A stretch of 64,000 nucleotides of DNA from Burkholderiales bacterium PBB2 (GTDB taxonomy: Bacteria; Pseudomonadota; Gammaproteobacteria; Burkholderiales; Burkholderiaceae_C), in assembly GCA_002255955.1 (NCBI GenBank), contig NKIM01000027.1, forward strand, positions 1 to 64,000. The letters are read 5' to 3'. The notes under the pieces are model-generated. The model searched no databases. It saw only the letters and a program-made list of their open reading frames with translations, and had not been told where the DNA came from. Numbering within the stretch: the first letter of the stretch is position 1; each line of letters opens with the position of its first letter. Positions 1 through 64,000 of this stretch are shown here, in pieces. The translations under genes were made by a program, and so were the position numbers.

Positions 1-343
1 CGCGGATGGACGAAGAGAGCGCAGTCAAGAGTTTGTGAACACGGTCGAGTTGAGCGCGGGTTGTGGCGACATCCAAGTCAAACAATCGCTCGGCAAGATC
101 AAGCTGCGTATCGAGTTCCGCCAGAGATCCGCTGGCGATGTTCAAAGACCGGAACAACTCGCGTGTGCTGCCCTTGGCGGCACCTTCAGCGATATTGGAA
201 GGAATCGAAACAGCAGCGCGGCGCATTTGCCCGACCAAACCGTAGCGTTCTTCTTTCGGCAAGCACTCGGTCGAGGCATACACAGCGGCGACCAGGTTCA
301 TGGCCTCCTGCCACGCCGCCAAGTCTCGATGCGCCCGCTTCAC
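1..343 (-). CDS. Four-helix bundle protein (S23/IVP family), C-terminus cut by window edge
   Basis: The reverse strand reads a small helical protein starting MKRAHRDLAAWQEAMNLV and continuing with an RRAAVSIPSNIAEGAAKG segment, which is the hallmark of the four-helix bundle family first found in 23S rRNA intervening sequences (TIGR02436). No enzymatic role is known for the family. About 114 codons are visible and no stop is reached before the window edge, close to the usual length of about 115-125. The start chosen is the GTG at 343, which lies inside the last unit of an octamer repeat (339-383). Because that repeat offers several GTG codons, the true start is uncertain. Confidence 0.8.
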   Translation of the reverse strand, partial: MKRAHRDLAAWQEAMNLVAAVYASTECLPKEERYGLVGQMRRAAVSIPSNIAEGAAKGSTRELFRSLNIASGSLAELDTQLDLAERLFDLDVATTRAQLDRVHKLLTALSSSIR

Positions 344-383
344 CCGTTCACCCCTTCACGTGTTCACCTGTTCACTTGTTCAC
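339..383. repeat. Octamer tandem array, six TTCAC units at 8-bp spacing
   Basis: TTCAC occurs at 339, 347, 355, 363, 371 and 379, exactly 8 bp apart, with variable bases between. On the minus strand each unit reads GTGAA, so the array presents six GTG codons just upstream of, and overlapping, the start of the four-helix bundle gene. Since 8 is not a multiple of 3, the GTGs fall in all three frames. Confidence 0.85.
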
Positions 384-391
384 CCCGCCAC

Positions 392-1588
392 TCACTTCAT
401 CCTGCACGCCCCCGCATACGCATCCGCATGGTTGCTGAAGATCTTGCCCAGGGTCTTGTTGGTGACGCGGCCCTGGGCGTCTTTGCCGATCACGCGCAGG
501 TAGTAGTCCTGGATCGGGTATTGGTTGTTGTTGAACTTGAAAGCACCACGCACGGACTCGAACTTGGCGGCCTTGATGGCCTTGAGCAGCGCGTCCTTGT
601 CTTCGATCTTGCCCTTCACATCGCGCACCGCTGCATTCATCAGCAAGGCCGCGTCATAGCCCTGGCTGGCGTAAAGCGAAGGCAGGCGACCGTAGTCTTT
701 CTGGAAGTCGGCCACGAACTTCTGGTTGGCGGCGTTGTCCATGTCATGCGCCCAGTGCGAGCTGTTGAACATGCCCAGCATGGGCTCACCCACGGCCTTG
801 ATCACATCCTCGTCGGCCGAGAAGCCGGGGCCGAACAGCGTCACGTCCTTGGACAGGCCGGCACCGACAAACTGCTTGATGAAGTTGATGCCCATGCCAC
901 CGGGCAGGAAGATGTACATGGCATCGGGCTTGGCGGCGCGCGCCTGCGCCAGCTCGGCGGCGTAGTCCAGCTGGCCGAGCTTGGTGTAGATCTCCTCGAC
1001 CACCGCGCCCTTGTAGAAGCGTTTGAAGCCGGTCAGCGCATCCTTGCCGGCCGGGTAGTTGGGCGCCAACAGGACCAGCTTCTTGAAGCCCTTGTCCATC
1101 ACGGTCTTGCCCACGGCCTCATGCAGGTTGTCGTTCTGCCAGGCCACGTTGAAGAAATAAGGGTTGCACTGCTCACCCGCGTACTGCGAAGGTCCGGCAT
1201 TGGCGCTGATGTAGGGCGTCTTGCTCTCGAACACGCTGGGGCCCACGGCCAGCATCAGGTTGGAAAACACGATGCCGGTCATGAAGTCGACCTTGTCTCG
1301 CTTGATCAGGCGGTCCGAGGTCTGCTTGGCGACCTCAGGGTTCTGCTGGTCGTCGGCCGTGATCAGCTCGACCGGCAGGCCGCCGAACTTGCCACCCGCA
1401 TGCTTGAGCCCCAGCTGAAAGCCATCACGGATGTCCACGCCCAGCCCTGCGCCAGGGCCGGACAAGGTGCTGAGCAGGCCGACCTTGACCTTGTCGGCTG
1501 CCTGCACCGCAGCCTGGCTGCACAAGAGTGCGGCGGCAAGGGCTGCCAAGCGAAGGGACGAGACGCTCTTCTTCTGGGGCAAGTTCAT
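392..1588 (-). CDS. ABC transporter periplasmic substrate-binding protein, branched-chain amino acid/aromatic acid type
   Basis: This 398-residue protein begins with a clear Sec signal peptide (residues 1 to about 30, with a hydrophobic LAALAAALL core and AQAA-type cleavage) followed by VKVGLLSTLSGPGAGLG, typical of type 1 periplasmic binding proteins (Peripla_BP_6, LivJ-like). It should capture a ligand in the periplasm and deliver it to an ABC permease, but no permease or ATPase is in the window. The ATG at 1588 is chosen because a GGAG precedes it and the signal peptide follows directly; a longer in-frame extension lacks this. It lies 61 bp downstream of the 2-aminobenzoate-CoA ligase gene on the same strand, so an aromatic acid such as anthranilate is a reasonable inferred ligand. 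Confidence 0.85.
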   Translation of the reverse strand: MNLPQKKSVSSLRLAALAAALLCSQAAVQAADKVKVGLLSTLSGPGAGLGVDIRDGFQLGLKHAGGKFGGLPVELITADDQQNPEVAKQTSDRLIKRDKVDFMTGIVFSNLMLAVGPSVFESKTPYISANAGPSQYAGEQCNPYFFNVAWQNDNLHEAVGKTVMDKGFKKLVLLAPNYPAGKDALTGFKRFYKGAVVEEIYTKLGQLDYAAELAQARAAKPDAMYIFLPGGMGINFIKQFVGAGLSKDVTLFGPGFSADEDVIKAVGEPMLGMFNSSHWAHDMDNAANQKFVADFQKDYGRLPSLYASQGYDAALLMNAAVRDVKGKIEDKDALLKAIKAAKFESVRGAFKFNNNQYPIQDYYLRVIGKDAQGRVTNKTLGKIFSNHADAYAGACRMK

Positions 1589-1649
1589 GGCAAAGCTCTC
1601 CAAGGGACAGGTTGGGGTGAACAAACGGTCAGCGACAGGAAGGGACAAC

Positions 1650-3332
1650 TCAAGCAGGGTGACGAAGGCGGAAGCGTTGCAGCTTGCCGGTCTCAGTACG
1701 CGGCAGGCGCTCGCGGAACTCGATGGCGCGCGGGTATTTGTACGGAGCGATGGTGGCCTTGACGAAATCCTGCAAGGTCTTGCACAGCTCGGGCCCGGCC
1801 TCGAAGCCGGGGCGCAGCACCACCACGGCTTTGACGATCTGGCCGCGCTCTTCATCGGCCTGCCCCACCACCCCGCACTCGGCCACGGCCGGATGCAGCA
1901 GCAGGGCCGCTTCCACTTCGGGGCCGGCGATGTTGTAGCCGCCGGAGATGATCATGTCGTCGGTGCGCGCCTGGTAGACGAAGAAACCCTGCTCGTCGAC
2001 GAGGTAGGCGTCACCGGTCAAGTTCCAGCCGTTCAGCACATAGTTCTTCTGGCGCTCGTCGGCCAGGTAGCGGCAGCCGGTCGGGCCCTTGACGGCCAGA
2101 CGACCCACCTGACCGGGAGGCAAGACCTGACCCTCCTCGCCCAGCACGCAGGCGCGGTAACCCGGCACCGGCCGACCGGTGGCACCCGGCCGGGCCGTGG
2201 CCTCGTCGTGCGAAATGAAGATATGCAGCAGCTCTGTGGCACCGATACCGTCGATCAGCTCGATGCCGCCCTCACCCGCTGCCGTGCGGCCGCGGGTCGC
2301 TTCTTTCCAGAGCTGGCGCGTGGCCGCAGGCAAGGCTTCGCCGGCGCTGACGCATTTGCGCAGGCTGCTCAGATCATGCTCGCCCAACAGAGGGGCCATC
2401 ACCCGGTAAGACGTGGGCGCGGTGAACAAGACGGTGGCGCAGTAGCGGGCCACGGCCGGCAGCAAGGCCTCGGGCGAGGCTTTTTCCAACAGCACGGTCG
2501 CGGCGCCCACCGTCATCGGGAACAGCAGCAGGCCGCCCAGTCCAAAGGTGAAGGCCAGCGGCGGGCTGCCGATGAAAACATCGTCGGCCTGCGGGCGCAG
2601 CAGATGCGGCGGCCAGCAGCGGCAGATGGCCATCACATCGCGGTGGAAATGCATGGTGCCTTTGGGCTGGCCGGTGGTGCCAGAGGTGAAGGCGATGATG
2701 CAGCAGTCTTCGGCGGCGGTGTCCACGGTGCTGAACTGCGCCGGCTTGGCGGCGGCGCGCGCCTCCAGGCCGTCGGGCGCCGCGCTGTGGAACAGCAGGG
2801 CCTGTGTCAGCCCCGGGGAGCGCTCGCGCGCCAGATGCAGCTCCTGGGCCAGGCGCTCGTCACACAGGGCGTGGCGGATCTCGGCTTTCTGGATGATCTG
2901 TTCCAGCTCCACCGCGCGCAGCAGGGGCATGGTGGCCACGGCAATGGCGCCCACCTTCATCACCGCGAACCAGCAGGCCGCCATGGCCGGCGTGTTGGCA
3001 CCACGCAGCAGCACCCGGTTGCCCGGCACCACACCCAGCTCATCGACCAGCACATGGGCGATGCGGTTGGCCTCGGCCTGCAGCTGGGCATAGCTCCAGC
3101 GCAGCGGCTGGCCGTCGACGCCAAAGCCTTGCACACAGAGGCGATCGCCCTGCCCGCGCTCGACCCAGGCGTCCAGCAGCTCATGCGCGCAGTTCAGGCG
3201 TTCGGGGAACTGCAGCTCGGGCAGCTCGAAGATCAGCTCGGGCCACTGCTCGCGCGGTGGCAGGTGCTCGAAGGCAAAGTGGTCCTGATGCGAGGTGTAG
3301 GCCATGGCAGTGCTGGAGGCAGAAGCGTTCAT
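1650..3332 (-). CDS. abmG: 2-aminobenzoate (anthranilate)-CoA ligase, AMP-forming
   Basis: The 560-residue protein belongs to the ANL acyl-CoA synthetase superfamily. Visible motifs are the phosphate-binding [11 protein letters not shown] (about residues 215-225), GWNLTGD, the hinge [15 protein letters not shown], and the C-terminal catalytic lysine in [10 protein letters not shown] (about residue 550). The length fits benzoate/2-aminobenzoate-CoA ligases. It would activate anthranilate to 2-aminobenzoyl-CoA with ATP and CoA in the cytoplasm, the first step of the aerobic CoA-thioester route described in Azoarcus evansii. The substrate is inferred from context: the same leftward operon ends upstream with the 2-aminobenzoyl-CoA monooxygenase/reductase, and divergent kyn genes produce anthranilate. 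The ATG at 3332 overlaps the preceding stop codon as ATGA, indicating translational coupling. Confidence 0.85.
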
Positions 3333-4501
3333 TTCAGCAAGTCCCGTCCGATGATCAGCTGCTGCACCTCGCTCGCGCCCTCGTAAATGCGCAGGGCGCG
3401 GATTTCCCGGTACAGCGATTCCACGATTTCGCCGCTGCGCACGCCGCGGCCACCATGCAGTTGCAACGCGGCGTCAATCACCTGCTGCGCGCCCTCGGTG
3501 GCCATGAGCTTGGCCATCGCCGCCTCGCGCGTGACTGTCTGACCCTGGTCGCGCTGCCAGGCGGCGCGGTAGACCAGCAAGGCCGAGCTGTCCACCGTGC
3601 AGGCCATGTCGGCCAGCTTGGCCTGGGCCAGGGGCAGATCGGCCAGATGGGCGCCGAACATGGCCCGGCTCTTGGCCTGGGCCAGGCCCTCTTGCAGGCC
3701 GCGCCGCGCAAAGCCCAGGGCGGCGGCGGCCACCGAGGTTCGGAAGACGTCGAGCGTTCGCATGGCGATCTTGAAGCCTTCGGCCGGCGCGCCGATGCGT
3801 TGACTGGCCGGGATGCGGCAGTCGCTGAACTTCAGCCGCGCCAGCGGGTGCGGCGCGATCACCTCGATGCGCTCGGCAATCTCGAAGCCCGGCGTGCCGG
3901 CATCGACGATGAAGGCGCTGATGCCGCGCGAACCGGGCGCTTCGCCCGTCCGAGCGAACACCACGTAGAAGTCGGCAATGCCCCCGTTGGAGATCCAGGT
4001 CTTTTCGCCGTTCAAGAAATAGCTGTCACCCTCAAGCCGCGCACTGCACTGCAGGGCCGCCACATCGGAGCCGGCTTGCGGCTCGGACAGGGCAAAAGCG
4101 GCCAGCTTCTCGCCGCGCGCCACGGCCGGCAGATAACGCTCTCTTTGCTCGGGCGTGCCCGCCAGCGAGATCGCACCCGAGCCCAGGCCTTGCATGGCAA
4201 AGGCGAAATCGGCCAGGCCGTTGTAGCGAGCCAGGGTCTCGCGCAGCAGGCAGATGGCACGGGTGTCGATCACCTCGGCCGCACCACCGAGCGCCGTGCC
4301 GGCCACCGCATGGCGCAGCCAGCCACCCTGCCCCAGGGCTCGCACCAGGCTGATGCACTCGGCATCCACATCGGCACCGTGGCCGCTGTGCAGAAACTCA
4401 GCGCACCAGGCGTCCAGCTGTGCCGCCAGCTCGCGGTGGCGCGGCTCGAAGAACGGCCACTCCAGGTGCTTGAGGGCCGGATTCATCATGGGCTCGCTCA
4501 T
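3329..4501 (-). CDS. Acyl-CoA dehydrogenase of the 2-aminobenzoyl-CoA pathway
   Basis: This 390-residue flavoprotein shows the standard acyl-CoA dehydrogenase pattern: substrate/FAD loops in [16 protein letters not shown] and [10 protein letters not shown] in the middle beta domain, and the C-terminal YEGASEVQ in which the glutamate is the usual catalytic base position. It probably oxidises a reduced alicyclic acyl-CoA formed after ring hydroxylation and reduction by the monooxygenase/reductase encoded upstream, passing electrons to ETF. The exact substrate is inferred. The gene sits between the hydratase (3 bp gap) and the ligase (4-bp ATGA overlap), so it is plainly in the operon. Confidence 0.85.
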
Positions 4502-4504
4502 CGC

Positions 4505-5359
4505 TCAATCCCCCTGAAACTCAGGCCGCTGCTTGGCCACGAAGGCGTGATACGCGCGGTGGAAATCTTGCGTCATCATGCAGATGGCCTGGGCCTGGGC
4601 TTCAGATTCGATGGCCTCGTCCACGCCCATGGCCCATTCCTGGTGCAGCATCTTCTTGGTCATGGCGTGGGCAAAGGCCGGGCCGCCGGCGATCTGCTGC
4701 GCCCATTCCAGAGCCTCGGACAAGAGGCGCTCGGGCTCGACCAGGCGGTTCATGAAGCCCCAGCTCAAGCCCTCCTCGCCGCCCAGGCTGCGGCCGCTGT
4801 AGAGCAGGTCCGAGGCGCGGCCCTGGCCGACGATGCGCGGCAGGATGGAGCAAGCGCCCATATCGCAGCCGGCCAGGCCGACGCGGGTGAACAGAAACGC
4901 GGTCTTGCTGCGCGCCGTGCCGACGCGCAGGTCCGAGGCCATGGCCATGATGGCGCCGGCACCGGCGCAGACGCCGTCGATGGCGGCGATCACCGGCTGC
5001 GGGCAGGCGCGCATGGCCTTGACCAGATCGCCCGTCATGCGGGTGAAGGCGAGCAGGTCGGGCATGCTCATTTGGGTCAGCGGGCCGATGATCTCGTGCA
5101 CATCGCCGCCGCTGCAGAAGTTGTCGCCCGCGCCCTGCACGACGATGGCGCGCACTTCATCGACATAGCTCAGGCGGCGGAACAGATCGCGCAGCTCGGC
5201 ATAGCTCTCGAAGGTCAGCGGGTTCTTGCGCTCGGGCCGGTTCAGGGTGATCAGGCCCACATCGCCGTGCTGGGCCCAGCCAAAGTGCTGAGGCGTGTAG
5301 CCCTGCAAGCTCTGGCGATTGCCTTCGCGCAGGTGTTCGCTCATGGCGCGTTCCGTCAT
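4505..5359 (-). CDS. Enoyl-CoA hydratase/isomerase family protein
   Basis: The 284-residue crotonase-fold protein has the oxyanion-hole segment [13 protein letters not shown] and the second loop [19 protein letters not shown], with the typical length. In the 2-aminobenzoyl-CoA clusters of Azoarcus such a protein is proposed to hydrate the non-aromatic CoA intermediate on the way to beta-oxidation; that role is inferred here. The start at 5359 ([10 protein letters not shown]) is used because its ATG overlaps the MarR stop codon as ATGA; a longer in-frame extension runs back into the MarR gene and is rejected. Confidence 0.85.
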
Positions 5360-5937
5360 TTCTTTTTCTCCTTGCTCACGAGGCTGGTGGGCGCAGTGGG
5401 CGCCGCTGCGGCAGCGTCCAGCGCCCCCAGATGGTTTTTCAAGACGGCCATCAGACCGTAGAGCTCCGTCTTCTGCTCGGCCGACCAGCCGCCCAGCAGC
5501 TCCACCACCCATTGCTCATGCGTGGCCGCCATGCGCTTGAACTGGCGCCGGCCTTGCGGCGTGAGCTTGACGGTGAAGGAGCGACGGTCGCTGGGATGGG
5601 CCTCGCGCACCACCAGGCCCTCGGATTCGAGCTGGTCGGTGATGCCGGTGATGTTGCCGCCGGTCACCATCAGGCGCTGCGAGAGCTCGCGCATGGCCAG
5701 GCCTTCGGGGTGGCGCTCCAGTTGGGCCAGCAGGTCGAAGCGCGGCAAGGTGGTGGCGAAGTCCTGGCTCAGGCGTTTGCGGATCACGCCCTCCACCCGG
5801 TTGGTGCAGGCCAGCAGGCGCAGCCAGAGCTTGAGCGCCTGGTGGTGGTCGTCGATCACCCGCGATTCCAGGTCCGGCCCCAGGTCCAGGCCCGGATCCA
5901 GCTCGGCGGGACCGAGGGCGCTTGTCATGCTTGTCAT
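5356..5937 (-). CDS. MarR family transcriptional regulator
   Basis: This 193-residue protein has the MarR winged-helix region: [42 protein letters not shown] followed by the [15 protein letters not shown] wing. MarR proteins of aromatic-acid operons usually repress and release DNA on binding an aromatic acid or its CoA ester, so 2-aminobenzoyl-CoA is the obvious candidate inducer (inference). It lies inside the operon it probably controls, coupled by ATGA overlaps on both sides. A 19-bp imperfect palindrome overlapping the operon promoter at 9132-9150 is the best operator candidate. Two adjacent ATG codons are possible starts; the upstream one is used. Confidence 0.9.
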
Positions 5938-6731
5938 GGCAGCTCGCCCCCGCAGACCGAGATCGCCTGGCCGTTGATGGCCGCGCTGTCGCGCCGCGCC
6001 AACCAGAGCACGGTGGCCGCCACTTCCTGCGGCTGGATCAGGCGGCCCAGCGGGTTGCCGGCCGCCAGCTCGGCGCGGGCCTCATCGGCGCTGCGACCGG
6101 TCTTTTGCATGATGGTCTGCACCGCGCGGTCGACAATGTCGGTCTCGGTGTAGCCGGGGCAGACGGCGTTGACGGTCACGCCTTTCTTGGCGGTTTCCTT
6201 GGCCATGGCGCGGGTCAGGCCCAGCACGCCATGCTTGGCGGCGCAGTAGGCCGCCACATAGGCATAACCCGTCAAGGCAGCGGTGCTGGCCACATTGATG
6301 ATGCGGCCGAAGCCACGCGCCGTCATCACCGGCAAGACTTCGCGACTGCACAAAAAGGTGCCGGTCAGATTGACCTGCAGCATGCGCTGCCAGAGCTCCA
6401 GCGAGGTGCGCGAGATCGGCGCGGTTTCGACCTGCCCGGCGTTGTTGACCAGGATGTCCACCGGCGCCAGCGCCGTGGCGGCGGCGAAACCGCGCTGCAC
6501 GCTGACCTCGTCACCGACATCGACGATCTGAAACCCCACCTCGCCCAGGGCCGCCAGGGCCAGCTGCTGCACCTGCAGGCGCTCGTGGTTGCGGCCCATC
6601 AAGGTGAGGCGGGCACCGGCCTGCAGCAGGCTTTGCGCAATGGCCGCGCCAATGCCGCTGCCACCGCCGGTGACCACGGCATGCAGACCTTGCAGGGGCT
6701 CTTGCATCAGGGGCGGAAAGTTGCCGGCCAT
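5934..6731 (-). CDS. SDR family NAD(P)-dependent oxidoreductase
   Basis: The 265-residue protein is a classical short-chain dehydrogenase: cofactor motif VVTGGGSGIG near residue 20, NNAG, and the catalytic Ser plus YCAAK (YxxxK). It likely oxidises the 3-hydroxyacyl-CoA-like product of the neighbouring hydratase, which completes a beta-oxidation-type set in this operon; the substrate is inferred from context. It begins 3 bp after the end of the monooxygenase/reductase gene and overlaps the marR start by 4 bp. Confidence 0.85.
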   Translation of the reverse strand: MAGNFPPLMQEPLQGLHAVVTGGGSGIGAAIAQSLLQAGARLTLMGRNHERLQVQQLALAALGEVGFQIVDVGDEVSVQRGFAAATALAPVDILVNNAGQVETAPISRTSLELWQRMLQVNLTGTFLCSREVLPVMTARGFGRIINVASTAALTGYAYVAAYCAAKHGVLGLTRAMAKETAKKGVTVNAVCPGYTETDIVDRAVQTIMQKTGRSADEARAELAAGNPLGRLIQPQEVAATVLWLARRDSAAINGQAISVCGGELP

Positions 6732-6734
6732 GGC

Positions 6735-9086
6735 TCAGACCCCCAAGGCCTTGTTGGCCTGCTCTTGTGCGCTCAAGCCCGCGCTGGCCGAGGCCTGCGC
6801 GCGCTGGCGCTCGAACTCTTTTTCCAGCTGCGGCTTGGCCGAGAGGTAGGCGCGCGGCCAGTCGAGGCCCGGCCCGGATTGGTAGCCGATGCGCGCGGCT
6901 TCGCTGAGCGTCCAGGCCGGGTTGGCCAGATGCGGGCGGGCGATGGCGCAGAGGTCGGCCCGGCCGGCCGCGATGATGCTGTTGACATGGTCGGCCTCCG
7001 AGATGGCGCCCACGGCCATGGTGGCGATGCCGACGCGGTTGCGTATGCTTTCCGAAAACGGGGTCTGCCACATGCGGCCGTAGGTGGGCTTTTCCTGCTT
7101 GCTGACCTGGCCCGAGGACACATCGATCAGGTCGGCGCCGGCCGCCTTGAAAGCCGCCGCAATCAGCACCGCATCTTCCGGCGTGTTTCCGCCGGGCACC
7201 CAGTCATGGGCAGAGATGCGCACCGACATCGGCCGCTCTTCCGGCCAGACCGCACGCAGGGCGCGGAAGACCTCGAGCGGGTAGCGCAGGCGGTTCTCCA
7301 GCGAGCCGCCGTACTCGTCCTCGCGGTGATTGGTCAGCGGCGAGAGGAAGCTGGAAAGCAAGTAGCCGTGGGCGCAGTGCAGCTCCAGCCAATCGAAACC
7401 GGCCGCGGCCGCGCGGCGGGCGGCGGCGACAAAGTCATCGCGCACCCGGTCCATATCGGCGCGATCCATGGCGCGCGAGGTCTGGCTCACACCAGCCAGG
7501 TACTGCTGGGGTGAGGCCGAGATCAAGGGCCAGTTTCCTGACTCCAGCGGCTGGTCGATGCCCTCCCAGCCGCGCCGGGTCGAGCCCTTGGCGCCGGCGT
7601 GACCCAGCTGCATGGCGATCTTGGCGCTGCTGTGGGTGTGCACGAAGTCCACGATGCGCTGCCAGGCCAGGCCCTGCAGATCGGTGTAGAGGCCGGGGCA
7701 GCCCGGCGTGATGCGGCCATCGGCCGAGGGGCAGGTCATCTCGGCAAAGACCAGGCCGGCGCCGCCGGTGGCACGCGCACCCAGATGCATCAGGTGGTAG
7801 TCGCCGACCACACCATCGACGCAGGAGTACTGCGCCATGGGCGAAACCACGACGCGGTTCTTCAGCGTCAGCCCGCGCAGGCGGAAGGGCGTGAACATGG
7901 GCGGCACGGCCTGTTCGGGCAGGCCGCTCTGCGCCGCCAGCCAGGCCTCGAAGCGCCCCACATAGCCGGCGTCGCGCTGGCGCAGGTTCTCGTGCGAGAT
8001 GCGCTGCGAGCGGGTCAGCAGGGAATAGGCAAACTGCTCGGGCGCCAGATGGGCATGGCGCTCGACGTTCTCAAACCACTCGGTGGAGTTGCGCGCGGCG
8101 TTCTGGATGCGCAGCACCTCGATGCTGCGGCTGGCCTGGTAGACCTCCAGGGCGCGTGTCAGATCACCACCGGCGTCGCCGATATCGCGCGCCAGGGCGA
8201 TGGCGTCTTCCAGCGCCAGCTTGGTGCCCGAGCCGATCGAGAAATGCGCGGTGTGGGCGGCATCGCCCATCAGCACCACGGGCGCGCGGCCGTTGTGATG
8301 CACCCAGTTCTTGCAGACCACGCGCGGGAAACGGATCCACTGCGCCGAGCCGCGCAGATGCGAGGCGTTGCTGATGAGCTTGTGGCCGTCCAGCACCTTG
8401 GCGAACAGGCGCTCGCAGAAGGCAATGCCCTCTTCCTTGCTCATGGCCTCCAGGCCGGCGGCCTGCCAGACCGACTCGGGCGTCTCGGCGATGAAGGTCG
8501 AATGCGTCTCGTCGAACTTGTAGGCATGGGCCTGGAACCAGCCATGCTCGGTCTTCTGAAAATCGAAGGTGAAGGCGTCAAAGAGCTTGGTCGTGCCCAG
8601 CCAGACAAAGCGGCATTGGCGCAGATCGATATCGGGCTGGTAGGTGGCGCTGTACTTCTGGCGGATGCGGCTGTTCAGGCCGTCGCAGGCGATGATGAGG
8701 TCGGCATCCACGCCTTCATCGTCTTGCACATCATGTTCGTAGACCAGCTTCACACCCAGCTCGGCGCAGCGCGCCTGCAGGATGTTCAGCAACTTCATGC
8801 GGCCGATACCGCAGAAACCATGGCCGCCCGAGCGCATGCTGCGGCCGGCGATGTGCACATCGATATCGTCCCAGTGATTGAAGGCGGTCAGGATGGCCTC
8901 GGCCGTGGGCGCATCGGCCTCACGCATGGCGCCCAGAGTCTGGTCGGAGAAGACCACGCCCCAGCCAAAGGTGTCGCCAGGGCGGTTGCGCTCCAGCACG
9001 GTGATCTCGTGGCTGGGGTCTTGCTGCTTCATCAGCAGAGCGAAATACAGGCCGGCCGGGCCGCCGCCGATACAAGTGATGCGCAT
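6735..9086 (-). CDS. abmA: 2-aminobenzoyl-CoA monooxygenase/reductase (bifunctional FAD monooxygenase-OYE fusion)
   Basis: This 783-residue fusion is the signature enzyme of aerobic anthranilate degradation through CoA thioesters. The N-terminal half (about 1-390) is a class A flavin monooxygenase with the dinucleotide motif [16 protein letters not shown] and [14 protein letters not shown]. The C-terminal half (about 400-760) is an Old Yellow Enzyme barrel with [23 protein letters not shown] and [12 protein letters not shown]. The known reaction is 5-hydroxylation of 2-aminobenzoyl-CoA followed by ring reduction with NAD(P)H and O2. Salicylyl-CoA 5-hydroxylases share the architecture, but the adjacent kyn genes and ligase favour anthranilate. 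It is the first gene of the leftward operon, 35 bp from a good promoter -10 element. Confidence 0.93.
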
Positions 9087-9121
9087 GCTGGGCTCTCGCT
9101 GAAACCGTGGTGTTGCAGCGC

Positions 9122-9150
9122 ACTTTAGGCCTTGATAGTTTAAGCGTCAA
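9122..9150 (-). promoter_or_regulatory. Promoter of the 2-aminobenzoyl-CoA operon
   Basis: On the minus strand TTGACG (9150-9145) is followed after 17 bp by TAAAGT (9127-9122), which matches a sigma70 promoter at 5/6 and 4/6 positions with ideal spacing. It points toward the monooxygenase/reductase start at 9086. Confidence 0.65.
9132..9150. promoter_or_regulatory. Candidate MarR operator
   Basis: TTGATAGTTTAAGCGTCAA is an imperfect 19-bp palindrome (TTGA---TT-AA---TCAA) that covers the -35 element and most of the spacer of the predicted leftward promoter. A repressor bound here would block RNA polymerase. The MarR encoded at 5356-5937 is the natural candidate; binding is inferred. Confidence 0.5.
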
Positions 9151-9363
9151 CAATTATTCTGAGCTTGCCGGATCGGGACATACCCTGTTCAATTTGGCTT
9201 CAGATTTCGTTTCAAACCCGGTGCCGGATGCGCGTGTGTAGATGTTGGAATTAACCGACACCACGCGCTTTCAGGCCTTGTTATGGTCTCGCCCGCTGTG
9301 CGCTCAGCCCCTGGCTTGGCCGCAGCTTCTGAGCTGTTGTTGATTCACTGAGAGCCATTGCCC

Positions 9364-9993
9364 ATGCCGCCCAAGACACTCTGGGACATCTCGCCCACGG
9401 TCTCGCCCGAGGCCCCGATCTTTCCCGGCGACGAGCCCTACCGCCTGAACTGGACGGCTCGACTCTCGCCCGACTGCCCGGTCAATCTGAGCGCGCTGAC
9501 GATGTCGCCCCATGTCGGCGCCCATGCCGATGCGCCCTTGCACTACGCCAACAATGCCGCCGACGCGGCCAGCGTGGCGCTCGACGCCTATCTAGGCCCC
9601 TGCCGCGTGATCCACGCCATCGGCTGCGGGCCGCTGATCCGCATCGAACATGTGCAGCATGCGGCCGAAGGACTGCCGCCGCGCGTGCTGGTGCGCTGCT
9701 GCGAGCGCGCCGACAGGGTCTGGAACCCTGATTTCAGCGCCTTTGCGCCCGAGACCGTGGCCTGGCTGGCCGCGCGCGGCGTGCGCCTGATCGGCCTGGA
9801 CACGCCCTCGGTGGACCCCGCCAGCAGCAAGAGCCTGGACAGCCACCAGCAGCTGCTGCGCCTGGACCTGCGCGTGCTGGAGAACCTGGTGCTGGACGAG
9901 GTGCCCGAGGGCGACTACGAGCTGATCGCCCTGCCCCTGAAGCTGGCCGGCGCCTGCGCCTCGCCGGTGCGCGCCGTGCTGCGCGCGCTCTGA
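9364..9993 (+). CDS. kynB: Kynurenine formamidase (arylformamidase)
   Basis: The 209-residue protein is a cyclase-family metal hydrolase. The metal-binding signature is seen as HVGAHADAPLHY at about residues 49-60 (family pattern HxGTHxDxPxH), and the start LWDISPTVSPEAPIFPGD is typical of bacterial KynB. It hydrolyses N-formylkynurenine to kynurenine and formate, the second step of tryptophan catabolism. It heads the kynB-kynU-kynA operon. The ATG at 9364 is preferred over an in-frame TTG six bases upstream; GAGAG precedes both. Confidence 0.93.
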   Translation: MPPKTLWDISPTVSPEAPIFPGDEPYRLNWTARLSPDCPVNLSALTMSPHVGAHADAPLHYANNAADAASVALDAYLGPCRVIHAIGCGPLIRIEHVQHAAEGLPPRVLVRCCERADRVWNPDFSAFAPETVAWLAARGVRLIGLDTPSVDPASSKSLDSHQQLLRLDLRVLENLVLDEVPEGDYELIALPLKLAGACASPVRAVLRAL

Positions 9994-10033
9994 ACGAACC
10001 CACTGATTTCGACTTTCCCCTGGAGACACGACC

Positions 10034-11332
10034 ATGACCACCTTGCAAGACTGCGACGTCCTCGACCAAGAGGATCCCTTGCGCGAGCTGCGCCAGCAGT
10101 TCGACCTGCCGCCCGGCGTCATCTACCTGGACGGCAATTCTCTGGGCGTGCTGCCGCGCGCCACCCTGGGCCGTGTGCAGGAGGTGATCCAGCGCGAATG
10201 GGGCCAGGACCTGATCAAGAGCTGGAACACCGCCGGCTGGATGGACCTGCCCGGCAAGATCGGCGACAAGATCGCGCGCCTGGTGGGCGCCGGCACGGGC
10301 GAGCTGGTGGTGGCCGACTCGACCTCGCTGAACCTCTACAAAGTGCTGTCCGCCGCCCTGCGCATTGCCCAGGCGGATGACCCGGCGCGCAAAGTCATCG
10401 TCTCCGAGCGCAGCAACTTCCCGACCGACCTCTACATCGCCGAAAGCCTGGCCCGCCAGCATGGCGCGCGCCTGCACCTGGTGGACAGCGTGGACGAGAT
10501 CGCGGGCACGCTGAACGCCGATCTGGCCGTGCTGATGATCACCGAGGTCAACTACCGCACCGGCTACAAGCACGATATGAAAGCCCTGACCGCCGCCGCT
10601 CACGCGGCCGGCGCCCTGGTGATCTGGGACCTGGCCCACTCGGCAGGCGCCGTGCCGGTGGACCTGAAAGGCGCGGATGCCGACTTCGCCGTCGGCTGCG
10701 GCTACAAATACCTGAACGGCGGCCCCGGCGCCCCGGCTTTTGTCTGGGCCCACCCGCGCCATGCCGACCGCTTCTGGCAGCCGCTCTCGGGCTGGCTGGG
10801 CCATGCTGCGCCCTTCCAGTTCACGCCCGACTACCAACCCGCCCCCGGCATCAAGCGATACATCTGCGGCACGCCGGCCATGCTGTCCACCGCGGCACTG
10901 GAATGCGGGGTCGACACGGTGCTGGCGGCCGAGAGCCTGGGCGGCATGGCCGCGCTGCGCAAAAAGAGCATCGCGCTGACCGAGCTCTTCATCGAGCTGG
11001 CCGAGGAACGCTGCGGCGCCCTGGGCGTGCGCCTGGCCTCGCCCCGCAATCCTGAGCAACGCGGCAGCCAGGTCTGCCTGAGCCTGGCCGCGCCGCTGCA
11101 GCATGCCGGCTATGCGGTGATCCAGGCCCTGATCGCCCGCGGCGTGATCGGCGACTTCCGCGCCGGTGACCCGGCCCGACTCGACGAAGTGCCCCACATC
11201 CTGCGCTTCGGCTTCACGCCGCTCTACATCGGCTTTGCCGACGTCTATGCCGCCGTGGAACACCTCTACCAGGTGCTCAAGACCGAAGAGTGGCAGCGCC
11301 CCGAGTTCGCACGCCAGGGAGCGGTGACATGA
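10034..11332 (+). CDS. kynU: Kynureninase
   Basis: This 432-residue PLP enzyme has the kynureninase opening [14 protein letters not shown] and the cofactor lysine in [11 protein letters not shown] at about residue 225, in the correct position for the family. It cleaves kynurenine to anthranilate and alanine, supplying the substrate for the divergent anthranilate-CoA pathway. It starts 40 bp after kynB with a GGAGA upstream, and its stop overlaps the kynA start as ATGA. Confidence 0.95.
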
Positions 11333-12270
11333 GCTGCCCGCACCACGAAGGCCAAGGCGGCCGAACCGAGCAGATTGTGAAAGCCGCTGACGCCGGGCCG
11401 CCCCAAGGCAGCGGGCGCCCCCTCGGGGGGCAGGAGCGCAGCGACGTGGGGGCTTCATTCCACGGGGCGCAGCTCGATTTCTCGAAAGACATGAGCTACG
11501 GCGACTACCTCAAGCTCGACCAGATCCTCAGCGCCCAGCATCCGCTCTCGCCCGAGCACAACGAGATGCTCTTCATCGTCCAGCACCAGACCTCGGAGCT
11601 GTGGATGAAGCTGATGCTGCATGAGATGCAGGCAGCCGTGGCCTGTGTGGCGGCCGACCGCCTGCCCGAGGCCTTCAAGATGCTGGCCCGGGTGTCCAAG
11701 ATCATGGAGCAGCTGGTCCATGCCTGGGATGTGCTCGCCACCATGACGCCGCCCGAGTACACGGCCATCCGCCCCTACCTCTCGAACAGCAGCGGCTTCC
11801 AGAGCGCGCAGTACCGCCGCATCGAGTTCATGTTGGGCAACAAGAACGCGGCCATGCTCAAGCCCCACGCCCACCGGCCCGATCTGCTGGCCGAGGTGGA
11901 GGCGGCCTGGCGTGCGCCCTCGCTCTACGACGAGGCGATCCGCCTGATGCAGCGCCGCGGCATCACCGTGCCGGCCGAGGCGCTGGCGCGCGACTGGACC
12001 CAGCCCTATGCCGCCAGCGAGGGCGTCAAGGCCGCCTGGCTGGAGGTCTACCGCAGCCCCGAGCAGCACTGGGACCTCTACCAGATGGGCGAGGAGCTGG
12101 TCGACCTGGAGGATGCATTCCGGCTCTGGCGCTTCCGCCATGTCACCACGGTCGAGCGGGTGATCGGCTTCAAGCGCGGCACGGGCGGCACCTCGGGCGT
12201 GTCCTATCTGCGCAAGATGCTGGACACGGTGCTCTTCCCCGAGCTCTGGGCCCTGCGCACCGAGCTCTGA
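11329..12270 (+). CDS. kynA: Tryptophan 2,3-dioxygenase with a repeat-derived N-terminal insert
   Basis: The 313-residue protein matches heme-dependent tryptophan 2,3-dioxygenase: [36 protein letters not shown] (distal pocket His), and the C-terminal [18 protein letters not shown]. It opens the indole ring of tryptophan to give N-formylkynurenine. The ATG overlaps the kynU stop (ATGA). Residues of about 19-43 are translated from a GC-rich palindromic repeat (11385-11457) lying between an N-terminal SCPHH-type segment and the conserved [10 protein letters not shown], so this stretch is probably a neutral linker. Translation could also begin further downstream, but the coupled start is well supported. 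Confidence 0.93.
11385..11457. repeat. REP-like palindromic element inside the kynA 5' coding region
   Basis: The segment contains GCCCCC-TCG-GGGGGC (11417-11431), a perfect 6-bp stem with a 3-base loop, flanked by CCGCCCCAAGG on the left and GTGGGGGCTTC on the right. From memory this resembles an extragenic palindromic repeat common in Comamonadaceae-type genomes; I cannot confirm that by search. Here it is read in frame at the start of kynA. Confidence 0.6.
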
Positions 12271-12343
12271 GCCCGCCCCAGCCTCAAACTGCAGGACAAG
12301 GCGGTACAAACTGCCAATTCCTGCGGTTTGCGCCCCATGGCTT

Positions 12344-12352
12344 TGCTATACA
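12344..12352 (+). promoter_or_regulatory. Candidate extended -10 promoter for the binding-protein/sensor-kinase pair
   Basis: TGCTATACA is an extended -10 (TGn followed by TATACA) 91 bp upstream of the ATG at 12443. No convincing -35 is seen. Confidence 0.4.
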
Positions 12353-12442
12353 GTCGGCTGCGACGGCCGCCCGTGGGAGCACCGGGTCCAGAACGGACCC
12401 CTGATCGTGCCAGGAAGCGTGCCGCACACAGGGGTCCTTGTC

Positions 12443-13276
12443 ATGCGCAGTTTGATGTGGATTCCGGGCCGGTCGACGCTTGCCGCGACCCGTCTGGGAT
12501 GTGTTGCCCTTTTCACCTTGTTGGCGGCCGGCGCGGCCCCGGCCCAGGCCGGCGACGTGCTCAAGCGCGTGCAGCGCGAGCAGCAGCTCAAGGTCTGCAT
12601 CTGGCCCGGCTATTACGGCGTCACCTTCCGCAGCCCGCGCACCGGCGAACTGCAGGGCATCGACATCGATCTGTCCACGGCCCTGGCCCAGGATCTGGGC
12701 GTCAAGCTGCAGCATGTCGAGTCCTCCTTTCCCAAGCTGATCGAAGACCTGAGCAGTGATCGCTGCGATGTGGCCATGTTCGCCATCGGCGTGACAGCAG
12801 AGCGCCAGCAACACCTGCGTTTCAGCAGCCCCTACCTGCAGAGCGATATCTACGGCATCACCACGCGCAGCAGCCGCAGCATCCGCGCCTGGTCGGACAT
12901 CGACAAGCCCGGCATCAAGGTCGCCGTGCAGGCTGGCACCTTCATGGAACCGGTGGTCACCGCCTGGCTCAAACAGGCCCAGGTGGTGGTGATCCGCCCA
13001 CCGCAGACCCGCGAGCAGGAACTGGAAGCCGGCCGCGTGGACATCTTCATGACCGACTACCCCTACAGCCGCCGCCTGCTCGACAACGCCGACTGGGCAC
13101 GCCTGGTCTCTTCGCCCACGCCGTTTTCCGTTCTGCCCTATGCCTACGCCGTCAAACCCGGCGATGAGGAGTGGCTGGGTCGGCTCAACACCTTTGTGGC
13201 CGCCATCAAGAAGGACGGCCGCCTGGTCGCTGCCGCCAAGAAACACGGCCTGAGCGAGATCCTGCTGCCACGCTGA
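12443..13276 (+). CDS. Periplasmic amino-acid-type solute-binding protein (SBP_bac_3)
   Basis: The 277-residue protein has a signal peptide (about residues 1-36, ending near APAQAGD) and a type 2 periplasmic binding fold with LKVCIWPGYYGVTFRSPRTG, LQGIDIDLSTALAQDLG and a second lobe beginning IKVAVQAGTF. Such proteins bind amino acids or small organic ions. The stop codon overlaps the start of a membrane sensor kinase gene (TGATG), and no ABC permease is adjacent, so it may serve as the ligand sensor for that kinase rather than a transporter subunit (inference). The ATG at 12443 follows an AGGGG and directly precedes the signal peptide. Confidence 0.85.
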   Translation: MRSLMWIPGRSTLAATRLGCVALFTLLAAGAAPAQAGDVLKRVQREQQLKVCIWPGYYGVTFRSPRTGELQGIDIDLSTALAQDLGVKLQHVESSFPKLIEDLSSDRCDVAMFAIGVTAERQQHLRFSSPYLQSDIYGITTRSSRSIRAWSDIDKPGIKVAVQAGTFMEPVVTAWLKQAQVVVIRPPQTREQELEAGRVDIFMTDYPYSRRLLDNADWARLVSSPTPFSVLPYAYAVKPGDEEWLGRLNTFVAAIKKDGRLVAAAKKHGLSEILLPR

Positions 13277-15798
13277 TGCGTCGCTCGATGCGCGATCAGG
13301 CCCCCGGCTCGAAGCGGCCGCCCGAACAACTGCCGGCCTGGGTCCACGGCGGCATGGCGATCTGGGGCACGGTGGTGCTCAGCCTGGCCCTGGTGCTGCT
13401 GGCCGGTGGTTTTTTGTGGCTGGAGTACCGCCAGAACCGCCAGACCGAAACCGAGCACTGCGCCCTCTACGCCCGCACGCTGGAGGCACAGACCAACCAG
13501 ACCCTGGGCACGGCCAGCCTGGCCCTGCAAGGCCTGGCCCGAAGCCTGGGCGCCAGCGATTCGCCCAGCCCCGGCGGCACGGCCACCAGCCGCCTGCTCA
13601 GCCAGACCCTGCCCGGCCTGCCCTTTGTGCGCAGCTTCTCCCTGCTGGACGAAAGTGGCCGCGTCATCGCCAGCAGCAACCCCGCCAACTTGGATCTGCA
13701 GCTGGATCTGCAAGGCCTGCAGGCCTCGCCCGAGCACAGCCACGGCCAGGCCCAGCTGGGCGAGGTGCTCCAGGGCCGCGACCTGAATGAGCTGCGCCTC
13801 AGCCGGGCGAACGCGCCGGCCGCTGCCACGGCGGGCCCGTCGGCGACCTACCTGGTGCCGATGACGCTGAACCTGGTCGGCAACCGCGCGCCCTTGCACC
13901 TGGTGGCGGCCCTGAACCCCGACTACTTCGCCAACCTGTTCGAGCGCCAACTGGGCAGCGGCCAGCACCAGGCAGCGCTGCTGAGCCTGCAGGGCCAGCT
14001 GATCGCCAGCCGAACCCCGGCCCCGCTGGAGCCGGGCAGCCGGCTGAGCACGCACACGGTGTTCCGCCACTTTCTGCCCGGGCGCGAGCGCGCCAACTAC
14101 CGCAGCGAGCAAGGCCTGGACCAGCAGCCGGCCCTGGGCGCTTTCGAGCTTGCCCGCGACCACCCCTGGGTGGTGGTGGTGGAGCTGCCCAGCCGCCTGC
14201 TGATGGCCCAGCTCGGCCAAAGCGCCCAGGTGGTCGGCCTGAGTCTGGCGGGCGGCCTGGCCTTGATGGCGGCGCTGGGCGCCATGGCCTGGCGCGCGCT
14301 GGGCGCCTACGACCTGGCACGCCGCGAGCTGCAGACCGCGCACCGCCATCTGGCCGCCAAGGAGCGCGAACAAGGCCTGCTGATCCACAACGTGCAGGAG
14401 CTGATGTTCCGCACCGATCCCGACGGCCAGCTGCAATTCGTCAACCATGACGACTTCCTGGGCGGCAAAGACCAGGAGCCGGTGTTGGGGCGCCGCTTTG
14501 CGGACCTGATCGACCCGCGCGACCAGGTCCGAGCACGCAGCCTCTTCCACACCGGCAGCGGCTTTCTCAACCTGCCCATCGCCCTGCGCCTGCTGCCCCA
14601 GCAGGGCCGGCAGCGGGTGCTGGAAGTGACCGTCACACCGGTGCGGCAGGACAACGGCCAGATCCGCGGCTTCGTCGGCTTTGCCATCGATGTGACCGAG
14701 CGCGAGGATGCCCGCCAGCGCCTGCAGGCGCAGCTGGATTTCACCGCCCGACTGATCGACGTCTGCCCCATCCCCATCTTCGCCAAGGACCAGCAGCTGC
14801 GCTTCGTCATGGTCAACCAGGCCTGGAGCGAGATGTCGGGCGTGGACAAAAACCTGGCTCTGGGCCGCAAGCTCAGCGAGCTGCGGCCGGCCAGCGCCGC
14901 ACAAAAGCCCGAGGAGCTGGATGCCCGACTGCTGCGCGAGGGCGGCAGCGAGCAGCTGGAGATCCACGAGCGGGGCCGCGACTACCTGACCCACCGCACC
15001 GTCTTCACCGATGCCCAGGGTCGCACCGCCGGCGTGCTGGGCAGCGCCATTGACGTGAGCCGCTTTGTCGAGGCCGAACGCCAGATTCGCGAGGCGCGCG
15101 ACGCGGCCGAGCGCACCAACAAGATGAAGACCGAGTTTGTCGCCAATATGAGCCACGAGCTGCGCACGCCGTTGCAAAGCATCATCGGTTTCTCCGAGCT
15201 GGGCCTGAATCGCAGCGGCGACAACCCCAAGCTGCAGGACATGTTCGCCCGTATCCACACCGCCGGCCAACGCATGCAGGACCTGGTCGACCCGCTGCTC
15301 GATCTCTCGCACGTTGAGGGCACGCTGGGCCAGCTCAAGCTGGAAACCCAGGACCTGCGGCCCCTGCTGCAAGAGCTGCACAGCGAGATGCAGGCCCTGG
15401 CCCTGCCGCGCGAGATCTTGCTGACCCTGCAACTGCCACCCGATCAGCCCTTGATGGCCGCCATCAACCCGCCCCGCCTGCAGCAGGCGCTGCGCAATGT
15501 GCTGGAGAACGCGCTGCGCTATGCCCCCAGCGGCAGCAGCGTGGACGTGCAGGTGCGGCGGGAACCGGCCGGTCTGTGCATCGCCGTTCATGACCAGGGG
15601 CCAGGCATTCCGGAGGCCGAACTGGAGTCGGTGTTTCAGCCCTTTGTCCAGGGCAGCAAGCACAAGCCCGGCAGCGGTGGCACCGGCCTTGGCCTGACCA
15701 TCGCCCGACGAATCCTCCACGCCCACGGCGGCACCCTGAGCGCCCACAACCATGCCCAGGGTGGCTGCCTTTTCGAGTTCTGGCTGCCGCCGGCCTGA
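13276..15798 (+). CDS. Membrane PAS-domain sensor histidine kinase
   Basis: The 840-residue protein has a first membrane segment (about residues 26-48), a periplasmic sensor region up to about 315, a second membrane segment (about 317-342), two PAS-like regions (about 370-480 and 490-605), a HisKA box MSHELRTPLQSIIGFSEL with the phospho-accepting His near 627, and a HATPase domain (NVLENALRYAPS, DQGPGIPEAELE, GGTGLGLTIARR). It should autophosphorylate in response to a periplasmic or cytoplasmic signal. It overlaps the upstream binding-protein gene by one base, suggesting the two act together. No response regulator gene is adjacent, so its partner is unlinked. Confidence 0.9.
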   Translation: MRRSMRDQAPGSKRPPEQLPAWVHGGMAIWGTVVLSLALVLLAGGFLWLEYRQNRQTETEHCALYARTLEAQTNQTLGTASLALQGLARSLGASDSPSPGGTATSRLLSQTLPGLPFVRSFSLLDESGRVIASSNPANLDLQLDLQGLQASPEHSHGQAQLGEVLQGRDLNELRLSRANAPAAATAGPSATYLVPMTLNLVGNRAPLHLVAALNPDYFANLFERQLGSGQHQAALLSLQGQLIASRTPAPLEPGSRLSTHTVFRHFLPGRERANYRSEQGLDQQPALGAFELARDHPWVVVVELPSRLLMAQLGQSAQVVGLSLAGGLALMAALGAMAWRALGAYDLARRELQTAHRHLAAKEREQGLLIHNVQELMFRTDPDGQLQFVNHDDFLGGKDQEPVLGRRFADLIDPRDQVRARSLFHTGSGFLNLPIALRLLPQQGRQRVLEVTVTPVRQDNGQIRGFVGFAIDVTEREDARQRLQAQLDFTARLIDVCPIPIFAKDQQLRFVMVNQAWSEMSGVDKNLALGRKLSELRPASAAQKPEELDARLLREGGSEQLEIHERGRDYLTHRTVFTDAQGRTAGVLGSAIDVSRFVEAERQIREARDAAERTNKMKTEFVANMSHELRTPLQSIIGFSELGLNRSGDNPKLQDMFARIHTAGQRMQDLVDPLLDLSHVEGTLGQLKLETQDLRPLLQELHSEMQALALPREILLTLQLPPDQPLMAAINPPRLQQALRNVLENALRYAPSGSSVDVQVRREPAGLCIAVHDQGPGIPEAELESVFQPFVQGSKHKPGSGGTGLGLTIARRILHAHGGTLSAHNHAQGGCLFEFWLPPA

Positions 15799-15877
15799 AG
15801 TCGGCCGCGCCAGGCCATTTCGGGCGCACGGCGCCAGCCTCAAGCCCCACGCTCCGACCTGCCAAGCCGCAGCCACC

Positions 15878-15883
15878 TACAAT
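15878..15883 (+). promoter_or_regulatory. Candidate -10 element of the aminopeptidase gene
   Basis: TACAAT (5/6 match to TATAAT) lies 86 bp upstream of the aminopeptidase ATG in the 170-bp gap after the kinase gene. The -35 region is weak. Confidence 0.35.
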
Positions 15884-15968
15884 TCCGCCCGGTTTCAGAC
15901 GATTCAGGCGCACACCCGCGCCCCACGCGCGACCCGCGCAGACGCACCACAGACCCGGAGACCCCGCC

Positions 15969-17777
15969 ATGGACGCCCGCACATCCACCCTGACCCTGCG
16001 CATTGAAAAAATGCGTGATGCCCTGAAGCGCAACGACGTCCATGCCGTGCTGGTGCCCTCGGCCGACCCGCATCTATCCGAATACCTGCCCGAGCGCTGG
16101 CAGGCACGCCAGTGGCTGTCGGGCTTCACCGGCTCGGTCGGCACTCTGGTGGTGACGCGCGAGCGCGCCGCCATCTTTGCCGACAGCCGCTACTGGACCC
16201 AGGCCGAGACCGAGCTGGCCGGCACCGGCATCGAGCTGGTCAAGGTCATGAGCGGCGCGGCGACCGACTACATCGCCTGGATCGCCGCCCAGCTGCAAGC
16301 CGGCCAGACCTTGGCTGTAGACGGCCAGGTGCTGGGCCTGGCCCTGGCACGCCTGCTGAGCTCGGCCATGGCCGAAGCCCGCATCACCCTGCGCACCGAC
16401 ATCGACCTGGTCGACGAAGTCTGGGCCGAGCGCCCGGGCCTGCCCGACAGCACCGTCTGGGAACACGCCGCCCCGCAGGCCACCGTCAGCCGCGCCGACA
16501 AGCTGGCCGCCATCCGCGCCGCCGTGGCCGCCCAGGGCTGCAGCCACCATTTCATCAGCAGCGTCGACGACGTGGCCTGGTTGCTGAACCTGCGCGGCTC
16601 GGACGTGGACTACAACCCGGTCTTCATGGCCCATGTGCTGCTCGATGCCCAGGCCGCCACCCTCTTTGTGGCCGAAGGCAAGATCGACGCCGCCCTGCAG
16701 GCCCGCCTGGCCGCCGACGGCGTGAGCCTGCGCCCGTATGCTGAGGCCGCCACCGCCCTGGCCGCCCTGCCGGCCGATGCGCGCGTGCTGATGGACCCCA
16801 AGCGCGTCACCTTCGGCCTGCGCCAGGCCGTGCCGGCCAGCGCCAGCATCCGCGAAGCCATCAACCCCAGCACCCTGGCCAAGAGCCGCAAGACCGCGGC
16901 CGAAGCCGCCTTTGTGCGCGAAGCCATGGAGCAGGACGGCGCCGCCATGTGCGAGTTCTACGCCTGGCTGGAGAGCGCCCTGGGCCAGCAGCGCATCACC
17001 GAGCTGACCATCGACGAAGAGCTGACGGCCGCACGCGCGCGCCGCCCCGGTTTCAAGGGCCTGAGCTTCCCCACCATCGCCGGCTTCAATGCCAACGGCG
17101 CCATGCCGCACTACCGTGCCACGCCGGCCTCGCACAGCGTGATCGAGGGCAACGGCCTGCTGCTGATCGACTCGGGCGGCCAGTACCTGGGCGGCACCAC
17201 CGACATCACCCGCGTCTGGGGCATCGGCGAGGTCAGCGCCGCGCAAAAGCGCGACTACACCCTGGTGCTCAAGGGCACGATCAACCTCTCGCGCGCCTGC
17301 TTCCCGCGCGGCACGCTCAGCCCCATGCTGGACGCGCTGGCACGCAGCCCGCTGTGGGAGCATGGCCTGGACTACAGCCACGGCACCGGCCACGGTGTCG
17401 GCTACTTCATGAACGTCCATGAAGGCCCGCAAAGCATCTCCAAGGCCGTGCCGGACGCGACCATGGCCATGGAACACGGCATGATCACCTCGATCGAACC
17501 GGGCCTATACCGCCCGGGCCAATGGGGCGTGCGCATCGAGAACCTGGTGCTCAACACCGGCCTGGACACGCCCGAGCGCGGCCAGTTCGGCGAGATGCTG
17601 CGCTTCGAGACCCTGACCCTGTGCCCGATCGAAACCCGCTGCATCGACCTGAGCCTGATGCGCGCGGACGAGATCGCCTGGCTGAACCAGTACCACGCCG
17701 AGGTGCGCCGCCGCCTGAGCCCGCTGCTCAGTGGCGCCGGCCTGACCTGGCTGATGGCTCGCACGGAAGCGATCTGA
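15969..17777 (+). CDS. Xaa-Pro aminopeptidase, M24B family, long form
   Basis: The 602-residue protein has two creatinase/prolidase N-terminal domains and a C-terminal pita-bread metallopeptidase domain. Metal ligands appear in LLIDSGGQYLGGTTDITR (two Asp), SHGTGHGVGYFMNVHEGP (His), MITSIEPGLY (Glu) and VRIENLVL (Glu). It removes N-terminal residues preceding proline in the cytoplasm, using two Mn or Zn ions. The length matches the eukaryote-like 600-residue subgroup rather than the 440-residue E. coli PepP. It stands alone between a candidate promoter and a terminator at 17803. Confidence 0.92.
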   Translation: MDARTSTLTLRIEKMRDALKRNDVHAVLVPSADPHLSEYLPERWQARQWLSGFTGSVGTLVVTRERAAIFADSRYWTQAETELAGTGIELVKVMSGAATDYIAWIAAQLQAGQTLAVDGQVLGLALARLLSSAMAEARITLRTDIDLVDEVWAERPGLPDSTVWEHAAPQATVSRADKLAAIRAAVAAQGCSHHFISSVDDVAWLLNLRGSDVDYNPVFMAHVLLDAQAATLFVAEGKIDAALQARLAADGVSLRPYAEAATALAALPADARVLMDPKRVTFGLRQAVPASASIREAINPSTLAKSRKTAAEAAFVREAMEQDGAAMCEFYAWLESALGQQRITELTIDEELTAARARRPGFKGLSFPTIAGFNANGAMPHYRATPASHSVIEGNGLLLIDSGGQYLGGTTDITRVWGIGEVSAAQKRDYTLVLKGTINLSRACFPRGTLSPMLDALARSPLWEHGLDYSHGTGHGVGYFMNVHEGPQSISKAVPDATMAMEHGMITSIEPGLYRPGQWGVRIENLVLNTGLDTPERGQFGEMLRFETLTLCPIETRCIDLSLMRADEIAWLNQYHAEVRRRLSPLLSGAGLTWLMARTEAI

Positions 17778-17802
17778 TCGCACCCGCAGTGCAACTCTCA
17801 TC

Positions 17803-17826
17803 AAAGCGGCTTCGGCCGCTTTTTTC
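17803..17826. terminator. Rho-independent terminator
   Basis: AAGCGGC-TTCG-GCCGCTT is followed by a run of T on the plus strand and preceded by A-rich sequence, making a stable UUCG-capped hairpin just after the aminopeptidase stop. It separates this gene from the convergent LytTR operon and may work on both strands. Confidence 0.8.
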
Positions 17827-17876
17827 ATGCCGCAAGGCTTGCGGAGAGCATGGCGGCGACATCACAAACGGCGAGG

Positions 17877-18830
17877 CTACATCTGCCGGAACAGGTGCAG
17901 GTAGCTGCGGCTGACCGGCAGCACCTCGGACCGCTCCTTCAGGTGCACATCGGCGGTCTCGTTGGGCCCGCGGGTGACGTGGCTGATGGCATGCAGATTG
18001 ACCACCACCGAGCGGTGGACCTGGGCAAAACGTTGCGGGTCGATCTGCTCCATCAGCTCGCGGATGGGCGTGCGGATCAAGGCCTCGCCCTCGGGCCAGA
18101 CGACCAGGGTGTACTTCTCGTCCGAACGCAGGTAGATGATTTCGTCCACCGGGATCAGCTTCAAGCTCGCGCCCACCGAGGCACGGATCCACTGCAGATA
18201 GGCCGGTTGGGCGACGCTGGCTCCCGCGCCGGCGACCGGGTCTGAAGCGCCTGGCGCAGCCGTCACCACCGTGGGCTCAGCGCGGGGCGATTGCTGCAGG
18301 CGCGTCAACAGCTGCTGAATCACCGCCTCCAGCGCGGCCGGCGGCAGCACCGATGGGGCATCATCCGCCGCACTTGCCGCACTTGCCGCATTCTTTGCAG
18401 GCTCAAGCGCCGATGCGTTCGCCTGCACGGAACGCTGCTCCGCCAGCCGCTGCCTCAGCCGCGCAACTGTGTCCGCCAAGCGGGCCTCATCGATCGGCTT
18501 GACCAGGTAATCCAGCGCGCCCTGCTCAAAGGCCTGGACGGCGTACTGCTCGTAGGCGGTGACAAAGACGATGTGCGCGCGACGCGCCAGCTGCCGCGCC
18601 GCCTCGACCCCGTTCAGGCCTGGCATGTGCACATCGAGAAACACGATGTCCGGGCGCAGCTGCTCAAACTTCTCAACCGCCTCGCGGCCATTGCGCGCCT
18701 GGCCCAGCACCTGCAGCTCCGGCCAGGCCTGCGCGAGTGCGCGCACCAGGCTGTCGCGCAACAGAGGTTCGTCATCGGCGACCAGGGCGGTGGGCGCGGC
18801 CGAGGCGTTTGGGGCGTGGTCTGAACTCAT
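17877..18830 (-). CDS. LytTR-type response regulator
   Basis: The 317-residue protein has an N-terminal receiver (VADDEPLL acidic pair, phospho-acceptor Asp in DIVFLDVHMPGLNG, conserved Lys in LVKPIDE), an Ala/Ser-rich linker of about 90 residues, and a C-terminal LytTR DNA-binding domain (IIYLRSDEKYTLVVWPEGEALIRTPI and VHRSVVVNLHAI). It resembles AlgR/LytR regulators. The gene overlaps the end of the sensor kinase gene by 4 bp (ATGA), so kinase and regulator are made as a pair. The target genes are not evident from this window. Confidence 0.92.
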   Translation of the reverse strand: MSSDHAPNASAAPTALVADDEPLLRDSLVRALAQAWPELQVLGQARNGREAVEKFEQLRPDIVFLDVHMPGLNGVEAARQLARRAHIVFVTAYEQYAVQAFEQGALDYLVKPIDEARLADTVARLRQRLAEQRSVQANASALEPAKNAASAASAADDAPSVLPPAALEAVIQQLLTRLQQSPRAEPTVVTAAPGASDPVAGAGASVAQPAYLQWIRASVGASLKLIPVDEIIYLRSDEKYTLVVWPEGEALIRTPIRELMEQIDPQRFAQVHRSVVVNLHAISHVTRGPNETADVHLKERSEVLPVSRSYLHLFRQM

Positions 18831-19999
18831 GGCTGAAACTGGATCTCGGCGCGCAGGCCGTGCGGCTGATTCTCACTCAGGGCCAGGCTGGCCCCGCCGG
18901 GGTAGAAGACCTTGAGCCGCTCGCGCAGATTGCGCAGGCCGGTGCCCGAGCCCGCGCTCTGGCTCAAGCCCATGCCGCTGTCGCTGACCCAGAGGCGAAC
19001 CCCTCCCTCGGCCGCGCTGCGCTCGGCACCGAGTTCGATGTGGCCGCCCTCCTCGCTGGGATCGATGCCATGGCGCACCGCGTTCTCCACCAGGGTCAGC
19101 AAGGCCATGGGCGGGAAGCGCAGGCTCTCCAGTTCGGGCGGGATGTGGATGCCAAAGCTGAGCCGGTCCGGCATGCGCAGGTGCATCAGCTCCAGATAGG
19201 CTCGCACCAGGGTCAGCTCATCGCCCAGCGTGGCCACCTCGCTCTGCAGGCGCGGCATGGCGGCCCGCAGGTAGGCAATCAGGCTGCGCAGCACCGGTGC
19301 CGCCTGCGGGCTGCCGGTTTCCACCAGGGCTCGTACATTGGCCAGGGTGTTGAAGAGGAAATGGGGCTCGACCTGGGCTTGCAGCAGGCGCAGGCGCACA
19401 TCGAGTGCCTGGCGCTCCAGCTCGCTGCGCTCCAGTTCGAAGCGCAAGGCCTGGCTGCGCGCCTCGGCATCGCGCTGGCGGTACAGCGCGCCCATGGCCA
19501 GCAGCGGCGCGACCAGCAGGCCCGAGCCGGCGATCCAGAGAAAGCCGAACATGCGCCCTTCGCTGTTGAGCAGGCGGTAGAGATCGCCGCCCACCGCCAC
19601 CAGGTACACGACCAGGGTGGCCGTCGGCACCATCACCACCACGGCCAGCACCTGCAGCAACCAGCGCGCCAGCCAACGCGGCAGGCGCCGCGGCCAGTGG
19701 CCGGCCACGGCAAAACCCAGCAGGCCCAGCAGGCCGACAAACAGGGTGCGTCCCAGCAGGACCGGGAAGCTGACCGAGAAGATGGGCGAGAGCAGCACGG
19801 CAGCAAAAGCCGCCAGGCCCAGGGTGGACAGCACCCGGCTGGGGTTCAGGTAGACCAAAAAGGCCTGCCAGGCTTCGGCCTGGCTGAGCACGACGGGTGC
19901 TTCGTGGGGCGGCGCCGGCGGTGCACCGCTGGGCGACGCACTGGCCCGGCGGCCAGCGCTGGCGGCCGAGCCGTCCAGCAAAGGGGAAACTTTCGACAT
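18827..19999 (-). CDS. LytS/AlgZ-type sensor histidine kinase
   Basis: This 390-residue protein has about four transmembrane segments between residues 50 and 170, a short coiled region, the His-kinase box QVEPHFLFNTLANVRALVE and a HATPase domain (LTLVENAVRHGIDP, SDSGMGL, GTGLRNLRERL). It partners the LytTR regulator directly downstream. The start used is MSKVSPLLDG at 19999; an in-frame GTG 33 codons upstream adds an Arg/Ser-rich segment without family likeness. Confidence 0.9.
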   Translation of the reverse strand: MSKVSPLLDGSAASAGRRASASPSGAPPAPPHEAPVVLSQAEAWQAFLVYLNPSRVLSTLGLAAFAAVLLSPIFSVSFPVLLGRTLFVGLLGLLGFAVAGHWPRRLPRWLARWLLQVLAVVVMVPTATLVVYLVAVGGDLYRLLNSEGRMFGFLWIAGSGLLVAPLLAMGALYRQRDAEARSQALRFELERSELERQALDVRLRLLQAQVEPHFLFNTLANVRALVETGSPQAAPVLRSLIAYLRAAMPRLQSEVATLGDELTLVRAYLELMHLRMPDRLSFGIHIPPELESLRFPPMALLTLVENAVRHGIDPSEEGGHIELGAERSAAEGGVRLWVSDSGMGLSQSAGSGTGLRNLRERLKVFYPGGASLALSENQPHGLRAEIQFQP

Positions 20000-20156
20000 G
20001 CCGGCAGCGTAGCGGCTGCCGAGGCGGCTTCCAAGACTTTGGGCGCCGCGGCGCGACGAACAGCGGTTTATCGACCTCGGGTGGCTGCCCGCCCGCACCC
20101 CGAGCGCTGCGCGCGGCGCTTTTCAGCCACAGCGCCTGAGCGGGGCCGAGAGTCCT

Positions 20157-20405
20157 TCAGGCCGGAGCGCCGATGCGGCACATGACGAAATCACGCCCGG
20201 CATTGATGGCAAAGCGCAGGGCCTCGGCCGGCGAGGACCAGCCAAAGCCGCCGGCCAGGGCTTCATCCCGGTAGGCCTCCTGGCGCGGCAACTCACCGCG
20301 CACCCGCATCACCACGACAGCAGCCACATAGCCATAGCTGTGCAAGCGATTCATGGCGCCGGCGTAGATGCGGTAGTCCCCGGCGTCAACTTCTTCGAAA
20401 TGCAT
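20157..20405 (-). CDS. Small hypothetical protein (82 aa)
   Basis: I do not recognise this protein. It begins MHFEEVDAGDYRIYAGAMNRLHSYG, has a hydrophobic strand VAAVVVMRVRGEL and ends in a helical AGRDFVMCRIGAPA. A strong AGGAG lies 8 bases before the ATG. Codon use is GC3-rich like neighbouring core genes. It is a single cytoplasmic protein gene between the LytS kinase and the GST gene. Confidence 0.65.
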   Translation of the reverse strand: MHFEEVDAGDYRIYAGAMNRLHSYGYVAAVVVMRVRGELPRQEAYRDEALAGGFGWSSPAEALRFAINAGRDFVMCRIGAPA

Positions 20406-20517
20406 GTGGATCTCCTGCTGTGGCGGCGGAAAAGCCCGCGAGCTGCTGCGCACTGTGCGCGCCCAGACAGGAAATCGCTCTAACCCGAAAGAGGGCCCTC
20501 TTTGGAGGGGGTGGCGC

Positions 20518-21234
20518 TCAGGCCACGCCCGGTTGTTGCAATCCGCGCTGCACCGCCGGGCGGTCCAGAAAGGCCTGCAACACCCGCGCCACTTCGGGAA
20601 ACTCGGCCATGCCGACCAGCTCACCGGCGCCGTAGAAGTTCAGGAGGTTGTTGATCCAGGGGAAGACGGCGATGTCCGCGATCGTGTATGCGTCGCCCAT
20701 CAACCAGCGGCGGCCGCTCAGGCGCTGGTTCAACACGCCCAGCAGGCGGCGCGTCTCGGCGGCGTAGCGGTCGCGCGGTCGCTTGTCCTCGTAGTCCTTG
20801 CCCGCAAACTTGTGGAAGAAACCCAGCTGGCCCATCATCGGGCCGACGCCGCCCATCTGGAACATCAGCCATTGCAAGGTCTCATAACGCAGGGCCGCAT
20901 CGGTGGGCAGCAGTTGCAGCGCTTGTGCTTGCGACTTCTCGGCCAGGTAGACCAAGATGGCGCCCGACTCCCACAGCGCCAGCGGCACACCGCCCGGGCC
21001 CTGCGGGTCAAGGATGGCCGGAATCTTGTTGTTGGGGTTCAGGGACAGGAACTCGGGCGAGAACTGGTCCTGGCTATCAAAGCTGACGCGATGCGCCTCG
21101 TAGGGCAGGCCCAACTCCTCCAGCGCAATCGACACCTTGACGCCATTGGGCGTGGGCAGGGAGTAGAGCTGCAGACGCTCGGGGTGGCGGGCCGGCCATT
21201 TGCGGGTGATGGCGAAGGAGCTCAGATCAGTCAT
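20518..21234 (-). CDS. Glutathione S-transferase family protein (YfcG/Nu-class-like)
   Basis: The 238-residue protein has an N-terminal thioredoxin-like domain (LQLYSLPTPNGVKVSIALEE, SLNPNNKIPAILDP, WESGAILVYLAEK) and an all-helical C-terminal domain with the N-capping motif YTIADIAVFPW. The NPNNKIPAI segment and the T-P-N active-site region resemble bacterial YfcG/YghU disulfide-bond reductases. It probably acts on glutathione conjugates or disulfides. The ATG at 21234 is used; an in-frame TTG nine codons earlier is possible and neither has a strong ribosome site. Confidence 0.88.
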   Translation of the reverse strand: MTDLSSFAITRKWPARHPERLQLYSLPTPNGVKVSIALEELGLPYEAHRVSFDSQDQFSPEFLSLNPNNKIPAILDPQGPGGVPLALWESGAILVYLAEKSQAQALQLLPTDAALRYETLQWLMFQMGGVGPMMGQLGFFHKFAGKDYEDKRPRDRYAAETRRLLGVLNQRLSGRRWLMGDAYTIADIAVFPWINNLLNFYGAGELVGMAEFPEVARVLQAFLDRPAVQRGLQQPGVA

Positions 21235-21344
21235 GGGCAATATCGGCAATGAGACGCTCAAGATTCAAGGACCCGCATCATCGCCGCCCCAGATTGCCCT
21301 TGCCGGCCCGGGCTCTTGCCCGGGGCACGGCGGGCCTCCAACCC

Positions 21345-22232
21345 TCAAGCCAGCTTGGCCTTGAAGAAATCCACCGTGCGCTGCCAGGCCAGCTTGGCGG
21401 CCTCGGCATCGAAGCGCGGCGTGGTGTCGTTGTTGAAACCATGCTGGGTGCCGGCGTAGATGTGCGCCTCGAAGGGCACGCCGGCGGCCTTGAGCGCGGC
21501 CTCGTACTTGGGCCAGCCGGCGTTGATGCGCTCGTCCTGAGCGGCGTAGTGGATCAGGAGCGGGGCCTTGATCTTGGCCACCTCTTCAACCAGCGGCTGG
21601 CCGCCGTAGAAAGGCACGGCCGCGGCCAGGTCGGGCAGCTGGGTGGCCAGGTAGTTGGCGATGCCACCACCGAAGCAGAAACCCACCACGCCGACACGGC
21701 CGTTGCCCTCGGGCAAGGCCTGCAGCGCGCGGGCTGCGGCCACGAAATCGGCACGGGTCTTGCCCGCATCGAGCTTGCCGAAGAGCTCACGCGCCTTGTC
21801 TTCGTCGCCGGGGTAGCCGCCCAGGTTGAAAAGCGCATCGGGCGCGAAGGCGAGGAAGCCGTCCAGCGCCAGGCGCCGGGTGATGTCCTCGATGTGCGGG
21901 TTCAGGCCCCGGTTTTCATGCACCACCAGGACCGAGGGCAAGCGGCCCTTGGCGCCGGCAGGCCGAGCCAGGTAGCCGCGCACGCGGCCATTGCCCTGGG
22001 GCGAATCGATCTCCAGCCAGCGGGTGCTGATGCGCGCATCGTCAGGCTTGACCTGCTGCGCCGCGGCAAAGCGGGGTGACAAAGCGGCCAACGTGGCCGT
22101 GGCCGCGGCGGCGCTACCCAGGGCTCGCTGCGCCTGGTCGAGAAAGCCGCGACGGCTGAGGCCCCCGTGAACATAGTGGTCGAAGAGCCGGAGGATTTCG
22201 GGCGAGAAGTCCTGGGAGGTCAAACGTGTCAT
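21345..22232 (-). CDS. Dienelactone hydrolase family protein with Tat-like signal
   Basis: This 295-residue alpha/beta hydrolase has an N-terminal extension with twin arginines in GGLSRRGFLDQAQRALG followed by a hydrophobic stretch ending near FAAAQQ, which suggests Tat export. The catalytic residues are the Cys in GFCFGGG, an Asp in AAQDERINAG and the His in GTQHGFNND, the Cys-Asp-His triad of dienelactone hydrolases. Its substrate is unknown; family members hydrolyse lactones or esters. It is divergent from the oligopeptide-type binding protein gene at 22522 and shares that promoter region. Confidence 0.87.
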   Translation of the reverse strand: MTRLTSQDFSPEILRLFDHYVHGGLSRRGFLDQAQRALGSAAAATATLAALSPRFAAAQQVKPDDARISTRWLEIDSPQGNGRVRGYLARPAGAKGRLPSVLVVHENRGLNPHIEDITRRLALDGFLAFAPDALFNLGGYPGDEDKARELFGKLDAGKTRADFVAAARALQALPEGNGRVGVVGFCFGGGIANYLATQLPDLAAAVPFYGGQPLVEEVAKIKAPLLIHYAAQDERINAGWPKYEAALKAAGVPFEAHIYAGTQHGFNNDTTPRFDAEAAKLAWQRTVDFFKAKLA

Positions 22233-22521
22233 GAGGCGACTCCAAAGTTCGTTGAGGGACGCAGTGCCGGCAGCGCCCTTGAATCACAGGACAAACAGGC
22301 GGGGCACGACATTCAAGCCGGGTGGCAGTCTCCGTGGCTACGAAGCTTTTCGCAAGACGATAGACGCATTGGCAATGGCAAAGCTGCGACCATTGGCCTC
22401 AAGCTCGGCGCAAAAGCCGCCCCTTGCGTACACTCCCGCCCCTTTCGCATCGGCGCCCTGCCTCTTGAGCAGACCTGAGCACCGCCCTTCGCCACTGTTG
22501 TTGTCCCACGGAGTCTGTTCC

Positions 22522-24102
22522 ATGAAATCGCCCCTGCTGGCCTGCCTGATGGGCGCCGCCCTGAGTTGGATGCCCGCCACCCAGGCCCAAACCCTGCGCT
22601 GGGCCAGTGCCGGCGATCCGCTGACGCTGGACCCCTACGCACAGAATGAAACCCTGACCAACACCGTCAACGGCCAGATCTACGAGTTCCTGGTCACCCG
22701 CGACCCACAGCTGAACCTGGTGCCGCAACTGGCCACCGAGTGGAAGCAGCTGGGCCCGCAGAGCTGGCGCCTGAAGCTGCGCCCCGGCGTGAAGTTCCAT
22801 GACGGCCGGCCCTTCACGGCCGACGATGTGGTCTTCTCCATCCAGCGTGCCCAGCAGCCCAGCTCGCAGATCGCCATGTATGCCAATGCGGTGGGCGAGC
22901 CGCGCAAGGTGGACGAGCTGACGGTGGAGTTCAAGCTGCCGCAGGTGAACCCGGTCTTTTTGCAGCATCTGGCCACCCTCTACATCATGAGCCGCGGCTG
23001 GGCCGAGGCCCACAAGGCCACGCGCACCCAGGATTTCTCATCCAAGGAAGAGTCCTACGCCGCCTTCAACGCCAACGGCACCGGCCCCTTCATGCTGGTC
23101 AGCCGCGCGCCTGACAGCAAGACGGTGTTCAAGCGCAACCCCAAGTACTGGGGCCAGATCGAGGGCAATGTGCAAGAGGTGATTTACACGCCGATCAAAA
23201 GCGACGCCACCCGCACGGCCGCCCTGGTCTCGGGCGAGGTCGATTTCGTGCTCGACCCCTCGCCGCGTGATCTGGAAAACCTGTCCCGCACGCCCGGCGT
23301 CAAGATCGTCAACGGCCCCGAGAACCGCATCATCTTCATCGGCCTGGACCAGGGCCGCGATGAGCTGCTCTACAGCAATATCAAGGGCAAGAACCCCTTC
23401 AAGGATGTGCGGGTGCGGCGCGCGCTCTACCAGGCCATCGACATTGAGCTGATCAAGACCAAGCTGATGAACGGCCAATCTGCGCCCACCGGTGCCCTGG
23501 TGCCCTCGCCCCTGGGCAGCTTCAAGGACCCGGCCCTAGAGGCCCGTCTGCCCTACGACCTGGCGGCCGCCAAGAAGCTACTGGCCGAGGCCGGCTACGC
23601 CAGCGGCTTTGAGTTCACACTGGATTGCCCCAACAACCGCTATGTCAACGACGAGCGCATCTGCATGACCCTGGCTTCGCAATGGGCCAAGCTGGGCATC
23701 AAAACCCGTGTGAACGCCCAGCCCAAAGGCCTGATCTTCAGCAAGCTGGAGCAGCTGGACACTTCGGCCTATCTCTTCGGCTGGGGCGGCTCCATCACCG
23801 ACCCCGAGAGCATCTTCACCTCGCATTTCCGCAACCGCGGCGAGAAAGGCGTGGGCGAATACAACCGAGGCAATTTCAAGGACGATGAGCTCGACGCCAT
23901 CGTCGCCGCCTCCAGCAAGGAGCCCGATGAGGCCAAGCGTCAGCAGCTAATCAAGCAGGCCTTCCGCCGCCAGGCCGAGCAGGTGCACTACATCCCCCTG
24001 CACCGCCAGTTCATCCCCTGGGCGGCCCGAAACAACATCCAGGTGGTGCACCGCCCAGACAACTGGCTGGAGTGGCGCTGGATCACGGTCGGACCCAAAT
24101 GA
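22522..24102 (+). CDS. ABC transporter substrate-binding protein, peptide/nickel type (SBP_bac_5)
   Basis: The 526-residue protein has a signal peptide (residues 1-22, MKSPLLACLMGAALSWMPA) and the SBP_bac_5 fold: LRWASAGDPLTLDPYAQNE, LRPGVKFHDGRPFTADDVVFSIQRA, NGTGPFMLVSR and a C-terminal lobe ending HRPDNWLEWRWITVGPK. It should bind peptides or similar compounds in the periplasm for a DppBCDF-type importer, but no permease is adjacent. The ATG at 22522 follows GGAG at 22510-22513 and starts the signal peptide. Confidence 0.88.
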   Translation: MKSPLLACLMGAALSWMPATQAQTLRWASAGDPLTLDPYAQNETLTNTVNGQIYEFLVTRDPQLNLVPQLATEWKQLGPQSWRLKLRPGVKFHDGRPFTADDVVFSIQRAQQPSSQIAMYANAVGEPRKVDELTVEFKLPQVNPVFLQHLATLYIMSRGWAEAHKATRTQDFSSKEESYAAFNANGTGPFMLVSRAPDSKTVFKRNPKYWGQIEGNVQEVIYTPIKSDATRTAALVSGEVDFVLDPSPRDLENLSRTPGVKIVNGPENRIIFIGLDQGRDELLYSNIKGKNPFKDVRVRRALYQAIDIELIKTKLMNGQSAPTGALVPSPLGSFKDPALEARLPYDLAAAKKLLAEAGYASGFEFTLDCPNNRYVNDERICMTLASQWAKLGIKTRVNAQPKGLIFSKLEQLDTSAYLFGWGGSITDPESIFTSHFRNRGEKGVGEYNRGNFKDDELDAIVAASSKEPDEAKRQQLIKQAFRRQAEQVHYIPLHRQFIPWAARNNIQVVHRPDNWLEWRWITVGPK

Positions 24103-24146
24103 GCGTGCCCAGCGTCCCGAAGCAGGGGCACACCATGCCGCCTGAC

Positions 24147-24168
24147 TTATTCGTTATGCAGACATAGT
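24147..24168 (+). promoter_or_regulatory. Possible distal promoter upstream of the sulfate operon
   Basis: TTATTCGTTATGCAGACATAG is AT-rich against a GC-rich background and resembles sequences seen upstream of sulfur-regulated genes in betaproteobacteria. It precedes the structured stretch 24210-24485. No exact consensus fits, so this is a weak call. Confidence 0.25.
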
Positions 24169-24209
24169 CCTGCGCAAAACTTCTTGGGCGCGGCGCGGGC
24201 CGCCACCTA

Positions 24210-24485
24210 GACTGAGCTTCGCCACGGACGGCAAACGAACCGTTCTCGGCGAACACCAAGAAACATCGTCACGAGGAAAAGGCCGCGACAAAGACGCGGC
24301 CCGAGGGACGAAGAGGAAGAGCCAGGAAAGACCGGTGACCTGTGCCACTGGGTCGTGCGCGAGGGCTGCCAGCCGGCTCGCCGCGTCGACAGCGCGCACA
24401 GAAGATAGGCCGGGCCGTGTGCGCACTTGCTGATGGGGTGCATGGGGAAAGCGAAAGTGAGCAAGCGCCCGCACGGCCCGGACCG
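24210..24485 (+). other. Hairpin-rich region upstream of the sulfate operon, possible structured leader RNA
   Basis: Four non-overlapping hairpins lie in 270 bp. TTCGCC (24218) pairs with GGCGAA (24248). GGCCGCG (24281) pairs with CGCGGCC (24295). GTGCGCG (24355) pairs with CGCGCAC (24393). GGGCCGTG (24412) pairs with CACGGCCC (24472), extended inside by CTTGCT (24426) with AGCAAG (24460). No long convincing protein reads through it. It may be an untranslated leader or a separate RNA; I recognise no known riboswitch. GC-rich DNA forms chance hairpins, so confidence is modest. Confidence 0.35.
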
Positions 24486-24579
24486 ACTCTTCAGCGAGAG
24501 CGCCCCTGGCATTGACTGGGATGACCCGGCATTCGTCTCCGAATGGCTTCTTATTCAAAAGCCAGATAAACAAATATAA
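24433..24579 (+). CDS. Possible 48-residue leader peptide or small protein
   Basis: An ORF of 48 codons starts with ATG at 24433 (second ATG at 24442) and ends with TAA at 24579, 84 bp before sbp. The C-terminal half, including APGIDWDDPAFVSEWLLIQ, has a protein-like composition. The start lies in the loop of the long hairpin 24412-24479, which could hide or expose it. There is no clear ribosome site. I do not recognise it and it may be chance. Confidence 0.25.
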   Translation: MGCMGKAKVSKRPHGPDRLFSESAPGIDWDDPAFVSEWLLIQKPDKQI

Positions 24580-24580
24580 A
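24551..24580 (+). promoter_or_regulatory. Candidate promoter of sbp-cysTWA-cysB
   Basis: TTATTC (24551-24556), an 18-bp spacer and TATAAA (24575-24580) lie about 84 bp upstream of sbp in a markedly AT-rich island. A poor -35 is usual for promoters that need the activator CysB, which is encoded at the end of this operon. The assignment is inferred from position and composition. Confidence 0.45.
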
Positions 24581-24663
24581 AACTGTTGTTCCATGAATAA
24601 GAGGCGGCAGGCACAGTGCGAGCCTGACTCTCCAACCGGGCATGCCCTGCCCCGCCTGACATC

Positions 24664-25692
24664 ATGGAAAAGACCTCCCGCCGCACCGTCGCCTTGGCCG
24701 CCACTGCCCTGCTGGCCTGGAGCCTGATGCCTGCAAGCGCCCTGGCGCAAAGCCCGGCCGACACCCTGCTCAATGTCTCTTACGACGTGAGCCGCGAGTT
24801 GTACAAAGAGATCAACCCGGCCTTCATCAAGCAGCACCAAGCCAAGACGGGCAAGGCCTTGACGATCAACCAATCGCACGGCGGCTCCAGCAAACAGATC
24901 GGTTCCGTGATCGGCGGCCTGGAGGCCGATGTGGTGACCATGAACCAGGCGACCGATGTGGACGTGCTGGCCGACAAGGGCTTCACGCCCGCGGAATGGC
25001 GCAGCCGTTTCCCCAACAATGCCGCGCCCTACAGCTCCACCATCCTGTTCCTGGTGCGCAAGGGCAACCCCAAGGGCATCAAGGACTGGAACGATCTGGC
25101 CCGTGCCGGCGTCCAAGTCATCATCCCCAACCCCAAGGTGACGGGCAATGGCCGCTACAGCTATCTGGCCGCCTGGGGCAGCGTGCTGGCCAAGGGCGGC
25201 AATGACGCTCAGGCCAAGGAGCTGGTGAGCAAAATCTTCGCCAACGTGCCGGTGCTGGACGGTGGCGGCCGCGGCGCCACCACCACCTTCACCCAGCGCG
25301 GCATCGGCGATGTGCTGCTGACCTTTGAATCGGAAGCCGAGCTGATCGAGAACGAGTTCGGCAAGGGCCTGTTCGAGGTGGTCAACCCCAGCGTGTCCAT
25401 CGAAGCGGATGCACCTGTGGCCATCAACGACAAGGTGGTCGCCAAGAAAGGCACCGCCGCCACCGCCAAGGCCTATCTGGACTTCCTCTACACCCCCGAA
25501 GCCCAGGCCATCATCGCCCGCCACAACTTCCGCCCGCGCGATGCCGCGGTCTTCAAGCGCGAGGAAAAGCGCTTTGCGCCGATCAAGCTGTTCAGCGTCG
25601 ACCAGCTGCTGGGCGGCTGGGCCAAGGTCAGCAAGACCCATTTCGCCGATGGGGGCCAGTACGACCAGATCGTGGCCGGCATCAAGCGCTGA
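24664..25692 (+). CDS. sbp: Sulfate/thiosulfate ABC transporter periplasmic binding protein
   Basis: The 342-residue protein has a signal peptide (residues 1 to about 29, cleaved near ALAQS) and the sulfate-binding signatures LLNVSYDVSRELYKEINPAF and INQSHGGSSKQ, then GLEADVVTMNQATDVD. It captures sulfate in the periplasm for CysTWA. The gene begins the five-gene sulfate operon and is preceded by an AT-rich promoter region. No strong ribosome site precedes the ATG at 24664. The C-terminal part resembles E. coli Sbp/CysP in length and motifs. Confidence 0.93.
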   Translation: MEKTSRRTVALAATALLAWSLMPASALAQSPADTLLNVSYDVSRELYKEINPAFIKQHQAKTGKALTINQSHGGSSKQIGSVIGGLEADVVTMNQATDVDVLADKGFTPAEWRSRFPNNAAPYSSTILFLVRKGNPKGIKDWNDLARAGVQVIIPNPKVTGNGRYSYLAAWGSVLAKGGNDAQAKELVSKIFANVPVLDGGGRGATTTFTQRGIGDVLLTFESEAELIENEFGKGLFEVVNPSVSIEADAPVAINDKVVAKKGTAATAKAYLDFLYTPEAQAIIARHNFRPRDAAVFKREEKRFAPIKLFSVDQLLGGWAKVSKTHFADGGQYDQIVAGIKR

Positions 25693-25760
25693 GCCCGAGT
25701 GCAACCTGACCCAGCCCCGCTGACCACCCATCTGCACGCGCTCCACACCGACCCCTTGCC

Positions 25761-26666
25761 ATGACCAGCCATGTGATCCCCTCGCCCGCCGCAGCGCCAC
25801 AGGCGCTGCCGGCGGCGGATTCCGGCCCGCGCCGGGCCAAACGCCGGGTGCTTCCCGGCTTCGGCCCGAGCATGGGCTTCACCTTGTTCTATCTCTCGCT
25901 GATCGTGTTGATCCCGCTGTCGGCGGTGTTCATCAAATCGGCCGGCCATGGCTTTGAGGCCTTCTGGGCCGCGGCCAGCGCACCGCGGGTGGTGGCGTCT
26001 TACAAGCTGAGCTTTGGCCTCTCGCTGCTGGCGGCCAGCATCAACCTGGTCTTTGGCCTGATCCTGGCCTGGAGCCTGGTGCGCTACGAGTTCTTCGGCA
26101 AGAAGGTGGTCGATGCCTTGATCGATCTGCCCTTTGCCCTGCCCACCGCCGTGGCCGGCATAGCGCTGACCGCGCTGTACGCAGGCAATGGCTGGTTGGG
26201 TTCGCTGCTGGCACCCTGGGGCATCAAGGTGGCGTTCACGCCGCTGGGCATTCTGGTGGCGCTGATCTTCATCGGTCTGCCTTTCATCGTGCGCACGGTG
26301 CAACCTGTGCTGGAAGACATGGAAACCGAGCTGGAAGAAGCCGCGGCCGCCCTGGGCGCGCACCGCTGGCAGACCTTCCGCCTGGTGGTCTTGCCGACGC
26401 TGACGCCGGCCCTGCTGACCGGCTTTGCCCTGGCCTTCGCCCGCGCGGTCGGTGAATACGGCTCGGTGATCTTTATCGCCGGCAACCTGCCCATGGTCAG
26501 CGAAATCACCCCGCTGATGATCATCTCCAAGCTGGAGCAGTACGACTATGTCGGCGCCACCTCGATCGCTGCGGTGATGCTGGTGTTCAGCTTCGTGCTG
26601 CTGCTGGCGATCAATGGCCTGCAAGCCTGGAGCTCGCGCCGCAACGGTCTGGAAGGACGCAAATAA
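25761..26666 (+). CDS. cysT: Sulfate ABC transporter permease CysT (CysU)
   Basis: The 301-residue membrane protein has six predicted transmembrane segments and the permease EAA-type loop [23 protein letters not shown] that contacts the ATPase, plus [17 protein letters not shown] typical of CysT. An N-terminal 30-residue cytoplasmic extension is rich in Pro and Ala. It forms the sulfate channel with CysW in the inner membrane. Its stop overlaps the cysW start (TAATG). Confidence 0.94.
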
Positions 26667-27562
26667 TGGCCGGCATCGTTTCAAGCCTGGGCGTGCCGCA
26701 AAGCGGCAGCGCCGGACGCTACGAGCGCAACCCCGCCACGCGCGAGGCGCCCTGGGTGCGCATCACCCTGCTGACCCTGGGCCTGGCCTTCTTCGGCCTG
26801 TTCCTGATCATGCCCCTGGTGGCCGTGTTCCATGAGGCGCTGCGCAAGGGCTGGGAGGTCTACATCGCCTCCCTGGTCGAGGCCGACGCGGTCTCGGCGG
26901 TCAAGCTGACCCTGATCGCCGCCGCCATCTCGGTGCCGCTGAACCTGGTGTTCGGCGTCAGCGCGGCCTGGGCCATCGCCAAGCATGATTTCCGCGGCAA
27001 GCAACTCCTGATCACCTTCATCGACCTGCCCTTCTCGGTCTCGCCGGTGGTGGCGGGCCTGGTCTATGTGCTGCTGTTCGGTGCCCAGGGCTGGTTCGGC
27101 CCCTGGCTGCAAGCGCATGATTTGAAGATCATCTTTGCCGTGCCCGGCATCGTGCTGGCAACGATCTTCGTGACCTTCCCCTTTGTGGCGCGCGAACTGA
27201 TCCCGCTAATGCAGGCCCAAGGCCGCGATGAGGAAGAAGCGGCCACGGTGCTGGGCGCCTCGGGCTGGCAGACCTTCTGGCGCGTCACCCTGCCCAATGT
27301 GAAGTGGGGCCTGCTGTACGGCGTGATCCTGTGCAATGCGCGCGCCATGGGCGAGTTCGGCGCGGTCTCGGTGGTCTCGGGCCACATCCGCGGCTACACC
27401 AACACCCTGCCCCTGCACGTGGAGATTCTCTACAACGAGTACCAGTTCGCGGCCGCCTTTGCCGTCGCCTCCCTGCTGGCCCTGCTGGCCCTGGTCACTC
27501 TGGTTCTCAAGCAATTCGTCGAGTGGAATGCCCACCGATCCCTGAAGGAAGCATCGACATGA
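26666..27562 (+). CDS. cysW: Sulfate ABC transporter permease CysW
   Basis: This 298-residue permease has six membrane segments, the [23 protein letters not shown] coupling loop and [19 protein letters not shown], which is characteristic of CysW. It pairs with CysT to import sulfate. It overlaps cysT by one base and cysA by 4 bp (ATGA), so the three transporter subunits are translationally coupled. Confidence 0.94.
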
Positions 27563-28659
27563 GCATCCAAGTCCGCAACATCCACAAGTCCTTCGGCGCC
27601 TTCACCGCCCTGGGTGACGTCAGCCTCGACTTCCCCACCGGCGAGCTGGTGGCCCTGCTGGGCCCCTCGGGCTGCGGCAAAACCACGCTGCTGCGCATCA
27701 TCGCCGGCCTGGAAACAGCCGATCGGGGTCAGGTCTTGCTGGACGGCGAAGACGCCTCCGACACCCATGTGCGCGAGCGCCAGGTCGGTTTTGTGTTCCA
27801 GCACTACGCCCTGTTCCGCCACATGACGGTGTTCGAAAACGTGGCCTTCGGCCTGCGCGTCAAGCCGCGCAAGGAGCGCCCCAGCGAGGCCGTCATCAAG
27901 AAGAAAGTGCATGAGCTGCTCAATCTCGTGCAGCTGGACTGGCTGGCCGATCGCTTCCCGCCCCAACTCAGCGGCGGCCAGCGCCAGCGCATCGCCCTGG
28001 CCCGCGCCCTGGCCGTGGAGCCGCGCGTGCTGCTGCTGGACGAGCCTTTCGGCGCCCTCGACGCCAAGGTGCGCAAGGAACTGCGCCGCTGGCTGCGCCG
28101 CCTGCACGACGAACTGCACATCACCAGCGTCTTCGTCACCCACGACCAGGAAGAAGCCCTGGAAGTGGCCGACCGTGTGGTGCTGATGGACCACGGCCGC
28201 GTCGAGCAGATCGGCACGCCGCAAGAAGTCTACGAGAAGCCGGCCACGCCCTTTGTCTACGGCTTCCTGGGCGCGGTGAATCGCTTCGAAGGCCATGCCG
28301 AGAACGGCGTGGTTCACATCGGCGAGCACCAGCTACAGCATGGCGCCACGTTCAACACCACCGGCCCGGTGCAGGCTTACGCCCGCCCGCATGAGCTGCA
28401 GATCCTGACCGCGGCCGATGCGCAAGGCCTGGCCGCCACGGTGGAGCGCGTGCTGAGCTTTGGCGCCAGCGCCCGCGTCGAGCTGCTCGGCCCCAAGGGG
28501 CAGCACCTCGAGGCCGAGCTGAGCCGCGAACGCGCCGAGGCCCTGAGCCTCTACAGCGGCCAGCGTGTGCACCTGGCCGCCAGCCGACTGAGCCTGTTTG
28601 AAGCCGGCCAGAACACCGAAACCCCGCGCGCTGCAGCCAGCACCGCCAAGGCAGCCTGA
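27559..28659 (+). CDS. cysA: Sulfate ABC transporter ATPase CysA
   Basis: The 366-residue ATPase has Walker [10 protein letters not shown], the signature [15 protein letters not shown], Walker [15 protein letters not shown] and the switch His in [15 protein letters not shown], followed by a C-terminal TOBE-like regulatory domain (about residues 245-345). It powers sulfate/thiosulfate uptake on the cytoplasmic face. The ATG at 27559 overlaps the cysW stop. Confidence 0.95.
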
Positions 28660-28662
28660 GGC

Positions 28663-29616
28663 ATGAATTTCCAGCAACTGCGCTCCATCCGCGAGGCCCA
28701 GCGCCGAGGCTTCAACCTGACCGAAGTGGCCCATGCTCTGCACACCTCGCAGCCTGGGGTGAGCCGGCAGATCCGCGAGCTGGAGGATGAGCTCGGCATC
28801 GAGATCTTCATGCGCGCCGGCAAGCGCCTGACCGGCCTGACCGAGCCGGGCCGCCACGTGCTGCCCATCATCGAGCGCATGCTGCACGAGGCCGACAATC
28901 TGCGCCGCGCCGGCGATGACTTCGCCCGCGCCGGCACCGGCACCCTGCGCATTGCGGCGACCCACAGCCAGGCACGCTACGCCCTGCCGCCGGTGGTGCG
29001 CGACTTCCGCGCCGCCCACCCCGATGTCAGCCTGCACCTACATCAGGGCTCGCCGCAGCAGGTGGCACGCCTGCTGCTCGATGGCGAGGCCGATGTCGGC
29101 ATCGCCACCGAGGCCCTGGCTCAGTTTGATGAGCTGATCGCACTGCCCTGCTACCGCTGGACCCACTCGGTGGTGGTGCCGCCGGACCACGAACTGGCCC
29201 GCGAAGCCGCCGAGGGTCAGGTTTTGACCCTGGAGCGCCTGTCCAAGTTCCCCATCATCACCTACGAGCTCGGCTACACCGGCCGCTCGCACATCGATGA
29301 TGCCTTCCGCACGGCCGGCCTGGATCTCAACGTCGTGCTGGCCGCCATGGACGCCGACGTGATCAAGACCTACGTGGAGCTGGGCCTGGGCGTGGGCATC
29401 GTCGCCTCCATCGCCTACGACGAGGAGCGCGACCAGCACTTGGCTGCCATCGACGCCCGCCACCTCTTCGCCGACAACATGACCCGGCTCGCCGTGCGCC
29501 GTGGTGCTTACCTGCGCGACTACGTCTACGCCTTCATGTCGACCTTTGCCGCTCCGCTGACGCGCGAGGCCGTCGAAGCCGCTGCGCATGAATCGGCCAG
29601 CCAGGCCGGACTCTGA
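28663..29616 (+). CDS. cysB: LysR-type regulator CysB
   Basis: The 317-residue protein has the N-terminal LysR helix-turn-helix (MNFQQLRSIREAQRRGFNLTEVA through SQPGVSRQIRELEDELG) and an effector domain matching CysB, including THSQARYALPPVVRDF and FPIITYELGYTGRSHIDDAF. CysB activates sulfate assimilation genes when bound to acetylserine. It begins 3 bp after cysA as the last gene of the operon, the usual arrangement in Burkholderiales. Confidence 0.94.
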   Translation: MNFQQLRSIREAQRRGFNLTEVAHALHTSQPGVSRQIRELEDELGIEIFMRAGKRLTGLTEPGRHVLPIIERMLHEADNLRRAGDDFARAGTGTLRIAATHSQARYALPPVVRDFRAAHPDVSLHLHQGSPQQVARLLLDGEADVGIATEALAQFDELIALPCYRWTHSVVVPPDHELAREAAEGQVLTLERLSKFPIITYELGYTGRSHIDDAFRTAGLDLNVVLAAMDADVIKTYVELGLGVGIVASIAYDEERDQHLAAIDARHLFADNMTRLAVRRGAYLRDYVYAFMSTFAAPLTREAVEAAAHESASQAGL

Positions 29617-29787
29617 AACCCCTGGCTTTCGTTCATTCTTGCGAAAAACGGCAATAGAAAGCCGGAATCCTTCGAAGCCAAAGACCTAAACTGGTCTTAT
29701 AGTGGCATTCATCGAGTTTGAGTGCCCTCCGGCAGATCTGACGCAGCAAAGGCGACGAATCAGCCCCTCAAATCAGTTTTGTCTCCT

Positions 29788-29805
29788 CGATCGGACGCCC
29801 GATCG
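29788..29805. repeat. Perfect hairpin in the cysB 3' region
   Basis: CGATCGG-ACGC-CCGATCG is a perfect 7-bp stem with a 4-base loop, located 30 bp before the terminator at 29836. It may be part of the same structured transcript end or of a small RNA. Confidence 0.6.
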
Positions 29806-29835
29806 ATTGGTTTACCGCCCTCGGCGATTGAACCG

Positions 29836-29873
29836 GCCCCTGCAGGCTTTCGTGCCTGCCGGGGCATTTTTTT
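29836..29873 (+). terminator. Strong rho-independent terminator downstream of cysB
   Basis: GCCCC-T-GCAGGC pairs with GCCTGC-C-GGGGC across a 6-base loop and is followed by ATTTTTTT. It lies 220 bp after the cysB stop, so it either ends a long 3' untranslated region or a separate short transcript. Confidence 0.85.
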
Positions 29874-30084
29874 GCCCGCTCGCCGGAGCAGGGCCACCCA
29901 GGTGCCCACTCTTTCCGGTGAGATTCACGCCGCCTGCGCATCCCGCGCTCACAGCTCCGACAATCCAAACCGGGAGCAGCAGTCAAGCCACCCCTCATCC
30001 CCCATCGGAGGGCACCCCTTGGCGGGGTATCTGGCCAATCTGCATCGGAGGACAGTTGCATCCATCGACAGGAGCCCTTCAGCC

Positions 30085-30354
30085 ATGCAGTCCACACACC
30101 GCCCTCACAGCCACGTCTTGCGTCTCGACACTTCGGCTTCGCTGCGCGCAGCGAACCGCAAGGCTGCCGCTCACCCTGCCCGCCCTGCACGCCGCCGCAG
30201 CCTGCAAGCCCTTCGCCAAAGCCCGCATGCCAGCACGCTGCCGCCGGCACCGTTGCGGGCTGCGACCACGGCGCCCCTTCAGGACGATGAATCTTGCGAC
30301 TGGGAAAGCTGGCTGTACGCCGGTGGCGACTTGCTGATGGGCTTGCCGGACTGA
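30085..30354 (+). CDS. Small basic hypothetical protein (89 aa)
   Basis: The ORF encodes an Arg/His/Ala-rich N-terminal region and an acidic, Trp-containing tail DDESCDWESWLYAGGDLL. I do not recognise it. A GGAG lies 10 bases upstream of the ATG at 30085. Overlapping ORFs on both strands make the call uncertain, but the contrast between a disordered basic part and a defined C-terminal motif resembles real small Burkholderiales proteins. Confidence 0.45.
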   Translation: MQSTHRPHSHVLRLDTSASLRAANRKAAAHPARPARRRSLQALRQSPHASTLPPAPLRAATTAPLQDDESCDWESWLYAGGDLLMGLPD

Positions 30355-30574
30355 GCGGACACCTCAGGTCCTCAGAAGAAGGCAGCACCGCTACCTGCAG
30401 GTCAAACCAATGAGCCCGAAGAGATCGCGCCTATGCCCGGCGATGAACCGCATGCAAGTTTGGGTGGCTCAGATCAAGTTCCTGCCTGTGGCCCATTCCG
30501 CCAATTGAAGCCTCAAGCATGAAGCTTGCTTGAATGATCGATTGACTTCTGGACAGATCGATTGAGATGAGAAC

Positions 30575-30889
30575 TCACTGCTGCATCGGATAGCCGCGGG
30601 TCTCCATGCAGCGTTTGGCAACTTCATCCGAAGATTCGGAAACCGCGCCACTCGAATGTCCAGGCGTGCTTGCTGCACCGCCCGAAGGGCCGCTCTTACT
30701 TTTGGGATCTGGTAAGAGCAAGCTGTCGATCATTGCGTAGCGGCGGCACTCAAGCCAGTCACTTTCGTATTGAGACCCTTGCCTGACTTGGCCACTGACC
30801 GACGGCGAATGCGAACGCGGACCGCTCGCGCAACCCAGCAGAAAACCCGGTGCAATGCACACGGCCAGAGCAGTTGCAACTGCTTTCAT
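30575..30889 (-). CDS. Small hypothetical lipoprotein (104 aa)
   Basis: The protein starts MKAVATALAVCIAPGFLLGCASG, a lipoprotein signal with lipobox LLGC at residues 17-20, so it should be lipid-anchored. The mature part is Ser/Gly-rich with YESDWLECRRYAMIDSLLLPDP and a C-terminal RCMETRGYP motif seen in small lipoproteins that end in a Cys-containing RGY segment. AGGGAG precedes the ATG. It is monocistronic; function unknown. Confidence 0.75.
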   Translation of the reverse strand: MKAVATALAVCIAPGFLLGCASGPRSHSPSVSGQVRQGSQYESDWLECRRYAMIDSLLLPDPKSKSGPSGGAASTPGHSSGAVSESSDEVAKRCMETRGYPMQQ

Positions 30890-31145
30890 TTATTACTCCC
30901 TCGTTACTACTCCGGTCTACGCCGGGTTCGCGAGTATATGGAGCACAAGTTGCAGCTTCCCTCTCGAATCGCAAGAATTACGTCTTTCGAAACGAAAAAA
31001 CAAGCATCAGACGCAATATGTCTCAAATTGCCATCTCAGCCTTTCGGGGGGCTTGCCGATGCCATGCTCCCGCATAGCGCACACCCTTGTCGCCCCGTTC
31101 GAATTTGACTGAACTTGTTCACCGCTGGCACAAACACCCAAGCAA

Positions 31146-31190
31146 GCCAAACATGCCAAACATGCCAAACATGCCAAACATGCCAAACGG
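31146..31190. repeat. 9-bp tandem repeat, GCCAAACAT x4 plus a variant unit
   Basis: GCCAAACAT is repeated perfectly at 31146, 31155, 31164 and 31173 and is followed by GCCAAACGG at 31182. It lies in the roughly 440-bp stretch between the small lipoprotein gene and the tRNA-Ser terminator, where I see no gene. Confidence 0.9.
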
Positions 31191-31333
31191 TTCAACCGAA
31201 AGTGACAGCTCAGGCGCCCATGTACTTTCAATCGAAAATTAGGGCCACCGATGAGCGATCGCGCAAAAACGCTGGTCGGCGCCTACACAAGAAATCTGTG
31301 CCAGAGAAAATGTCGAAGGACAAGCCGAAAAAA

Positions 31334-31360
31334 CAAAACGGGCCTCAAGGGCCCGTTTTG
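31334..31360 (-). terminator. Terminator left of island 1, probably the original tRNA-Ser terminator
   Basis: CAAAACGGGCC and GGCCCGTTTTG form an 11-bp stem with a 5-base loop. On the minus strand the hairpin is followed by GTTTTTT. It sits 23 bp left of the first att core, where the end of the ancestral tRNA-Ser transcript would lie. Confidence 0.75.
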
Positions 31361-31382
31361 CTGTGCTTGCCGAGCAAGCGAT

Positions 31383-31397
31383 TTGGAGGAGAGGGGG
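31383..31397. repeat. attL core (15-bp tRNA-Ser 3' end duplicate)
   Basis: TTGGAGGAGAGGGGG is identical to 60448-60462, which is the 3' end of tRNA-Ser(CGA), and to 50284-50298. It marks the left boundary of island 1, with the integrase gene starting 162 bp to the right. Confidence 0.85.
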
Positions 31398-31519
31398 TCT
31401 AAGATTCGCCTCATTTTTAGGCATCCAGAGACGTTCAAAAAACAGCGATTTTCATAGGAGAAATGCAGTTTTTATGGTCCGAGCAGATCCGTCAAAAACC
31501 GCCTCAATCGCAAAATTAA

Positions 31520-31542
31520 TGGTGGAAAAGACGGCGGAAAAA
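31520..31542. repeat. Candidate integrase arm site, left end of island 1
   Basis: TGGTGGAAAAGACGGCGGAA, continuing with A residues, is nearly the same as 50222-50246 at the inner right end of the island (about four mismatches over 23 bp). Both copies lie inside island 1 near its two cores, in direct orientation, as expected for arm-type binding sites of its integrase. Confidence 0.45.
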
Positions 31543-31558
31543 TCCTAAGTTTGGACGC

Positions 31559-32806
31559 ATGGCACGGAAGGCAAAAGAGCTCGCCCCACTTTCGGTTGGC
31601 CGCCTGAATCAAAAGGGCCGCCATGCAGTAGGTGGCGTTGCCGGTCTTTACCTCTACATCGGCGAATCCGGATCCCGGTCCTGGGTCCTGCGGGCCATGG
31701 TGGGGTCAAAGCGGCGCCACATTGGCTTGGGCGGATTCCCTGATGTCCCATTGGCTCAAGCCAAGGAGCGTGCCAGAAAAGCCCGTGACGAGATTGCTCA
31801 AGGCATCGATCCCATCGCACGGAAGCGCGAGGCTATGAGCCAACTGCGCGCCAGGCAGGCGATTGCCATCACTTTTCAAACAGCGGCAGAGGCCTACATC
31901 AGCGCCCATGGAGACACCTGGAGAAGTGCAAAGCACCTCGCCCAATGGACGGCCTCGCTGAAGAACTACGTCTATCCGGTTATCGGTGACCTGCAAATCC
32001 AAGATGTCGGGCAAGAGCACGTTTTGAAGATACTCGAGCCGATCTGGAAGACCAAGACCGAAACGGCAAGCCGACTGCGAGGCCGGTTAGAGGTTGTTCT
32101 GGATTGGGCGGCAGTCCGCAAATACAGAGCTGGGGACAATCCTGCCCGCTGGAAAGGCCATCTGGACAAGCTCTTGGCAGCACCGGGCAAGATTCAGAAA
32201 GTTACGCACTTTCGAACGCTACCCATCGATGCCATGCCCGAGTTCATGCTCACGCTGAGGCAACGCAACTGCGCCGCAGCTAGGGCCCTAGAGTTCACGA
32301 TCCTGACGGCAGCTCGCAGCGGCGAGGCCAGGGGAACGACTTGGGCCGAGGTCGACATGGGAGCCAAAGTCTGGACCATCCCCGCAGAGCGCATGAAGGC
32401 CGGCAAGGAGCACCGAGTTCCACTATCTGACGAAGCAATCAGGCTGATAAAGCAAATGCCCAGAATCGAGGGGAGCAATTTCGTTTTCTCCGCCCCAAGG
32501 GGCGGCGCGCTGTCCGACATGGCACTGACCCAGATACTCCGGCGCATGGGGGCTAACGCTGTACCTCACGGGTTCCGCTCCACTTTCCGAGACTGGGCTG
32601 CCGAGAGAACAAATCACCCGAGAGAACTTGCCGAACAAGCTCTGGCCCACGCCCTTGAGAACAAGGTCGAGGCGGCCTATCGACGTGGCGACGCGCTTGA
32701 AAAGCGCCGCAATTTGATGAGCGACTGGGCTTCGTTTATTGGAAACGGGGCAAGTGAGCCAGCTGCTTCCGATCAGCTTGCCCCATTTGAAACAGACTCG
32801 CAGTAG
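31559..32806 (+). CDS. Tyrosine integrase of island 1 (P4/DUF4102 type)
   Basis: The 415-residue protein has an N-terminal DUF4102 arm-binding domain (GLYLYIGESGSRSWVLRAMV, RRHIGLGGFPDVPLAQAKERA), a core-binding domain (about 105-200) and a C-terminal catalytic domain. The catalytic set is visible: Arg in TAARSGEARGTTW, the HGFRSTFRDWAA box, a His in LAHALENKVEAAY, and the nucleophile Tyr in VEAAYRRGD. It integrates the island by site-specific recombination at the tRNA-Ser 3' end, whose duplicate lies 162 bp upstream. It is distinct from the second integrase at 50451. Confidence 0.93.
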   Translation: MARKAKELAPLSVGRLNQKGRHAVGGVAGLYLYIGESGSRSWVLRAMVGSKRRHIGLGGFPDVPLAQAKERARKARDEIAQGIDPIARKREAMSQLRARQAIAITFQTAAEAYISAHGDTWRSAKHLAQWTASLKNYVYPVIGDLQIQDVGQEHVLKILEPIWKTKTETASRLRGRLEVVLDWAAVRKYRAGDNPARWKGHLDKLLAAPGKIQKVTHFRTLPIDAMPEFMLTLRQRNCAAARALEFTILTAARSGEARGTTWAEVDMGAKVWTIPAERMKAGKEHRVPLSDEAIRLIKQMPRIEGSNFVFSAPRGGALSDMALTQILRRMGANAVPHGFRSTFRDWAAERTNHPRELAEQALAHALENKVEAAYRRGDALEKRRNLMSDWASFIGNGASEPAASDQLAPFETDSQ

Positions 32807-33329
32807 CGTTTGCCAGCAGGGGCATCAGTCAATCTCAGAGCCCCCTGACTGGGCAAAAGTCTCCTCGTTGAGCCAAACGCCACCACCCCAACCAAGCCCT
32901 CGATATGAGGAACCGTTCGTGGTCTGGGCGAACCGTCAAGCAGTTTGCTTGGTTCCTTCTCCAACGACGGTTTGGGGCATTGGGGTCACTCTTGATTTTC
33001 TGTTGGGTCGTAAGGTCGGCCGAAAAGCAGTCGATGCGCAAGCATTTCAGAGCTTGAACTACCAGCTTTGTGCGCAAAGACTGGGCTAATGCCCCTGCAC
33101 AAAAGAGACTGCCGCCTCGCCGCCGTTGCCGTGGAAAAGAAGCGGTAGCCAGGGGCTCGGCTCTCAGCCTCGACATGCCAGTGGGCGATGTAAATAGGCA
33201 CCGAAGACACCTGCGCAAGCAAGTACACCAATCGTGAAATGCAACCGCATCATGGGAAGCGATGCCCAGCAAAATGCACGCCCATAAGTGCGGCTCTATG
33301 ACCGCAAGTGCAGATCCAGGGAGACCACA
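32807..33329. other. 523-bp gap without a recognisable gene
   Basis: Several short ORFs exist on both strands, but none has a ribosome site plus recognisable sequence. It may hold promoter sequence for the following lipoprotein pair or decayed DNA. Confidence 0.5.
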
Positions 33330-34388
33330 TTGACTAGCAATCCACCCAGGCTACAGGGCCTGATGCTTGCGTTTGCACTATCCAGCTCCCCTGCGTTAGC
33401 ACAGGCGGGCGTCTATCGCTGCACCGATGCCGCCAACAAAGTGACCTACCAGGAGCAGCCATGCCCTGGCAGCAGCGAAGTTCGTTCAGTGAATGTGCCA
33501 ACGACAATTGCGACACGCACAGCTCAAGAGCCACTGCGCCCACGAAGATCCGATGCCTTCCAAGCCTTCTCTTTGGATGGCAGCTTAGAAGCACCCCGAG
33601 CCGCTGAAGCAAACGAACAGGCTGCCCCCAAATCCAACAACGCGACAAATGCGCGAAGTGCTGAGCGGCCAGCTGTGCCGGAATCACCTCGAGTTCATTT
33701 CACTTTCGATCTCTTGAGCGTTGATGGACAGAGGCTACCCTGGAGCAACACCGGGCCGAGAAACGGGAAGCGCCAAGCCGAAATGGTGCTCGGAGGAAGC
33801 CTGCTGGAGCGCGCAAACGGGGCTGCCGTTCTCATAAAAAATGGCTCAGAGGCGTACTCATTTGGTGGTGCTGGCAGCACTTTGAGATGGTTGCCAAGAG
33901 GCTTTGGAAAAGAAAGTCAGGAGATCAAGCCGCCAGCAAACTTGCCTGAATTTTCCATGGGATACGGCTTGGCCTTGGATAAGCACTCCGGCATTCTTGG
34001 CATTGTGACGCTGGGCGACCAAGGCTACTTCTATCGCTATGACACCAAAAGTCACTCGTGGCTCAGCGCGCGACCACTTCAGAACCGGGGAATCCTAAGC
34101 ATTGCATTTGATTCGAAAACACGAACCTATGTTGGCATTTCTCAGTACGGAAAGCTGGTGACCTTCAATGATCTGGGAGAGGTGCAGAAAGAGCAGCCGC
34201 TTGCCGATCGTTTGGTGGACTTTCGCAGCACCTTTGATCGTGGCATTCCACATGCCGACGGTCTGACCTTGGCACTGCACGAAGGTGCAGTGGCAATCAT
34301 CAACGTTCGCAAGTCCAAGGTCACTCACATCTGGACTCACGAGCTCGCAAGCGATCGCGCACAACTAACCTACAAGGCTGGCCTTTGA
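33330..34388 (+). CDS. Secreted protein with DUF4124 domain and propeller-like C-terminus
   Basis: From a TTG start with AGGGAG upstream the protein has 352 residues, with a signal peptide (about 1-26, LMLAFALSSSPALAQA) followed by a DUF4124 segment GVYRCTDAANKVTYQEQPCPG containing two Cys. The remainder, after an Ala/Pro-rich linker, contains strand-rich segments such as SMGYGLALDKHSGILGIVTLG and RTYVGISQYGKLVTFNDLG, reminiscent of a beta-propeller. Function is unknown; it acts outside the cytoplasmic membrane. Its stop overlaps the next gene start (TTGA). A GTG 14 codons upstream is an alternative start but would give an odd charged leader. GC content is lower than in the core genes. Confidence 0.7.
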   Translation: MTSNPPRLQGLMLAFALSSSPALAQAGVYRCTDAANKVTYQEQPCPGSSEVRSVNVPTTIATRTAQEPLRPRRSDAFQAFSLDGSLEAPRAAEANEQAAPKSNNATNARSAERPAVPESPRVHFTFDLLSVDGQRLPWSNTGPRNGKRQAEMVLGGSLLERANGAAVLIKNGSEAYSFGGAGSTLRWLPRGFGKESQEIKPPANLPEFSMGYGLALDKHSGILGIVTLGDQGYFYRYDTKSHSWLSARPLQNRGILSIAFDSKTRTYVGISQYGKLVTFNDLGEVQKEQPLADRLVDFRSTFDRGIPHADGLTLALHEGAVAIINVRKSKVTHIWTHELASDRAQLTYKAGL

Positions 34389-36229
34389 AGACTCTGAAGT
34401 TCTCTTTCAGTTGCGTTGTTCTACCTGTAAGCCTACTTCTTACGGGCTGCGATGCACTGCATCGACTCGACAGCGCAGAGGACAGGATCAATGCTGCCGC
34501 CCCCCTCGGCAGCGAACTGCAGCAGGCCCACGGTCGTATCGTCGAGTCGCTGAAAACCAGCACGACAGACTTGGCGGCATTCGAAAAGGCCTGGGGTGCA
34601 CGACTGCGAGCTCGCGCGCTGACTTGCAGTCCAGACTTCATCCCAAGTTGGCGACACTCTGAGGATGAAGTTCGCTCGGGAGTCAAAAACAAAGCTTGCT
34701 TCGAAGAGTTCGATATGCAACTGGCCCGATGGATTGGCGCCCAACGCGTACGAGCTCAGCTTGCTCTGCCTCCTCCCACGGTCGGTAGCGCTCCCCCTTC
34801 GATCACGATGCCGAGCGAGCGAGTTTCACTGGTGCAAGACACCGGCCAGGCCCCAGTCGTTGCATTGAGAGCCACCGATAGTCTGGAATTGATCGCTTTG
34901 GACAGTGGGCGAAGCCTGTTCAAGGAGCGAGGGGCTTACAGCGAAGTTAGTGTGTCACCCAATGGGCGCCTGTTTGCACAAACGACCTCGGGCGTGGCTC
35001 GGATCCGCGTCACCGACGGAGGGGAAACGCTGCTGAATCTGCAAGATGTCAGCTCCATCCACTGGCTAAGCCCGTGGTTCATTGGCGTTCGTCGCGCCAA
35101 CAACAGACAGATGTACATCTTGAGTCTGCGCTCCGCGGATGAAACTGCCATCCGTAACAGCAGTCCCTCATCCACTGAGGTTCTGCTGCCGTCGCCAGAC
35201 AACAGCAGCCGATTCAACGCGCTCAACCTCCTCGGTATGTACCAGTATGAAGTCACCGAACAGGAGGGCAAGCTCGAAGCAACGATGGTCACCGAGAAGC
35301 CCAGCGCGGACCGACGGTTCATGACTGCAGGCATGTGGAGCGGCCAGCTTGCTGCTGACAAAAGCGAGTGGATCACAAGTGAGCAAAGCAAGCTCCTTCG
35401 TATCGATCTTCGAACGCTAGAGGTTCGAGAGCACAGCTTTGAACCAGTCATCGTCAGATCGGCTACCCCCACCTCGACACCCGACCTTTTCGTAGTGGAC
35501 CTGAACATGCGAGGCGCAGCTGGCGGGCTGAGCTCCCGCAATGGCAACTATCTATTCAATGCCAGCCAGGGAACTTTGGCTCGTGTGGGCGGAGCTGCAG
35601 GTCAGCGCCGGGTGCAGTACTTTTCGGCCATCAAGCGCCTGGTTCACATCAACCATCCCACGCTTTGGCTATCGGAGCGACTGGAGACCGGGGAGCCAGT
35701 TCCAGCTACGGACGTAGTAGCGGCCATGCTTGACGAGACCAACCAACACACACTGAGTCAAATCGCTACGGAGGAACAGCGCATCAGCCAAAGTGCCCCC
35801 TTGTCGGCAGACTCGCCGCTGGCGCACTTGGTCCGCGACGCCCAAGTGGAGGGCGTCGGAATCTACGAGGCACGGGAAAAGATTGCGCAACCCGGCCAAT
35901 TGCGCGGTACTGGTCGCGTATCTGTAACTGTGCGGCGGTCAGGAAGGCCCGTCGTGCTGGTCTTGAGCTCCTACGAATCCGTGCAATGGAACATCAAGTT
36001 GGAGCCCGGGGCCAAACTGGCTGCTGTCCTGGTCGGCGGCTACGAGGAATCCACCGTACTCGGCGCGGGTGATGTACGTGTGGTGAAGATCGGCAGAATC
36101 TTTGCGTACTCTCGAGAGGGTCCCGAGTTCCTCGCCTTGCAGCGAGAAGTGGCGCGCTGGGTTGGCAAGCCCATTTCTCTTTTCCAGAGCGGTTACCACG
36201 GTAGCAGCTATACAGTCGGCGGCCCTTGA
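34385..36229 (+). CDS. Large hypothetical lipoprotein with propeller-like repeats
   Basis: The 614-residue protein begins MKTLKFSFSCVVLPVSLLLTGCDAL, a lipoprotein signal with lipobox LTGC (residues 19-22). Residues of about 150-430 contain repeated strand pairs such as YSEVSVSPNGRLFAQTTSG and VSSIHWLSPWFIGVRR, suggesting a WD-like propeller. The C-terminal 110 residues form a distinct domain (VVLVLSSYESVQWNIKLEPG, ending GYHGSSYTVGGP). It starts with TTG overlapping the stop of the upstream DUF4124 protein, so the two are coupled and probably function together at the envelope. I do not recognise the family. Confidence 0.75.
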   Translation: MKTLKFSFSCVVLPVSLLLTGCDALHRLDSAEDRINAAAPLGSELQQAHGRIVESLKTSTTDLAAFEKAWGARLRARALTCSPDFIPSWRHSEDEVRSGVKNKACFEEFDMQLARWIGAQRVRAQLALPPPTVGSAPPSITMPSERVSLVQDTGQAPVVALRATDSLELIALDSGRSLFKERGAYSEVSVSPNGRLFAQTTSGVARIRVTDGGETLLNLQDVSSIHWLSPWFIGVRRANNRQMYILSLRSADETAIRNSSPSSTEVLLPSPDNSSRFNALNLLGMYQYEVTEQEGKLEATMVTEKPSADRRFMTAGMWSGQLAADKSEWITSEQSKLLRIDLRTLEVREHSFEPVIVRSATPTSTPDLFVVDLNMRGAAGGLSSRNGNYLFNASQGTLARVGGAAGQRRVQYFSAIKRLVHINHPTLWLSERLETGEPVPATDVVAAMLDETNQHTLSQIATEEQRISQSAPLSADSPLAHLVRDAQVEGVGIYEAREKIAQPGQLRGTGRVSVTVRRSGRPVVLVLSSYESVQWNIKLEPGAKLAAVLVGGYEESTVLGAGDVRVVKIGRIFAYSREGPEFLALQREVARWVGKPISLFQSGYHGSSYTVGGP

Positions 36230-36793
36230 CTCGCTGCGCAGATACTGTTTTGCCCCATGGATTTGGCTGATGCACCGCGGCAAATCACTGGGCGTCGGAA
36301 CTTCAAGCCGCAGAGATGTGGTTGACCCGCCTACGACTCATTGGCAGCAACCAGCCTTGACTTGACCTAGCGATGTCAACGGCGGCGATGCATCGGTTGC
36401 AGTCCCTCGGTCTGCTAAGTGGGCTGTCAGCAATGTGCCCATACCGGGCATTCGCTGGCAAGCTCGAAGCCCTTTGAAATCCGGTATTGGGGTGTGCCAG
36501 GTCTCCCGAACCAGCACATCCAAAAACACGACCAAAAGCCTGCTTGCGGTTGCGAAAAACCGGCCACCCGTCTGACCAAATACACCGTCAAGTCCAGCGT
36601 CGTCATTGATATCGGCAGCTGTTCGTAACGGGCCATCGGGGCGCAGAAAAATCGATTGGGGCTGCCCTGCACGCCGCGCCGAGCCAGAGGCACGGCCCTT
36701 CGCCAGGCACAAACTCACCGCAGGGCGGGTTTGAGTCCGGGCTCAACCGCCGCCCCCCCTCAAAAGAGCCGAAGGGCTCGAAGCGTCAAAGCC
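36230..36793. other. 564-bp gap without a confident gene
   Basis: Short overlapping ORFs on both strands show no signal peptide, ribosome site or family motif. The stretch lies between convergent transcription units; no clear terminator is seen. Confidence 0.5.
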
Positions 36794-37528
36794 TCAAAGT
36801 GCCCGCCGACGACGTGCCAACAGCGCGCCGGTCAAGGCAATCAGCGTCAAAGCCAGTGTTTGTGGCTCCGGCACCGCGGCAGCCACATCTCCGGGGCGCA
36901 CAGCCAGCGCGTACATACTAAAGTCAGTGTTGTAGTGACCCTGGCCACCATCGGCGGTGTGGAAGAACCACGCGAAGTTCGATTTCGGCGCGTACGCCGT
37001 ACCGGACCAGTAGCCGCTGGACTTCACGTTTTTGAACAGCGCCAGATTCGCCTTCTCAGCTTCGGTATCACCAGTTTGATTCAGGATGGACTCAACCACT
37101 TCGCCGCCCAGTGCGTTGTAGAACAGGTGCCCCATTTCACTGCCGGTACATTTGAAGCCTCTGTATTGCGGAGCTAAGCCACCACCGGGGTTGAAAGTAG
37201 AGTCGCAGTTCGACGAGGCAGTGGCGTTGGCGTTGGCCAGGCGCCAATCGCTATGACCGGCGTAGTTGTCGGCGTTGAGCTTGGCGATCCAAGCGATGGA
37301 CTGGCTCCAAGTCATCCGGCCATCGCTGTCGTAGCCGCTGGTCTTGGCGAGGTTCCAATCCTGCAGCCATTCCAGCCCGGTGCTGGTATCCAGCACGCCC
37401 AGGCCGCTGCTCACGCTCTTGAGCACTGGGGTCGGACCGGCTTGCACCGCGCCCGCCAGGGTTAATGCGCCCAGCAGGGCGGCGGTCTTCAAGGTCCTCT
37501 TGAGCAATTGATTCAATGTCTTCTCCAT
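36794..37528 (-). CDS. PEP-CTERM protein with DUF1566 (Lcl)-like domain
   Basis: The 244-residue protein has a signal peptide (about 1-30, AALLGALTLAGAVQAG), a central domain with LDTSTGLEWLQDWN, SIAWIAKLNADNYAGHSDWRLANA and GYWSGTAYAPKSNFAWFFHTADG, the pattern of DUF1566/Lcl surface domains, and a C-terminal sorting signal VPEPQTLALTLIALTGALLARRRRAL (motif, membrane segment, Arg cluster). Such proteins are processed by an exosortase and linked to exopolysaccharide or cell surface; no exosortase gene is in this window. It lies downstream of the large PEP-CTERM gene on the same strand. Confidence 0.9.
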   Translation of the reverse strand: MEKTLNQLLKRTLKTAALLGALTLAGAVQAGPTPVLKSVSSGLGVLDTSTGLEWLQDWNLAKTSGYDSDGRMTWSQSIAWIAKLNADNYAGHSDWRLANANATASSNCDSTFNPGGGLAPQYRGFKCTGSEMGHLFYNALGGEVVESILNQTGDTEAEKANLALFKNVKSSGYWSGTAYAPKSNFAWFFHTADGGQGHYNTDFSMYALAVRPGDVAAAVPEPQTLALTLIALTGALLARRRRAL

Positions 37529-37626
37529 GGATGAATGGTGTTGAAGGTCAAGATTGAAAATGTCGGTCTTGACCCATGGGGTTATCGCTGGCGCGACAAC
37601 CCCGCTTCTGAGATGCGTTTCCTGCG

Positions 37627-37731
37627 CTAGTTCAATTCGGCCGGGGTCATGGTCAACACCAGCACCCGTTTTCCAATGGCCTCGAATACGGCCTCGGCGC
37701 TCAGGTCGACATCGCGGCCGACAAGTTGCAT
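37627..37731 (-). CDS. Possible 34-residue small protein
   Basis: Between the two PEP-CTERM genes an ORF starts with ATG at 37731, eight bases after AGGAG, and ends at 37627. It begins MQLVGRDVDLSAEAVFEAIG and ends in LTMTPAELN. The ribosome site and balanced composition are favourable, but so short an ORF could be chance. I do not recognise it. Confidence 0.35.
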   Translation of the reverse strand: MQLVGRDVDLSAEAVFEAIGKRVLVLTMTPAELN

Positions 37732-37814
37732 ATCGGTGGCTCCTGCGGTTTAGCGGGTTCGACTTGGCTGAAATGGGTGGTGCTGGAACGGGCCAGGTCA
37801 TAGCCCAAGCAAGC

Positions 37815-40547
37815 TTAGGCACGGCGCCTACGCGCGACGAAACCGACGCCGAACAGGCCCGCCAGCATCAAAGCCCAGCTGCCGGGTTCGGGCACGGCAG
37901 TCACCGTGATGCTGCCGTTGGTGTAGAGCTGGCTGAAGTCCAGCTGCGTGCCGGCAGCCAGCGTCAAGCCAGTCGCGTCAATGCTCGAGAACGTGCCGCT
38001 GCTGCTGCCCCAATCCAGCAGATCGAAGCTTTGGCCGGCTTGCGCCACAAAGCCGTTCCAGGAGCTCAGCGTCAGCTTGCCGCCCAGTCTCAAATTCCCG
38101 CCCACCACCAGTTTGTCAAAACTGCTGTCCAGCAGCGGCGAGCCCGCAGCGCAGCTCAGAGCCGTGCAGGCATTGATGCCACCAATTTCGGCCGTGTAGG
38201 TATTGCTGCCGGCGAAGGTGACCGAGCCCTGGATATAGCCGTAGCCGGGAGAGTTGCCGATGCTCAAGCCGCCCTCGAAGAACATCTTGCCGTCACCATT
38301 GACGTTGGCACCGTTGCGCTGCTTGACTTCGGCCACGAAGGTCGCCACCGAGCCTTCGGTGACGCGCAGCTCAGCATCCTTCTGGATCTCCAGCTTGCCG
38401 TACAAGGTCGTGTTGCTGAGGCCCGAGAGAATGATCTGGCTGCCCGCGCCGGCAACGATGTCGGCACGCAGGGCCGAGGTGCCGCCGCTCAAGAAGATCT
38501 GGCCTTGATTGCTCAGGGTGCCCGAGCTCAGGGTGCCGAAGCCATTGATGCTGGCGCCGGCCTGATTGACCAACGCCTTGCCGCCGTTGTCCAGCGCGCC
38601 GCCGCTCAACTGGATCTGGCCGGCATTGCTCGCCAGACCCTGGCTGATCAGCAGTTTGGCGCCGCTGCCGGCGGCCAGGGTGCCGCCGTTGGGACTGACG
38701 ATTCTGCCGGCCAGGGTCAGCGTGCCGCCTTGCGCTTCGATCACGCCGACCGGATCGATATTGGAGATGTCGTTGTTGATGCGGCCGAGGCCCTGGATCA
38801 GGCCGTGGTTGCCGATCTGCGCGCCGGCCAGGGTGGCCGTGTTGCTGCCAAGCAAGATCTGACCCTTGTTGACAAAGCTCTGGTCGATGCGGGTCTGGCC
38901 CTGCTCCACCACCAGGCTGCCCAAGTTGATGAAGCCCGAGCCGATGCTGCCGCTGCCGCTGATCGTGCCCTGGCTGGTGTTGAGCAGCGCGCCGCTGCCG
39001 ACCACGGCTCCGCCGTTCAGGTTGATCTGGCCCTGGTTGTTCAGCTGGGCACCGCTGAGTGTCAACTGCCGCCCGGCCAGGAGGTTCCAACTGCCGCGGT
39101 TTTCGTTGACACCGGTGTTGCTGAGAATCAGATCGCCGCCGCTCTGGGTCAGCAGGCCAGCGTTGACAAAGCCGCCCGTGCCGTCGATGCGGCCATAGCC
39201 GTTCAGCTCGGTGACGTTAAACAGCTGACCGGCGCCACCCAAGCGGCCGCCGGCCAGTTGCAGGCTGCCATAGTTGCTGAGGCGGGTGGTGGCGCTAAAG
39301 CTGCTGCCTTGGCCCACGATGACCTGCCCCGAAAGATTGGCGTTGCCGACCTGCAACTGGCCGCCGGTCAGGCTCAGCACGCTGGCGTCGCTCTGCGTCA
39401 GCATGCCGTCCACGCGCAAGCTCATGGCACTCGTCAGCGTGGTGTTGCGGGCCAGCAGGCCGGCGTCGGCAAAGCTGGCGTCGCCGCTGAAGTGCAAGAC
39501 GCCGCCGGTCCAGACAAAACTGCCGGCATTGCTGGAATCGGCGCTATTGACCAGGTTCAGCGTGCCGCCGGTCTGGCTGATCACGCCCCCGGCCCGGATG
39601 ATTAGGTAGCCGGCGCTCAAAGTCCCGCCGTTCAGCGTATAGCTGCCCGCCTTGCCCACCTGCAGGCGGCCCGCGACCTGATGGCTGGTGTTGCCCGATT
39701 GAGTGAAGCTGCTGCTGCCGCCGCCCACGCCGATATCGACCCAGCCGCCGCTGTTGAGGTTGGACGCGCCGTCGTTGCTATTGAGCGTGTAGCTGCCCGT
39801 GCCCCGACTGTCGAGCTGATAGCCCAGCACCAGCCCGCCCAGGGTAGCGTTGCCGCCGCTCTGGGTGAAGCTGCCGGTGCCAAACACGCCTATCGTCATT
39901 TGATCGCGGACGCTGAAGCTGCCGCCCTTGAGCGTCACGGTGCCGCTGGTACTGGGATCGTTGTAGCCTGCGCGGAATTGGCCTAGCACCGTCGTCGCGC
40001 CGCCGGTTTGGTTGAAGGCCCCAGTGCTGCCTGTCTGCCAACCGATGTCCACATCACCGGCCACGGCGGCGGTGCCGACGTTGAGCGCGCCGCTACTCAG
40101 GTTGTAAACACCCGAGCCCGTGCCCCGGTAGCCCCCGACAAAAAGCCGGCCGGTCGTGTTCGACCCACCGGACTGGTTGTAGGTGGAGATCTGCGCCTGG
40201 GTGCTGCCGATGCTCTCGGTCTTGGCGATCATCGCGCTGCTGGCCAGGCTCTGATTGAGGGTGGAGCCATAGTCCAGACTCAGCGAATTCAGGCCAGCGC
40301 CGGTGATCATCGAGGCAAAGCTTGCAGTCTTGCTGGTAGCGCCCGAGCTGCCAATCACCACATCGTCGTCGTTGACCGGCAAGACTCCGCCGGCCCATGA
40401 GCTGGTGGCGCTCCACAGTGCACCGTTGGCGCCGGTGAAGGTAACTGTGGCAGCCTGTGCCTGGCCGACGGCACCGGCCGCCATGGCCAGGCAGATCGCC
40501 ACATGCAGCGGCAGGCGACGGAAGTTTGCTGAGGCAGAGCGATTCAT
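37815..40547 (-). CDS. Large PEP-CTERM surface protein with beta-helix repeats
   Basis: The 910-residue protein has a long signal peptide (about 1-32, LHVAICLAMAAGAVGQAQA), then TVTFTGANGALWSATSSWAGG, the opening of autotransporter-like beta-helix passengers, followed by many Gly/Ser/Asn-rich imperfect repeats of about 20-25 residues (for example GTGSFTQSGGNATLGG, SSSFTQSGNTSHQVAGR). It ends VPEPGSWALMLAGLFGVGFVARRRRA, a classic PEP-CTERM sorting signal. There is no autotransporter barrel, so export is Sec plus exosortase. A biofilm or surface role is inferred. The ATG at 40547 begins the signal peptide. Three TGCGAC direct repeats lie 72-97 bp upstream. Confidence 0.88.
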   Translation of the reverse strand: MNRSASANFRRLPLHVAICLAMAAGAVGQAQAATVTFTGANGALWSATSSWAGGVLPVNDDDVVIGSSGATSKTASFASMITGAGLNSLSLDYGSTLNQSLASSAMIAKTESIGSTQAQISTYNQSGGSNTTGRLFVGGYRGTGSGVYNLSSGALNVGTAAVAGDVDIGWQTGSTGAFNQTGGATTVLGQFRAGYNDPSTSGTVTLKGGSFSVRDQMTIGVFGTGSFTQSGGNATLGGLVLGYQLDSRGTGSYTLNSNDGASNLNSGGWVDIGVGGGSSSFTQSGNTSHQVAGRLQVGKAGSYTLNGGTLSAGYLIIRAGGVISQTGGTLNLVNSADSSNAGSFVWTGGVLHFSGDASFADAGLLARNTTLTSAMSLRVDGMLTQSDASVLSLTGGQLQVGNANLSGQVIVGQGSSFSATTRLSNYGSLQLAGGRLGGAGQLFNVTELNGYGRIDGTGGFVNAGLLTQSGGDLILSNTGVNENRGSWNLLAGRQLTLSGAQLNNQGQINLNGGAVVGSGALLNTSQGTISGSGSIGSGFINLGSLVVEQGQTRIDQSFVNKGQILLGSNTATLAGAQIGNHGLIQGLGRINNDISNIDPVGVIEAQGGTLTLAGRIVSPNGGTLAAGSGAKLLISQGLASNAGQIQLSGGALDNGGKALVNQAGASINGFGTLSSGTLSNQGQIFLSGGTSALRADIVAGAGSQIILSGLSNTTLYGKLEIQKDAELRVTEGSVATFVAEVKQRNGANVNGDGKMFFEGGLSIGNSPGYGYIQGSVTFAGSNTYTAEIGGINACTALSCAAGSPLLDSSFDKLVVGGNLRLGGKLTLSSWNGFVAQAGQSFDLLDWGSSSGTFSSIDATGLTLAAGTQLDFSQLYTNGSITVTAVPEPGSWALMLAGLFGVGFVARRRRA

Positions 40548-40618
40548 TGGGGCTGATCCTGTTGCGTGTTTACTTACTGAAAGTAGACAAAATCTTCTCA
40601 CTCTCTATGGAGTTTTCC

Positions 40619-40644
40619 TGCGACGTAATGCGACAAAATGCGAC
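40619..40644. promoter_or_regulatory. Three phased TGCGAC boxes upstream of the large PEP-CTERM gene
   Basis: TGCGAC occurs at 40619, 40629 and 40639, exactly 10 bp apart (TGTCGCATT-type units on the coding strand). The same core in 10-bp phase occurs at 42198-42215 beside the OmpR-type regulator. OmpR-family proteins bind direct repeats spaced about 10-11 bp, so these are candidate operators. Confidence 0.55.
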
Positions 40645-40703
40645 AGCACTGTCTCAATCAAATCAGCTCATTCAAAAGTACCCGTTTGTCGAATTGGACG
40701 GAT

Positions 40704-41570
40704 TCAAAGTTTTGGCTTGCCAGCCGGAGGCCCAATCAGAATTTTGAAACCCTCCCAGCAAGTACCTGCTCGCCAAAAGTCGCGGGCCAGCGCCACCCAG
40801 GCGTGCGTCGCAATATGCAGCGGGTTGTGGCTGAGTAATGGGGTACTCAGCCCGTAGCGAATCTCAATATTGCTGCGTTCTTCGATAAAGCTGCCGAACA
40901 AACGGTCAAAAACAATGAGCACACCGCCGAAATTGCAGTCGAGGTACTCAACATTGCTGCCGTGATGCACGCGGTGGTGCGAAGGCGTGTTGAAAACCCA
41001 CTCCAGCACGCCTAGCTTGGGTATCCACGTTGCATGCAGCCAGAACTGATAGAGCAGATTGGCCGCCAACGCCGCCGCTACCGCCGATGGAGGGAAGCCC
41101 AGCCAGATCAGCGGGGCAAAAAACACGGCAGTGCCGCTGAGTTTGCCGGTCCAGCCCAGGCGCAGCGCGGCCGCCAAACTCAACTCGTTCGGAGAGTGAT
41201 GCACCGCATGTGTGGCCCAAAACCAGCGCACCCGGTGGGCGGCGCGGTGGTAGCCGTAGAAGCAGAGCTCCTGCCCCACAAAGAGCAGCAGGTACGGCAT
41301 CGGCCCCGTCAGCTCGATGTCGTAAAGACGGTGCGCAAAGACCCAGGCCAGCAGCGGTGTGGCCAGCGACAGGCCAAGGGCGTCGACGCCGCGGCGGGCA
41401 GCAAAATCAGCTACCGAGGCTGCAAAAGCAGACCAGTCATATGGGAGGCGCAGCACGAAGCTGCGCACCAAGCCCTCCAGCGTCGCGCCGACCAAGACCA
41501 GACCCAACAAGGCCAGCAACCAGGGCATGGCTTCTGGTGTCAGGCCGTTCGGAAAGCCAGACACATTCAT
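40704..41570 (-). CDS. Sterol desaturase/fatty acid hydroxylase family membrane protein
   Basis: The 288-residue protein has several transmembrane segments and the di-iron histidine motifs of the family: HRAAHR, HAVHH and SHHRVHH, with a further His in WLHATW. Family enzymes hydroxylate or desaturate lipid chains or sterols using O2 in the membrane. The substrate is unknown. It lies in island 1 upstream of the large PEP-CTERM gene on the same strand and 39 bp downstream of the Cys-rich repeat gene, so it may be cotranscribed with the latter. Confidence 0.9.
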   Translation of the reverse strand: MNVSGFPNGLTPEAMPWLLALLGLVLVGATLEGLVRSFVLRLPYDWSAFAASVADFAARRGVDALGLSLATPLLAWVFAHRLYDIELTGPMPYLLLFVGQELCFYGYHRAAHRVRWFWATHAVHHSPNELSLAAALRLGWTGKLSGTAVFFAPLIWLGFPPSAVAAALAANLLYQFWLHATWIPKLGVLEWVFNTPSHHRVHHGSNVEYLDCNFGGVLIVFDRLFGSFIEERSNIEIRYGLSTPLLSHNPLHIATHAWVALARDFWRAGTCWEGFKILIGPPAGKPKL

Positions 41571-41609
41571 GGGCTTGCCTCATTCAGGCCACTGCGACGC
41601 GGATGATCA

Positions 41610-42023
41610 TCACTGACCCGAGAGGGCGCTGCGGCAAGTGGCGCTGAACTCGGCAGCGTGAGACTTGAGGCAGGCTTGCTGCGCACTGTGTTCAACAACT
41701 GCAGAGCCGCACACCTTCTTCATCTGCTGGCCACATTCAGCCACCGCATCCAGCTGAGACCGGCACGTCGAAGCCAGCTCGGCCTCATTCTTCTTCAGGC
41801 ATTCGATCACGCGACCGCCACCCGGCTTGTTGGCTGCACAGTGCTTTTTGATATCAGCTTGGCAAACGCGCATCGTCGCGGCGGCGCTGGAATTGCTTGC
41901 TTGCGTCTGGGCTGGCGCTGCATCGGCACTGCTGTTTTGCGCTTGGGCCGGGTTCAGGCAGAAGGCCATCAGGATGGAGAGGCAAGCGCCAAGCACTTTC
42001 GCCGAAGGTCCAATACGGTTCAT
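41610..42023 (-). CDS. Secreted cysteine-rich repeat (GLG1-type) protein
   Basis: The 137-residue protein has a signal peptide (about 1-28, ACLSILMAFCLNPAQAQ), a Ser/Ala-rich linker and two cysteine-rich repeats, CQADIKKHCAANKPGGGRVIE followed by CLKKNEAELASTC, then CGQQMKKVC and CLKSHAAEFSATC. This is the PF00839 pattern known from periplasmic small proteins. Function is unknown, possibly protein or polymer binding. The start MNRIGPSAKV at 42023 is chosen because it begins the signal peptide. It is divergent from the OmpR-type regulator and shares its motif-rich promoter region. Confidence 0.82.
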   Translation of the reverse strand: MNRIGPSAKVLGACLSILMAFCLNPAQAQNSSADAAPAQTQASNSSAAATMRVCQADIKKHCAANKPGGGRVIECLKKNEAELASTCRSQLDAVAECGQQMKKVCGSAVVEHSAQQACLKSHAAEFSATCRSALSGQ

Positions 42024-42197
42024 GGTAATTCCTAGCTTGAGAGTTAAATAAATGTTTTGAGGAATGGCTTTTGTCAAACTCCATTGCGAAGCTTGATGAG
42101 GTCGGTTTTCTAAAAACTAAAACCACTAAGACCCAAAAGCCTTTTTGGCCGGACCACACAAAGCACTGCGCAGTTTCTGCAAATTCGCTTCCAGCGT

Positions 42198-42253
42198 GCG
42201 CGACATTGCGCGACAAGTTATGTCAGTGCTGTCGCAATTGCTGTGCAAATGTC
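42198..42253. promoter_or_regulatory. Phased GCGACA/TGTCGC boxes between the Cys-rich gene and the response regulator
   Basis: GCGCGACATT is repeated at 42198 and 42208, and on the other side TGTCAGTGC, TGTCGCAATT and TGTCGTG recur near 10-bp phase. The core matches the boxes at 40619-40644. The region separates two divergent genes and is a candidate autoregulatory operator of the two-component system. Confidence 0.5.
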
Positions 42254-42329
42254 GTGAAACCAACCAAGCTCGCATGGCTTACGATGGTCACCCTTGGCCC
42301 TTTTAGCCCAGACTCGAACCGGTCTCTTG

Positions 42330-43067
42330 ATGCGCCCCCCATCCCTTCTTGTTGTTGACGACGATGCCGAGCTATCCGCCATGCTGGTGCGATTGCTGCA
42401 GGCCGAAGGATGGGTGGTGCAAGCAGCGTTGAGCGCAGCACAAGCCGAGCAGGCTTTGGCGCTGGACCTGCCCGCCGTGGTGCTGCTGGATGTGATGCTG
42501 CCGGATGCCAGCGGCATGGACCTGTGCCGGCGCTGGCGAGCCGCCTATCCGGGGCTGGGCATCCTGATGTTGACCGCGCGCGGTGATCCATTTGACCGGG
42601 TGTTGGGGCTGGAGTTGGGTGCCGACGACTATCTGGCTAAACCCTTTGAAAAACGCGAATTGGTTGCGCGCGTGCGGGCCTTGATGCGGCGGCAAGCACC
42701 GCCCGCCGCGCCGCCGGTGACGGTGTGGAGTTTCGGTTCGCTAACCGTGCACTTGATTCGACGTGAAGTGCTGGTCGAGGGGCAGGCGATTGCCTTGACC
42801 AGCATCGAGTTCAAACTCTTGCTCGAATTGATTCGAGTGCCGGGTCAAGCAGTGTCACGTGAGCAACTGAGCGAAGCTGTGCAAGCTGGCAGTTACCGGC
42901 CGCAGGACCGAACTGTCGATGTGCAGGTCGGGCGTCTGCGCCGTCGCCTCGCGCAGGCGATGCCCGGATCTGATTGGATAGAAACCGTACGGGGGGAAGG
43001 CTATGCCTTCATTCCAAGAGAAACGCAATCGAAAGACCTAAACAGCGATGATCCCAAAGCGGATTGA
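42330..43067 (+). CDS. OmpR-family response regulator
   Basis: The 245-residue protein has a receiver domain (VVDDDAEL acidic residues, phospho-acceptor Asp in AVVLLDVMLPDASGMDL, Lys in YLAKPFEKREL) and an OmpR-type winged-helix domain (EVLVEGQAIALTSIEFKLLLELI, RTVDVQVGRLRRRL). It is coexpressed with the downstream kinase, which overlaps it by 20 bp. Likely targets are the genes that carry phased GCGACA boxes: itself, the Cys-rich protein and the large PEP-CTERM protein. The ATG at 42330 directly precedes the receiver domain. Confidence 0.92.
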   Translation: MRPPSLLVVDDDAELSAMLVRLLQAEGWVVQAALSAAQAEQALALDLPAVVLLDVMLPDASGMDLCRRWRAAYPGLGILMLTARGDPFDRVLGLELGADDYLAKPFEKRELVARVRALMRRQAPPAAPPVTVWSFGSLTVHLIRREVLVEGQAIALTSIEFKLLLELIRVPGQAVSREQLSEAVQAGSYRPQDRTVDVQVGRLRRRLAQAMPGSDWIETVRGEGYAFIPRETQSKDLNSDDPKAD

Positions 43068-44364
43068 CTCGCTGTTCTTGCGTCTGGTGTTGGCCCAAGT
43101 GCTGCTGCTGTGCAGCTTCTTGTTGGTCTTCGGGGGTTTGCTGGTGGTTGAGCGAAACCAGATACTGGCGCCCCAATTTGCTGCCTTGCTGGCCCCGCAG
43201 ATTGCGAAGGCGATACGCACGCCCTGCCAAGCCGCTGTGCCGGCATACGGACTCAGTTCGGGTATCAGCTGCCACCAGGCGCCGCCTGAAGGCTTCAAAT
43301 TCCGAGTCACGCAGTTGCCCGCAGTCAGTGACTTCGTGAGGGAACTCGCTCGTCACGCCATCGAGGTGGATGAAGTGTGGATGACACATAACGAGGGCCA
43401 TGTCGAGCTCTGGGTGCATGCGCGCTTGCCGGACACGGCGTCCGTCTGGTTGAGCGGGGTTGCCGCCACCGCGCTGCCGCGCTGGGCACCGCGTATGACG
43501 GTCGGCCTGCTGCTGTTGACTTTGGTGATCGCCCTGGTGAGTCGAAGCTTCGCGCGTCATTTGACCGGCCCGCTGGCGCAATTGCGCCAACGTATGCAAG
43601 CCCATGCGGAATCTGGCCATCAGCCCAGCGCACTGCTTACGAATGCGCAGGCCAGCAAAGCACCACCCGAGTTGCTTGCTATTGCTGCCGCCTACCAGCT
43701 ACTTGCCGAGCGCCTGCAGCGCAACGAGCGCGAGCGCGCACTTTTGCTCGCCGGTGTCTCGCACGACCTGCGCAGCCCTTTGAGTCGCATCCGCCTGGCG
43801 GCCGAAATGTTGCCCGAGTCGGCAGACAACCTGGACGGCGTGGCCACAATCACGCGCAATGTCGATCATGCCGATCGGCTCACGGCCAGCTTTTTGGAGT
43901 TTGTGCGTGCTGGCGCGGTGGAGTTGACTGAAGAGGTAGACCTGGTTGCCGTGGCACGGCGTGCCGTGGCCGGATTCGAGTGCTCAGCGCGAAAATTGTC
44001 GCTGCATGCCCCTCCGACCTTGTTGCTGCAGCTCGCTCATGGTTTGTTGATCGAGCGTTTGATCGTCAACCTGGTCGACAACGCCTTCAAGCATGGGGGC
44101 ATACCGGTCAGGGTCGAAATTTCGCTATGTGGCGGTGACAGCGCGATGCTGATCGTCTCGGATGCAGGCCCGGGCCTGCCGAAGGACGGCGGCGGACGTT
44201 TACTGGAAGCCTTTGCCCGAGGCGACGCCAGTCGCAACCTGCCGGGATTTGGCCTTGGCTTGGCGATCGTTCAACAGACCATCGTACGTTTGGGGGGTGA
44301 GCTGTCTTTCGCCCAGGAGGGCCTGCGCCACCAGGTCAGAGCCCGTCTGCCGCTGCGGCGTTGA
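43048..44364 (+). CDS. EnvZ-type sensor histidine kinase
   Basis: The 438-residue kinase has a first membrane segment (about 9-32), a periplasmic region to about 145, a second membrane segment (VGLLLLTLVIALVS), a HAMP-like linker, the H-box GVSHDLRSPLSRIRLAAEM and a HATPase domain (LVDNAFKHGGIPV, SDAGPGLPKDGG, GFGLGLAIVQQT). The architecture matches EnvZ. It phosphorylates the regulator encoded immediately upstream, with which it overlaps by 20 bp. Confidence 0.92.
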   Translation: MIPKRIDSLFLRLVLAQVLLLCSFLLVFGGLLVVERNQILAPQFAALLAPQIAKAIRTPCQAAVPAYGLSSGISCHQAPPEGFKFRVTQLPAVSDFVRELARHAIEVDEVWMTHNEGHVELWVHARLPDTASVWLSGVAATALPRWAPRMTVGLLLLTLVIALVSRSFARHLTGPLAQLRQRMQAHAESGHQPSALLTNAQASKAPPELLAIAAAYQLLAERLQRNERERALLLAGVSHDLRSPLSRIRLAAEMLPESADNLDGVATITRNVDHADRLTASFLEFVRAGAVELTEEVDLVAVARRAVAGFECSARKLSLHAPPTLLLQLAHGLLIERLIVNLVDNAFKHGGIPVRVEISLCGGDSAMLIVSDAGPGLPKDGGGRLLEAFARGDASRNLPGFGLGLAIVQQTIVRLGGELSFAQEGLRHQVRARLPLRR

Positions 44365-45416
44365 GAAGGACCTTTTGGCGCTATTGGATCGCTCCTTGCT
44401 AGCGGTGCGGCGACATCGAAGCTGCAGATTGTCTCGACTTGGTCGCTGACGCGAGCTCGGCCAGCCAGAAGGGTGAAATACTGGTGGTGCACTCTTCGAT
44501 ATTCAAAAAGACCAGTCCAGTCGAGGAACCAGATTGGAGAACCTCATATCATTTCTTCGGTTGGCTCGCTATGCCGGCGTGCGCCCGAAGACAGTAGCAG
44601 TGGTCAAAGCGTTCATCATCCAACTGACCTGACCTTGAGACTGGCCTGCACACAGAGGGGCTTGCCAAGGCGCAACTGCCCAGGTCTGCGTTACCGCCAG
44701 CATTTCGGCTGCACCACCGGCAGCTTCTGGTCGATTGTGTGAACTTATCGCGCCAAGGTGAATGCCTGCAACAGGCACTTTGCAGCGGCTCGATTGTCGA
44801 ATCTGTGGGCCTGCAACCAACCTTCACCTGACTTCCAACCCGACCAGTCGTGCGGAGCGTACTCGTCAACCAAAAAACCAGCCTGCAGGCGCGAGCTGGG
44901 AAACAATAGTGGCATCCAGAAGCTGGCGCTCAGCCTATCCTGCACTCAGTTTTTCTACTGTTCTTGGTCTTCAAAGCTGCGGCCGGACGCTGAAATTCAG
45001 GCCCAGATCACCGCCTACGCCTAACTTTCCGAGCACTCGGTGAGCCTAGTCGCTGGCCAACCGGCAGCAACCTGGCGGATGTGGACCGAAACCGGACCAT
45101 ATCCGGACCAAAACCGGACCGTAAGCGAACCGTATCCGGACCAAAAGCGGTCCATATCCGGACCGTATCCGGACCCTTTTGAGCACAGCGCACGTTTAGC
45201 CTCCCAGGCGCGACATTAAGTCGGCCTGAACGGGCTCCGGCGGCCCGGCATCGGGCGTGGCGGGTGTCAGCGGTGCCGGTCTGGCCACAGGCCTGTCCGG
45301 CACGGGGGCGCGTTCATGCATCGCATGAAGGCACTGAAGCCCCCACCCGCTGACACGGGAGCGGGCCGCCACTCCCCTTCCTTTCCCTTCCCTGCTGCTG
45401 CACCAGCAGCATCGTT
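44365..45416. other. 1.05-kb stretch without a recognisable gene
   Basis: No ORF here has family likeness or a good ribosome site. It contains the 11-bp tandem array (45081-45179) and GC-rich inverted segments near 45230-45310. It may be decayed DNA next to the truncated fecR gene. Confidence 0.55.
45081..45179. repeat. 11-bp tandem array, nine units of CCGGACCGTAT type
   Basis: Nine consecutive 11-bp units start at 45081, 45092, 45103, 45114, 45125, 45136, 45147, 45158 and 45169. GGACC or a one-base variant is kept in each and the last four bases alternate between ATAT, AAAA and GTAT types. Because 11 bp is close to one helical turn, the units face the same side of the DNA. It is too short in period and lacks spacers to be a CRISPR array. 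Confidence 0.9.
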
Positions 45417-45656
45417 TCAGCGTTGGACCAACTCCAAACGATCAGAGTGCTCGCTGACGTTCAAACCATGCAGCGCCGCCACAGCTCGGGCAAAGCCAGC
45501 ACTGTCGCCGGTCCTGTAAAGGCTACTGACTCGCAACGCCTTGAGCCTGTGGGCACCGACCAACACGATGGGCTTTGAGGTGTATCGGCTCATCTCGGCC
45601 ACGGCTTCATTGAGGGTGCCTTGACTCAGCTTTGTAGAGTCTACGAAGTTCCCCAT
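45417..45656 (-). pseudogene. FecR-family protein, C-terminal fragment only
   Basis: The 79 codons encode the C-terminal FecR domain: LNEAVAEMSRYTSKPIVLVG and ALRVSSLYRTGDSAGFARAV followed by a final strand. FecR anti-sigma regulators have about 320 residues, so the N-terminal DUF4880, membrane segment and FecR core are missing. The break coincides with the left edge of a recombination site (45661), suggesting that cassette insertion or deletion removed the 5' part. No TonB receptor or sigma factor is adjacent. Confidence 0.7.
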
Positions 45657-45660
45657 TGGC

Positions 45661-45768
45661 CTCTAACGTGGCCAAACCAAACACTTTAGTAAGCTGGTGA
45701 CCCACACTGCAAATCAGTTTGGGGCCCCTTCGCTGGCGCTCCGGTGCAGGCTTCTTGCGACGTTAGGT
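45661..45768 (+). repeat. attC recombination site 1 of the cassette array
   Basis: CTCTAACG at the left and CGTTAGGT at the right are complementary integron-type core boxes (RYYYAAC and GTTRRRY), about 108 bp apart, with internal inverted segments. It directly precedes the VOC protein cassette. Confidence 0.55.
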
Positions 45769-45773
45769 ATCAC

Positions 45774-46616
45774 GTGAACCAGCTCTTCCGCTTCGCCACC
45801 GCAGTCACCGTGTTGGTGGCCACCGCAGGGACGGCCTGCGCGCAGAACCCGAACGCACTCGCAGGCATCGATCACATTCCCTTGGCTGTTCGCGATCTAC
45901 AAATGGCGTCCGAGGACTTCAGGAAGTTGGGGTTCGCCATCAAGCCAGGGCGTGATCATGGAGCAAGCATCCGGAATCGCCACATCAAGTTCCCGGACGG
46001 CTCAGGCCTGGAACTAATCACAGTCGGGTCCGCTTCGGACGAACTGAGCGTGTTCTACATGGAGCACTTGAAGGAGGGAGATGGGCCTGCATACGTCTCT
46101 TTTCACGTGAGAGATGCAGCCAAACTCGCTTCGGCTCTTTCCAAGGCCCACATTGAAGTCGATCAAGCTGCGGGACTGACGACCTTCAAAGATCCGAGGC
46201 TTGGATTTGTTTTTATCACCCTCGACAACCGCTCGCCCACGGATCGGCCTGAGCATTTCGATCACCTCAACGGCGCGGTTGCCATGAGCGAGGTTTGGAT
46301 TGCCTCCGACGACCCTCACCCGCTGAAGGAACTTTTGCTCGCGCTTGGCGCCACCTCAAGAGTCAGCGTCGTTCGAGTACCTGAGCCGACGGAGGGCGAA
46401 GTGTTTGAGCTTCAGAACGGCAGAGTGGTGATCGTTCGTGCCCGGCATCAGCTTCTAGCGGGCCGTCCCGTTTTCGGGGTTGTGATGTCGACCAAGTTGA
46501 CCAAGAACGAGGCCCACACGGACCAGCATTCCCAGGTCAGTAACCCAGGATCAAAGCGCCTCATCTCACCAAGCAATGCTCATGGTCTCTGGTTAGAGTT
46601 CCGTGTTGAGCGGTGA
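45774..46616 (+). CDS. Exported VOC/glyoxalase-like protein (cassette gene 1)
   Basis: Starting with GTG six bases after the attC core, the 280-residue protein has a signal peptide (about 1-24, FATAVTVLVATAGTACAQ) and a VOC-type fold opening with GIDHIPLAVRDLQMASEDFRKLGFAI and IKFPDGSGLELITVG, resembling Glyoxalase_3 domains. The mature protein would be periplasmic. Substrate unknown. Its placement between attC-like sites, tightly packed and co-oriented with the next two genes, marks it as an integron gene cassette. Confidence 0.8.
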   Translation: MNQLFRFATAVTVLVATAGTACAQNPNALAGIDHIPLAVRDLQMASEDFRKLGFAIKPGRDHGASIRNRHIKFPDGSGLELITVGSASDELSVFYMEHLKEGDGPAYVSFHVRDAAKLASALSKAHIEVDQAAGLTTFKDPRLGFVFITLDNRSPTDRPEHFDHLNGAVAMSEVWIASDDPHPLKELLLALGATSRVSVVRVPEPTEGEVFELQNGRVVIVRARHQLLAGRPVFGVVMSTKLTKNEAHTDQHSQVSNPGSKRLISPSNAHGLWLEFRVER

Positions 46617-46620
46617 TTCC

Positions 46621-46729
46621 TGACAACTCGCTCAGCCGACCCCTAAACGGAATGGCGCCAGCGAGCCTGCTTTCATTCTGGGCATCTGGCATGTCTGCCA
46701 TCGTAGACAAATCAGATAAAACGTTATGT
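46621..46729 (+). repeat. attC recombination site 2
   Basis: The segment starts TGACAACTCGCTCAGCCGACC, much like the left end of many attC sites, and ends AACGTTATGT containing a GTTATGT core, 109 bp in all. It begins four bases after the stop codon of cassette gene 1. Confidence 0.6.
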
Positions 46730-46757
46730 TCTATCTGGATGTCCGGACCATCTCCAA

Positions 46758-47723
46758 ATGCAACGACTGGCTGACTCCCTTCTCTGGCTCGCCTTCACAC
46801 TCGTTCCCGCGTTGGCCTTGTGGTCCTATTTCTATGCTGACCCAAGGGTGGAACATCCAGCAGAGGCTGTTCACGAAGCCGCCGGGATCTTGCAGAGCAA
46901 CGCCCTTGCTGCTTCGTCCGTCGACTGGCCTGCTGCTCAAGCCCGCGCGAAGGCCATTGCAGAACGTACAGGGCGGCGCGCTGGACTTGACGAGGCTATT
47001 GCCTCATTGATTGGGGAACTAAATGACGCGCACTCGCACTACATTCCTCCAGCTTCTGCTGAGGCACTCAATCGTCAACCTGAAGCTCGATCATCCGCGT
47101 CCTCGATTGCCGATCTGTCGATCGATCAGAATCACATCCCTACCCTGCATGTTCATGCATTCGGATCACTCAATCCCCAGGTGGAAGCTCATGCAGCCAT
47201 GCAACTCAGCGACGCAGTTCAACGATCGCGTGCAAGGTTCGATTGCGGAATGGTCGTAGACTTATCAGACAACGGCGGCGGCAATATGTGGCCCATGTTG
47301 AATGGCCTCTACTCGATCCTCCCTGCGAAGCCTCTCGGGTATTTCGTATCCAAGTCTGGTGAACGCACCCCGATTTCATCGAGCTGGCCCTACTCACACA
47401 CGATGCCCGAGAAGCATCACGTGCGTGCGCTGGCAATAGTGGTCAACCGCCAAACAGCAAGTTCTGGCGAGTTCGTCGCCGCATCACTCTTGGCCCACCC
47501 CAACTCGAAACTCTTCGGCGAACCCACCGCCGGACTCACGACGGGCAACCAGTTGTACCCACTTCAGACCGGCGGCCTTCTCGCAGTCGCAACCTCCAAG
47601 CTTGCAACTGCAGACGGCAGGCCCGTCAACGGCGCTCTCGTGCCCACGATGCTGGCAGAACCAGCGAACGCAGTTGCTACAGCTTCGGCCTGGGTGCGCC
47701 AGGAATGTCAGGCTACCGAGTGA
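46758..47723 (+). CDS. S41-family peptidase-like exported protein (cassette gene 2)
   Basis: The 321-residue protein has an N-terminal hydrophobic segment (about 7-26, LLWLAFTLVPALALWSYFY) that acts as signal or anchor, and an S41 tail-specific protease core: VVDLSDNGGGNMWPML, VVNRQTASSGEFVAASLL with the nucleophile Ser, and LFGEPTAGLTTGNQ. It lacks a clear PDZ domain and is shorter than CtpA. Role unknown. It is the second cassette in the array and shares orientation with its neighbours. Confidence 0.82.
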   Translation: MQRLADSLLWLAFTLVPALALWSYFYADPRVEHPAEAVHEAAGILQSNALAASSVDWPAAQARAKAIAERTGRRAGLDEAIASLIGELNDAHSHYIPPASAEALNRQPEARSSASSIADLSIDQNHIPTLHVHAFGSLNPQVEAHAAMQLSDAVQRSRARFDCGMVVDLSDNGGGNMWPMLNGLYSILPAKPLGYFVSKSGERTPISSSWPYSHTMPEKHHVRALAIVVNRQTASSGEFVAASLLAHPNSKLFGEPTAGLTTGNQLYPLQTGGLLAVATSKLATADGRPVNGALVPTMLAEPANAVATASAWVRQECQATE

Positions 47724-47724
47724 G

Positions 47725-47796
47725 GGCGAACCCGTCCATTGATGGGATGAATGGCGCGCTTCACACTTCGGCTGCCACTCATTTCAAACGTCGGGC
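47725..47796 (+). repeat. attC recombination site 3, short and degenerate
   Basis: GGCGAAC at the left and GTCGGGC at the right resemble imperfect core boxes 72 bp apart. Inside, GATGAATGGC and GCCACTCATTTC can pair. It fills the whole gap between cassette genes 2 and 3. Confidence 0.45.
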
Positions 47797-47802
47797 CGCA
47801 CA

Positions 47803-48348
47803 TTGAGCCGCTTTGTCGTACTACTCCGCGGTGTGAACGTCGGCAAGGGCAACAAAGTTCCCATGGCCGATTTCCGTACCGCTTTGAAAGGCCTGGGCCA
47901 CGGCTCTGTACACACGATCCTGAACAGCGGCAACGCCGTATTCACTTCTTCAAGACGAAGCTCCAGCAGCCTTGCGGAGGGCATTGCCACGGTGGTGCAA
48001 GACCACTTTGGGGTCGTCACGACGGTCATCGTCAAATCGGCGGCGGAATTCGAAGCAATTGTCAAGAACAATCCGTTCCCTCCTCCCGAGCCGGAACACT
48101 CTCGCTTCCTCGTGGTGTTCACCTCAAACGCCTCAAAACTACGGGAGCTGAATTCCCTGTCGTCTCTGCTTCTTCCCGGCGAACGCTTCACCGTCACAGA
48201 GCACGCAGCGTATCTTCACTGCGCTGGCGGGCTTCTGGCAAGCAAGATCGGGGATGAGATCTTGAGCCGTACGGGTCGGAGTGCCACCACACGGAACTGG
48301 GCCACAGTCCTCAAGCTATCAACCCTACTGGCCGAAAGTGCGGCCTAG
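47803..48348 (+). CDS. DUF1697 protein (cassette gene 3)
   Basis: The 181-residue protein matches DUF1697: FVVLLRGVNVGKGNKVPMADF at the start, ILNSGNAVFTS, and the C-terminal ATTRNWATVLKLSTLL. It starts with TTG seven bases after the attC core. The family is cytoplasmic, of unknown function, and is common in integron gene cassettes. Confidence 0.85.
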   Translation: MSRFVVLLRGVNVGKGNKVPMADFRTALKGLGHGSVHTILNSGNAVFTSSRRSSSSLAEGIATVVQDHFGVVTTVIVKSAAEFEAIVKNNPFPPPEPEHSRFLVVFTSNASKLRELNSLSSLLLPGERFTVTEHAAYLHCAGGLLASKIGDEILSRTGRSATTRNWATVLKLSTLLAESAA

Positions 48349-48375
48349 CCCTTCACTCGAGCCGGGCCGCTGCGC
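48343..48375 (+). repeat. Truncated attC site 4
   Basis: GCCTAGCCCTTCACTCGAGC and the following GGGCCGCTGCGC look like the left half of an attC site overlapping the DUF1697 stop codon. No right half with a GTTRRRY core follows; sequence passes directly into the hipA 3' end. Confidence 0.45.
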
Positions 48376-48392
48376 TTGATCTCGCGTGTGCG

Positions 48393-49739
48393 TCAGTGCT
48401 TTCCCAGCAAGGGAGACCTGCCGATTTTGTTGACCTCTACCTTTTGCTTAGGCGGCGGCGAAAACCCATCGAACGCATCGCCCGGGTTCCAGTCTCCCAC
48501 CGCATAGACCCGCTGTTCACGCAGGCCCTGCACCCCTTCAGCCCAAGCCATCAACATGCGCTTGCCGACATCGCTGAAGCCAGCATGCTGCACCATGGCT
48601 TCGCGGACTTGCCTGCCGACATCAGCGACGGCGTCACTGATTGCCGCCACCATCTGCGCCTGCTCTTTGGGCTGAATCCCAAAGTTGGCTGCAATGAACT
48701 TCTGCAAGTTCTTGCCTGGCGTCCAAGTCTTCTTTCCCATGAACTCAATGCCAGGCGGATTGCGCTGAAACCCAGCATACACATTGGTGGTCAGCATGTC
48801 GTAGGCCGGCGAGAGATGTACGTCGGCCCGGCAGGTGTAGAGCAAGGCCAGGTTCTTGGCGTGGCAATCGGAATTGCGCAGCGCATAGGTCAACAGCAAG
48901 GTATTGGCCAGCTGCCGGAAGGTCTCCAGCCGGCGCTCTCCAGGGACGTGGTCACGCACCGCCTTGGCGATGCGCTCCCAGGTGGTGTCGTACTTGGCCG
49001 CAGGCCTCAGGCCCAGCAAGGAGCAAAAATCCTCCATGCCCCAGTGCGGTTGGCCTTGCGCATCCACATCAAAGCGATGAACCACCAAAGCCTGGCCGTC
49101 GTCTGACACCTCGGTCTTGGCCGTGGGCATAACCCGCGAAGCCACCTGCATGCACAAGTGCTCGTTCAAGGCCACAAAGGGCAGCTGCTTGCTGGAACCT
49201 TTGATGATGTGCCGACGCGTGATCAAGCTGGCCTTCTTGTGCTCAGCCAGGGCCGAGGCAGCGCCTTGCAGCTGCAGCTCTTCAGCCTCATCGAGGAACT
49301 TGGGAACCACCCCCGAAACCCCGCTGGTGGCGTGTTGGCGCACCAGCTCAGCGAAAGCCTCTTCCGAGTTGTCGCCCTTCAGCAGCGTAGCCACCTCAAT
49401 GGGCTTGGCAGGCTGATTCAGCTCCGCACCTGTTGCGGCCACCTGGAGCCGACCGACCATATTGCGACCGATGACCGACAGCAAGGCAATCGGGCTGGCA
49501 CCAATGTGCGGCCCAAACTGCTCCTGCAGCACCTGCAGCAAGTAGCCCTCGGGAAGGTTCATCTGCAGCACGGGATGCAGCTGGTCGTCCCACACATAGG
49601 ACTCGGTGCGGACCGGCATCGTGAGGGAGACGAAATCATCCGTCGCTGTATTGGCGCGGTAAGTCAGCACGCTCTTGAAGTCACCCGCTTGCTCCAGCAC
49701 GGCGACGTCTCGACCCCTGACATAGACCGAGAGCTTCAT
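48393..49739 (-). CDS. hipA: HipA-type serine/threonine kinase toxin
   Basis: The 448-residue protein has the HipA layout: an N-terminal subdomain with MNLPEGYLLQVLQEQFG, the SGVSGVVPK glycine-rich segment, the catalytic NSDCHAKNLALLY (Asp and Asn of the kinase loop) and DMLTT as the metal-binding Asp motif. HipA kinases phosphorylate aminoacyl-tRNA synthetases such as GltX and cause growth arrest. It is translated after its antitoxin with a 4-bp overlap. It occupies the right end of island 1, where a toxin-antitoxin pair may help keep the island. Confidence 0.92.
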   Translation of the reverse strand: MKLSVYVRGRDVAVLEQAGDFKSVLTYRANTATDDFVSLTMPVRTESYVWDDQLHPVLQMNLPEGYLLQVLQEQFGPHIGASPIALLSVIGRNMVGRLQVAATGAELNQPAKPIEVATLLKGDNSEEAFAELVRQHATSGVSGVVPKFLDEAEELQLQGAASALAEHKKASLITRRHIIKGSSKQLPFVALNEHLCMQVASRVMPTAKTEVSDDGQALVVHRFDVDAQGQPHWGMEDFCSLLGLRPAAKYDTTWERIAKAVRDHVPGERRLETFRQLANTLLLTYALRNSDCHAKNLALLYTCRADVHLSPAYDMLTTNVYAGFQRNPPGIEFMGKKTWTPGKNLQKFIAANFGIQPKEQAQMVAAISDAVADVGRQVREAMVQHAGFSDVGKRMLMAWAEGVQGLREQRVYAVGDWNPGDAFDGFSPPPKQKVEVNKIGRSPLLGKH

Positions 49740-49990
49740 GACTGATTCCGCTCACGACGCAGCTCGTCGAGCGTGCCGGCCTGGCCTGTGGGGATGATGC
49801 TGAGCTCCATGCCCAGCACAGACAGCACCGCCAACAGCTTGCGAGCACCGAACTCGGCACCACGCCCCCGCTCAAAGCGGGACAGCGATTCCGGAGTGAT
49901 GCCAGCTTGTTCAGCGACCACCTGCTGACGCAGGTTCAGTGCTTTGCGCCGCTCAGCGACAGCTTCACCAAGCTCTTGTAGGGATTGCAT
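49736..49990 (-). CDS. hipB: HipB-type XRE antitoxin
   Basis: The 84-residue protein has an XRE helix-turn-helix (AVAERRKALNLRQQVVAEQAGI, TPESLSRFERGRG) and a C-terminal tail GTLDELRRERNQS. It neutralises HipA and represses the operon. Two similar TTGAC-n-TATCAAG motifs upstream (49991-50047) are candidate operators. It is the first gene of the pair. Confidence 0.92.
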   Translation of the reverse strand: MQSLQELGEAVAERRKALNLRQQVVAEQAGITPESLSRFERGRGAEFGARKLLAVLSVLGMELSIIPTGQAGTLDELRRERNQS

Positions 49991-50047
49991 TTGACATTTA
50001 TATCAAGAAACCCCGCAACACAGGAGAAAATTGACGTAAATATCAAG
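49991..50047 (-). promoter_or_regulatory. Paired HipB operator candidates
   Basis: TTGACATTTATATCAAG (49991-50007) and TTGACGTAAATATCAAG (50031-50047) are near-identical 17-mers with TTGA/TCAA ends, 40 bp apart, about four helical turns. The first contains a TATAAA -10-like sequence on the minus strand. The arrangement fits cooperative autorepression. Confidence 0.6.
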
Positions 50048-50221
50048 AATGAGCCACTGCGAGGACTGCTACAGGAAGGAGATCTATCCCCTGCCCCGCG
50101 TCAGCTCTGAGGCCAACAATCGGCACGACTCGGTGACACTTGTCCGACTCAATCGAAAGCCCAACACGCGGATCGATCACCAATTTCTGGGATTCGAACG
50201 CGTCCCAATGGGTGGGCGGAT

Positions 50222-50246
50222 TGGTGGAAAGGATGGTGGAAAAAAA
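50222..50246. repeat. Candidate integrase arm site, right end of island 1
   Basis: TGGTGGAAAGGATGGTGGAA plus A residues matches 31520-31542 closely and lies 38 bp left of the second core, just inside island 1. Confidence 0.45.
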
Positions 50247-50250
50247 TAAA

Positions 50251-50275
50251 AACGGGCCGCTAGGGCCCGTGTTTA
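50251..50275 (-). terminator. Terminator at the right end of island 1
   Basis: ACGGGCC and GGCCCGT form a stem; on the minus strand it is followed by TTTTTATTTTTT. It resembles the terminator at 31334-31360 and has the same position relative to its core, so it would have ended the tRNA-Ser transcript when island 1 alone was present. Confidence 0.65.
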
Positions 50276-50283
50276 CTCACTTC

Positions 50284-50298
50284 TTGGAGGAGAGGGGG
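50284..50298. repeat. Middle att core between islands 1 and 2
   Basis: TTGGAGGAGAGGGGG is the second copy of the tRNA-Ser 3' end. It is the right end of island 1 and the left end of island 2; the second integrase starts 153 bp to the right. Confidence 0.85.
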
Positions 50299-50450
50299 GC
50301 TGGTTATTCAGCTTCCGCTAACAGCCGCGATTGGCCGGAAAGTCAATAGCGACAACGAGTTACGCAAGATGCATTGGCCGCAATAGGCCGGGATCGAGCG
50401 CTAAAAGCTTGTGCTGTTCTGCTAGTCGAACTGTGAGTCGAATAGCAGCC

Positions 50451-51731
50451 ATGCAAGCCTACAACCGAAAAAACATTCAGGCCAAGATCGACCAGGCCAG
50501 CCCAAATCCGAACGGCAAGACCACCAAAACCTACCGCTTCGGCGATGGCGGCCTCTTGCTTCAAGTCACTGGCAAAGGCGTCAAATCCTGGGTCTACAGA
50601 TACACGATCAACTACCGCACACGGGTTATCGGGCTTGGGTCTGCACGCACCGTTGCGTTTGAGGAAGCAAGCAAACGAGCCCGCAAAGTCAGAGTCTCAC
50701 TCGACGAGGGTGTTGATCCTCTGATGGTCCGCGACCAGCAGAGATCGGCGGCAAAGGCAGAAAGGTCCAAGCGCGTGACCTTCCGGGAGTGCGCTGAGGC
50801 GTACCTAGAGGAGCACAAGGAAGAATGGGGCGCCAAGAGCCTGACGCAGTGGTCTTCGTCGCTTGGCACATACGCTTATCCAGTGCTCGGCGATATGCCA
50901 ATTCAGGACATCGGGGTTGTCGACGTGAGGCGGGTCATCGAGCCGATTTGGCGCACGAAGAATGAAACCTGTTCGCGCCTCATCTCTCGCATGGCCAGGA
51001 TCTTTAGCAAGGCAACGATTCTCGGCCTGCGGACTGGTCAGAACCCAGCCCAATGGGATCAGTGGCTGAGCGAGGTGCTTCCCAAGCGGTCAGCTGTAAG
51101 CCAGGTCAAGCACTTCCCATCCCTGCCCTATTCCGAAGTCCCTGAGTTCTTCAGCATGCTGGAAACACTCCCAAACATTGGCAGTGCCGTCATGCGCTTC
51201 CTGATCCTGACAGCGAGCCGCACGACCGAGGCACGAGCTGCGGAATGGTGCGAAATCGACATGGAACAAAGGCTATGGTCGATCCCGGCTGACCGGATGA
51301 AGGCCCGCAAGCCGCACCGCGTCCCCCTGAGCACTCCAGCCATGGACATTCTTCGCTTTATGAAGGCGCTAAATGAAGCGAAACCCACCCCGTCCAAGTA
51401 CGTCTTCCCAGGTCAAAAGGAAGGCATGTGTCCTTCCGAGGCCGCTATGACATCCCTTCTCAAACGGATCAATCGCCGGGACATTGTTCCGCATGGTTTC
51501 AGGTCCACCGCGCGCGTCTTCTTCGCTGAATGCACAGACTTTCCTCGCGAGGTAGCCGAAGCCGTACTGGCACATCAGGTGAAAGACAAAGTCGAGGCGG
51601 CCTACCAGCGCGGCGACTACCTGGACAAACGCAGGGTGCTGATGGACATCTGGGCCGCACACTGCGTCAAGACGTCCAAGCAATCGACTGCTATGTGCCG
51701 GGACTTGCTTCCAGCCAATTCCGTGCTATAG
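50451..51731 (+). CDS. Tyrosine integrase of island 2 (P4/DUF4102 type)
   Basis: The 426-residue protein has a DUF4102 arm-binding domain (YRFGDGGLLLQVTGKGVKSW, TRVIGLGSARTVAFEEA), a core-binding domain and a catalytic domain with Arg in TASRTTEARAAEW, the HGFRSTARVFFAE box, His in LAHQVKDKVEAAY and Tyr in VEAAYQRGD. It is clearly homologous to the island 1 integrase but divergent, in keeping with two independent elements that share one target. The start MQAYNRKN at 50451 is chosen because a longer upstream reading frame runs toward the att core without domain likeness. Confidence 0.93.
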   Translation: MQAYNRKNIQAKIDQASPNPNGKTTKTYRFGDGGLLLQVTGKGVKSWVYRYTINYRTRVIGLGSARTVAFEEASKRARKVRVSLDEGVDPLMVRDQQRSAAKAERSKRVTFRECAEAYLEEHKEEWGAKSLTQWSSSLGTYAYPVLGDMPIQDIGVVDVRRVIEPIWRTKNETCSRLISRMARIFSKATILGLRTGQNPAQWDQWLSEVLPKRSAVSQVKHFPSLPYSEVPEFFSMLETLPNIGSAVMRFLILTASRTTEARAAEWCEIDMEQRLWSIPADRMKARKPHRVPLSTPAMDILRFMKALNEAKPTPSKYVFPGQKEGMCPSEAAMTSLLKRINRRDIVPHGFRSTARVFFAECTDFPREVAEAVLAHQVKDKVEAAYQRGDYLDKRRVLMDIWAAHCVKTSKQSTAMCRDLLPANSVL

Positions 51732-52025
51732 ACTGGCTCCATGGCTGACGAAAAGCAGCCAAACTCGTCATATGGGAAACGGTGCAGGCCAGTTCCCTCT
51801 ACAAAACGGGTTGTGTGCGCCACAACTGCGCATCCAGGCGAAGAGCAGCTTGCATAGGGCAAGCTGGGGCCGCACCAAGTGATTGGTGAAGGATGCGTGT
51901 TCCCATGGAAATGGGGCCCACCTGTCGGCATTCTTCGCACCCTGCATCCGGGACGGATGGTGTGGTGGGCCAAGATGTGCTGAAACACGTCTTAACTGCG
52001 GCCATCTTCATTCGAGGATGTTGCA

Positions 52026-52370
52026 ATGGAAAAGACAGATGAACTGAACCCGGTTTCGGTCCAATTGGACCTTAACTCTCTGATGCGTCGCACTCAGGTG
52101 CTGACCGCATTGAATATCGGCAAGACAAAGTTTGCCGAACTGCTTGCAGCGGGCCTCTTTCCCGCTCCGATCAGGCTCATAAATGGGCAACGAATCCCCG
52201 GCCGCACGTTGTACTGGAAACGCGGGGACGTCTTGAAGTACCTCCTTGCGCAGGATCAATCTCGTTCCGATGATTTGAAGCGGGTGGCTAGTGAAGGATT
52301 GAACCGATACCTGACAGGAAGTGCCCCGGTTGACTGCGGCTCCCATGGAACGGAGGCGCACCATGCGTAA
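52026..52370 (+). CDS. AlpA-like DNA-binding regulator/excisionase
   Basis: The 114-residue protein contains a MerR/AlpA-type helix-turn-helix: MRRTQVLTALNIGKTKFAELLAAGLFPAPIRL followed by a wing GRTLYWKRGDVLKYL. AlpA-like proteins act as excisionases or activators of the integrase in P4-type islands. It overlaps the following ATPase gene by 8 bp, forming a small operon with the replication genes. The preceding 294 bp hold no gene I can support. Confidence 0.8.
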   Translation: MEKTDELNPVSVQLDLNSLMRRTQVLTALNIGKTKFAELLAAGLFPAPIRLINGQRIPGRTLYWKRGDVLKYLLAQDQSRSDDLKRVASEGLNRYLTGSAPVDCGSHGTEAHHA

Positions 52371-53424
52371 TCAAACCACAGGAGCCAGCAGCGCCGCGAC
52401 CAATCCGGCAGGCCAAGCAACTCGACCTCTTGCAGTGCAGGAACGAAAGCGGTCTTTCAAGGGCTTGAGGTCCATGCCACTTGGCGACTTCCTTTGCCTT
52501 GACCTACCCCGCGACACGCCCTTGCTCGGCGAAGTAATCACCCGAGGATCGACGGGCATGCTTTCCGCGCCCCGTGGTCTAGGCAAGTCGCTGTTGTCTC
52601 TCACGATGGGCTATGCAGTTGCCGCCGGCAAGTCGGTTCGCCCCTGGGGCAAAGGCATCGCGGCAGTGGTTGTCTATCTCGACGGTGAGATGCATGCGTC
52701 AACGCTGCAAAAGCGCCTTGGGCAATTGCAACGGCGGGACACCGACCCTGCAACACAGGAATTAGCGAAGGCAAACCTGCACATCATTAACCGGCATCTC
52801 GCCAGCGACGTGATTGGCTATATAGACGATGAGGAAGGTCAGCATCGCATCGAAGCACTGCTACCTGAGGGCTGTGCACTGCTCATCATCGACAACCTTT
52901 CGGCCTGGACCGGCAATGGCCGCGAGGATGCTTCATCGTTCGCGCCAATCAAAAAGTGGTTGGGCCGACTCCGCGCGCAGGGGATCGCTGTTCTGATGGT
53001 CCACCACACAGGCAAGAGGGGTGGCGATCAGCGGGGAACCAGCGTGCATGAGGACATGCTGGACTATTCGATCCTCCTGTCACCGGACAAGCGGGCCAAG
53101 CCTCGAAATGGGACCTGCTTTCAGGTTCAGCACACCAAGTTGCGAGAGCTCCACCCTGATCTACCGGAACTATTCAGGGTAGCGATCACCACTGAAGACG
53201 GTGTGATGGGCTATCGGTATGAGGAACCAGAAACTGAGAACTTGGTGCGTGACGCGGAGATCGCAGCGCTGTTTGGCAAGGGACTTACAGGTGAAGAGAT
53301 CGCCAAAAAATTCGGGGTCAGCCCCTCCACGATTTCACGTGTCAAAGCACGGATCAAAGTACCGCGAAAGCTAGCGGCCACGAGCGAAGCCGGTGACGTG
53401 GAAGGGAGCGAACATGAAGACTGA
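52363..53424 (+). CDS. RepA-like AAA ATPase with C-terminal helix-turn-helix
   Basis: From the ATG at 52363 (GGAGG upstream) the 353-residue protein has a RecA-like ATPase core of the RSF1010 RepA/AAA_25 type: Walker A SAPRGLGKSLLS, Walker B CALLIIDNLSAW, and a sensor region IAVLMVHHTGKRGGDQRGTS. A C-terminal helix-turn-helix LTGEEIAKKFGVSPSTISRV could bind DNA. Such proteins serve as replicative helicases of plasmids and integrative elements. It is coupled to the AlpA-like gene and to a small gene downstream. Confidence 0.82.
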   Translation: MRNQTTGASSAATNPAGQATRPLAVQERKRSFKGLRSMPLGDFLCLDLPRDTPLLGEVITRGSTGMLSAPRGLGKSLLSLTMGYAVAAGKSVRPWGKGIAAVVVYLDGEMHASTLQKRLGQLQRRDTDPATQELAKANLHIINRHLASDVIGYIDDEEGQHRIEALLPEGCALLIIDNLSAWTGNGREDASSFAPIKKWLGRLRAQGIAVLMVHHTGKRGGDQRGTSVHEDMLDYSILLSPDKRAKPRNGTCFQVQHTKLRELHPDLPELFRVAITTEDGVMGYRYEEPETENLVRDAEIAALFGKGLTGEEIAKKFGVSPSTISRVKARIKVPRKLAATSEAGDVEGSEHED

Positions 53425-53728
53425 TTTCACCCTTGCGCGCACTAGCGCAAGCAAGCATGCAAGCGGACCCGCCACGACAGATAGGGCCGAGTCCTTGCCA
53501 CTTAAGGTGATGGGGCAAAGTCAAGTCAGCGCGCCTGCCGGAATGGTGTGCACCCGGTCACCGTCCGTGCCTGCAGGCCTGAGAAGTGGTGTTCACGCGG
53601 GCCCGCAAAGACCACCACGCTGGCGAATCTGCACACTATGTAATGCGCGCCGCTTCGCCAGTCTCAACCATGGGCTCAAGCCTTCCCCGCTACATCCAGT
53701 TGACAAGTTAGGAGGTTGCCATGTCTGA
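53414..53728 (+). CDS. Small hypothetical protein of the replication operon (104 aa)
   Basis: This ORF starts 11 bases inside the end of the RepA-like gene and ends 8 bases inside the next gene, filling the gap between them. It is basic with a Cys pair in RICTLCNARRF. I do not recognise it. The overlaps at both ends support real coding. Confidence 0.5.
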   Translation: MKTDFTLARTSASKHASGPATTDRAESLPLKVMGQSQVSAPAGMVCTRSPSVPAGLRSGVHAGPQRPPRWRICTLCNARRFASLNHGLKPSPLHPVDKLGGCHV

Positions 53729-54863
53729 CTCATTGAAGGCATTGCTAAAGGTCCAAAGCTTGTCCAAGACGGCCCGTGCGCGTGTTCCGTTTTACCGTGC
53801 GGACGTGTCGGACCACCATCGCCGCAAAGTAGGTCGGCCTTATCCGAAACGAGTGCCGGAATCCAGCCCCATGACTGGAACAGGCATGCCATTCCTTACG
53901 TTCTGGGCTGACGTAGGTGGCGAGCAGATGGCGTCCGAGCTAGTCGTGGACATGAACATTCCGAATGCCCTGGTAGGACACAACTTTGTTCATGGAACCA
54001 GCGTGTACGCGGCAGGTATGGCTACGCTGGCCTTGTTGAAGCTTTGCCTGAAGGGGCATGGCGTGCCGACCGCAGAACTTGACCGGTTGACGCCGGACCA
54101 AATTTCACTGCAAGGCGTCACGGTAACCTATCTCCTTGAATTCGGCACGGAAGGCGAACTGGCCAAGTTTGTGTCCGCCGCGGAGTTCACTGCAAAGACG
54201 TTCCGCATCGCCACGAAAATGGTCGACTCCTCCAACTTGACCATCACAGTGCCGCTTAGGGGTGCGTCCACAACGATGTATGGCAAGACTGACTTCAGTC
54301 ATTGCGCGGTAGAGGACCCGGCTGTTGTTCGGTCTTTGAAGGCCGTGGCCGCCAGAACTGCCCGCATCGAGGTCTACCTTCAGGGGCACCTGCTTCGCGA
54401 CCGAAACTGGGACACCATTGCCAGTTGGAAGGGAGCCTATTTCCAGGGGCGCTACGAGGCCATCTTCAACGAGTTCGTGCGTGGGCCGTTCCGCTGCGCC
54501 GATCTCCTACGCACGAAGAAGCCGCGAGCAGCGGCTCTTGTGCCACTGACGCCGGGGCAAGCTTCGGCATTGGCTGCTTACTTCAACGGTGATGCTTTAG
54601 ATGCGATTCCACAGATCGCTGACGGGGAAACTGCGATGGCCCGCAGCAAGCGAAAGTCCAAGCTGAAACGGGCTCTGCTCAAGAAAACTCGGATCGACAT
54701 AGGCATCCCGTGGCGAGAGCACCAGAAGTTGGACAGCGTGTATCTAGCTCGAACGCTGACCTACCCAGGCGACTACCACCCCGCCGAAGACTTGGCGCCT
54801 CATTGCTTCTGCCGTGCGAGTTGGCCCGAGTGGCGGCGGAAACTGGAAACGGCACTCCAATGA
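53721..54863 (+). CDS. Putative replication initiation protein, phage/plasmid gene II/X-like
   Basis: The 380-residue protein contains NALVGHNFVHGTSVYAAGMATLAL and LDRLTPDQISLQGVTVTYLLEFG, then TTMYGKTDFSHC and ARTARIEVYLQGHLLRDRNW, a pattern resembling the gene II/X replication family that nicks DNA to start rolling-circle synthesis. The catalytic Tyr cannot be assigned by eye, so the call is tentative. AGGAGG precedes the ATG. With the RepA-like ATPase upstream it would form a replication module for the excised island. Confidence 0.6.
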   Translation: MSDSLKALLKVQSLSKTARARVPFYRADVSDHHRRKVGRPYPKRVPESSPMTGTGMPFLTFWADVGGEQMASELVVDMNIPNALVGHNFVHGTSVYAAGMATLALLKLCLKGHGVPTAELDRLTPDQISLQGVTVTYLLEFGTEGELAKFVSAAEFTAKTFRIATKMVDSSNLTITVPLRGASTTMYGKTDFSHCAVEDPAVVRSLKAVAARTARIEVYLQGHLLRDRNWDTIASWKGAYFQGRYEAIFNEFVRGPFRCADLLRTKKPRAAALVPLTPGQASALAAYFNGDALDAIPQIADGETAMARSKRKSKLKRALLKKTRIDIGIPWREHQKLDSVYLARTLTYPGDYHPAEDLAPHCFCRASWPEWRRKLETALQ

Positions 54864-54886
54864 GAACTGCGTGACCGTGCAGTGGA

Positions 54887-55495
54887 TCAATCGGCAACTG
54901 CATTGCGGATGCCGATGATCGTCGCTCTGCTGACGTTGTAGGCCTTTGCCATGCTGGTCACGCTGGCGCCGGCCTGCAACGCCTCACGGATCGCAGCCTG
55001 CTCACTTGGGCTGGTCTTCGATGGTCGGCCCATGTGGGTGCCGGCCGCACGCGCACGGGCCTGACCGGCTTGGGTGCGTTCGATGATCAAGTCGCGCTCA
55101 AAGTCGGCCACGGCCGCCAGCATCTTGATCATCAGTGACCCAGCGGACGAGGTCAGATCGAGGTTGCCGAGTTGCAGAACGATCAGCCGGATGCCTTCGG
55201 CTTGGAACCGCTGCACGGTCTGCTGCACGTCGATGGAGTCGCGGCCGATTCGATCCAACTTGGTCACAACCAGGGTGTCACCCTCGTCCATGCGTTCAAG
55301 CAGGCGTTGAAACCCTGGCCGCTGCGCAGCCGGCACAGAGCCTGAGATTTGTTCTTCGATGAAGAACTTGGGCCTGATTTCATAGCCAGCTGCGGACACT
55401 TGTTCACGTTGGTTCTCTGTGATCTGAAGGACGGTGCTGACGCGCGCGTATGCGAAAACGCGAGATGCCCCGCTGTTGGAAAGTGGTGTCGTCAT
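54887..55495 (-). CDS. Serine recombinase (resolvase/invertase family)
   Basis: The 202-residue protein has the resolvase catalytic Ser in FAYARVSTVLQITENQ, the GDTLVVTKLDRIGRD motif with two catalytic Arg/Asp positions, the long E helix (LMIKMLAAVADFERDLIIERT) and a C-terminal helix-turn-helix (SVTSMAKAYNVSRATIIGI). It fits Tn3-type resolvases and DNA invertases of normal length. It could resolve dimers of the excised island or act at the inverted repeats in 56007-56077. An upstream ATG at 55519 adds eight residues and is an alternative start. Confidence 0.9.
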   Translation of the reverse strand: MTTPLSNSGASRVFAYARVSTVLQITENQREQVSAAGYEIRPKFFIEEQISGSVPAAQRPGFQRLLERMDEGDTLVVTKLDRIGRDSIDVQQTVQRFQAEGIRLIVLQLGNLDLTSSAGSLMIKMLAAVADFERDLIIERTQAGQARARAAGTHMGRPSKTSPSEQAAIREALQAGASVTSMAKAYNVSRATIIGIRNAVAD

Positions 55496-55597
55496 GATGA
55501 TGATGTTGGAAATGGGCATCGGCCATGTTTCTGACAGGCCAGTGGTGTGCGGCGGAAAGGGATCACTAAATAACGGTTGGCTTGTACTCGTGCAAAA

Positions 55598-55954
55598 CTA
55601 GTGCTCGTGCCTCAAGCTGAGGCAGGTTGATGCCCTGTGGTTGCCAGTTGCCTCGGACTCGGTAACGGCCTCAGTGATGACCCATATCGTTTGCCCCTCT
55701 GCTTGATAGACGCTGAAGATCCTCCCGCCGTTCTTAATGGCCTCCTCGTTGGCGTGGTCGTCCTCGGGCGGCACATCGCCCCACTGACCTCGTTCATGCC
55801 GCCGCAGGTATTCCATGGCGTTGATGCCGTTGCGGTTAAAGAAGTTGGAGGCGGCGATGGTCGCGAGGATCAGGCCAAGTCCAAACCGGGGTGGTCCGAA
55901 CTCGTCGTTGGCGGCAAGGTCTAAAGTGTCAGATAGGGTGGTGTCAGTGCACAT
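55598..55954 (-). CDS. Small hypothetical protein, plasmid/island type (118 aa)
   Basis: The protein has a hydrophobic middle FGLGLILATIAASNFF, then INAMEYLRRHERGQWGDVPPEDDHANEEAIKNG and RIFSVYQAEGQTIWVITEA. From memory this resembles a family of small plasmid proteins sharing the GxWG-DDxxN pattern and a final IWVITEA strand. Function unknown. GGGGAG lies seven bases before the ATG at 55954. Confidence 0.7.
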   Translation of the reverse strand: MCTDTTLSDTLDLAANDEFGPPRFGLGLILATIAASNFFNRNGINAMEYLRRHERGQWGDVPPEDDHANEEAIKNGGRIFSVYQAEGQTIWVITEAVTESEATGNHRASTCLSLRHEH

Positions 55955-56006
55955 GAGGGGCTCCCCAATGGTTGAGCCGCACTGCATTGGCACCGACCAG
56001 AATGAG

Positions 56007-56077
56007 AAGAGCCACGGCCGCTTGCGCAGTCGTGGCTCTTGATAGGGTCAGTACAGGGCAGCGCCGTGATGCGGCGC
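56007..56077. repeat. Inverted-repeat-rich intergenic region
   Basis: AAGAGCCACG (56007) and CGTGGCTCTT (56031) form a perfect 10-bp stem with a 14-base loop, and GCGCCG (56061) with CGGCGC (56072) forms a second hairpin. They lie in the 349-bp gap between divergent genes in island 2. Possible roles are a recombinase site, a replication origin or regulatory structure. Confidence 0.6.
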
Positions 56078-56303
56078 GACACGGCCCGCTATTGGCGCCG
56101 CAGTGTCAGTGTATCGAGGCTAGCCAGGCGCTTCGTGGAAACAAATACTTCGGCAAATGATACGGACGCCAACGGCCCGAACCATTTACGGGCGGACACC
56201 GGTCATCCGACGAAACATAGGGTTAGCTTGGGCGGTCATGTCCCTTGGCGCCTCCTGGGATTGCTCCACAATTGCAGGCATACAAATCGCGCAGCACAGG
56301 CAC

Positions 56304-57413
56304 ATGGCAACCAAAGTCACCGCAGACAGCACAAACCCGACCGACGTTTCAAGATTTGGCATCGGGGAGTGGTACGGCCAGCCATTTACTGACCTTACAC
56401 CTGAGGAACGCCTGGAATTTGCGCACTACCGAAGGCCTGCCGGCAAGACCGTTTCAAGCAAAGAGCGCGAGCGCGTGCGAGAGTTGAGGGAGAAGCGGCG
56501 AGTGTTGGCGGCCAATGGCGGTGTATTGGCACCGCGAGAAGCGGACAGACTGGCTGTACTTGAAGCCAAACTGCTAGACGAGGCAGCCAATACAAAGCCC
56601 TGCCCCTTCAAGAACGATGGGGGGTTGGGGCAAGTGCCGTGTACAAAAGAAGGCGGGGTTTGTTCCCTCCGCCTGTACGACAAGGGACCCAATGACCGGG
56701 CGGTTCTGGTCCCGGCTCCCCGTGGGGCGATTCGAGCCACCTGTCCGTCACGCTTCCATGAAGCTGGGACGGCCTTCTCTTGGGCGTCGAGGGAGATTCT
56801 CAATCAGGCCGATCCTGCTTTGGTGGGAGAAGTCGGGTTTCTTGAGTCGTCTGAAACTGTCGACGCCTCAGAGGGTGAAGACGTTGGCCGTATCGACATG
56901 GTGGTTGTCGACAACAAGAAGCCAGCAGATTACCCCTTGCCGTGGATCGCACTGGAGATCCAGGCTGTCTATTTCTCTGGCCCAGAGATGAGGTTGCTCT
57001 TCGACCAAATTGATACCGACGTTTACAACGGCCAAGACGGCTTGGTTTTCCCAGGGCAGATTCGGCGACCAGACTACCGGAGCAGCGGTCCGAAGCGCCT
57101 GATGCCCCAACTAATGATCAAAGTCCCTACATTGCGAAGGTGGGGCAAGCGTATGGCTGTAGTCGTCGATAGATCCTTCTACGACTCCATGGGTAGCATG
57201 ACGACGGTCGACGATGTATCGAACTCTGATGTGGCATGGTTCGTCGTTGACTTTGTTTACGACGCGGGCACCCGTCGCTTTGCGTTAACTGCTGGGCATG
57301 TCTTCTTTATGACCCTGGAAGAAGCGGTCAAAGGGCTAACCGGAGGCAAGCCAGTGAAGATGAGCGAGTTTGAAACACGAATCCGTGCAGGAATCAAAAC
57401 TCACCTTCCATGA
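56304..57413 (+). CDS. NotI-family type II restriction endonuclease
   Basis: From the ATG at 56304 the protein has 369 residues. Its cysteine set C100-P-F, C113, GGVC120 and C147-P matches the iron-binding Cys4 arrangement of NotI (CPF, GVC, CPN). A catalytic PD-(D/E)xK core is visible as RIDMVVVDN followed by WIALEIQAVYF, where LEIQ matches the catalytic E-x-Q of NotI. It would cleave DNA at a GC-rich palindrome; the exact site cannot be predicted. A convergent C5-cytosine methyltransferase gene follows. A longer in-frame reading from 56157 is possible. Confidence 0.85.
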   Translation: MATKVTADSTNPTDVSRFGIGEWYGQPFTDLTPEERLEFAHYRRPAGKTVSSKERERVRELREKRRVLAANGGVLAPREADRLAVLEAKLLDEAANTKPCPFKNDGGLGQVPCTKEGGVCSLRLYDKGPNDRAVLVPAPRGAIRATCPSRFHEAGTAFSWASREILNQADPALVGEVGFLESSETVDASEGEDVGRIDMVVVDNKKPADYPLPWIALEIQAVYFSGPEMRLLFDQIDTDVYNGQDGLVFPGQIRRPDYRSSGPKRLMPQLMIKVPTLRRWGKRMAVVVDRSFYDSMGSMTTVDDVSNSDVAWFVVDFVYDAGTRRFALTAGHVFFMTLEEAVKGLTGGKPVKMSEFETRIRAGIKTHLP

Positions 57414-57491
57414 CAGCCCCGGCTTGGACCGCACGCCAGAGCGTCTGATCGCGTAGCCGGCAAGAAAAAGGCATCAGTGGCGAGGGTCAGG

Positions 57492-58520
57492 CTATGCCCG
57501 CTTCTTTCGCTTCAATTCAACACATGAAGCTTCGACAGCAGGAGTGGCAAGCTGATTCTCGATGGACCGACGCAACGCATCGCCAATTGCTTTCCCGAGT
57601 AGTGGCGGAACAGCGTTTCCAACCTGCCGACCTTGGGCCGTTTTGCTTCCACAGAAGATCCACTCGTCGGGAAACGACTGAATGCGGGCAGCCTCACGGA
57701 CGGTTAGCTGCCTCGGGAGCTTGTAGTGAATGGGAGGGTGAAATCCCGCAAGGTGATCGCCTCGCGGGCCCTTTCCGCCGCCAGCGCGAATCGTCGGTGA
57801 GGGGCGGTCCGAGTAAATTCGGCCACGGCGATAGTTGGGATCGACTTCGCCTTCCTTCAGTAACTTCCATCGAGCAACCACATGTTCTGCGTGCTGGTTG
57901 GGTTCGTGATTGGCAACATCCTTCCGCTTGAGCAGATCGTGAATCGCGGCCTTTGCAGTGACCTTGGTCTGGCCGTCTGATGCTGCGGGCAGCTCGGGTG
58001 TCCAGCCCAGTCCAGCTACTACGATCAAGCGCTTCCTGCTCTGCGGGACGCCAAAATCCGAGGCGTCTAGAACGGCATAGTTCGCCGAATAGCCCAGGCT
58101 CGTCAGCTTCGCGATGAATTCATCGATGTGGTGGCTATTCTTCTTGTTCATCATGCCCGCCACATTCTCAAGAAGGATGGCCTTTGGCCGGACCCTCTCG
58201 ACGACGCGGAAGTACTCCTTCCACAAGAAGTTGCGGGGGTCATTCGGGTCGCCTTTTCCGGCAGTGCTGAATCCTTGGCATGGCGGCCCGCCGACGACGA
58301 GATCGAACGAGCCTACCGGCTGAAACTCACGGATGTCTCCCTCGTATACGGTCCATTCAGGCCTGTTGTGACGGAGCGTTTTGCACGACTCAGGGTCGTT
58401 GTCAACGCACATGACAGTCTCAAACCCGGCCATTTCAAGACCAAGATCAAGCCCCCCAGTCCCTGAGAAAAGCGACAGGACCGTCATCGGTTTTGTGGGG
58501 GGATTCTTTTTGGACGCCAT
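57492..58520 (-). CDS. C5-cytosine DNA methyltransferase
   Basis: The 342-residue enzyme has all the main motifs: I (LSLFSGTGGLDLGLEMAG), IV with the catalytic Cys (VGGPPCQGFS, about residues 76-85), VI (ILLENVAGM), VIII (QSRKRLIVV) and IX/X (QSFPDEW, GRQVGNAVPPLLGKAI). It transfers methyl groups from SAM to cytosine C5. It is convergent with the NotI-family endonuclease gene 78 bp away and is its likely protective partner. The target-recognition domain is short. Confidence 0.93.
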   Translation of the reverse strand: MASKKNPPTKPMTVLSLFSGTGGLDLGLEMAGFETVMCVDNDPESCKTLRHNRPEWTVYEGDIREFQPVGSFDLVVGGPPCQGFSTAGKGDPNDPRNFLWKEYFRVVERVRPKAILLENVAGMMNKKNSHHIDEFIAKLTSLGYSANYAVLDASDFGVPQSRKRLIVVAGLGWTPELPAASDGQTKVTAKAAIHDLLKRKDVANHEPNQHAEHVVARWKLLKEGEVDPNYRRGRIYSDRPSPTIRAGGGKGPRGDHLAGFHPPIHYKLPRQLTVREAARIQSFPDEWIFCGSKTAQGRQVGNAVPPLLGKAIGDALRRSIENQLATPAVEASCVELKRKKRA

Positions 58521-58734
58521 GATTTTCTGAACTGCTCTAGCCGATACGAAAAGGAAGCCGCTTGCTGGCCTCGAATGTGCGGCCTTTGGCCGCGGTGAAT
58601 TTTACTGGATAAATAGACAGCCTCATCGCCAAAAGCCTAAGGGCTTTCCAGACACGGCCAACGCCAACTGCAATGGAGTTGCGCGAGACATTCTGCGGCA
58701 TCGGCTGCCTGAATGGTTCAGTGGACTGCTACCT

Positions 58735-58977
58735 CTACCATGGCTCGGTATCGACACTTGCGAGACGCGGCGCCTCAACCTTGCCACCGGTGGAAAGACG
58801 ACTGAAATGGCCCTGCGGAGTGTCCCGGGCCATAACTGGCCTTACGAGGATGTCGCCGGCGTCTGTGAGCCGAACAAACAAGTACTCCCCGGCTTGGATG
58901 CCCAGACTCTCTACAACGAAGTGCGGAAGCCTCAACCCGAGGCTGTTTCCCCAGCGATTGGCTTTAACTGTGCGCAT
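58735..58977 (-). CDS. AbrB/MazE-type antitoxin-like DNA-binding protein
   Basis: The 80-residue protein has the swapped-hairpin AbrB pattern VKANRWGNSLGLRLPHFVVESLG followed by EYLFVRLTDAGDILVRPV. MazE-like proteins neutralise an RNase toxin and repress their own operon, but no toxin gene is adjacent: the next 215 bp downstream hold no ORF and then comes the methyltransferase. It may be an orphan antitoxin or a regulator of the restriction-modification genes. The start follows AAGGGGG. Confidence 0.75.
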   Translation of the reverse strand: MRTVKANRWGNSLGLRLPHFVVESLGIQAGEYLFVRLTDAGDILVRPVMARDTPQGHFSRLSTGGKVEAPRLASVDTEPW

Positions 58978-59113
58978 GACGCCCCCTTTCGACTCGATGG
59001 TATACAACGACTATCAAATTGAGCCAACCTGGCACAGACAGTCCATTGACACAGCAAAACCGGGACGCAGCTAGAACGGCGAGATGGATGGCGTTTGGTC
59101 ATTTCTGCATGAC

Positions 59114-59464
59114 CTACGGTGGCAATGGCAGGCCCTCAGTCGCCCGACGGCAGCATGCCGCCATCACCATGAAGCCAGACGCCATGTCCCCGAGTTCAGC
59201 CATCAGGTAGCCCAAGCTCTCTAGGCAGTCTGCAGCTATGGACCCGTCTTCGATGGACGCCGCCGAATGCGCCATAAGGTTGCCGATAGCTGCTAGACCT
59301 GCGTGGATCATCCGCATAGTCATTTCCGCGTCATCGCGGATCGCTACGAGCAGATGTGGGTCAGCTGCCGTGTAGTCCACCATGCGCCCTTCCGTCACCG
59401 GAAGGCATGGCAGTTGATTCAGCAGGCTGCGCATTGGCCGGATCGCTTGCATTCTGGTGTGCAT
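59114..59464 (-). CDS. Small hypothetical helical protein (up to 116 aa)
   Basis: The conserved-looking part is VDYTAADPHLLVAIRDDAEMTM and the following RMIHAGLAAIGNLMAHSA, then a helical ESLGYLMAELGDMASGF. I do not recognise the family. An internal ATG at 59383 is preceded by GGAAGG and may be the true start, giving 89 residues. It lies 19 bp downstream of the next gene on the same strand. Confidence 0.55.
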   Translation of the reverse strand: MHTRMQAIRPMRSLLNQLPCLPVTEGRMVDYTAADPHLLVAIRDDAEMTMRMIHAGLAAIGNLMAHSAASIEDGSIAADCLESLGYLMAELGDMASGFMVMAACCRRATEGLPLPP

Positions 59465-59483
59465 GGTGGGCGTCCGGCTCTGC

Positions 59484-60002
59484 TTACTTGCTGCTGCGGA
59501 TCGGAGTGGTGCCGGGGCGCTGCGTTATCTCAAGGTACCAGGCTGGCTTAAGGTTCAGATGTCCCATGTCGGTGGAGATATGAGATCGGGGGTCAAGCCA
59601 GCTATTTGGGTCCACCGTATATGAGAACGAAGGAGTCTTTTCGGTGGCGCGAACGTGGTGAAACACGACGTGCCTGCAGGCCTCGCTGTGCTTGTCGTAG
59701 TCCACGCAGAGCACAGCCACGTCAGGAAGCGCGGCAACATCTGTGAGGTCCTTGTAGTCGCTCACGGCGAGGGGGCTGAGGTTGAACAGGATCTTTCTGA
59801 ACAACACCTCGTCCATGTAGAACGGGCCGTTGGCCGGCATGCCCAGGGTGACGGCCATCTTCTTGATGTCCTCCATAGACTTGCCACACAACATAGCCGC
59901 GCAGGCCAGTAGATCGTCGTGCGTACCCTTCATTTCGACCCGCTTGAACGGGGACACGAAGCCGGGAGGGAGTTGTCCAATGTTGGTCTTGGCGCTTGCC
60001 AT
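59484..60002 (-). CDS. Hypothetical protein, possibly peptidase C39-like
   Basis: The 172-residue protein starts MASAKTNIGQLPPGF with AGGAATCAGAA upstream. Segments DDLLACAAMLCGKSMEDIKKMA, AVLCVDYDKHSEACRHVVFHHV and YTVDPNSWLDPR resemble the order of Cys, His and Asp regions in C39-like proteins of plasmids, but the usual DCG motif is degenerate (HDDLLACAAML). It may be an inactive relative. It is the last gene of island 2 before tRNA-Ser, and no exporter is nearby. Confidence 0.55.
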   Translation of the reverse strand: MASAKTNIGQLPPGFVSPFKRVEMKGTHDDLLACAAMLCGKSMEDIKKMAVTLGMPANGPFYMDEVLFRKILFNLSPLAVSDYKDLTDVAALPDVAVLCVDYDKHSEACRHVVFHHVRATEKTPSFSYTVDPNSWLDPRSHISTDMGHLNLKPAWYLEITQRPGTTPIRSSK

Positions 60003-60342
60003 TTCTGATTCCTATCTGGAGTTGAAGATGTGGCGGCGCAATGCAGCGGCTCACCTGGCCGGTGTTGGCGAGGTGAGCAGGCAATTGGGTGGAGGTGTTG
60101 AGCGGAAGCGCCCTACTCGACTTCGTGCTGGGCGCTGCATGGCGCCGACGCGCCGGCCAAGCAGAACGCATGGCACGGCTCGCAAATGCTAGTCGGGTTC
60201 AGCGAATGGGCCGATGAACAAAAAACTTCGCGCTATGGCGAGTTCCGAATCGACAGAGCGTCACGGACTAGGCCCAAAGCAGCCGTAAGCATTGGGCCGC
60301 GCCCAACAAAACATCGTGGCTGCTGACCTGACCGTGTAAACA
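60003..60342. other. 340-bp stretch without a recognisable gene
   Basis: It lies between the start of the hypothetical gene and the tRNA-Ser terminator. It probably holds that gene's promoter and the right end of island 2; no ORF is convincing. Confidence 0.5.
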
Positions 60343-60376
60343 AAAACGCCGCATCGACAATGCCGATGCGGCGTTA
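60343..60376 (-). terminator. Terminator downstream of tRNA-Ser (within island 2)
   Basis: AACGCCGCATCG and CGATGCGGCGTT form a perfect 12-bp stem; on the minus strand TTTGTTT follows. It now ends the tRNA-Ser transcript, although it belongs to island 2 and not to the original locus. Confidence 0.8.
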
Positions 60377-60447
60377 TGTGAGTTGACTTGTGAGTCGGTG
60401 ACTGCTAGGCTAAAAAACCTCTACAAATCAATGACTTACAGTAACAC

Positions 60448-60462
60448 TTGGAGGAGAGGGGG
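60448..60462. repeat. attR core within tRNA-Ser
   Basis: TTGGAGGAGAGGGGG is the reverse complement of the tRNA-Ser acceptor 3' strand with CCA and part of the T stem. It is identical to the cores at 31383 and 50284. Confidence 0.85.
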
Positions 60463-60536
60463 GGATTCGAACCCCCGAGACGTTTCCGTCCGCCTGATTT
60501 CGAGTCAGGTACATTCAACCACTCTGCCACCTCTCC
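60449..60536 (-). tRNA. tRNA-Ser(CGA)
   Basis: The minus strand folds as an 88-nt class II tRNA: acceptor GGAGAGG paired with CCTCTCC, anticodon arm CTGACTCGAAATCAG with anticodon CGA, a variable arm of serine type, T arm GGGGGTTCGAATCCCCC and an encoded CCA. It reads UCG codons. The residue before CCA is T rather than the usual G. It lies 82 bp downstream of serS on the same strand and is the integration target of both islands. Confidence 0.96.
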
Positions 60537-60617
60537 GGTATTCTGGTGCTCGCGTTGGTTGCTGCGAGTAAGCCCACTAGTATAGCGAGCTTTTCTCAGT
60601 TTGCCAGCACTTTTCGC

Positions 60618-61988
<1,371 letters not shown>

Positions 61989-62001
61989 CTAAGCGCCGGC
62001 T

Positions 62002-62979
62002 TCAGGATCGAGAGTTGCTCACCTCGGCCATGGACTTGTCGCCCAGGCCCATGGGCAGAGGGAAGCGCACATGCTCTTCCACGCCCGGCAAGCTGCGCAC
62101 CGTGGTGGCGCCGAGTTCGCGCAGGCGGTTGATGACAGCCTGCACCAGCACATCGGGGGCCGAGGCGCCAGCGGTCAAGCCGACCCGGGCGCGGCCATCG
62201 AGCCACTCGGGTTGCAGGTCTTCGGCCGCATCGACCATATAACCCGGCGTGCCAAGGCGCTGGGCCAGCTCACGCAGGCGGTTGCTGTTGGAACTGGTCG
62301 GGCTGCCCACGACGATGACCACGTCCACCTGTGGCGCCAGCACCTTGACGGCATCCTGGCGGTTTTGCGTGGCGTAGCAGATGTCCTGCTTCTTGGGCTC
62401 GCGCACCTGGGGGAAATGCGTCTTCACGGCGGCCAGAATCTCAGCGGCATCGTCGACGCTCAGCGTGGTCTGCGTGACCACCGCGAGCTTGGCCGGATCC
62501 TTGACACGCACATGCGGCACATCGCTGGCCTCTTCGACCAGGTAGATGCCTTCACTGAGCTGGCCCATCGTGCCCTCGACCTCGGGGTGTCCCTTGTGGC
62601 CGATCATGATGAATTCATAACCTTCGCGGTGCAGCTTGGCCACTTCAACATGGACCTTGGTCACCAGCGGGCAGGTCGCATCGAAGACCTGGAAACCGCG
62701 CTGAGCTGCCTCCTGGCGCACCGCCTGGCTCACGCCGTGGGCGCTGAACACCAGAGTGGCACCCGGGGGCACCTCGGCCAGATCCTCGATGAAGATGGCG
62801 CCGCGCGCCTTCAGATCGTTGACCACATAGGTGTTGTGCACGATCTCGTGGCGCACATAAATGGGCGCGCCAAACTTGAGCAGCGCGCGCTCGACGATCT
62901 CGATCGCCCGGTCCACGCCGGCGCAAAAGCCGCGCGGCTCGGCCAGCAGCACTTCCTGGGGCTGGATGGAATTCGGCAT
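62002..62979 (-). CDS. ispH: 4-hydroxy-3-methylbut-2-enyl diphosphate reductase
   Basis: The 325-residue protein has the three cysteines that hold the Fe-S cluster in [32 protein letters not shown] and near [16 protein letters not shown] (preceded by [10 protein letters not shown]). It produces IPP and DMAPP in the last step of the MEP isoprenoid pathway. The start lies one base from the stop of the FKBP gene, the usual fkpB-ispH pairing. Confidence 0.96.
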
Positions 62980-62980
62980 C

Positions 62981-63424
62981 TCAGAGCACCCCGATCACTT
63001 GCACTTCAAAGCTCACCGGCTGGCCGGCCAGCGGATGGTTGAAATCGAACAAGGCGCTGTCCTCACCGATCTCGCGGATCAGGCCGGCGTAGCTGGCCTG
63101 GCCGTCGGGCGTGGGGAACTGCACCACATCGCCGACGTGGTACTCCTCGTCCGGATCGCCCAGCTGGCGCAAGAGGCTGAGCTTCACGCGTTGCATCATC
63201 TCGGCGTTGCGCTCGCCAAAGGCCTCACCGGCCGCCAGCTCGAACTGGGTGCGCGTGCCTTCGGCCAAGCCGATCAGGCGCGCCTCGATGGCGGGCGACA
63301 GCTCGCCCGTGCCCAGGGACAGCGTGGCCGGCTTGTCATCGAAGGTGTTGATGACGTCGGTGCCGTCTGGCCCGGAGAGGCGATAGTGCAGCGTCAGGAA
63401 AGAACCGGCTTGGATAAGATTCAT
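62981..63424 (-). CDS. fkpB: FKBP-type peptidyl-prolyl isomerase (SlyD/SlpA type)
   Basis: The 147-residue protein begins with [34 protein letters not shown] and contains an inserted-in-flap domain ([19 protein letters not shown]), closing with [21 protein letters not shown], the SlpA/FkpB pattern. It catalyses proline isomerisation and has chaperone activity in the cytoplasm. It is the first gene of a pair with ispH and is divergent from radC. Confidence 0.93.
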
Positions 63425-63552
63425 GGGAGCGCAAGGTCGAAGTTGCCCGGATTTTAGGGCCTGAGCCCGCCTCTCCCGACCACCGACGACAGAAAGCCCT
63501 GCCCGGCCCCCTGCGGCCCTGCACCATTGCCTGCTGCCCTGCGGAGAAGCTC

Positions 63553-64000
63553 ATGCCGCTGCTCGACCTGCCGCCCGAAGCCCGCCCGCGAGAAAAGCTG
63601 CTGGCGCGCGGCCCCGAGGCCTTGGCCGATGCCGAACTGCTGGCCCTGCTGCTGCGCACCGGCATCCAGGGTACACCGGTCTTGCAACTGGCGCAGCAGT
63701 TGCTTGATCAGTTCGGGGGCTGGCACGGCCTGCTCCACGCCCGGGTGGCCAATCTGAAAGGTATCAAGGGCCTCGGCCCGGCCAAGCAGGCCGAGATCGC
63801 GGCCGTGCTCGAAATCGCGCGGCGCTCGCTGCACAGCGAGCTGGCGCAGCGGCCGGTGTTCGACGCGCCCGAGGCCGTGCGGCGCTACCTCAGCCTGCAG
63901 CTCGGCGGGCTGGGCCATGAGGTTTTTGCCGTGCTCTTCCTCGACGCCCAGCACCGCCTGATTGCACTGGAAGAGATGTTCCGCGGCACGCTGACGCAAA
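63553..64000 (+). CDS. radC: RadC family protein (UPF0758/JAB domain), C-terminus cut by window edge
   Basis: The visible 149 residues start [20 protein letters not shown], include a helix-hairpin-helix segment ([15 protein letters not shown]) and the start of the JAB metalloprotease-like domain ([27 protein letters not shown]). The metal-binding HxH-D motif lies beyond the window. Despite its name the protein's role in DNA repair is doubtful. GGAG lies seven bases before the ATG. Confidence 0.93.

Follow-up and report, generated by a model that had tools for sequence, protein, structure and literature searches.

Two putative integrative islands in tandem at one tRNA-Ser(CGA) gene of Burkholderiales bacterium PBB2, each with its own integrase, end repeats and terminator-like hairpin

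Tandem accretion of islands at tRNA genes is already known. Table 1 of the Islander paper counts 125 tandems of at least two islands and four of at least three among 3919 islands, and in these arrays a single tRNA gene serves several islands, each equipped with a separate tRNA fragment and integrase (PMC4383910). Accretion has also been described for ICEs, IMEs and CIMEs, in which elements with distantly related integrases sit at one tRNA gene with chimeric att sites between them; for IME_Sag2603_tRNAlys, which lies beside a decayed ICE, the account given there includes very different integrases, a chimeric att site and a terminal tRNA 3′ end (PMC5704250). In the KplE1 prophage the intS promoter region overlaps the recombination site, and self-repression of the integrase gene was shown (PMC2951348). 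Finally, the Shewanella composite island CGI48 is found at a tRNA locus, and its hipAB genes contribute to island maintenance (PMC8978831).

The pair of islands described here is a well-supported instance of such accretion. It lies in a 64-kb stretch of DNA that was analysed as a whole (the window; Table 1), and with a probability of roughly 0.93 we read islands A and B as two separate integrative islands that lambda-type tyrosine recombination would have placed at the 3′ end of one tRNA-Ser(CGA) gene. Like the Islander arrays, the locus combines one intact tRNA gene with a co-oriented displaced 3′ fragment downstream of it and an integrase gene inside the interval for island A (IntA, 31559-32806), and with a separate fragment (the core at 50284) and a separate integrase (IntB, 50451-51731) for island B. 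This makes islands A and B tRNA-targeting genomic islands and the pair a tandem array in the Islander sense, each member having its own integrase and tRNA fragment. Unlike here, the Islander passages on tandems describe no end repeats, and the word terminator is absent from that text (PMC4383910). The window shares very different integrases, a chimeric att site and a terminal tRNA 3′ end with the IME_Sag2603_tRNAlys accretion (PMC5704250), but a scan of proteins from A and B (the main ORFs and part of the small ones, including a 614-aa and a 380-aa protein that have no family) gave no recognisable relaxase, conjugation or mobilisation genes, and the islands do not classify as ICEs. Whereas the KplE1 integrase gene adjoins the tRNA gene, those of IntA and IntB are at the far end, beside the displaced fragment (PMC2951348). 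The resemblance to CGI48 lies in the tRNA locus, the composite structure and HipAB, which in the window is HipAB-like by sequence only; in CGI48 one island was captured inside the other, whereas A and B lie side by side (PMC8978831).

Table 1. Features of the 64-kb window at and around the tRNA-Ser(CGA) gene.
Feature	Position	Strand	Remarks
Terminator-like hairpin, tRNA direction	31334..31360	-	11-bp stem flanked on the left by a T tract
Core copy 1 (displaced tRNA 3′ end; outer att of island A)	31383..31397	+	exact 15-mer
Island A, 18.9 kb	31398..50283	.	flanked by cores and IntA-type repeats; missing from the site in G011
IntA-type paired direct repeat, left end	31521..31538	+	GGTGGA-n6-GGCGGA, just before IntA start
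IntA, 415-aa tyrosine integrase	31559..32806	+	Pfam
Cargo: DUF4124 protein and 614-aa protein without family	33288..36229	+	82% DNA homologue at G010:C22
Cargo: two proteins with PEP-CTERM motifs (342, 928 aa) and fatty-acid hydroxylase	36794..41570	-	
Cargo: response regulator and histidine kinase	42294..44364	+	
Cargo: glyoxalase-like protein, S41 peptidase, 168-aa protein without family	45744..48257	+	
HipA-like protein and HipB-like HTH protein	48393..49990	-	close to right end of island A
IntA-type paired direct repeat, right end	50223..50240	+	GGTGGA-n6-GGTGGA, left of core 2
Putative terminator carried by island A	50252..50270	-	two detectors
Core copy 2 (att common to islands A and B)	50284..50298	+	exact 15-mer
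Island B, 10.1 kb	50299..60447	.	flanked by cores and IntB-type repeats
IntB-type paired direct repeat, left end	50424..50441	+	AGTCGA-n6-AGTCGA, just before IntB
IntB, 426-aa tyrosine integrase	50451..51731	+	Pfam; ATG at 50451
114-aa ORF and AAA_25 ATPase (primase/helicase-like)	52026..53424	+	
Serine resolvase/invertase	54887..55519	-	
NotI-family restriction endonuclease	56157..57413	+	PF12183, 4e-72
C5 cytosine methyltransferase	57492..58520	-	PF00145, 1.7e-70
Two small ORFs (116, 172 aa)	59114..60002	-	common to G008 island, 83% protein identity each
Putative island B terminator, now downstream of the tRNA	60345..60375	-	two detectors
IntB-type paired direct repeat, right end	60381..60398	+	AGTTGA-n6-AGTCGG, left of core 3
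Site matching the presumed IHF consensus	60426..60438	+	9 bp left of core 3; sole site in window
Core copy 3 (3′ end of intact tRNA gene)	60448..60462	+	exact 15-mer
tRNA-Ser(CGA), intact	60449..60536	-	ARAGORN

The first-pass annotation had listed three copies of a 15-bp tRNA 3′ end, the first two each followed about 150 bp to the right by one integrase gene, and had called the integrases alike in architecture yet divergent; all of this was borne out. ARAGORN detects a single tRNA gene in the window, tRNA-Ser(CGA), and Rfam agrees by placing it at 60452-60536. On the plus strand the 3′ end of this gene reads TTGGAGGAGAGGGGG; exact copies of this 15-mer are present at 31383, 50284 and 60448, all in plus orientation, and nowhere else in the 64 kb. 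Allowing up to three mismatches added one site (14772, three mismatches), and shuffled windows contained a mean of 2.35 matches at this tolerance. Loose matches are thus expected by chance, whereas three exact co-oriented copies are not, and a chance origin of the cores was rejected. We also rejected the possibility that the core is a widespread genomic repeat, as just 10 of 299 family genomes have an exact copy; three copies occur only in the window's own genome (G000). When the 18 genomes of the genus, own included, were searched with a 14-bp core, three copies were again confined to G000, two were found in G004, G006, G008, G013 and G014, and one in the other 12. The second copy is elsewhere in the genome of G004, and in G014 it is at a contig end resembling the tRNA's own left flank. 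The GC content is 66.4% left of core 1, 59.5% in island A, 57.7% in island B and 64.8% right of core 3.

The distance from core to integrase gene is 161 bp for IntA and 152 bp for IntB. Both proteins have Arm-DNA-bind_3, Phage_int_M and Phage_integrase domains, an organisation that we take to be the DUF4102 type, and the R, HxxR and H...Y motifs, as we assign them, look intact in both. The two share 40% identity across 407 columns. An origin of IntA and IntB from one duplicated island was rejected on account of this identity and the unlike end repeats.

Each integrase gene is preceded by a paired direct repeat, and a repeat of the same type stands at the far end of the same island. With a spacer of 5-8 allowed in the pattern, each type has just two sites in the 64-kb window, one at either end of the island concerned. 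The patterns were drawn up with the sites already in view, and shuffled windows gave means of 0.83 matches for the IntA type and 0.07 for the IntB type. The best 21-bp match between the two ends is 18/21 for the IntA type and 16/21 for the IntB type, the latter barely above the interior control of 15. For 17 of 22 islands (G008 excluded), the best 21-bp match between the integrase side and the far end beat all 25 interior control windows; the misses were L151, L152, L181, L182 and L188, and four of the 17 (L143, L155, L180 and L185) matched the right end of another island equally well when 12 others were compared. In four islands with integrases of the G008 family the ends match at 17 to 21 of 21 positions; five such relatives had been found, and L246, at a tRNA-Asp gene, was left out. 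In G008 itself the ends match at 15/21 (control maximum 14), in a stretch other than the paired repeat: the left pair is of the GTGGTAAA type and the right pair of the IntB type. This mismatch leads us to read the G008 island as a hybrid left by a collapsed tandem, suggesting a remnant of a G008-type plus B-type pair that lost its middle. G013 and G008 also have single sites fitting the IntA pattern at places other than the tRNA end.

Terminator-like hairpins were found on the tRNA-downstream side of all three cores and on the other side of none (0/3). The hairpin at 31334..31360 is probably the tRNA's own former terminator, stranded to the left of the outermost core; the sequence adjoining it stands beside the tRNA in the relative G011. 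A second terminator tool recovered two of the three hairpins and missed this one, perhaps since its stem extends into the T tract. The hairpin beside the tRNA varies between genomes, and in G008 and G013 the sequences stranded left of the distal core are near-identical and again form a hairpin by eye. Strict detection returned a terminator for 10 of the 15 genus tRNA genes with enough flank (17 looked at). Among IntA relatives, the same detection was positive at 28 of 56 distal cores, with no positives among the 56 integrase-side flanks and 12 among 800 random windows, and in 5 of 15 tRNA-side flanks versus 0/15 beyond the tRNA; 20 of the 56 distal flanks have a terminator in the opposite direction too. 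With a hairpin on the tRNA-downstream side of every core, insertion of an island seems to provide the tRNA with a new terminator, and we tentatively propose that each island brings its own. For the sole site matching what we presume to be the IHF consensus, the expectation is 0.32 per window, and 28 of 100 shuffles held at least one. In IntA relatives such sites were present in 11 of 58 windows on the integrase side, 2 of 58 on the chromosome side and 3 of 16 on the tRNA side, versus 5 of 1078 controls.

These features can be joined into one mechanism. Islands A and B would have entered the tRNA-Ser(CGA) 3′ end by lambda-type tyrosine recombination, with both integrases acting on one common core derived from the tRNA and each presumably binding the type of paired direct repeat found just ahead of its gene and again at the opposite end of the island. 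After insertion the island-borne half-site would restore the tRNA 3′ end and set the island's own terminator behind the gene, and the former terminator would be displaced to the far end. With its end rebuilt and an island terminator behind it, the tRNA would stay whole, terminated and still a target for the next island. The repeats just before the two genes suggest that IntA and IntB may be self-repressed, as in KplE1. We infer integrase binding, excision, order of entry and self-repression; the order cannot be read from the window because both orders leave an identical structure.

Comparison across the genus shows the same site empty or otherwise occupied. The closest relative by the serS stretch is G011 (95%), and its contig C92 has an empty site: the counterpart of window positions 31352-31397 is joined straight to that of 60448, followed by the tRNA gene and serS at 94%. 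Just 31 bp of the contig remain to the left of the core, of which 29 are identical to the window's left flank, and the G011 genome is 76% complete. It contains no island B DNA, and its three matches to island A cargo (69-79%) are at other places. In G006 and G013 a core precedes an IntA-type integrase by 160 bp (81% identical in G006; 86% in G013, where it is cut by the contig end), and an IntA-type repeat stands left of the tRNA; we infer the link between integrase and tRNA, as the two lie on different contigs. Island A cargo was not found in the G006 stretches read, save for a 90-bp dispersed-repeat match and a weak response-regulator match, the latter left of the core. G007 also has an IntA-type repeat left of the tRNA, with no integrase at E 1e-40. 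The cores of G008 are 9.3 kb apart, and behind the distal one is a different tyrosine integrase without a blast match to IntA or IntB.

The comparison that the first-pass annotation had proposed, with relatives whose serS-tRNA-Ser locus is empty, finds the left flank joined directly to the tRNA core in G011, and searches of the 18 genus genomes did not turn up what it had named as contrary evidence, conserved gene order through 31.4-60.4 kb without the repeats. Its central claim of two islands in tandem in the same tRNA-Ser(CGA) gene is upheld by the empty site, the other occupants and the differing end repeats of A and B, and its description of the locus as a hot spot agrees with the occupation of the same core by IntA-type (G006, G013) or third (G008) integrases. 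The interpretation needs qualifying in two respects: cargo homologues of 67-88% occur in genus mates, and variability continues past 31383, to the left, where the counterpart of window position 20.4 kb lies near the tRNA or insert in G005 and G008 and that of about 9.1 kb in G001 and G003.

To place IntA in its family, we used the best 80 named relatives of 577. A tRNA-Ser gene on the opposite strand was present within 12 kb for 17 of these 80, and at 16 of the 17 loci a 14-17-bp copy of the tRNA-Ser 3′ end precedes the integrase by 159-281 bp; L194, without a core, was the sole miss. At L180 one control window likewise reached 17 bp. All four serine isoacceptors are used (CGA, GCT, TGA and GGA). 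A strict rule of serine tRNAs only was rejected, since L139 uses tRNA-Asp. The core pattern in this orientation was found in 58 of 78 relatives (two of the 80 were too short upstream) versus 45 of 1427 control windows; the initial count of 62 included four matches, removed by hand, that fall within an intact neighbouring tRNA and have the opposite orientation. Seven relatives differ in that their integrase adjoins the intact tRNA-Ser (L162, L173, L184 and L199, and, judged by eye, L100, L102 and L107). A quick tree of 87 rows, in which 35 of 84 inner branches were unresolved, required 15 isoacceptor switches among 28 labelled rows, and shuffled labels gave 14.8. Switching at the shuffled level suggests that members of the family pass freely from one serine tRNA to another. 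Further arrays were also encountered: Sphingomonas sp. AR_OL41 (L148) has a pair of IntA-type integrases, with the same core 172 bp before each, and G008-type and IntA-type integrases occur together in L136 (the same place as G121 and L250) and in G391 (L248). For these three the target was taken from the core because the stretches examined contain no intact tRNA.

The cargo of island A is genus-resident rather than exotic, because parts of it have the 67-88% homologues elsewhere in genus mates. Seven genus-mate stretches of 15-20 kb each that are homologous to this cargo have no match to the three integrases, and the 1.86-kb stretch of G010 has no second core. Some of the DNA of island B is present in 3 of the 18 genus genomes, and IntB has matches at E 1e-100 in 4 of 299 family genomes, own included in both counts. 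The 114-aa ORF of this island is AlpA-like by eye only, with no Pfam match at 1e-3 and one PHROG of unknown function (0.0019). PADLOC, run on 10 proteins, matched a single one to methyltransferase models and otherwise gave just a weak HTH match. No phage structural or packaging genes were found by Pfam or NCBIfam among the scanned proteins, and the sole packaging match to PHROGs among 10 proteins was that of the resolvase (E 0.0098). The G008 island has both flanks of the NotI/C5 methyltransferase pair of island B, with different ORFs between.

An explanation that differs from ours only in the place of joining is that A and B, which would still be of separate origin, had already been combined at some other site and reached this tRNA gene as a single accreted unit of 29 kb. 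The IME review allows for the acquisition of a whole earlier accretion in such tandems (PMC5704250), and joint and separate arrival leave identical sequence. We nevertheless consider it unlikely, since in genus mates each type occurs without the other, as an A-type integrase in G006 and G013 and as a B-type right end in G008, and since the outermost ends have different repeats, so that one integrase would need mismatched ends. Island B might itself be a hybrid, its right part derived from a G008-type island and IntB added on the left; this would account for the window segments 55622-56154 and 59134-60448 that it has in common with G008, whose integrase has no blast match to IntA or IntB. The left and right repeats of island B are alike, however, whereas those of G008 are not, which makes G008 look like the hybrid and such an origin of island B quite improbable.

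That the cores are chance or unrelated short repeats and the 29 kb ordinary chromosome is hardly credible. The core is just 15 bp, chance matches are similarly numerous once three mismatches are allowed, and island A cargo has homologues in the chromosomes of genus mates; set against this are the exactness of the copies, the matching integrase distances, the lower GC content and the empty-site junction of G011, which contradicts an ordinary chromosomal origin. Two separately integrated islands remain the best explanation.

If the rule of end repeats holds, island borders can be read from the sequence, the paired repeat before the integrase gene recurring at the other end; tandem islands then become separable and hybrids recognisable. 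Terminator replacement also hints at why one tRNA gene can receive insertion after insertion without damage, as islands with repeat-marked ends and a replacement terminator could pile up behind the tRNA without harm. We offer, with the odds a little against it, the broader idea that serine-tRNA islands are end-labelled cassettes, with an integrase-specific repeat at both ends and a replacement terminator on the tRNA side, which may pile up harmlessly and whose tandems may collapse into hybrids, as in G008, giving new combinations of integrase and cargo.

Parts of the island A cargo (window 33159-44364) have homologues at 67-88% in genus mates, where they lie at stretches without the three integrases (IntA, IntB and that of the G008 island). 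The 928-aa PEP-CTERM gene within this cargo is 88% identical to its match in genus mate G003, a value above the 81% of serS, the gene next to tRNA-Ser. Island A also carries a dispersed repeat (see table) that contains an 11-bp array, nnnnCCGGACC, starting at 45088. Two more copies of the repeat are present in the organism's own genome and three in genus mate G010, at 80-88% identity.

Relatives of the island A integrase IntA were also seen at other loci. Double-integrase arrays behind similar tRNA-end cores occur in Sphingomonas sp. AR_OL41 (L148), a Burkholderiales MAG (L136) and genome G391 (L248); no intact tRNA was found within the sequence stretches examined for these three arrays. In Rhodoferax antarcticus (L139), an IntA relative occupies tRNA-Asp, not tRNA-Ser.

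Coordinates of the dispersed repeat and of the island in genus mate G008
Feature	Location	Remark
Dispersed repeat, ~710 bp	window 44911-45618	without a long gene
G008 island with third tyrosine integrase	L065 9725-19050	read as reverse complement

The flank to the left of the islands (window 9100-31383) is variable as well. The counterpart of window ~9.1 kb is found near the tRNA in genus mates G001 and G003, and that of window 20.4 kb adjoins the insert in G005 and G008. Only 81 bp separate tRNA-Ser and serS in the window; their matches are 0.3-1.9 kb apart in L070, L074, L075 and L076, loci of G004, G005, G006 and G014. The G008 island has mismatched end repeats, left versus right. It has the right end of island B in common, and has different ORFs at the position of B's NotI-family endonuclease and C5 methyltransferase pair.
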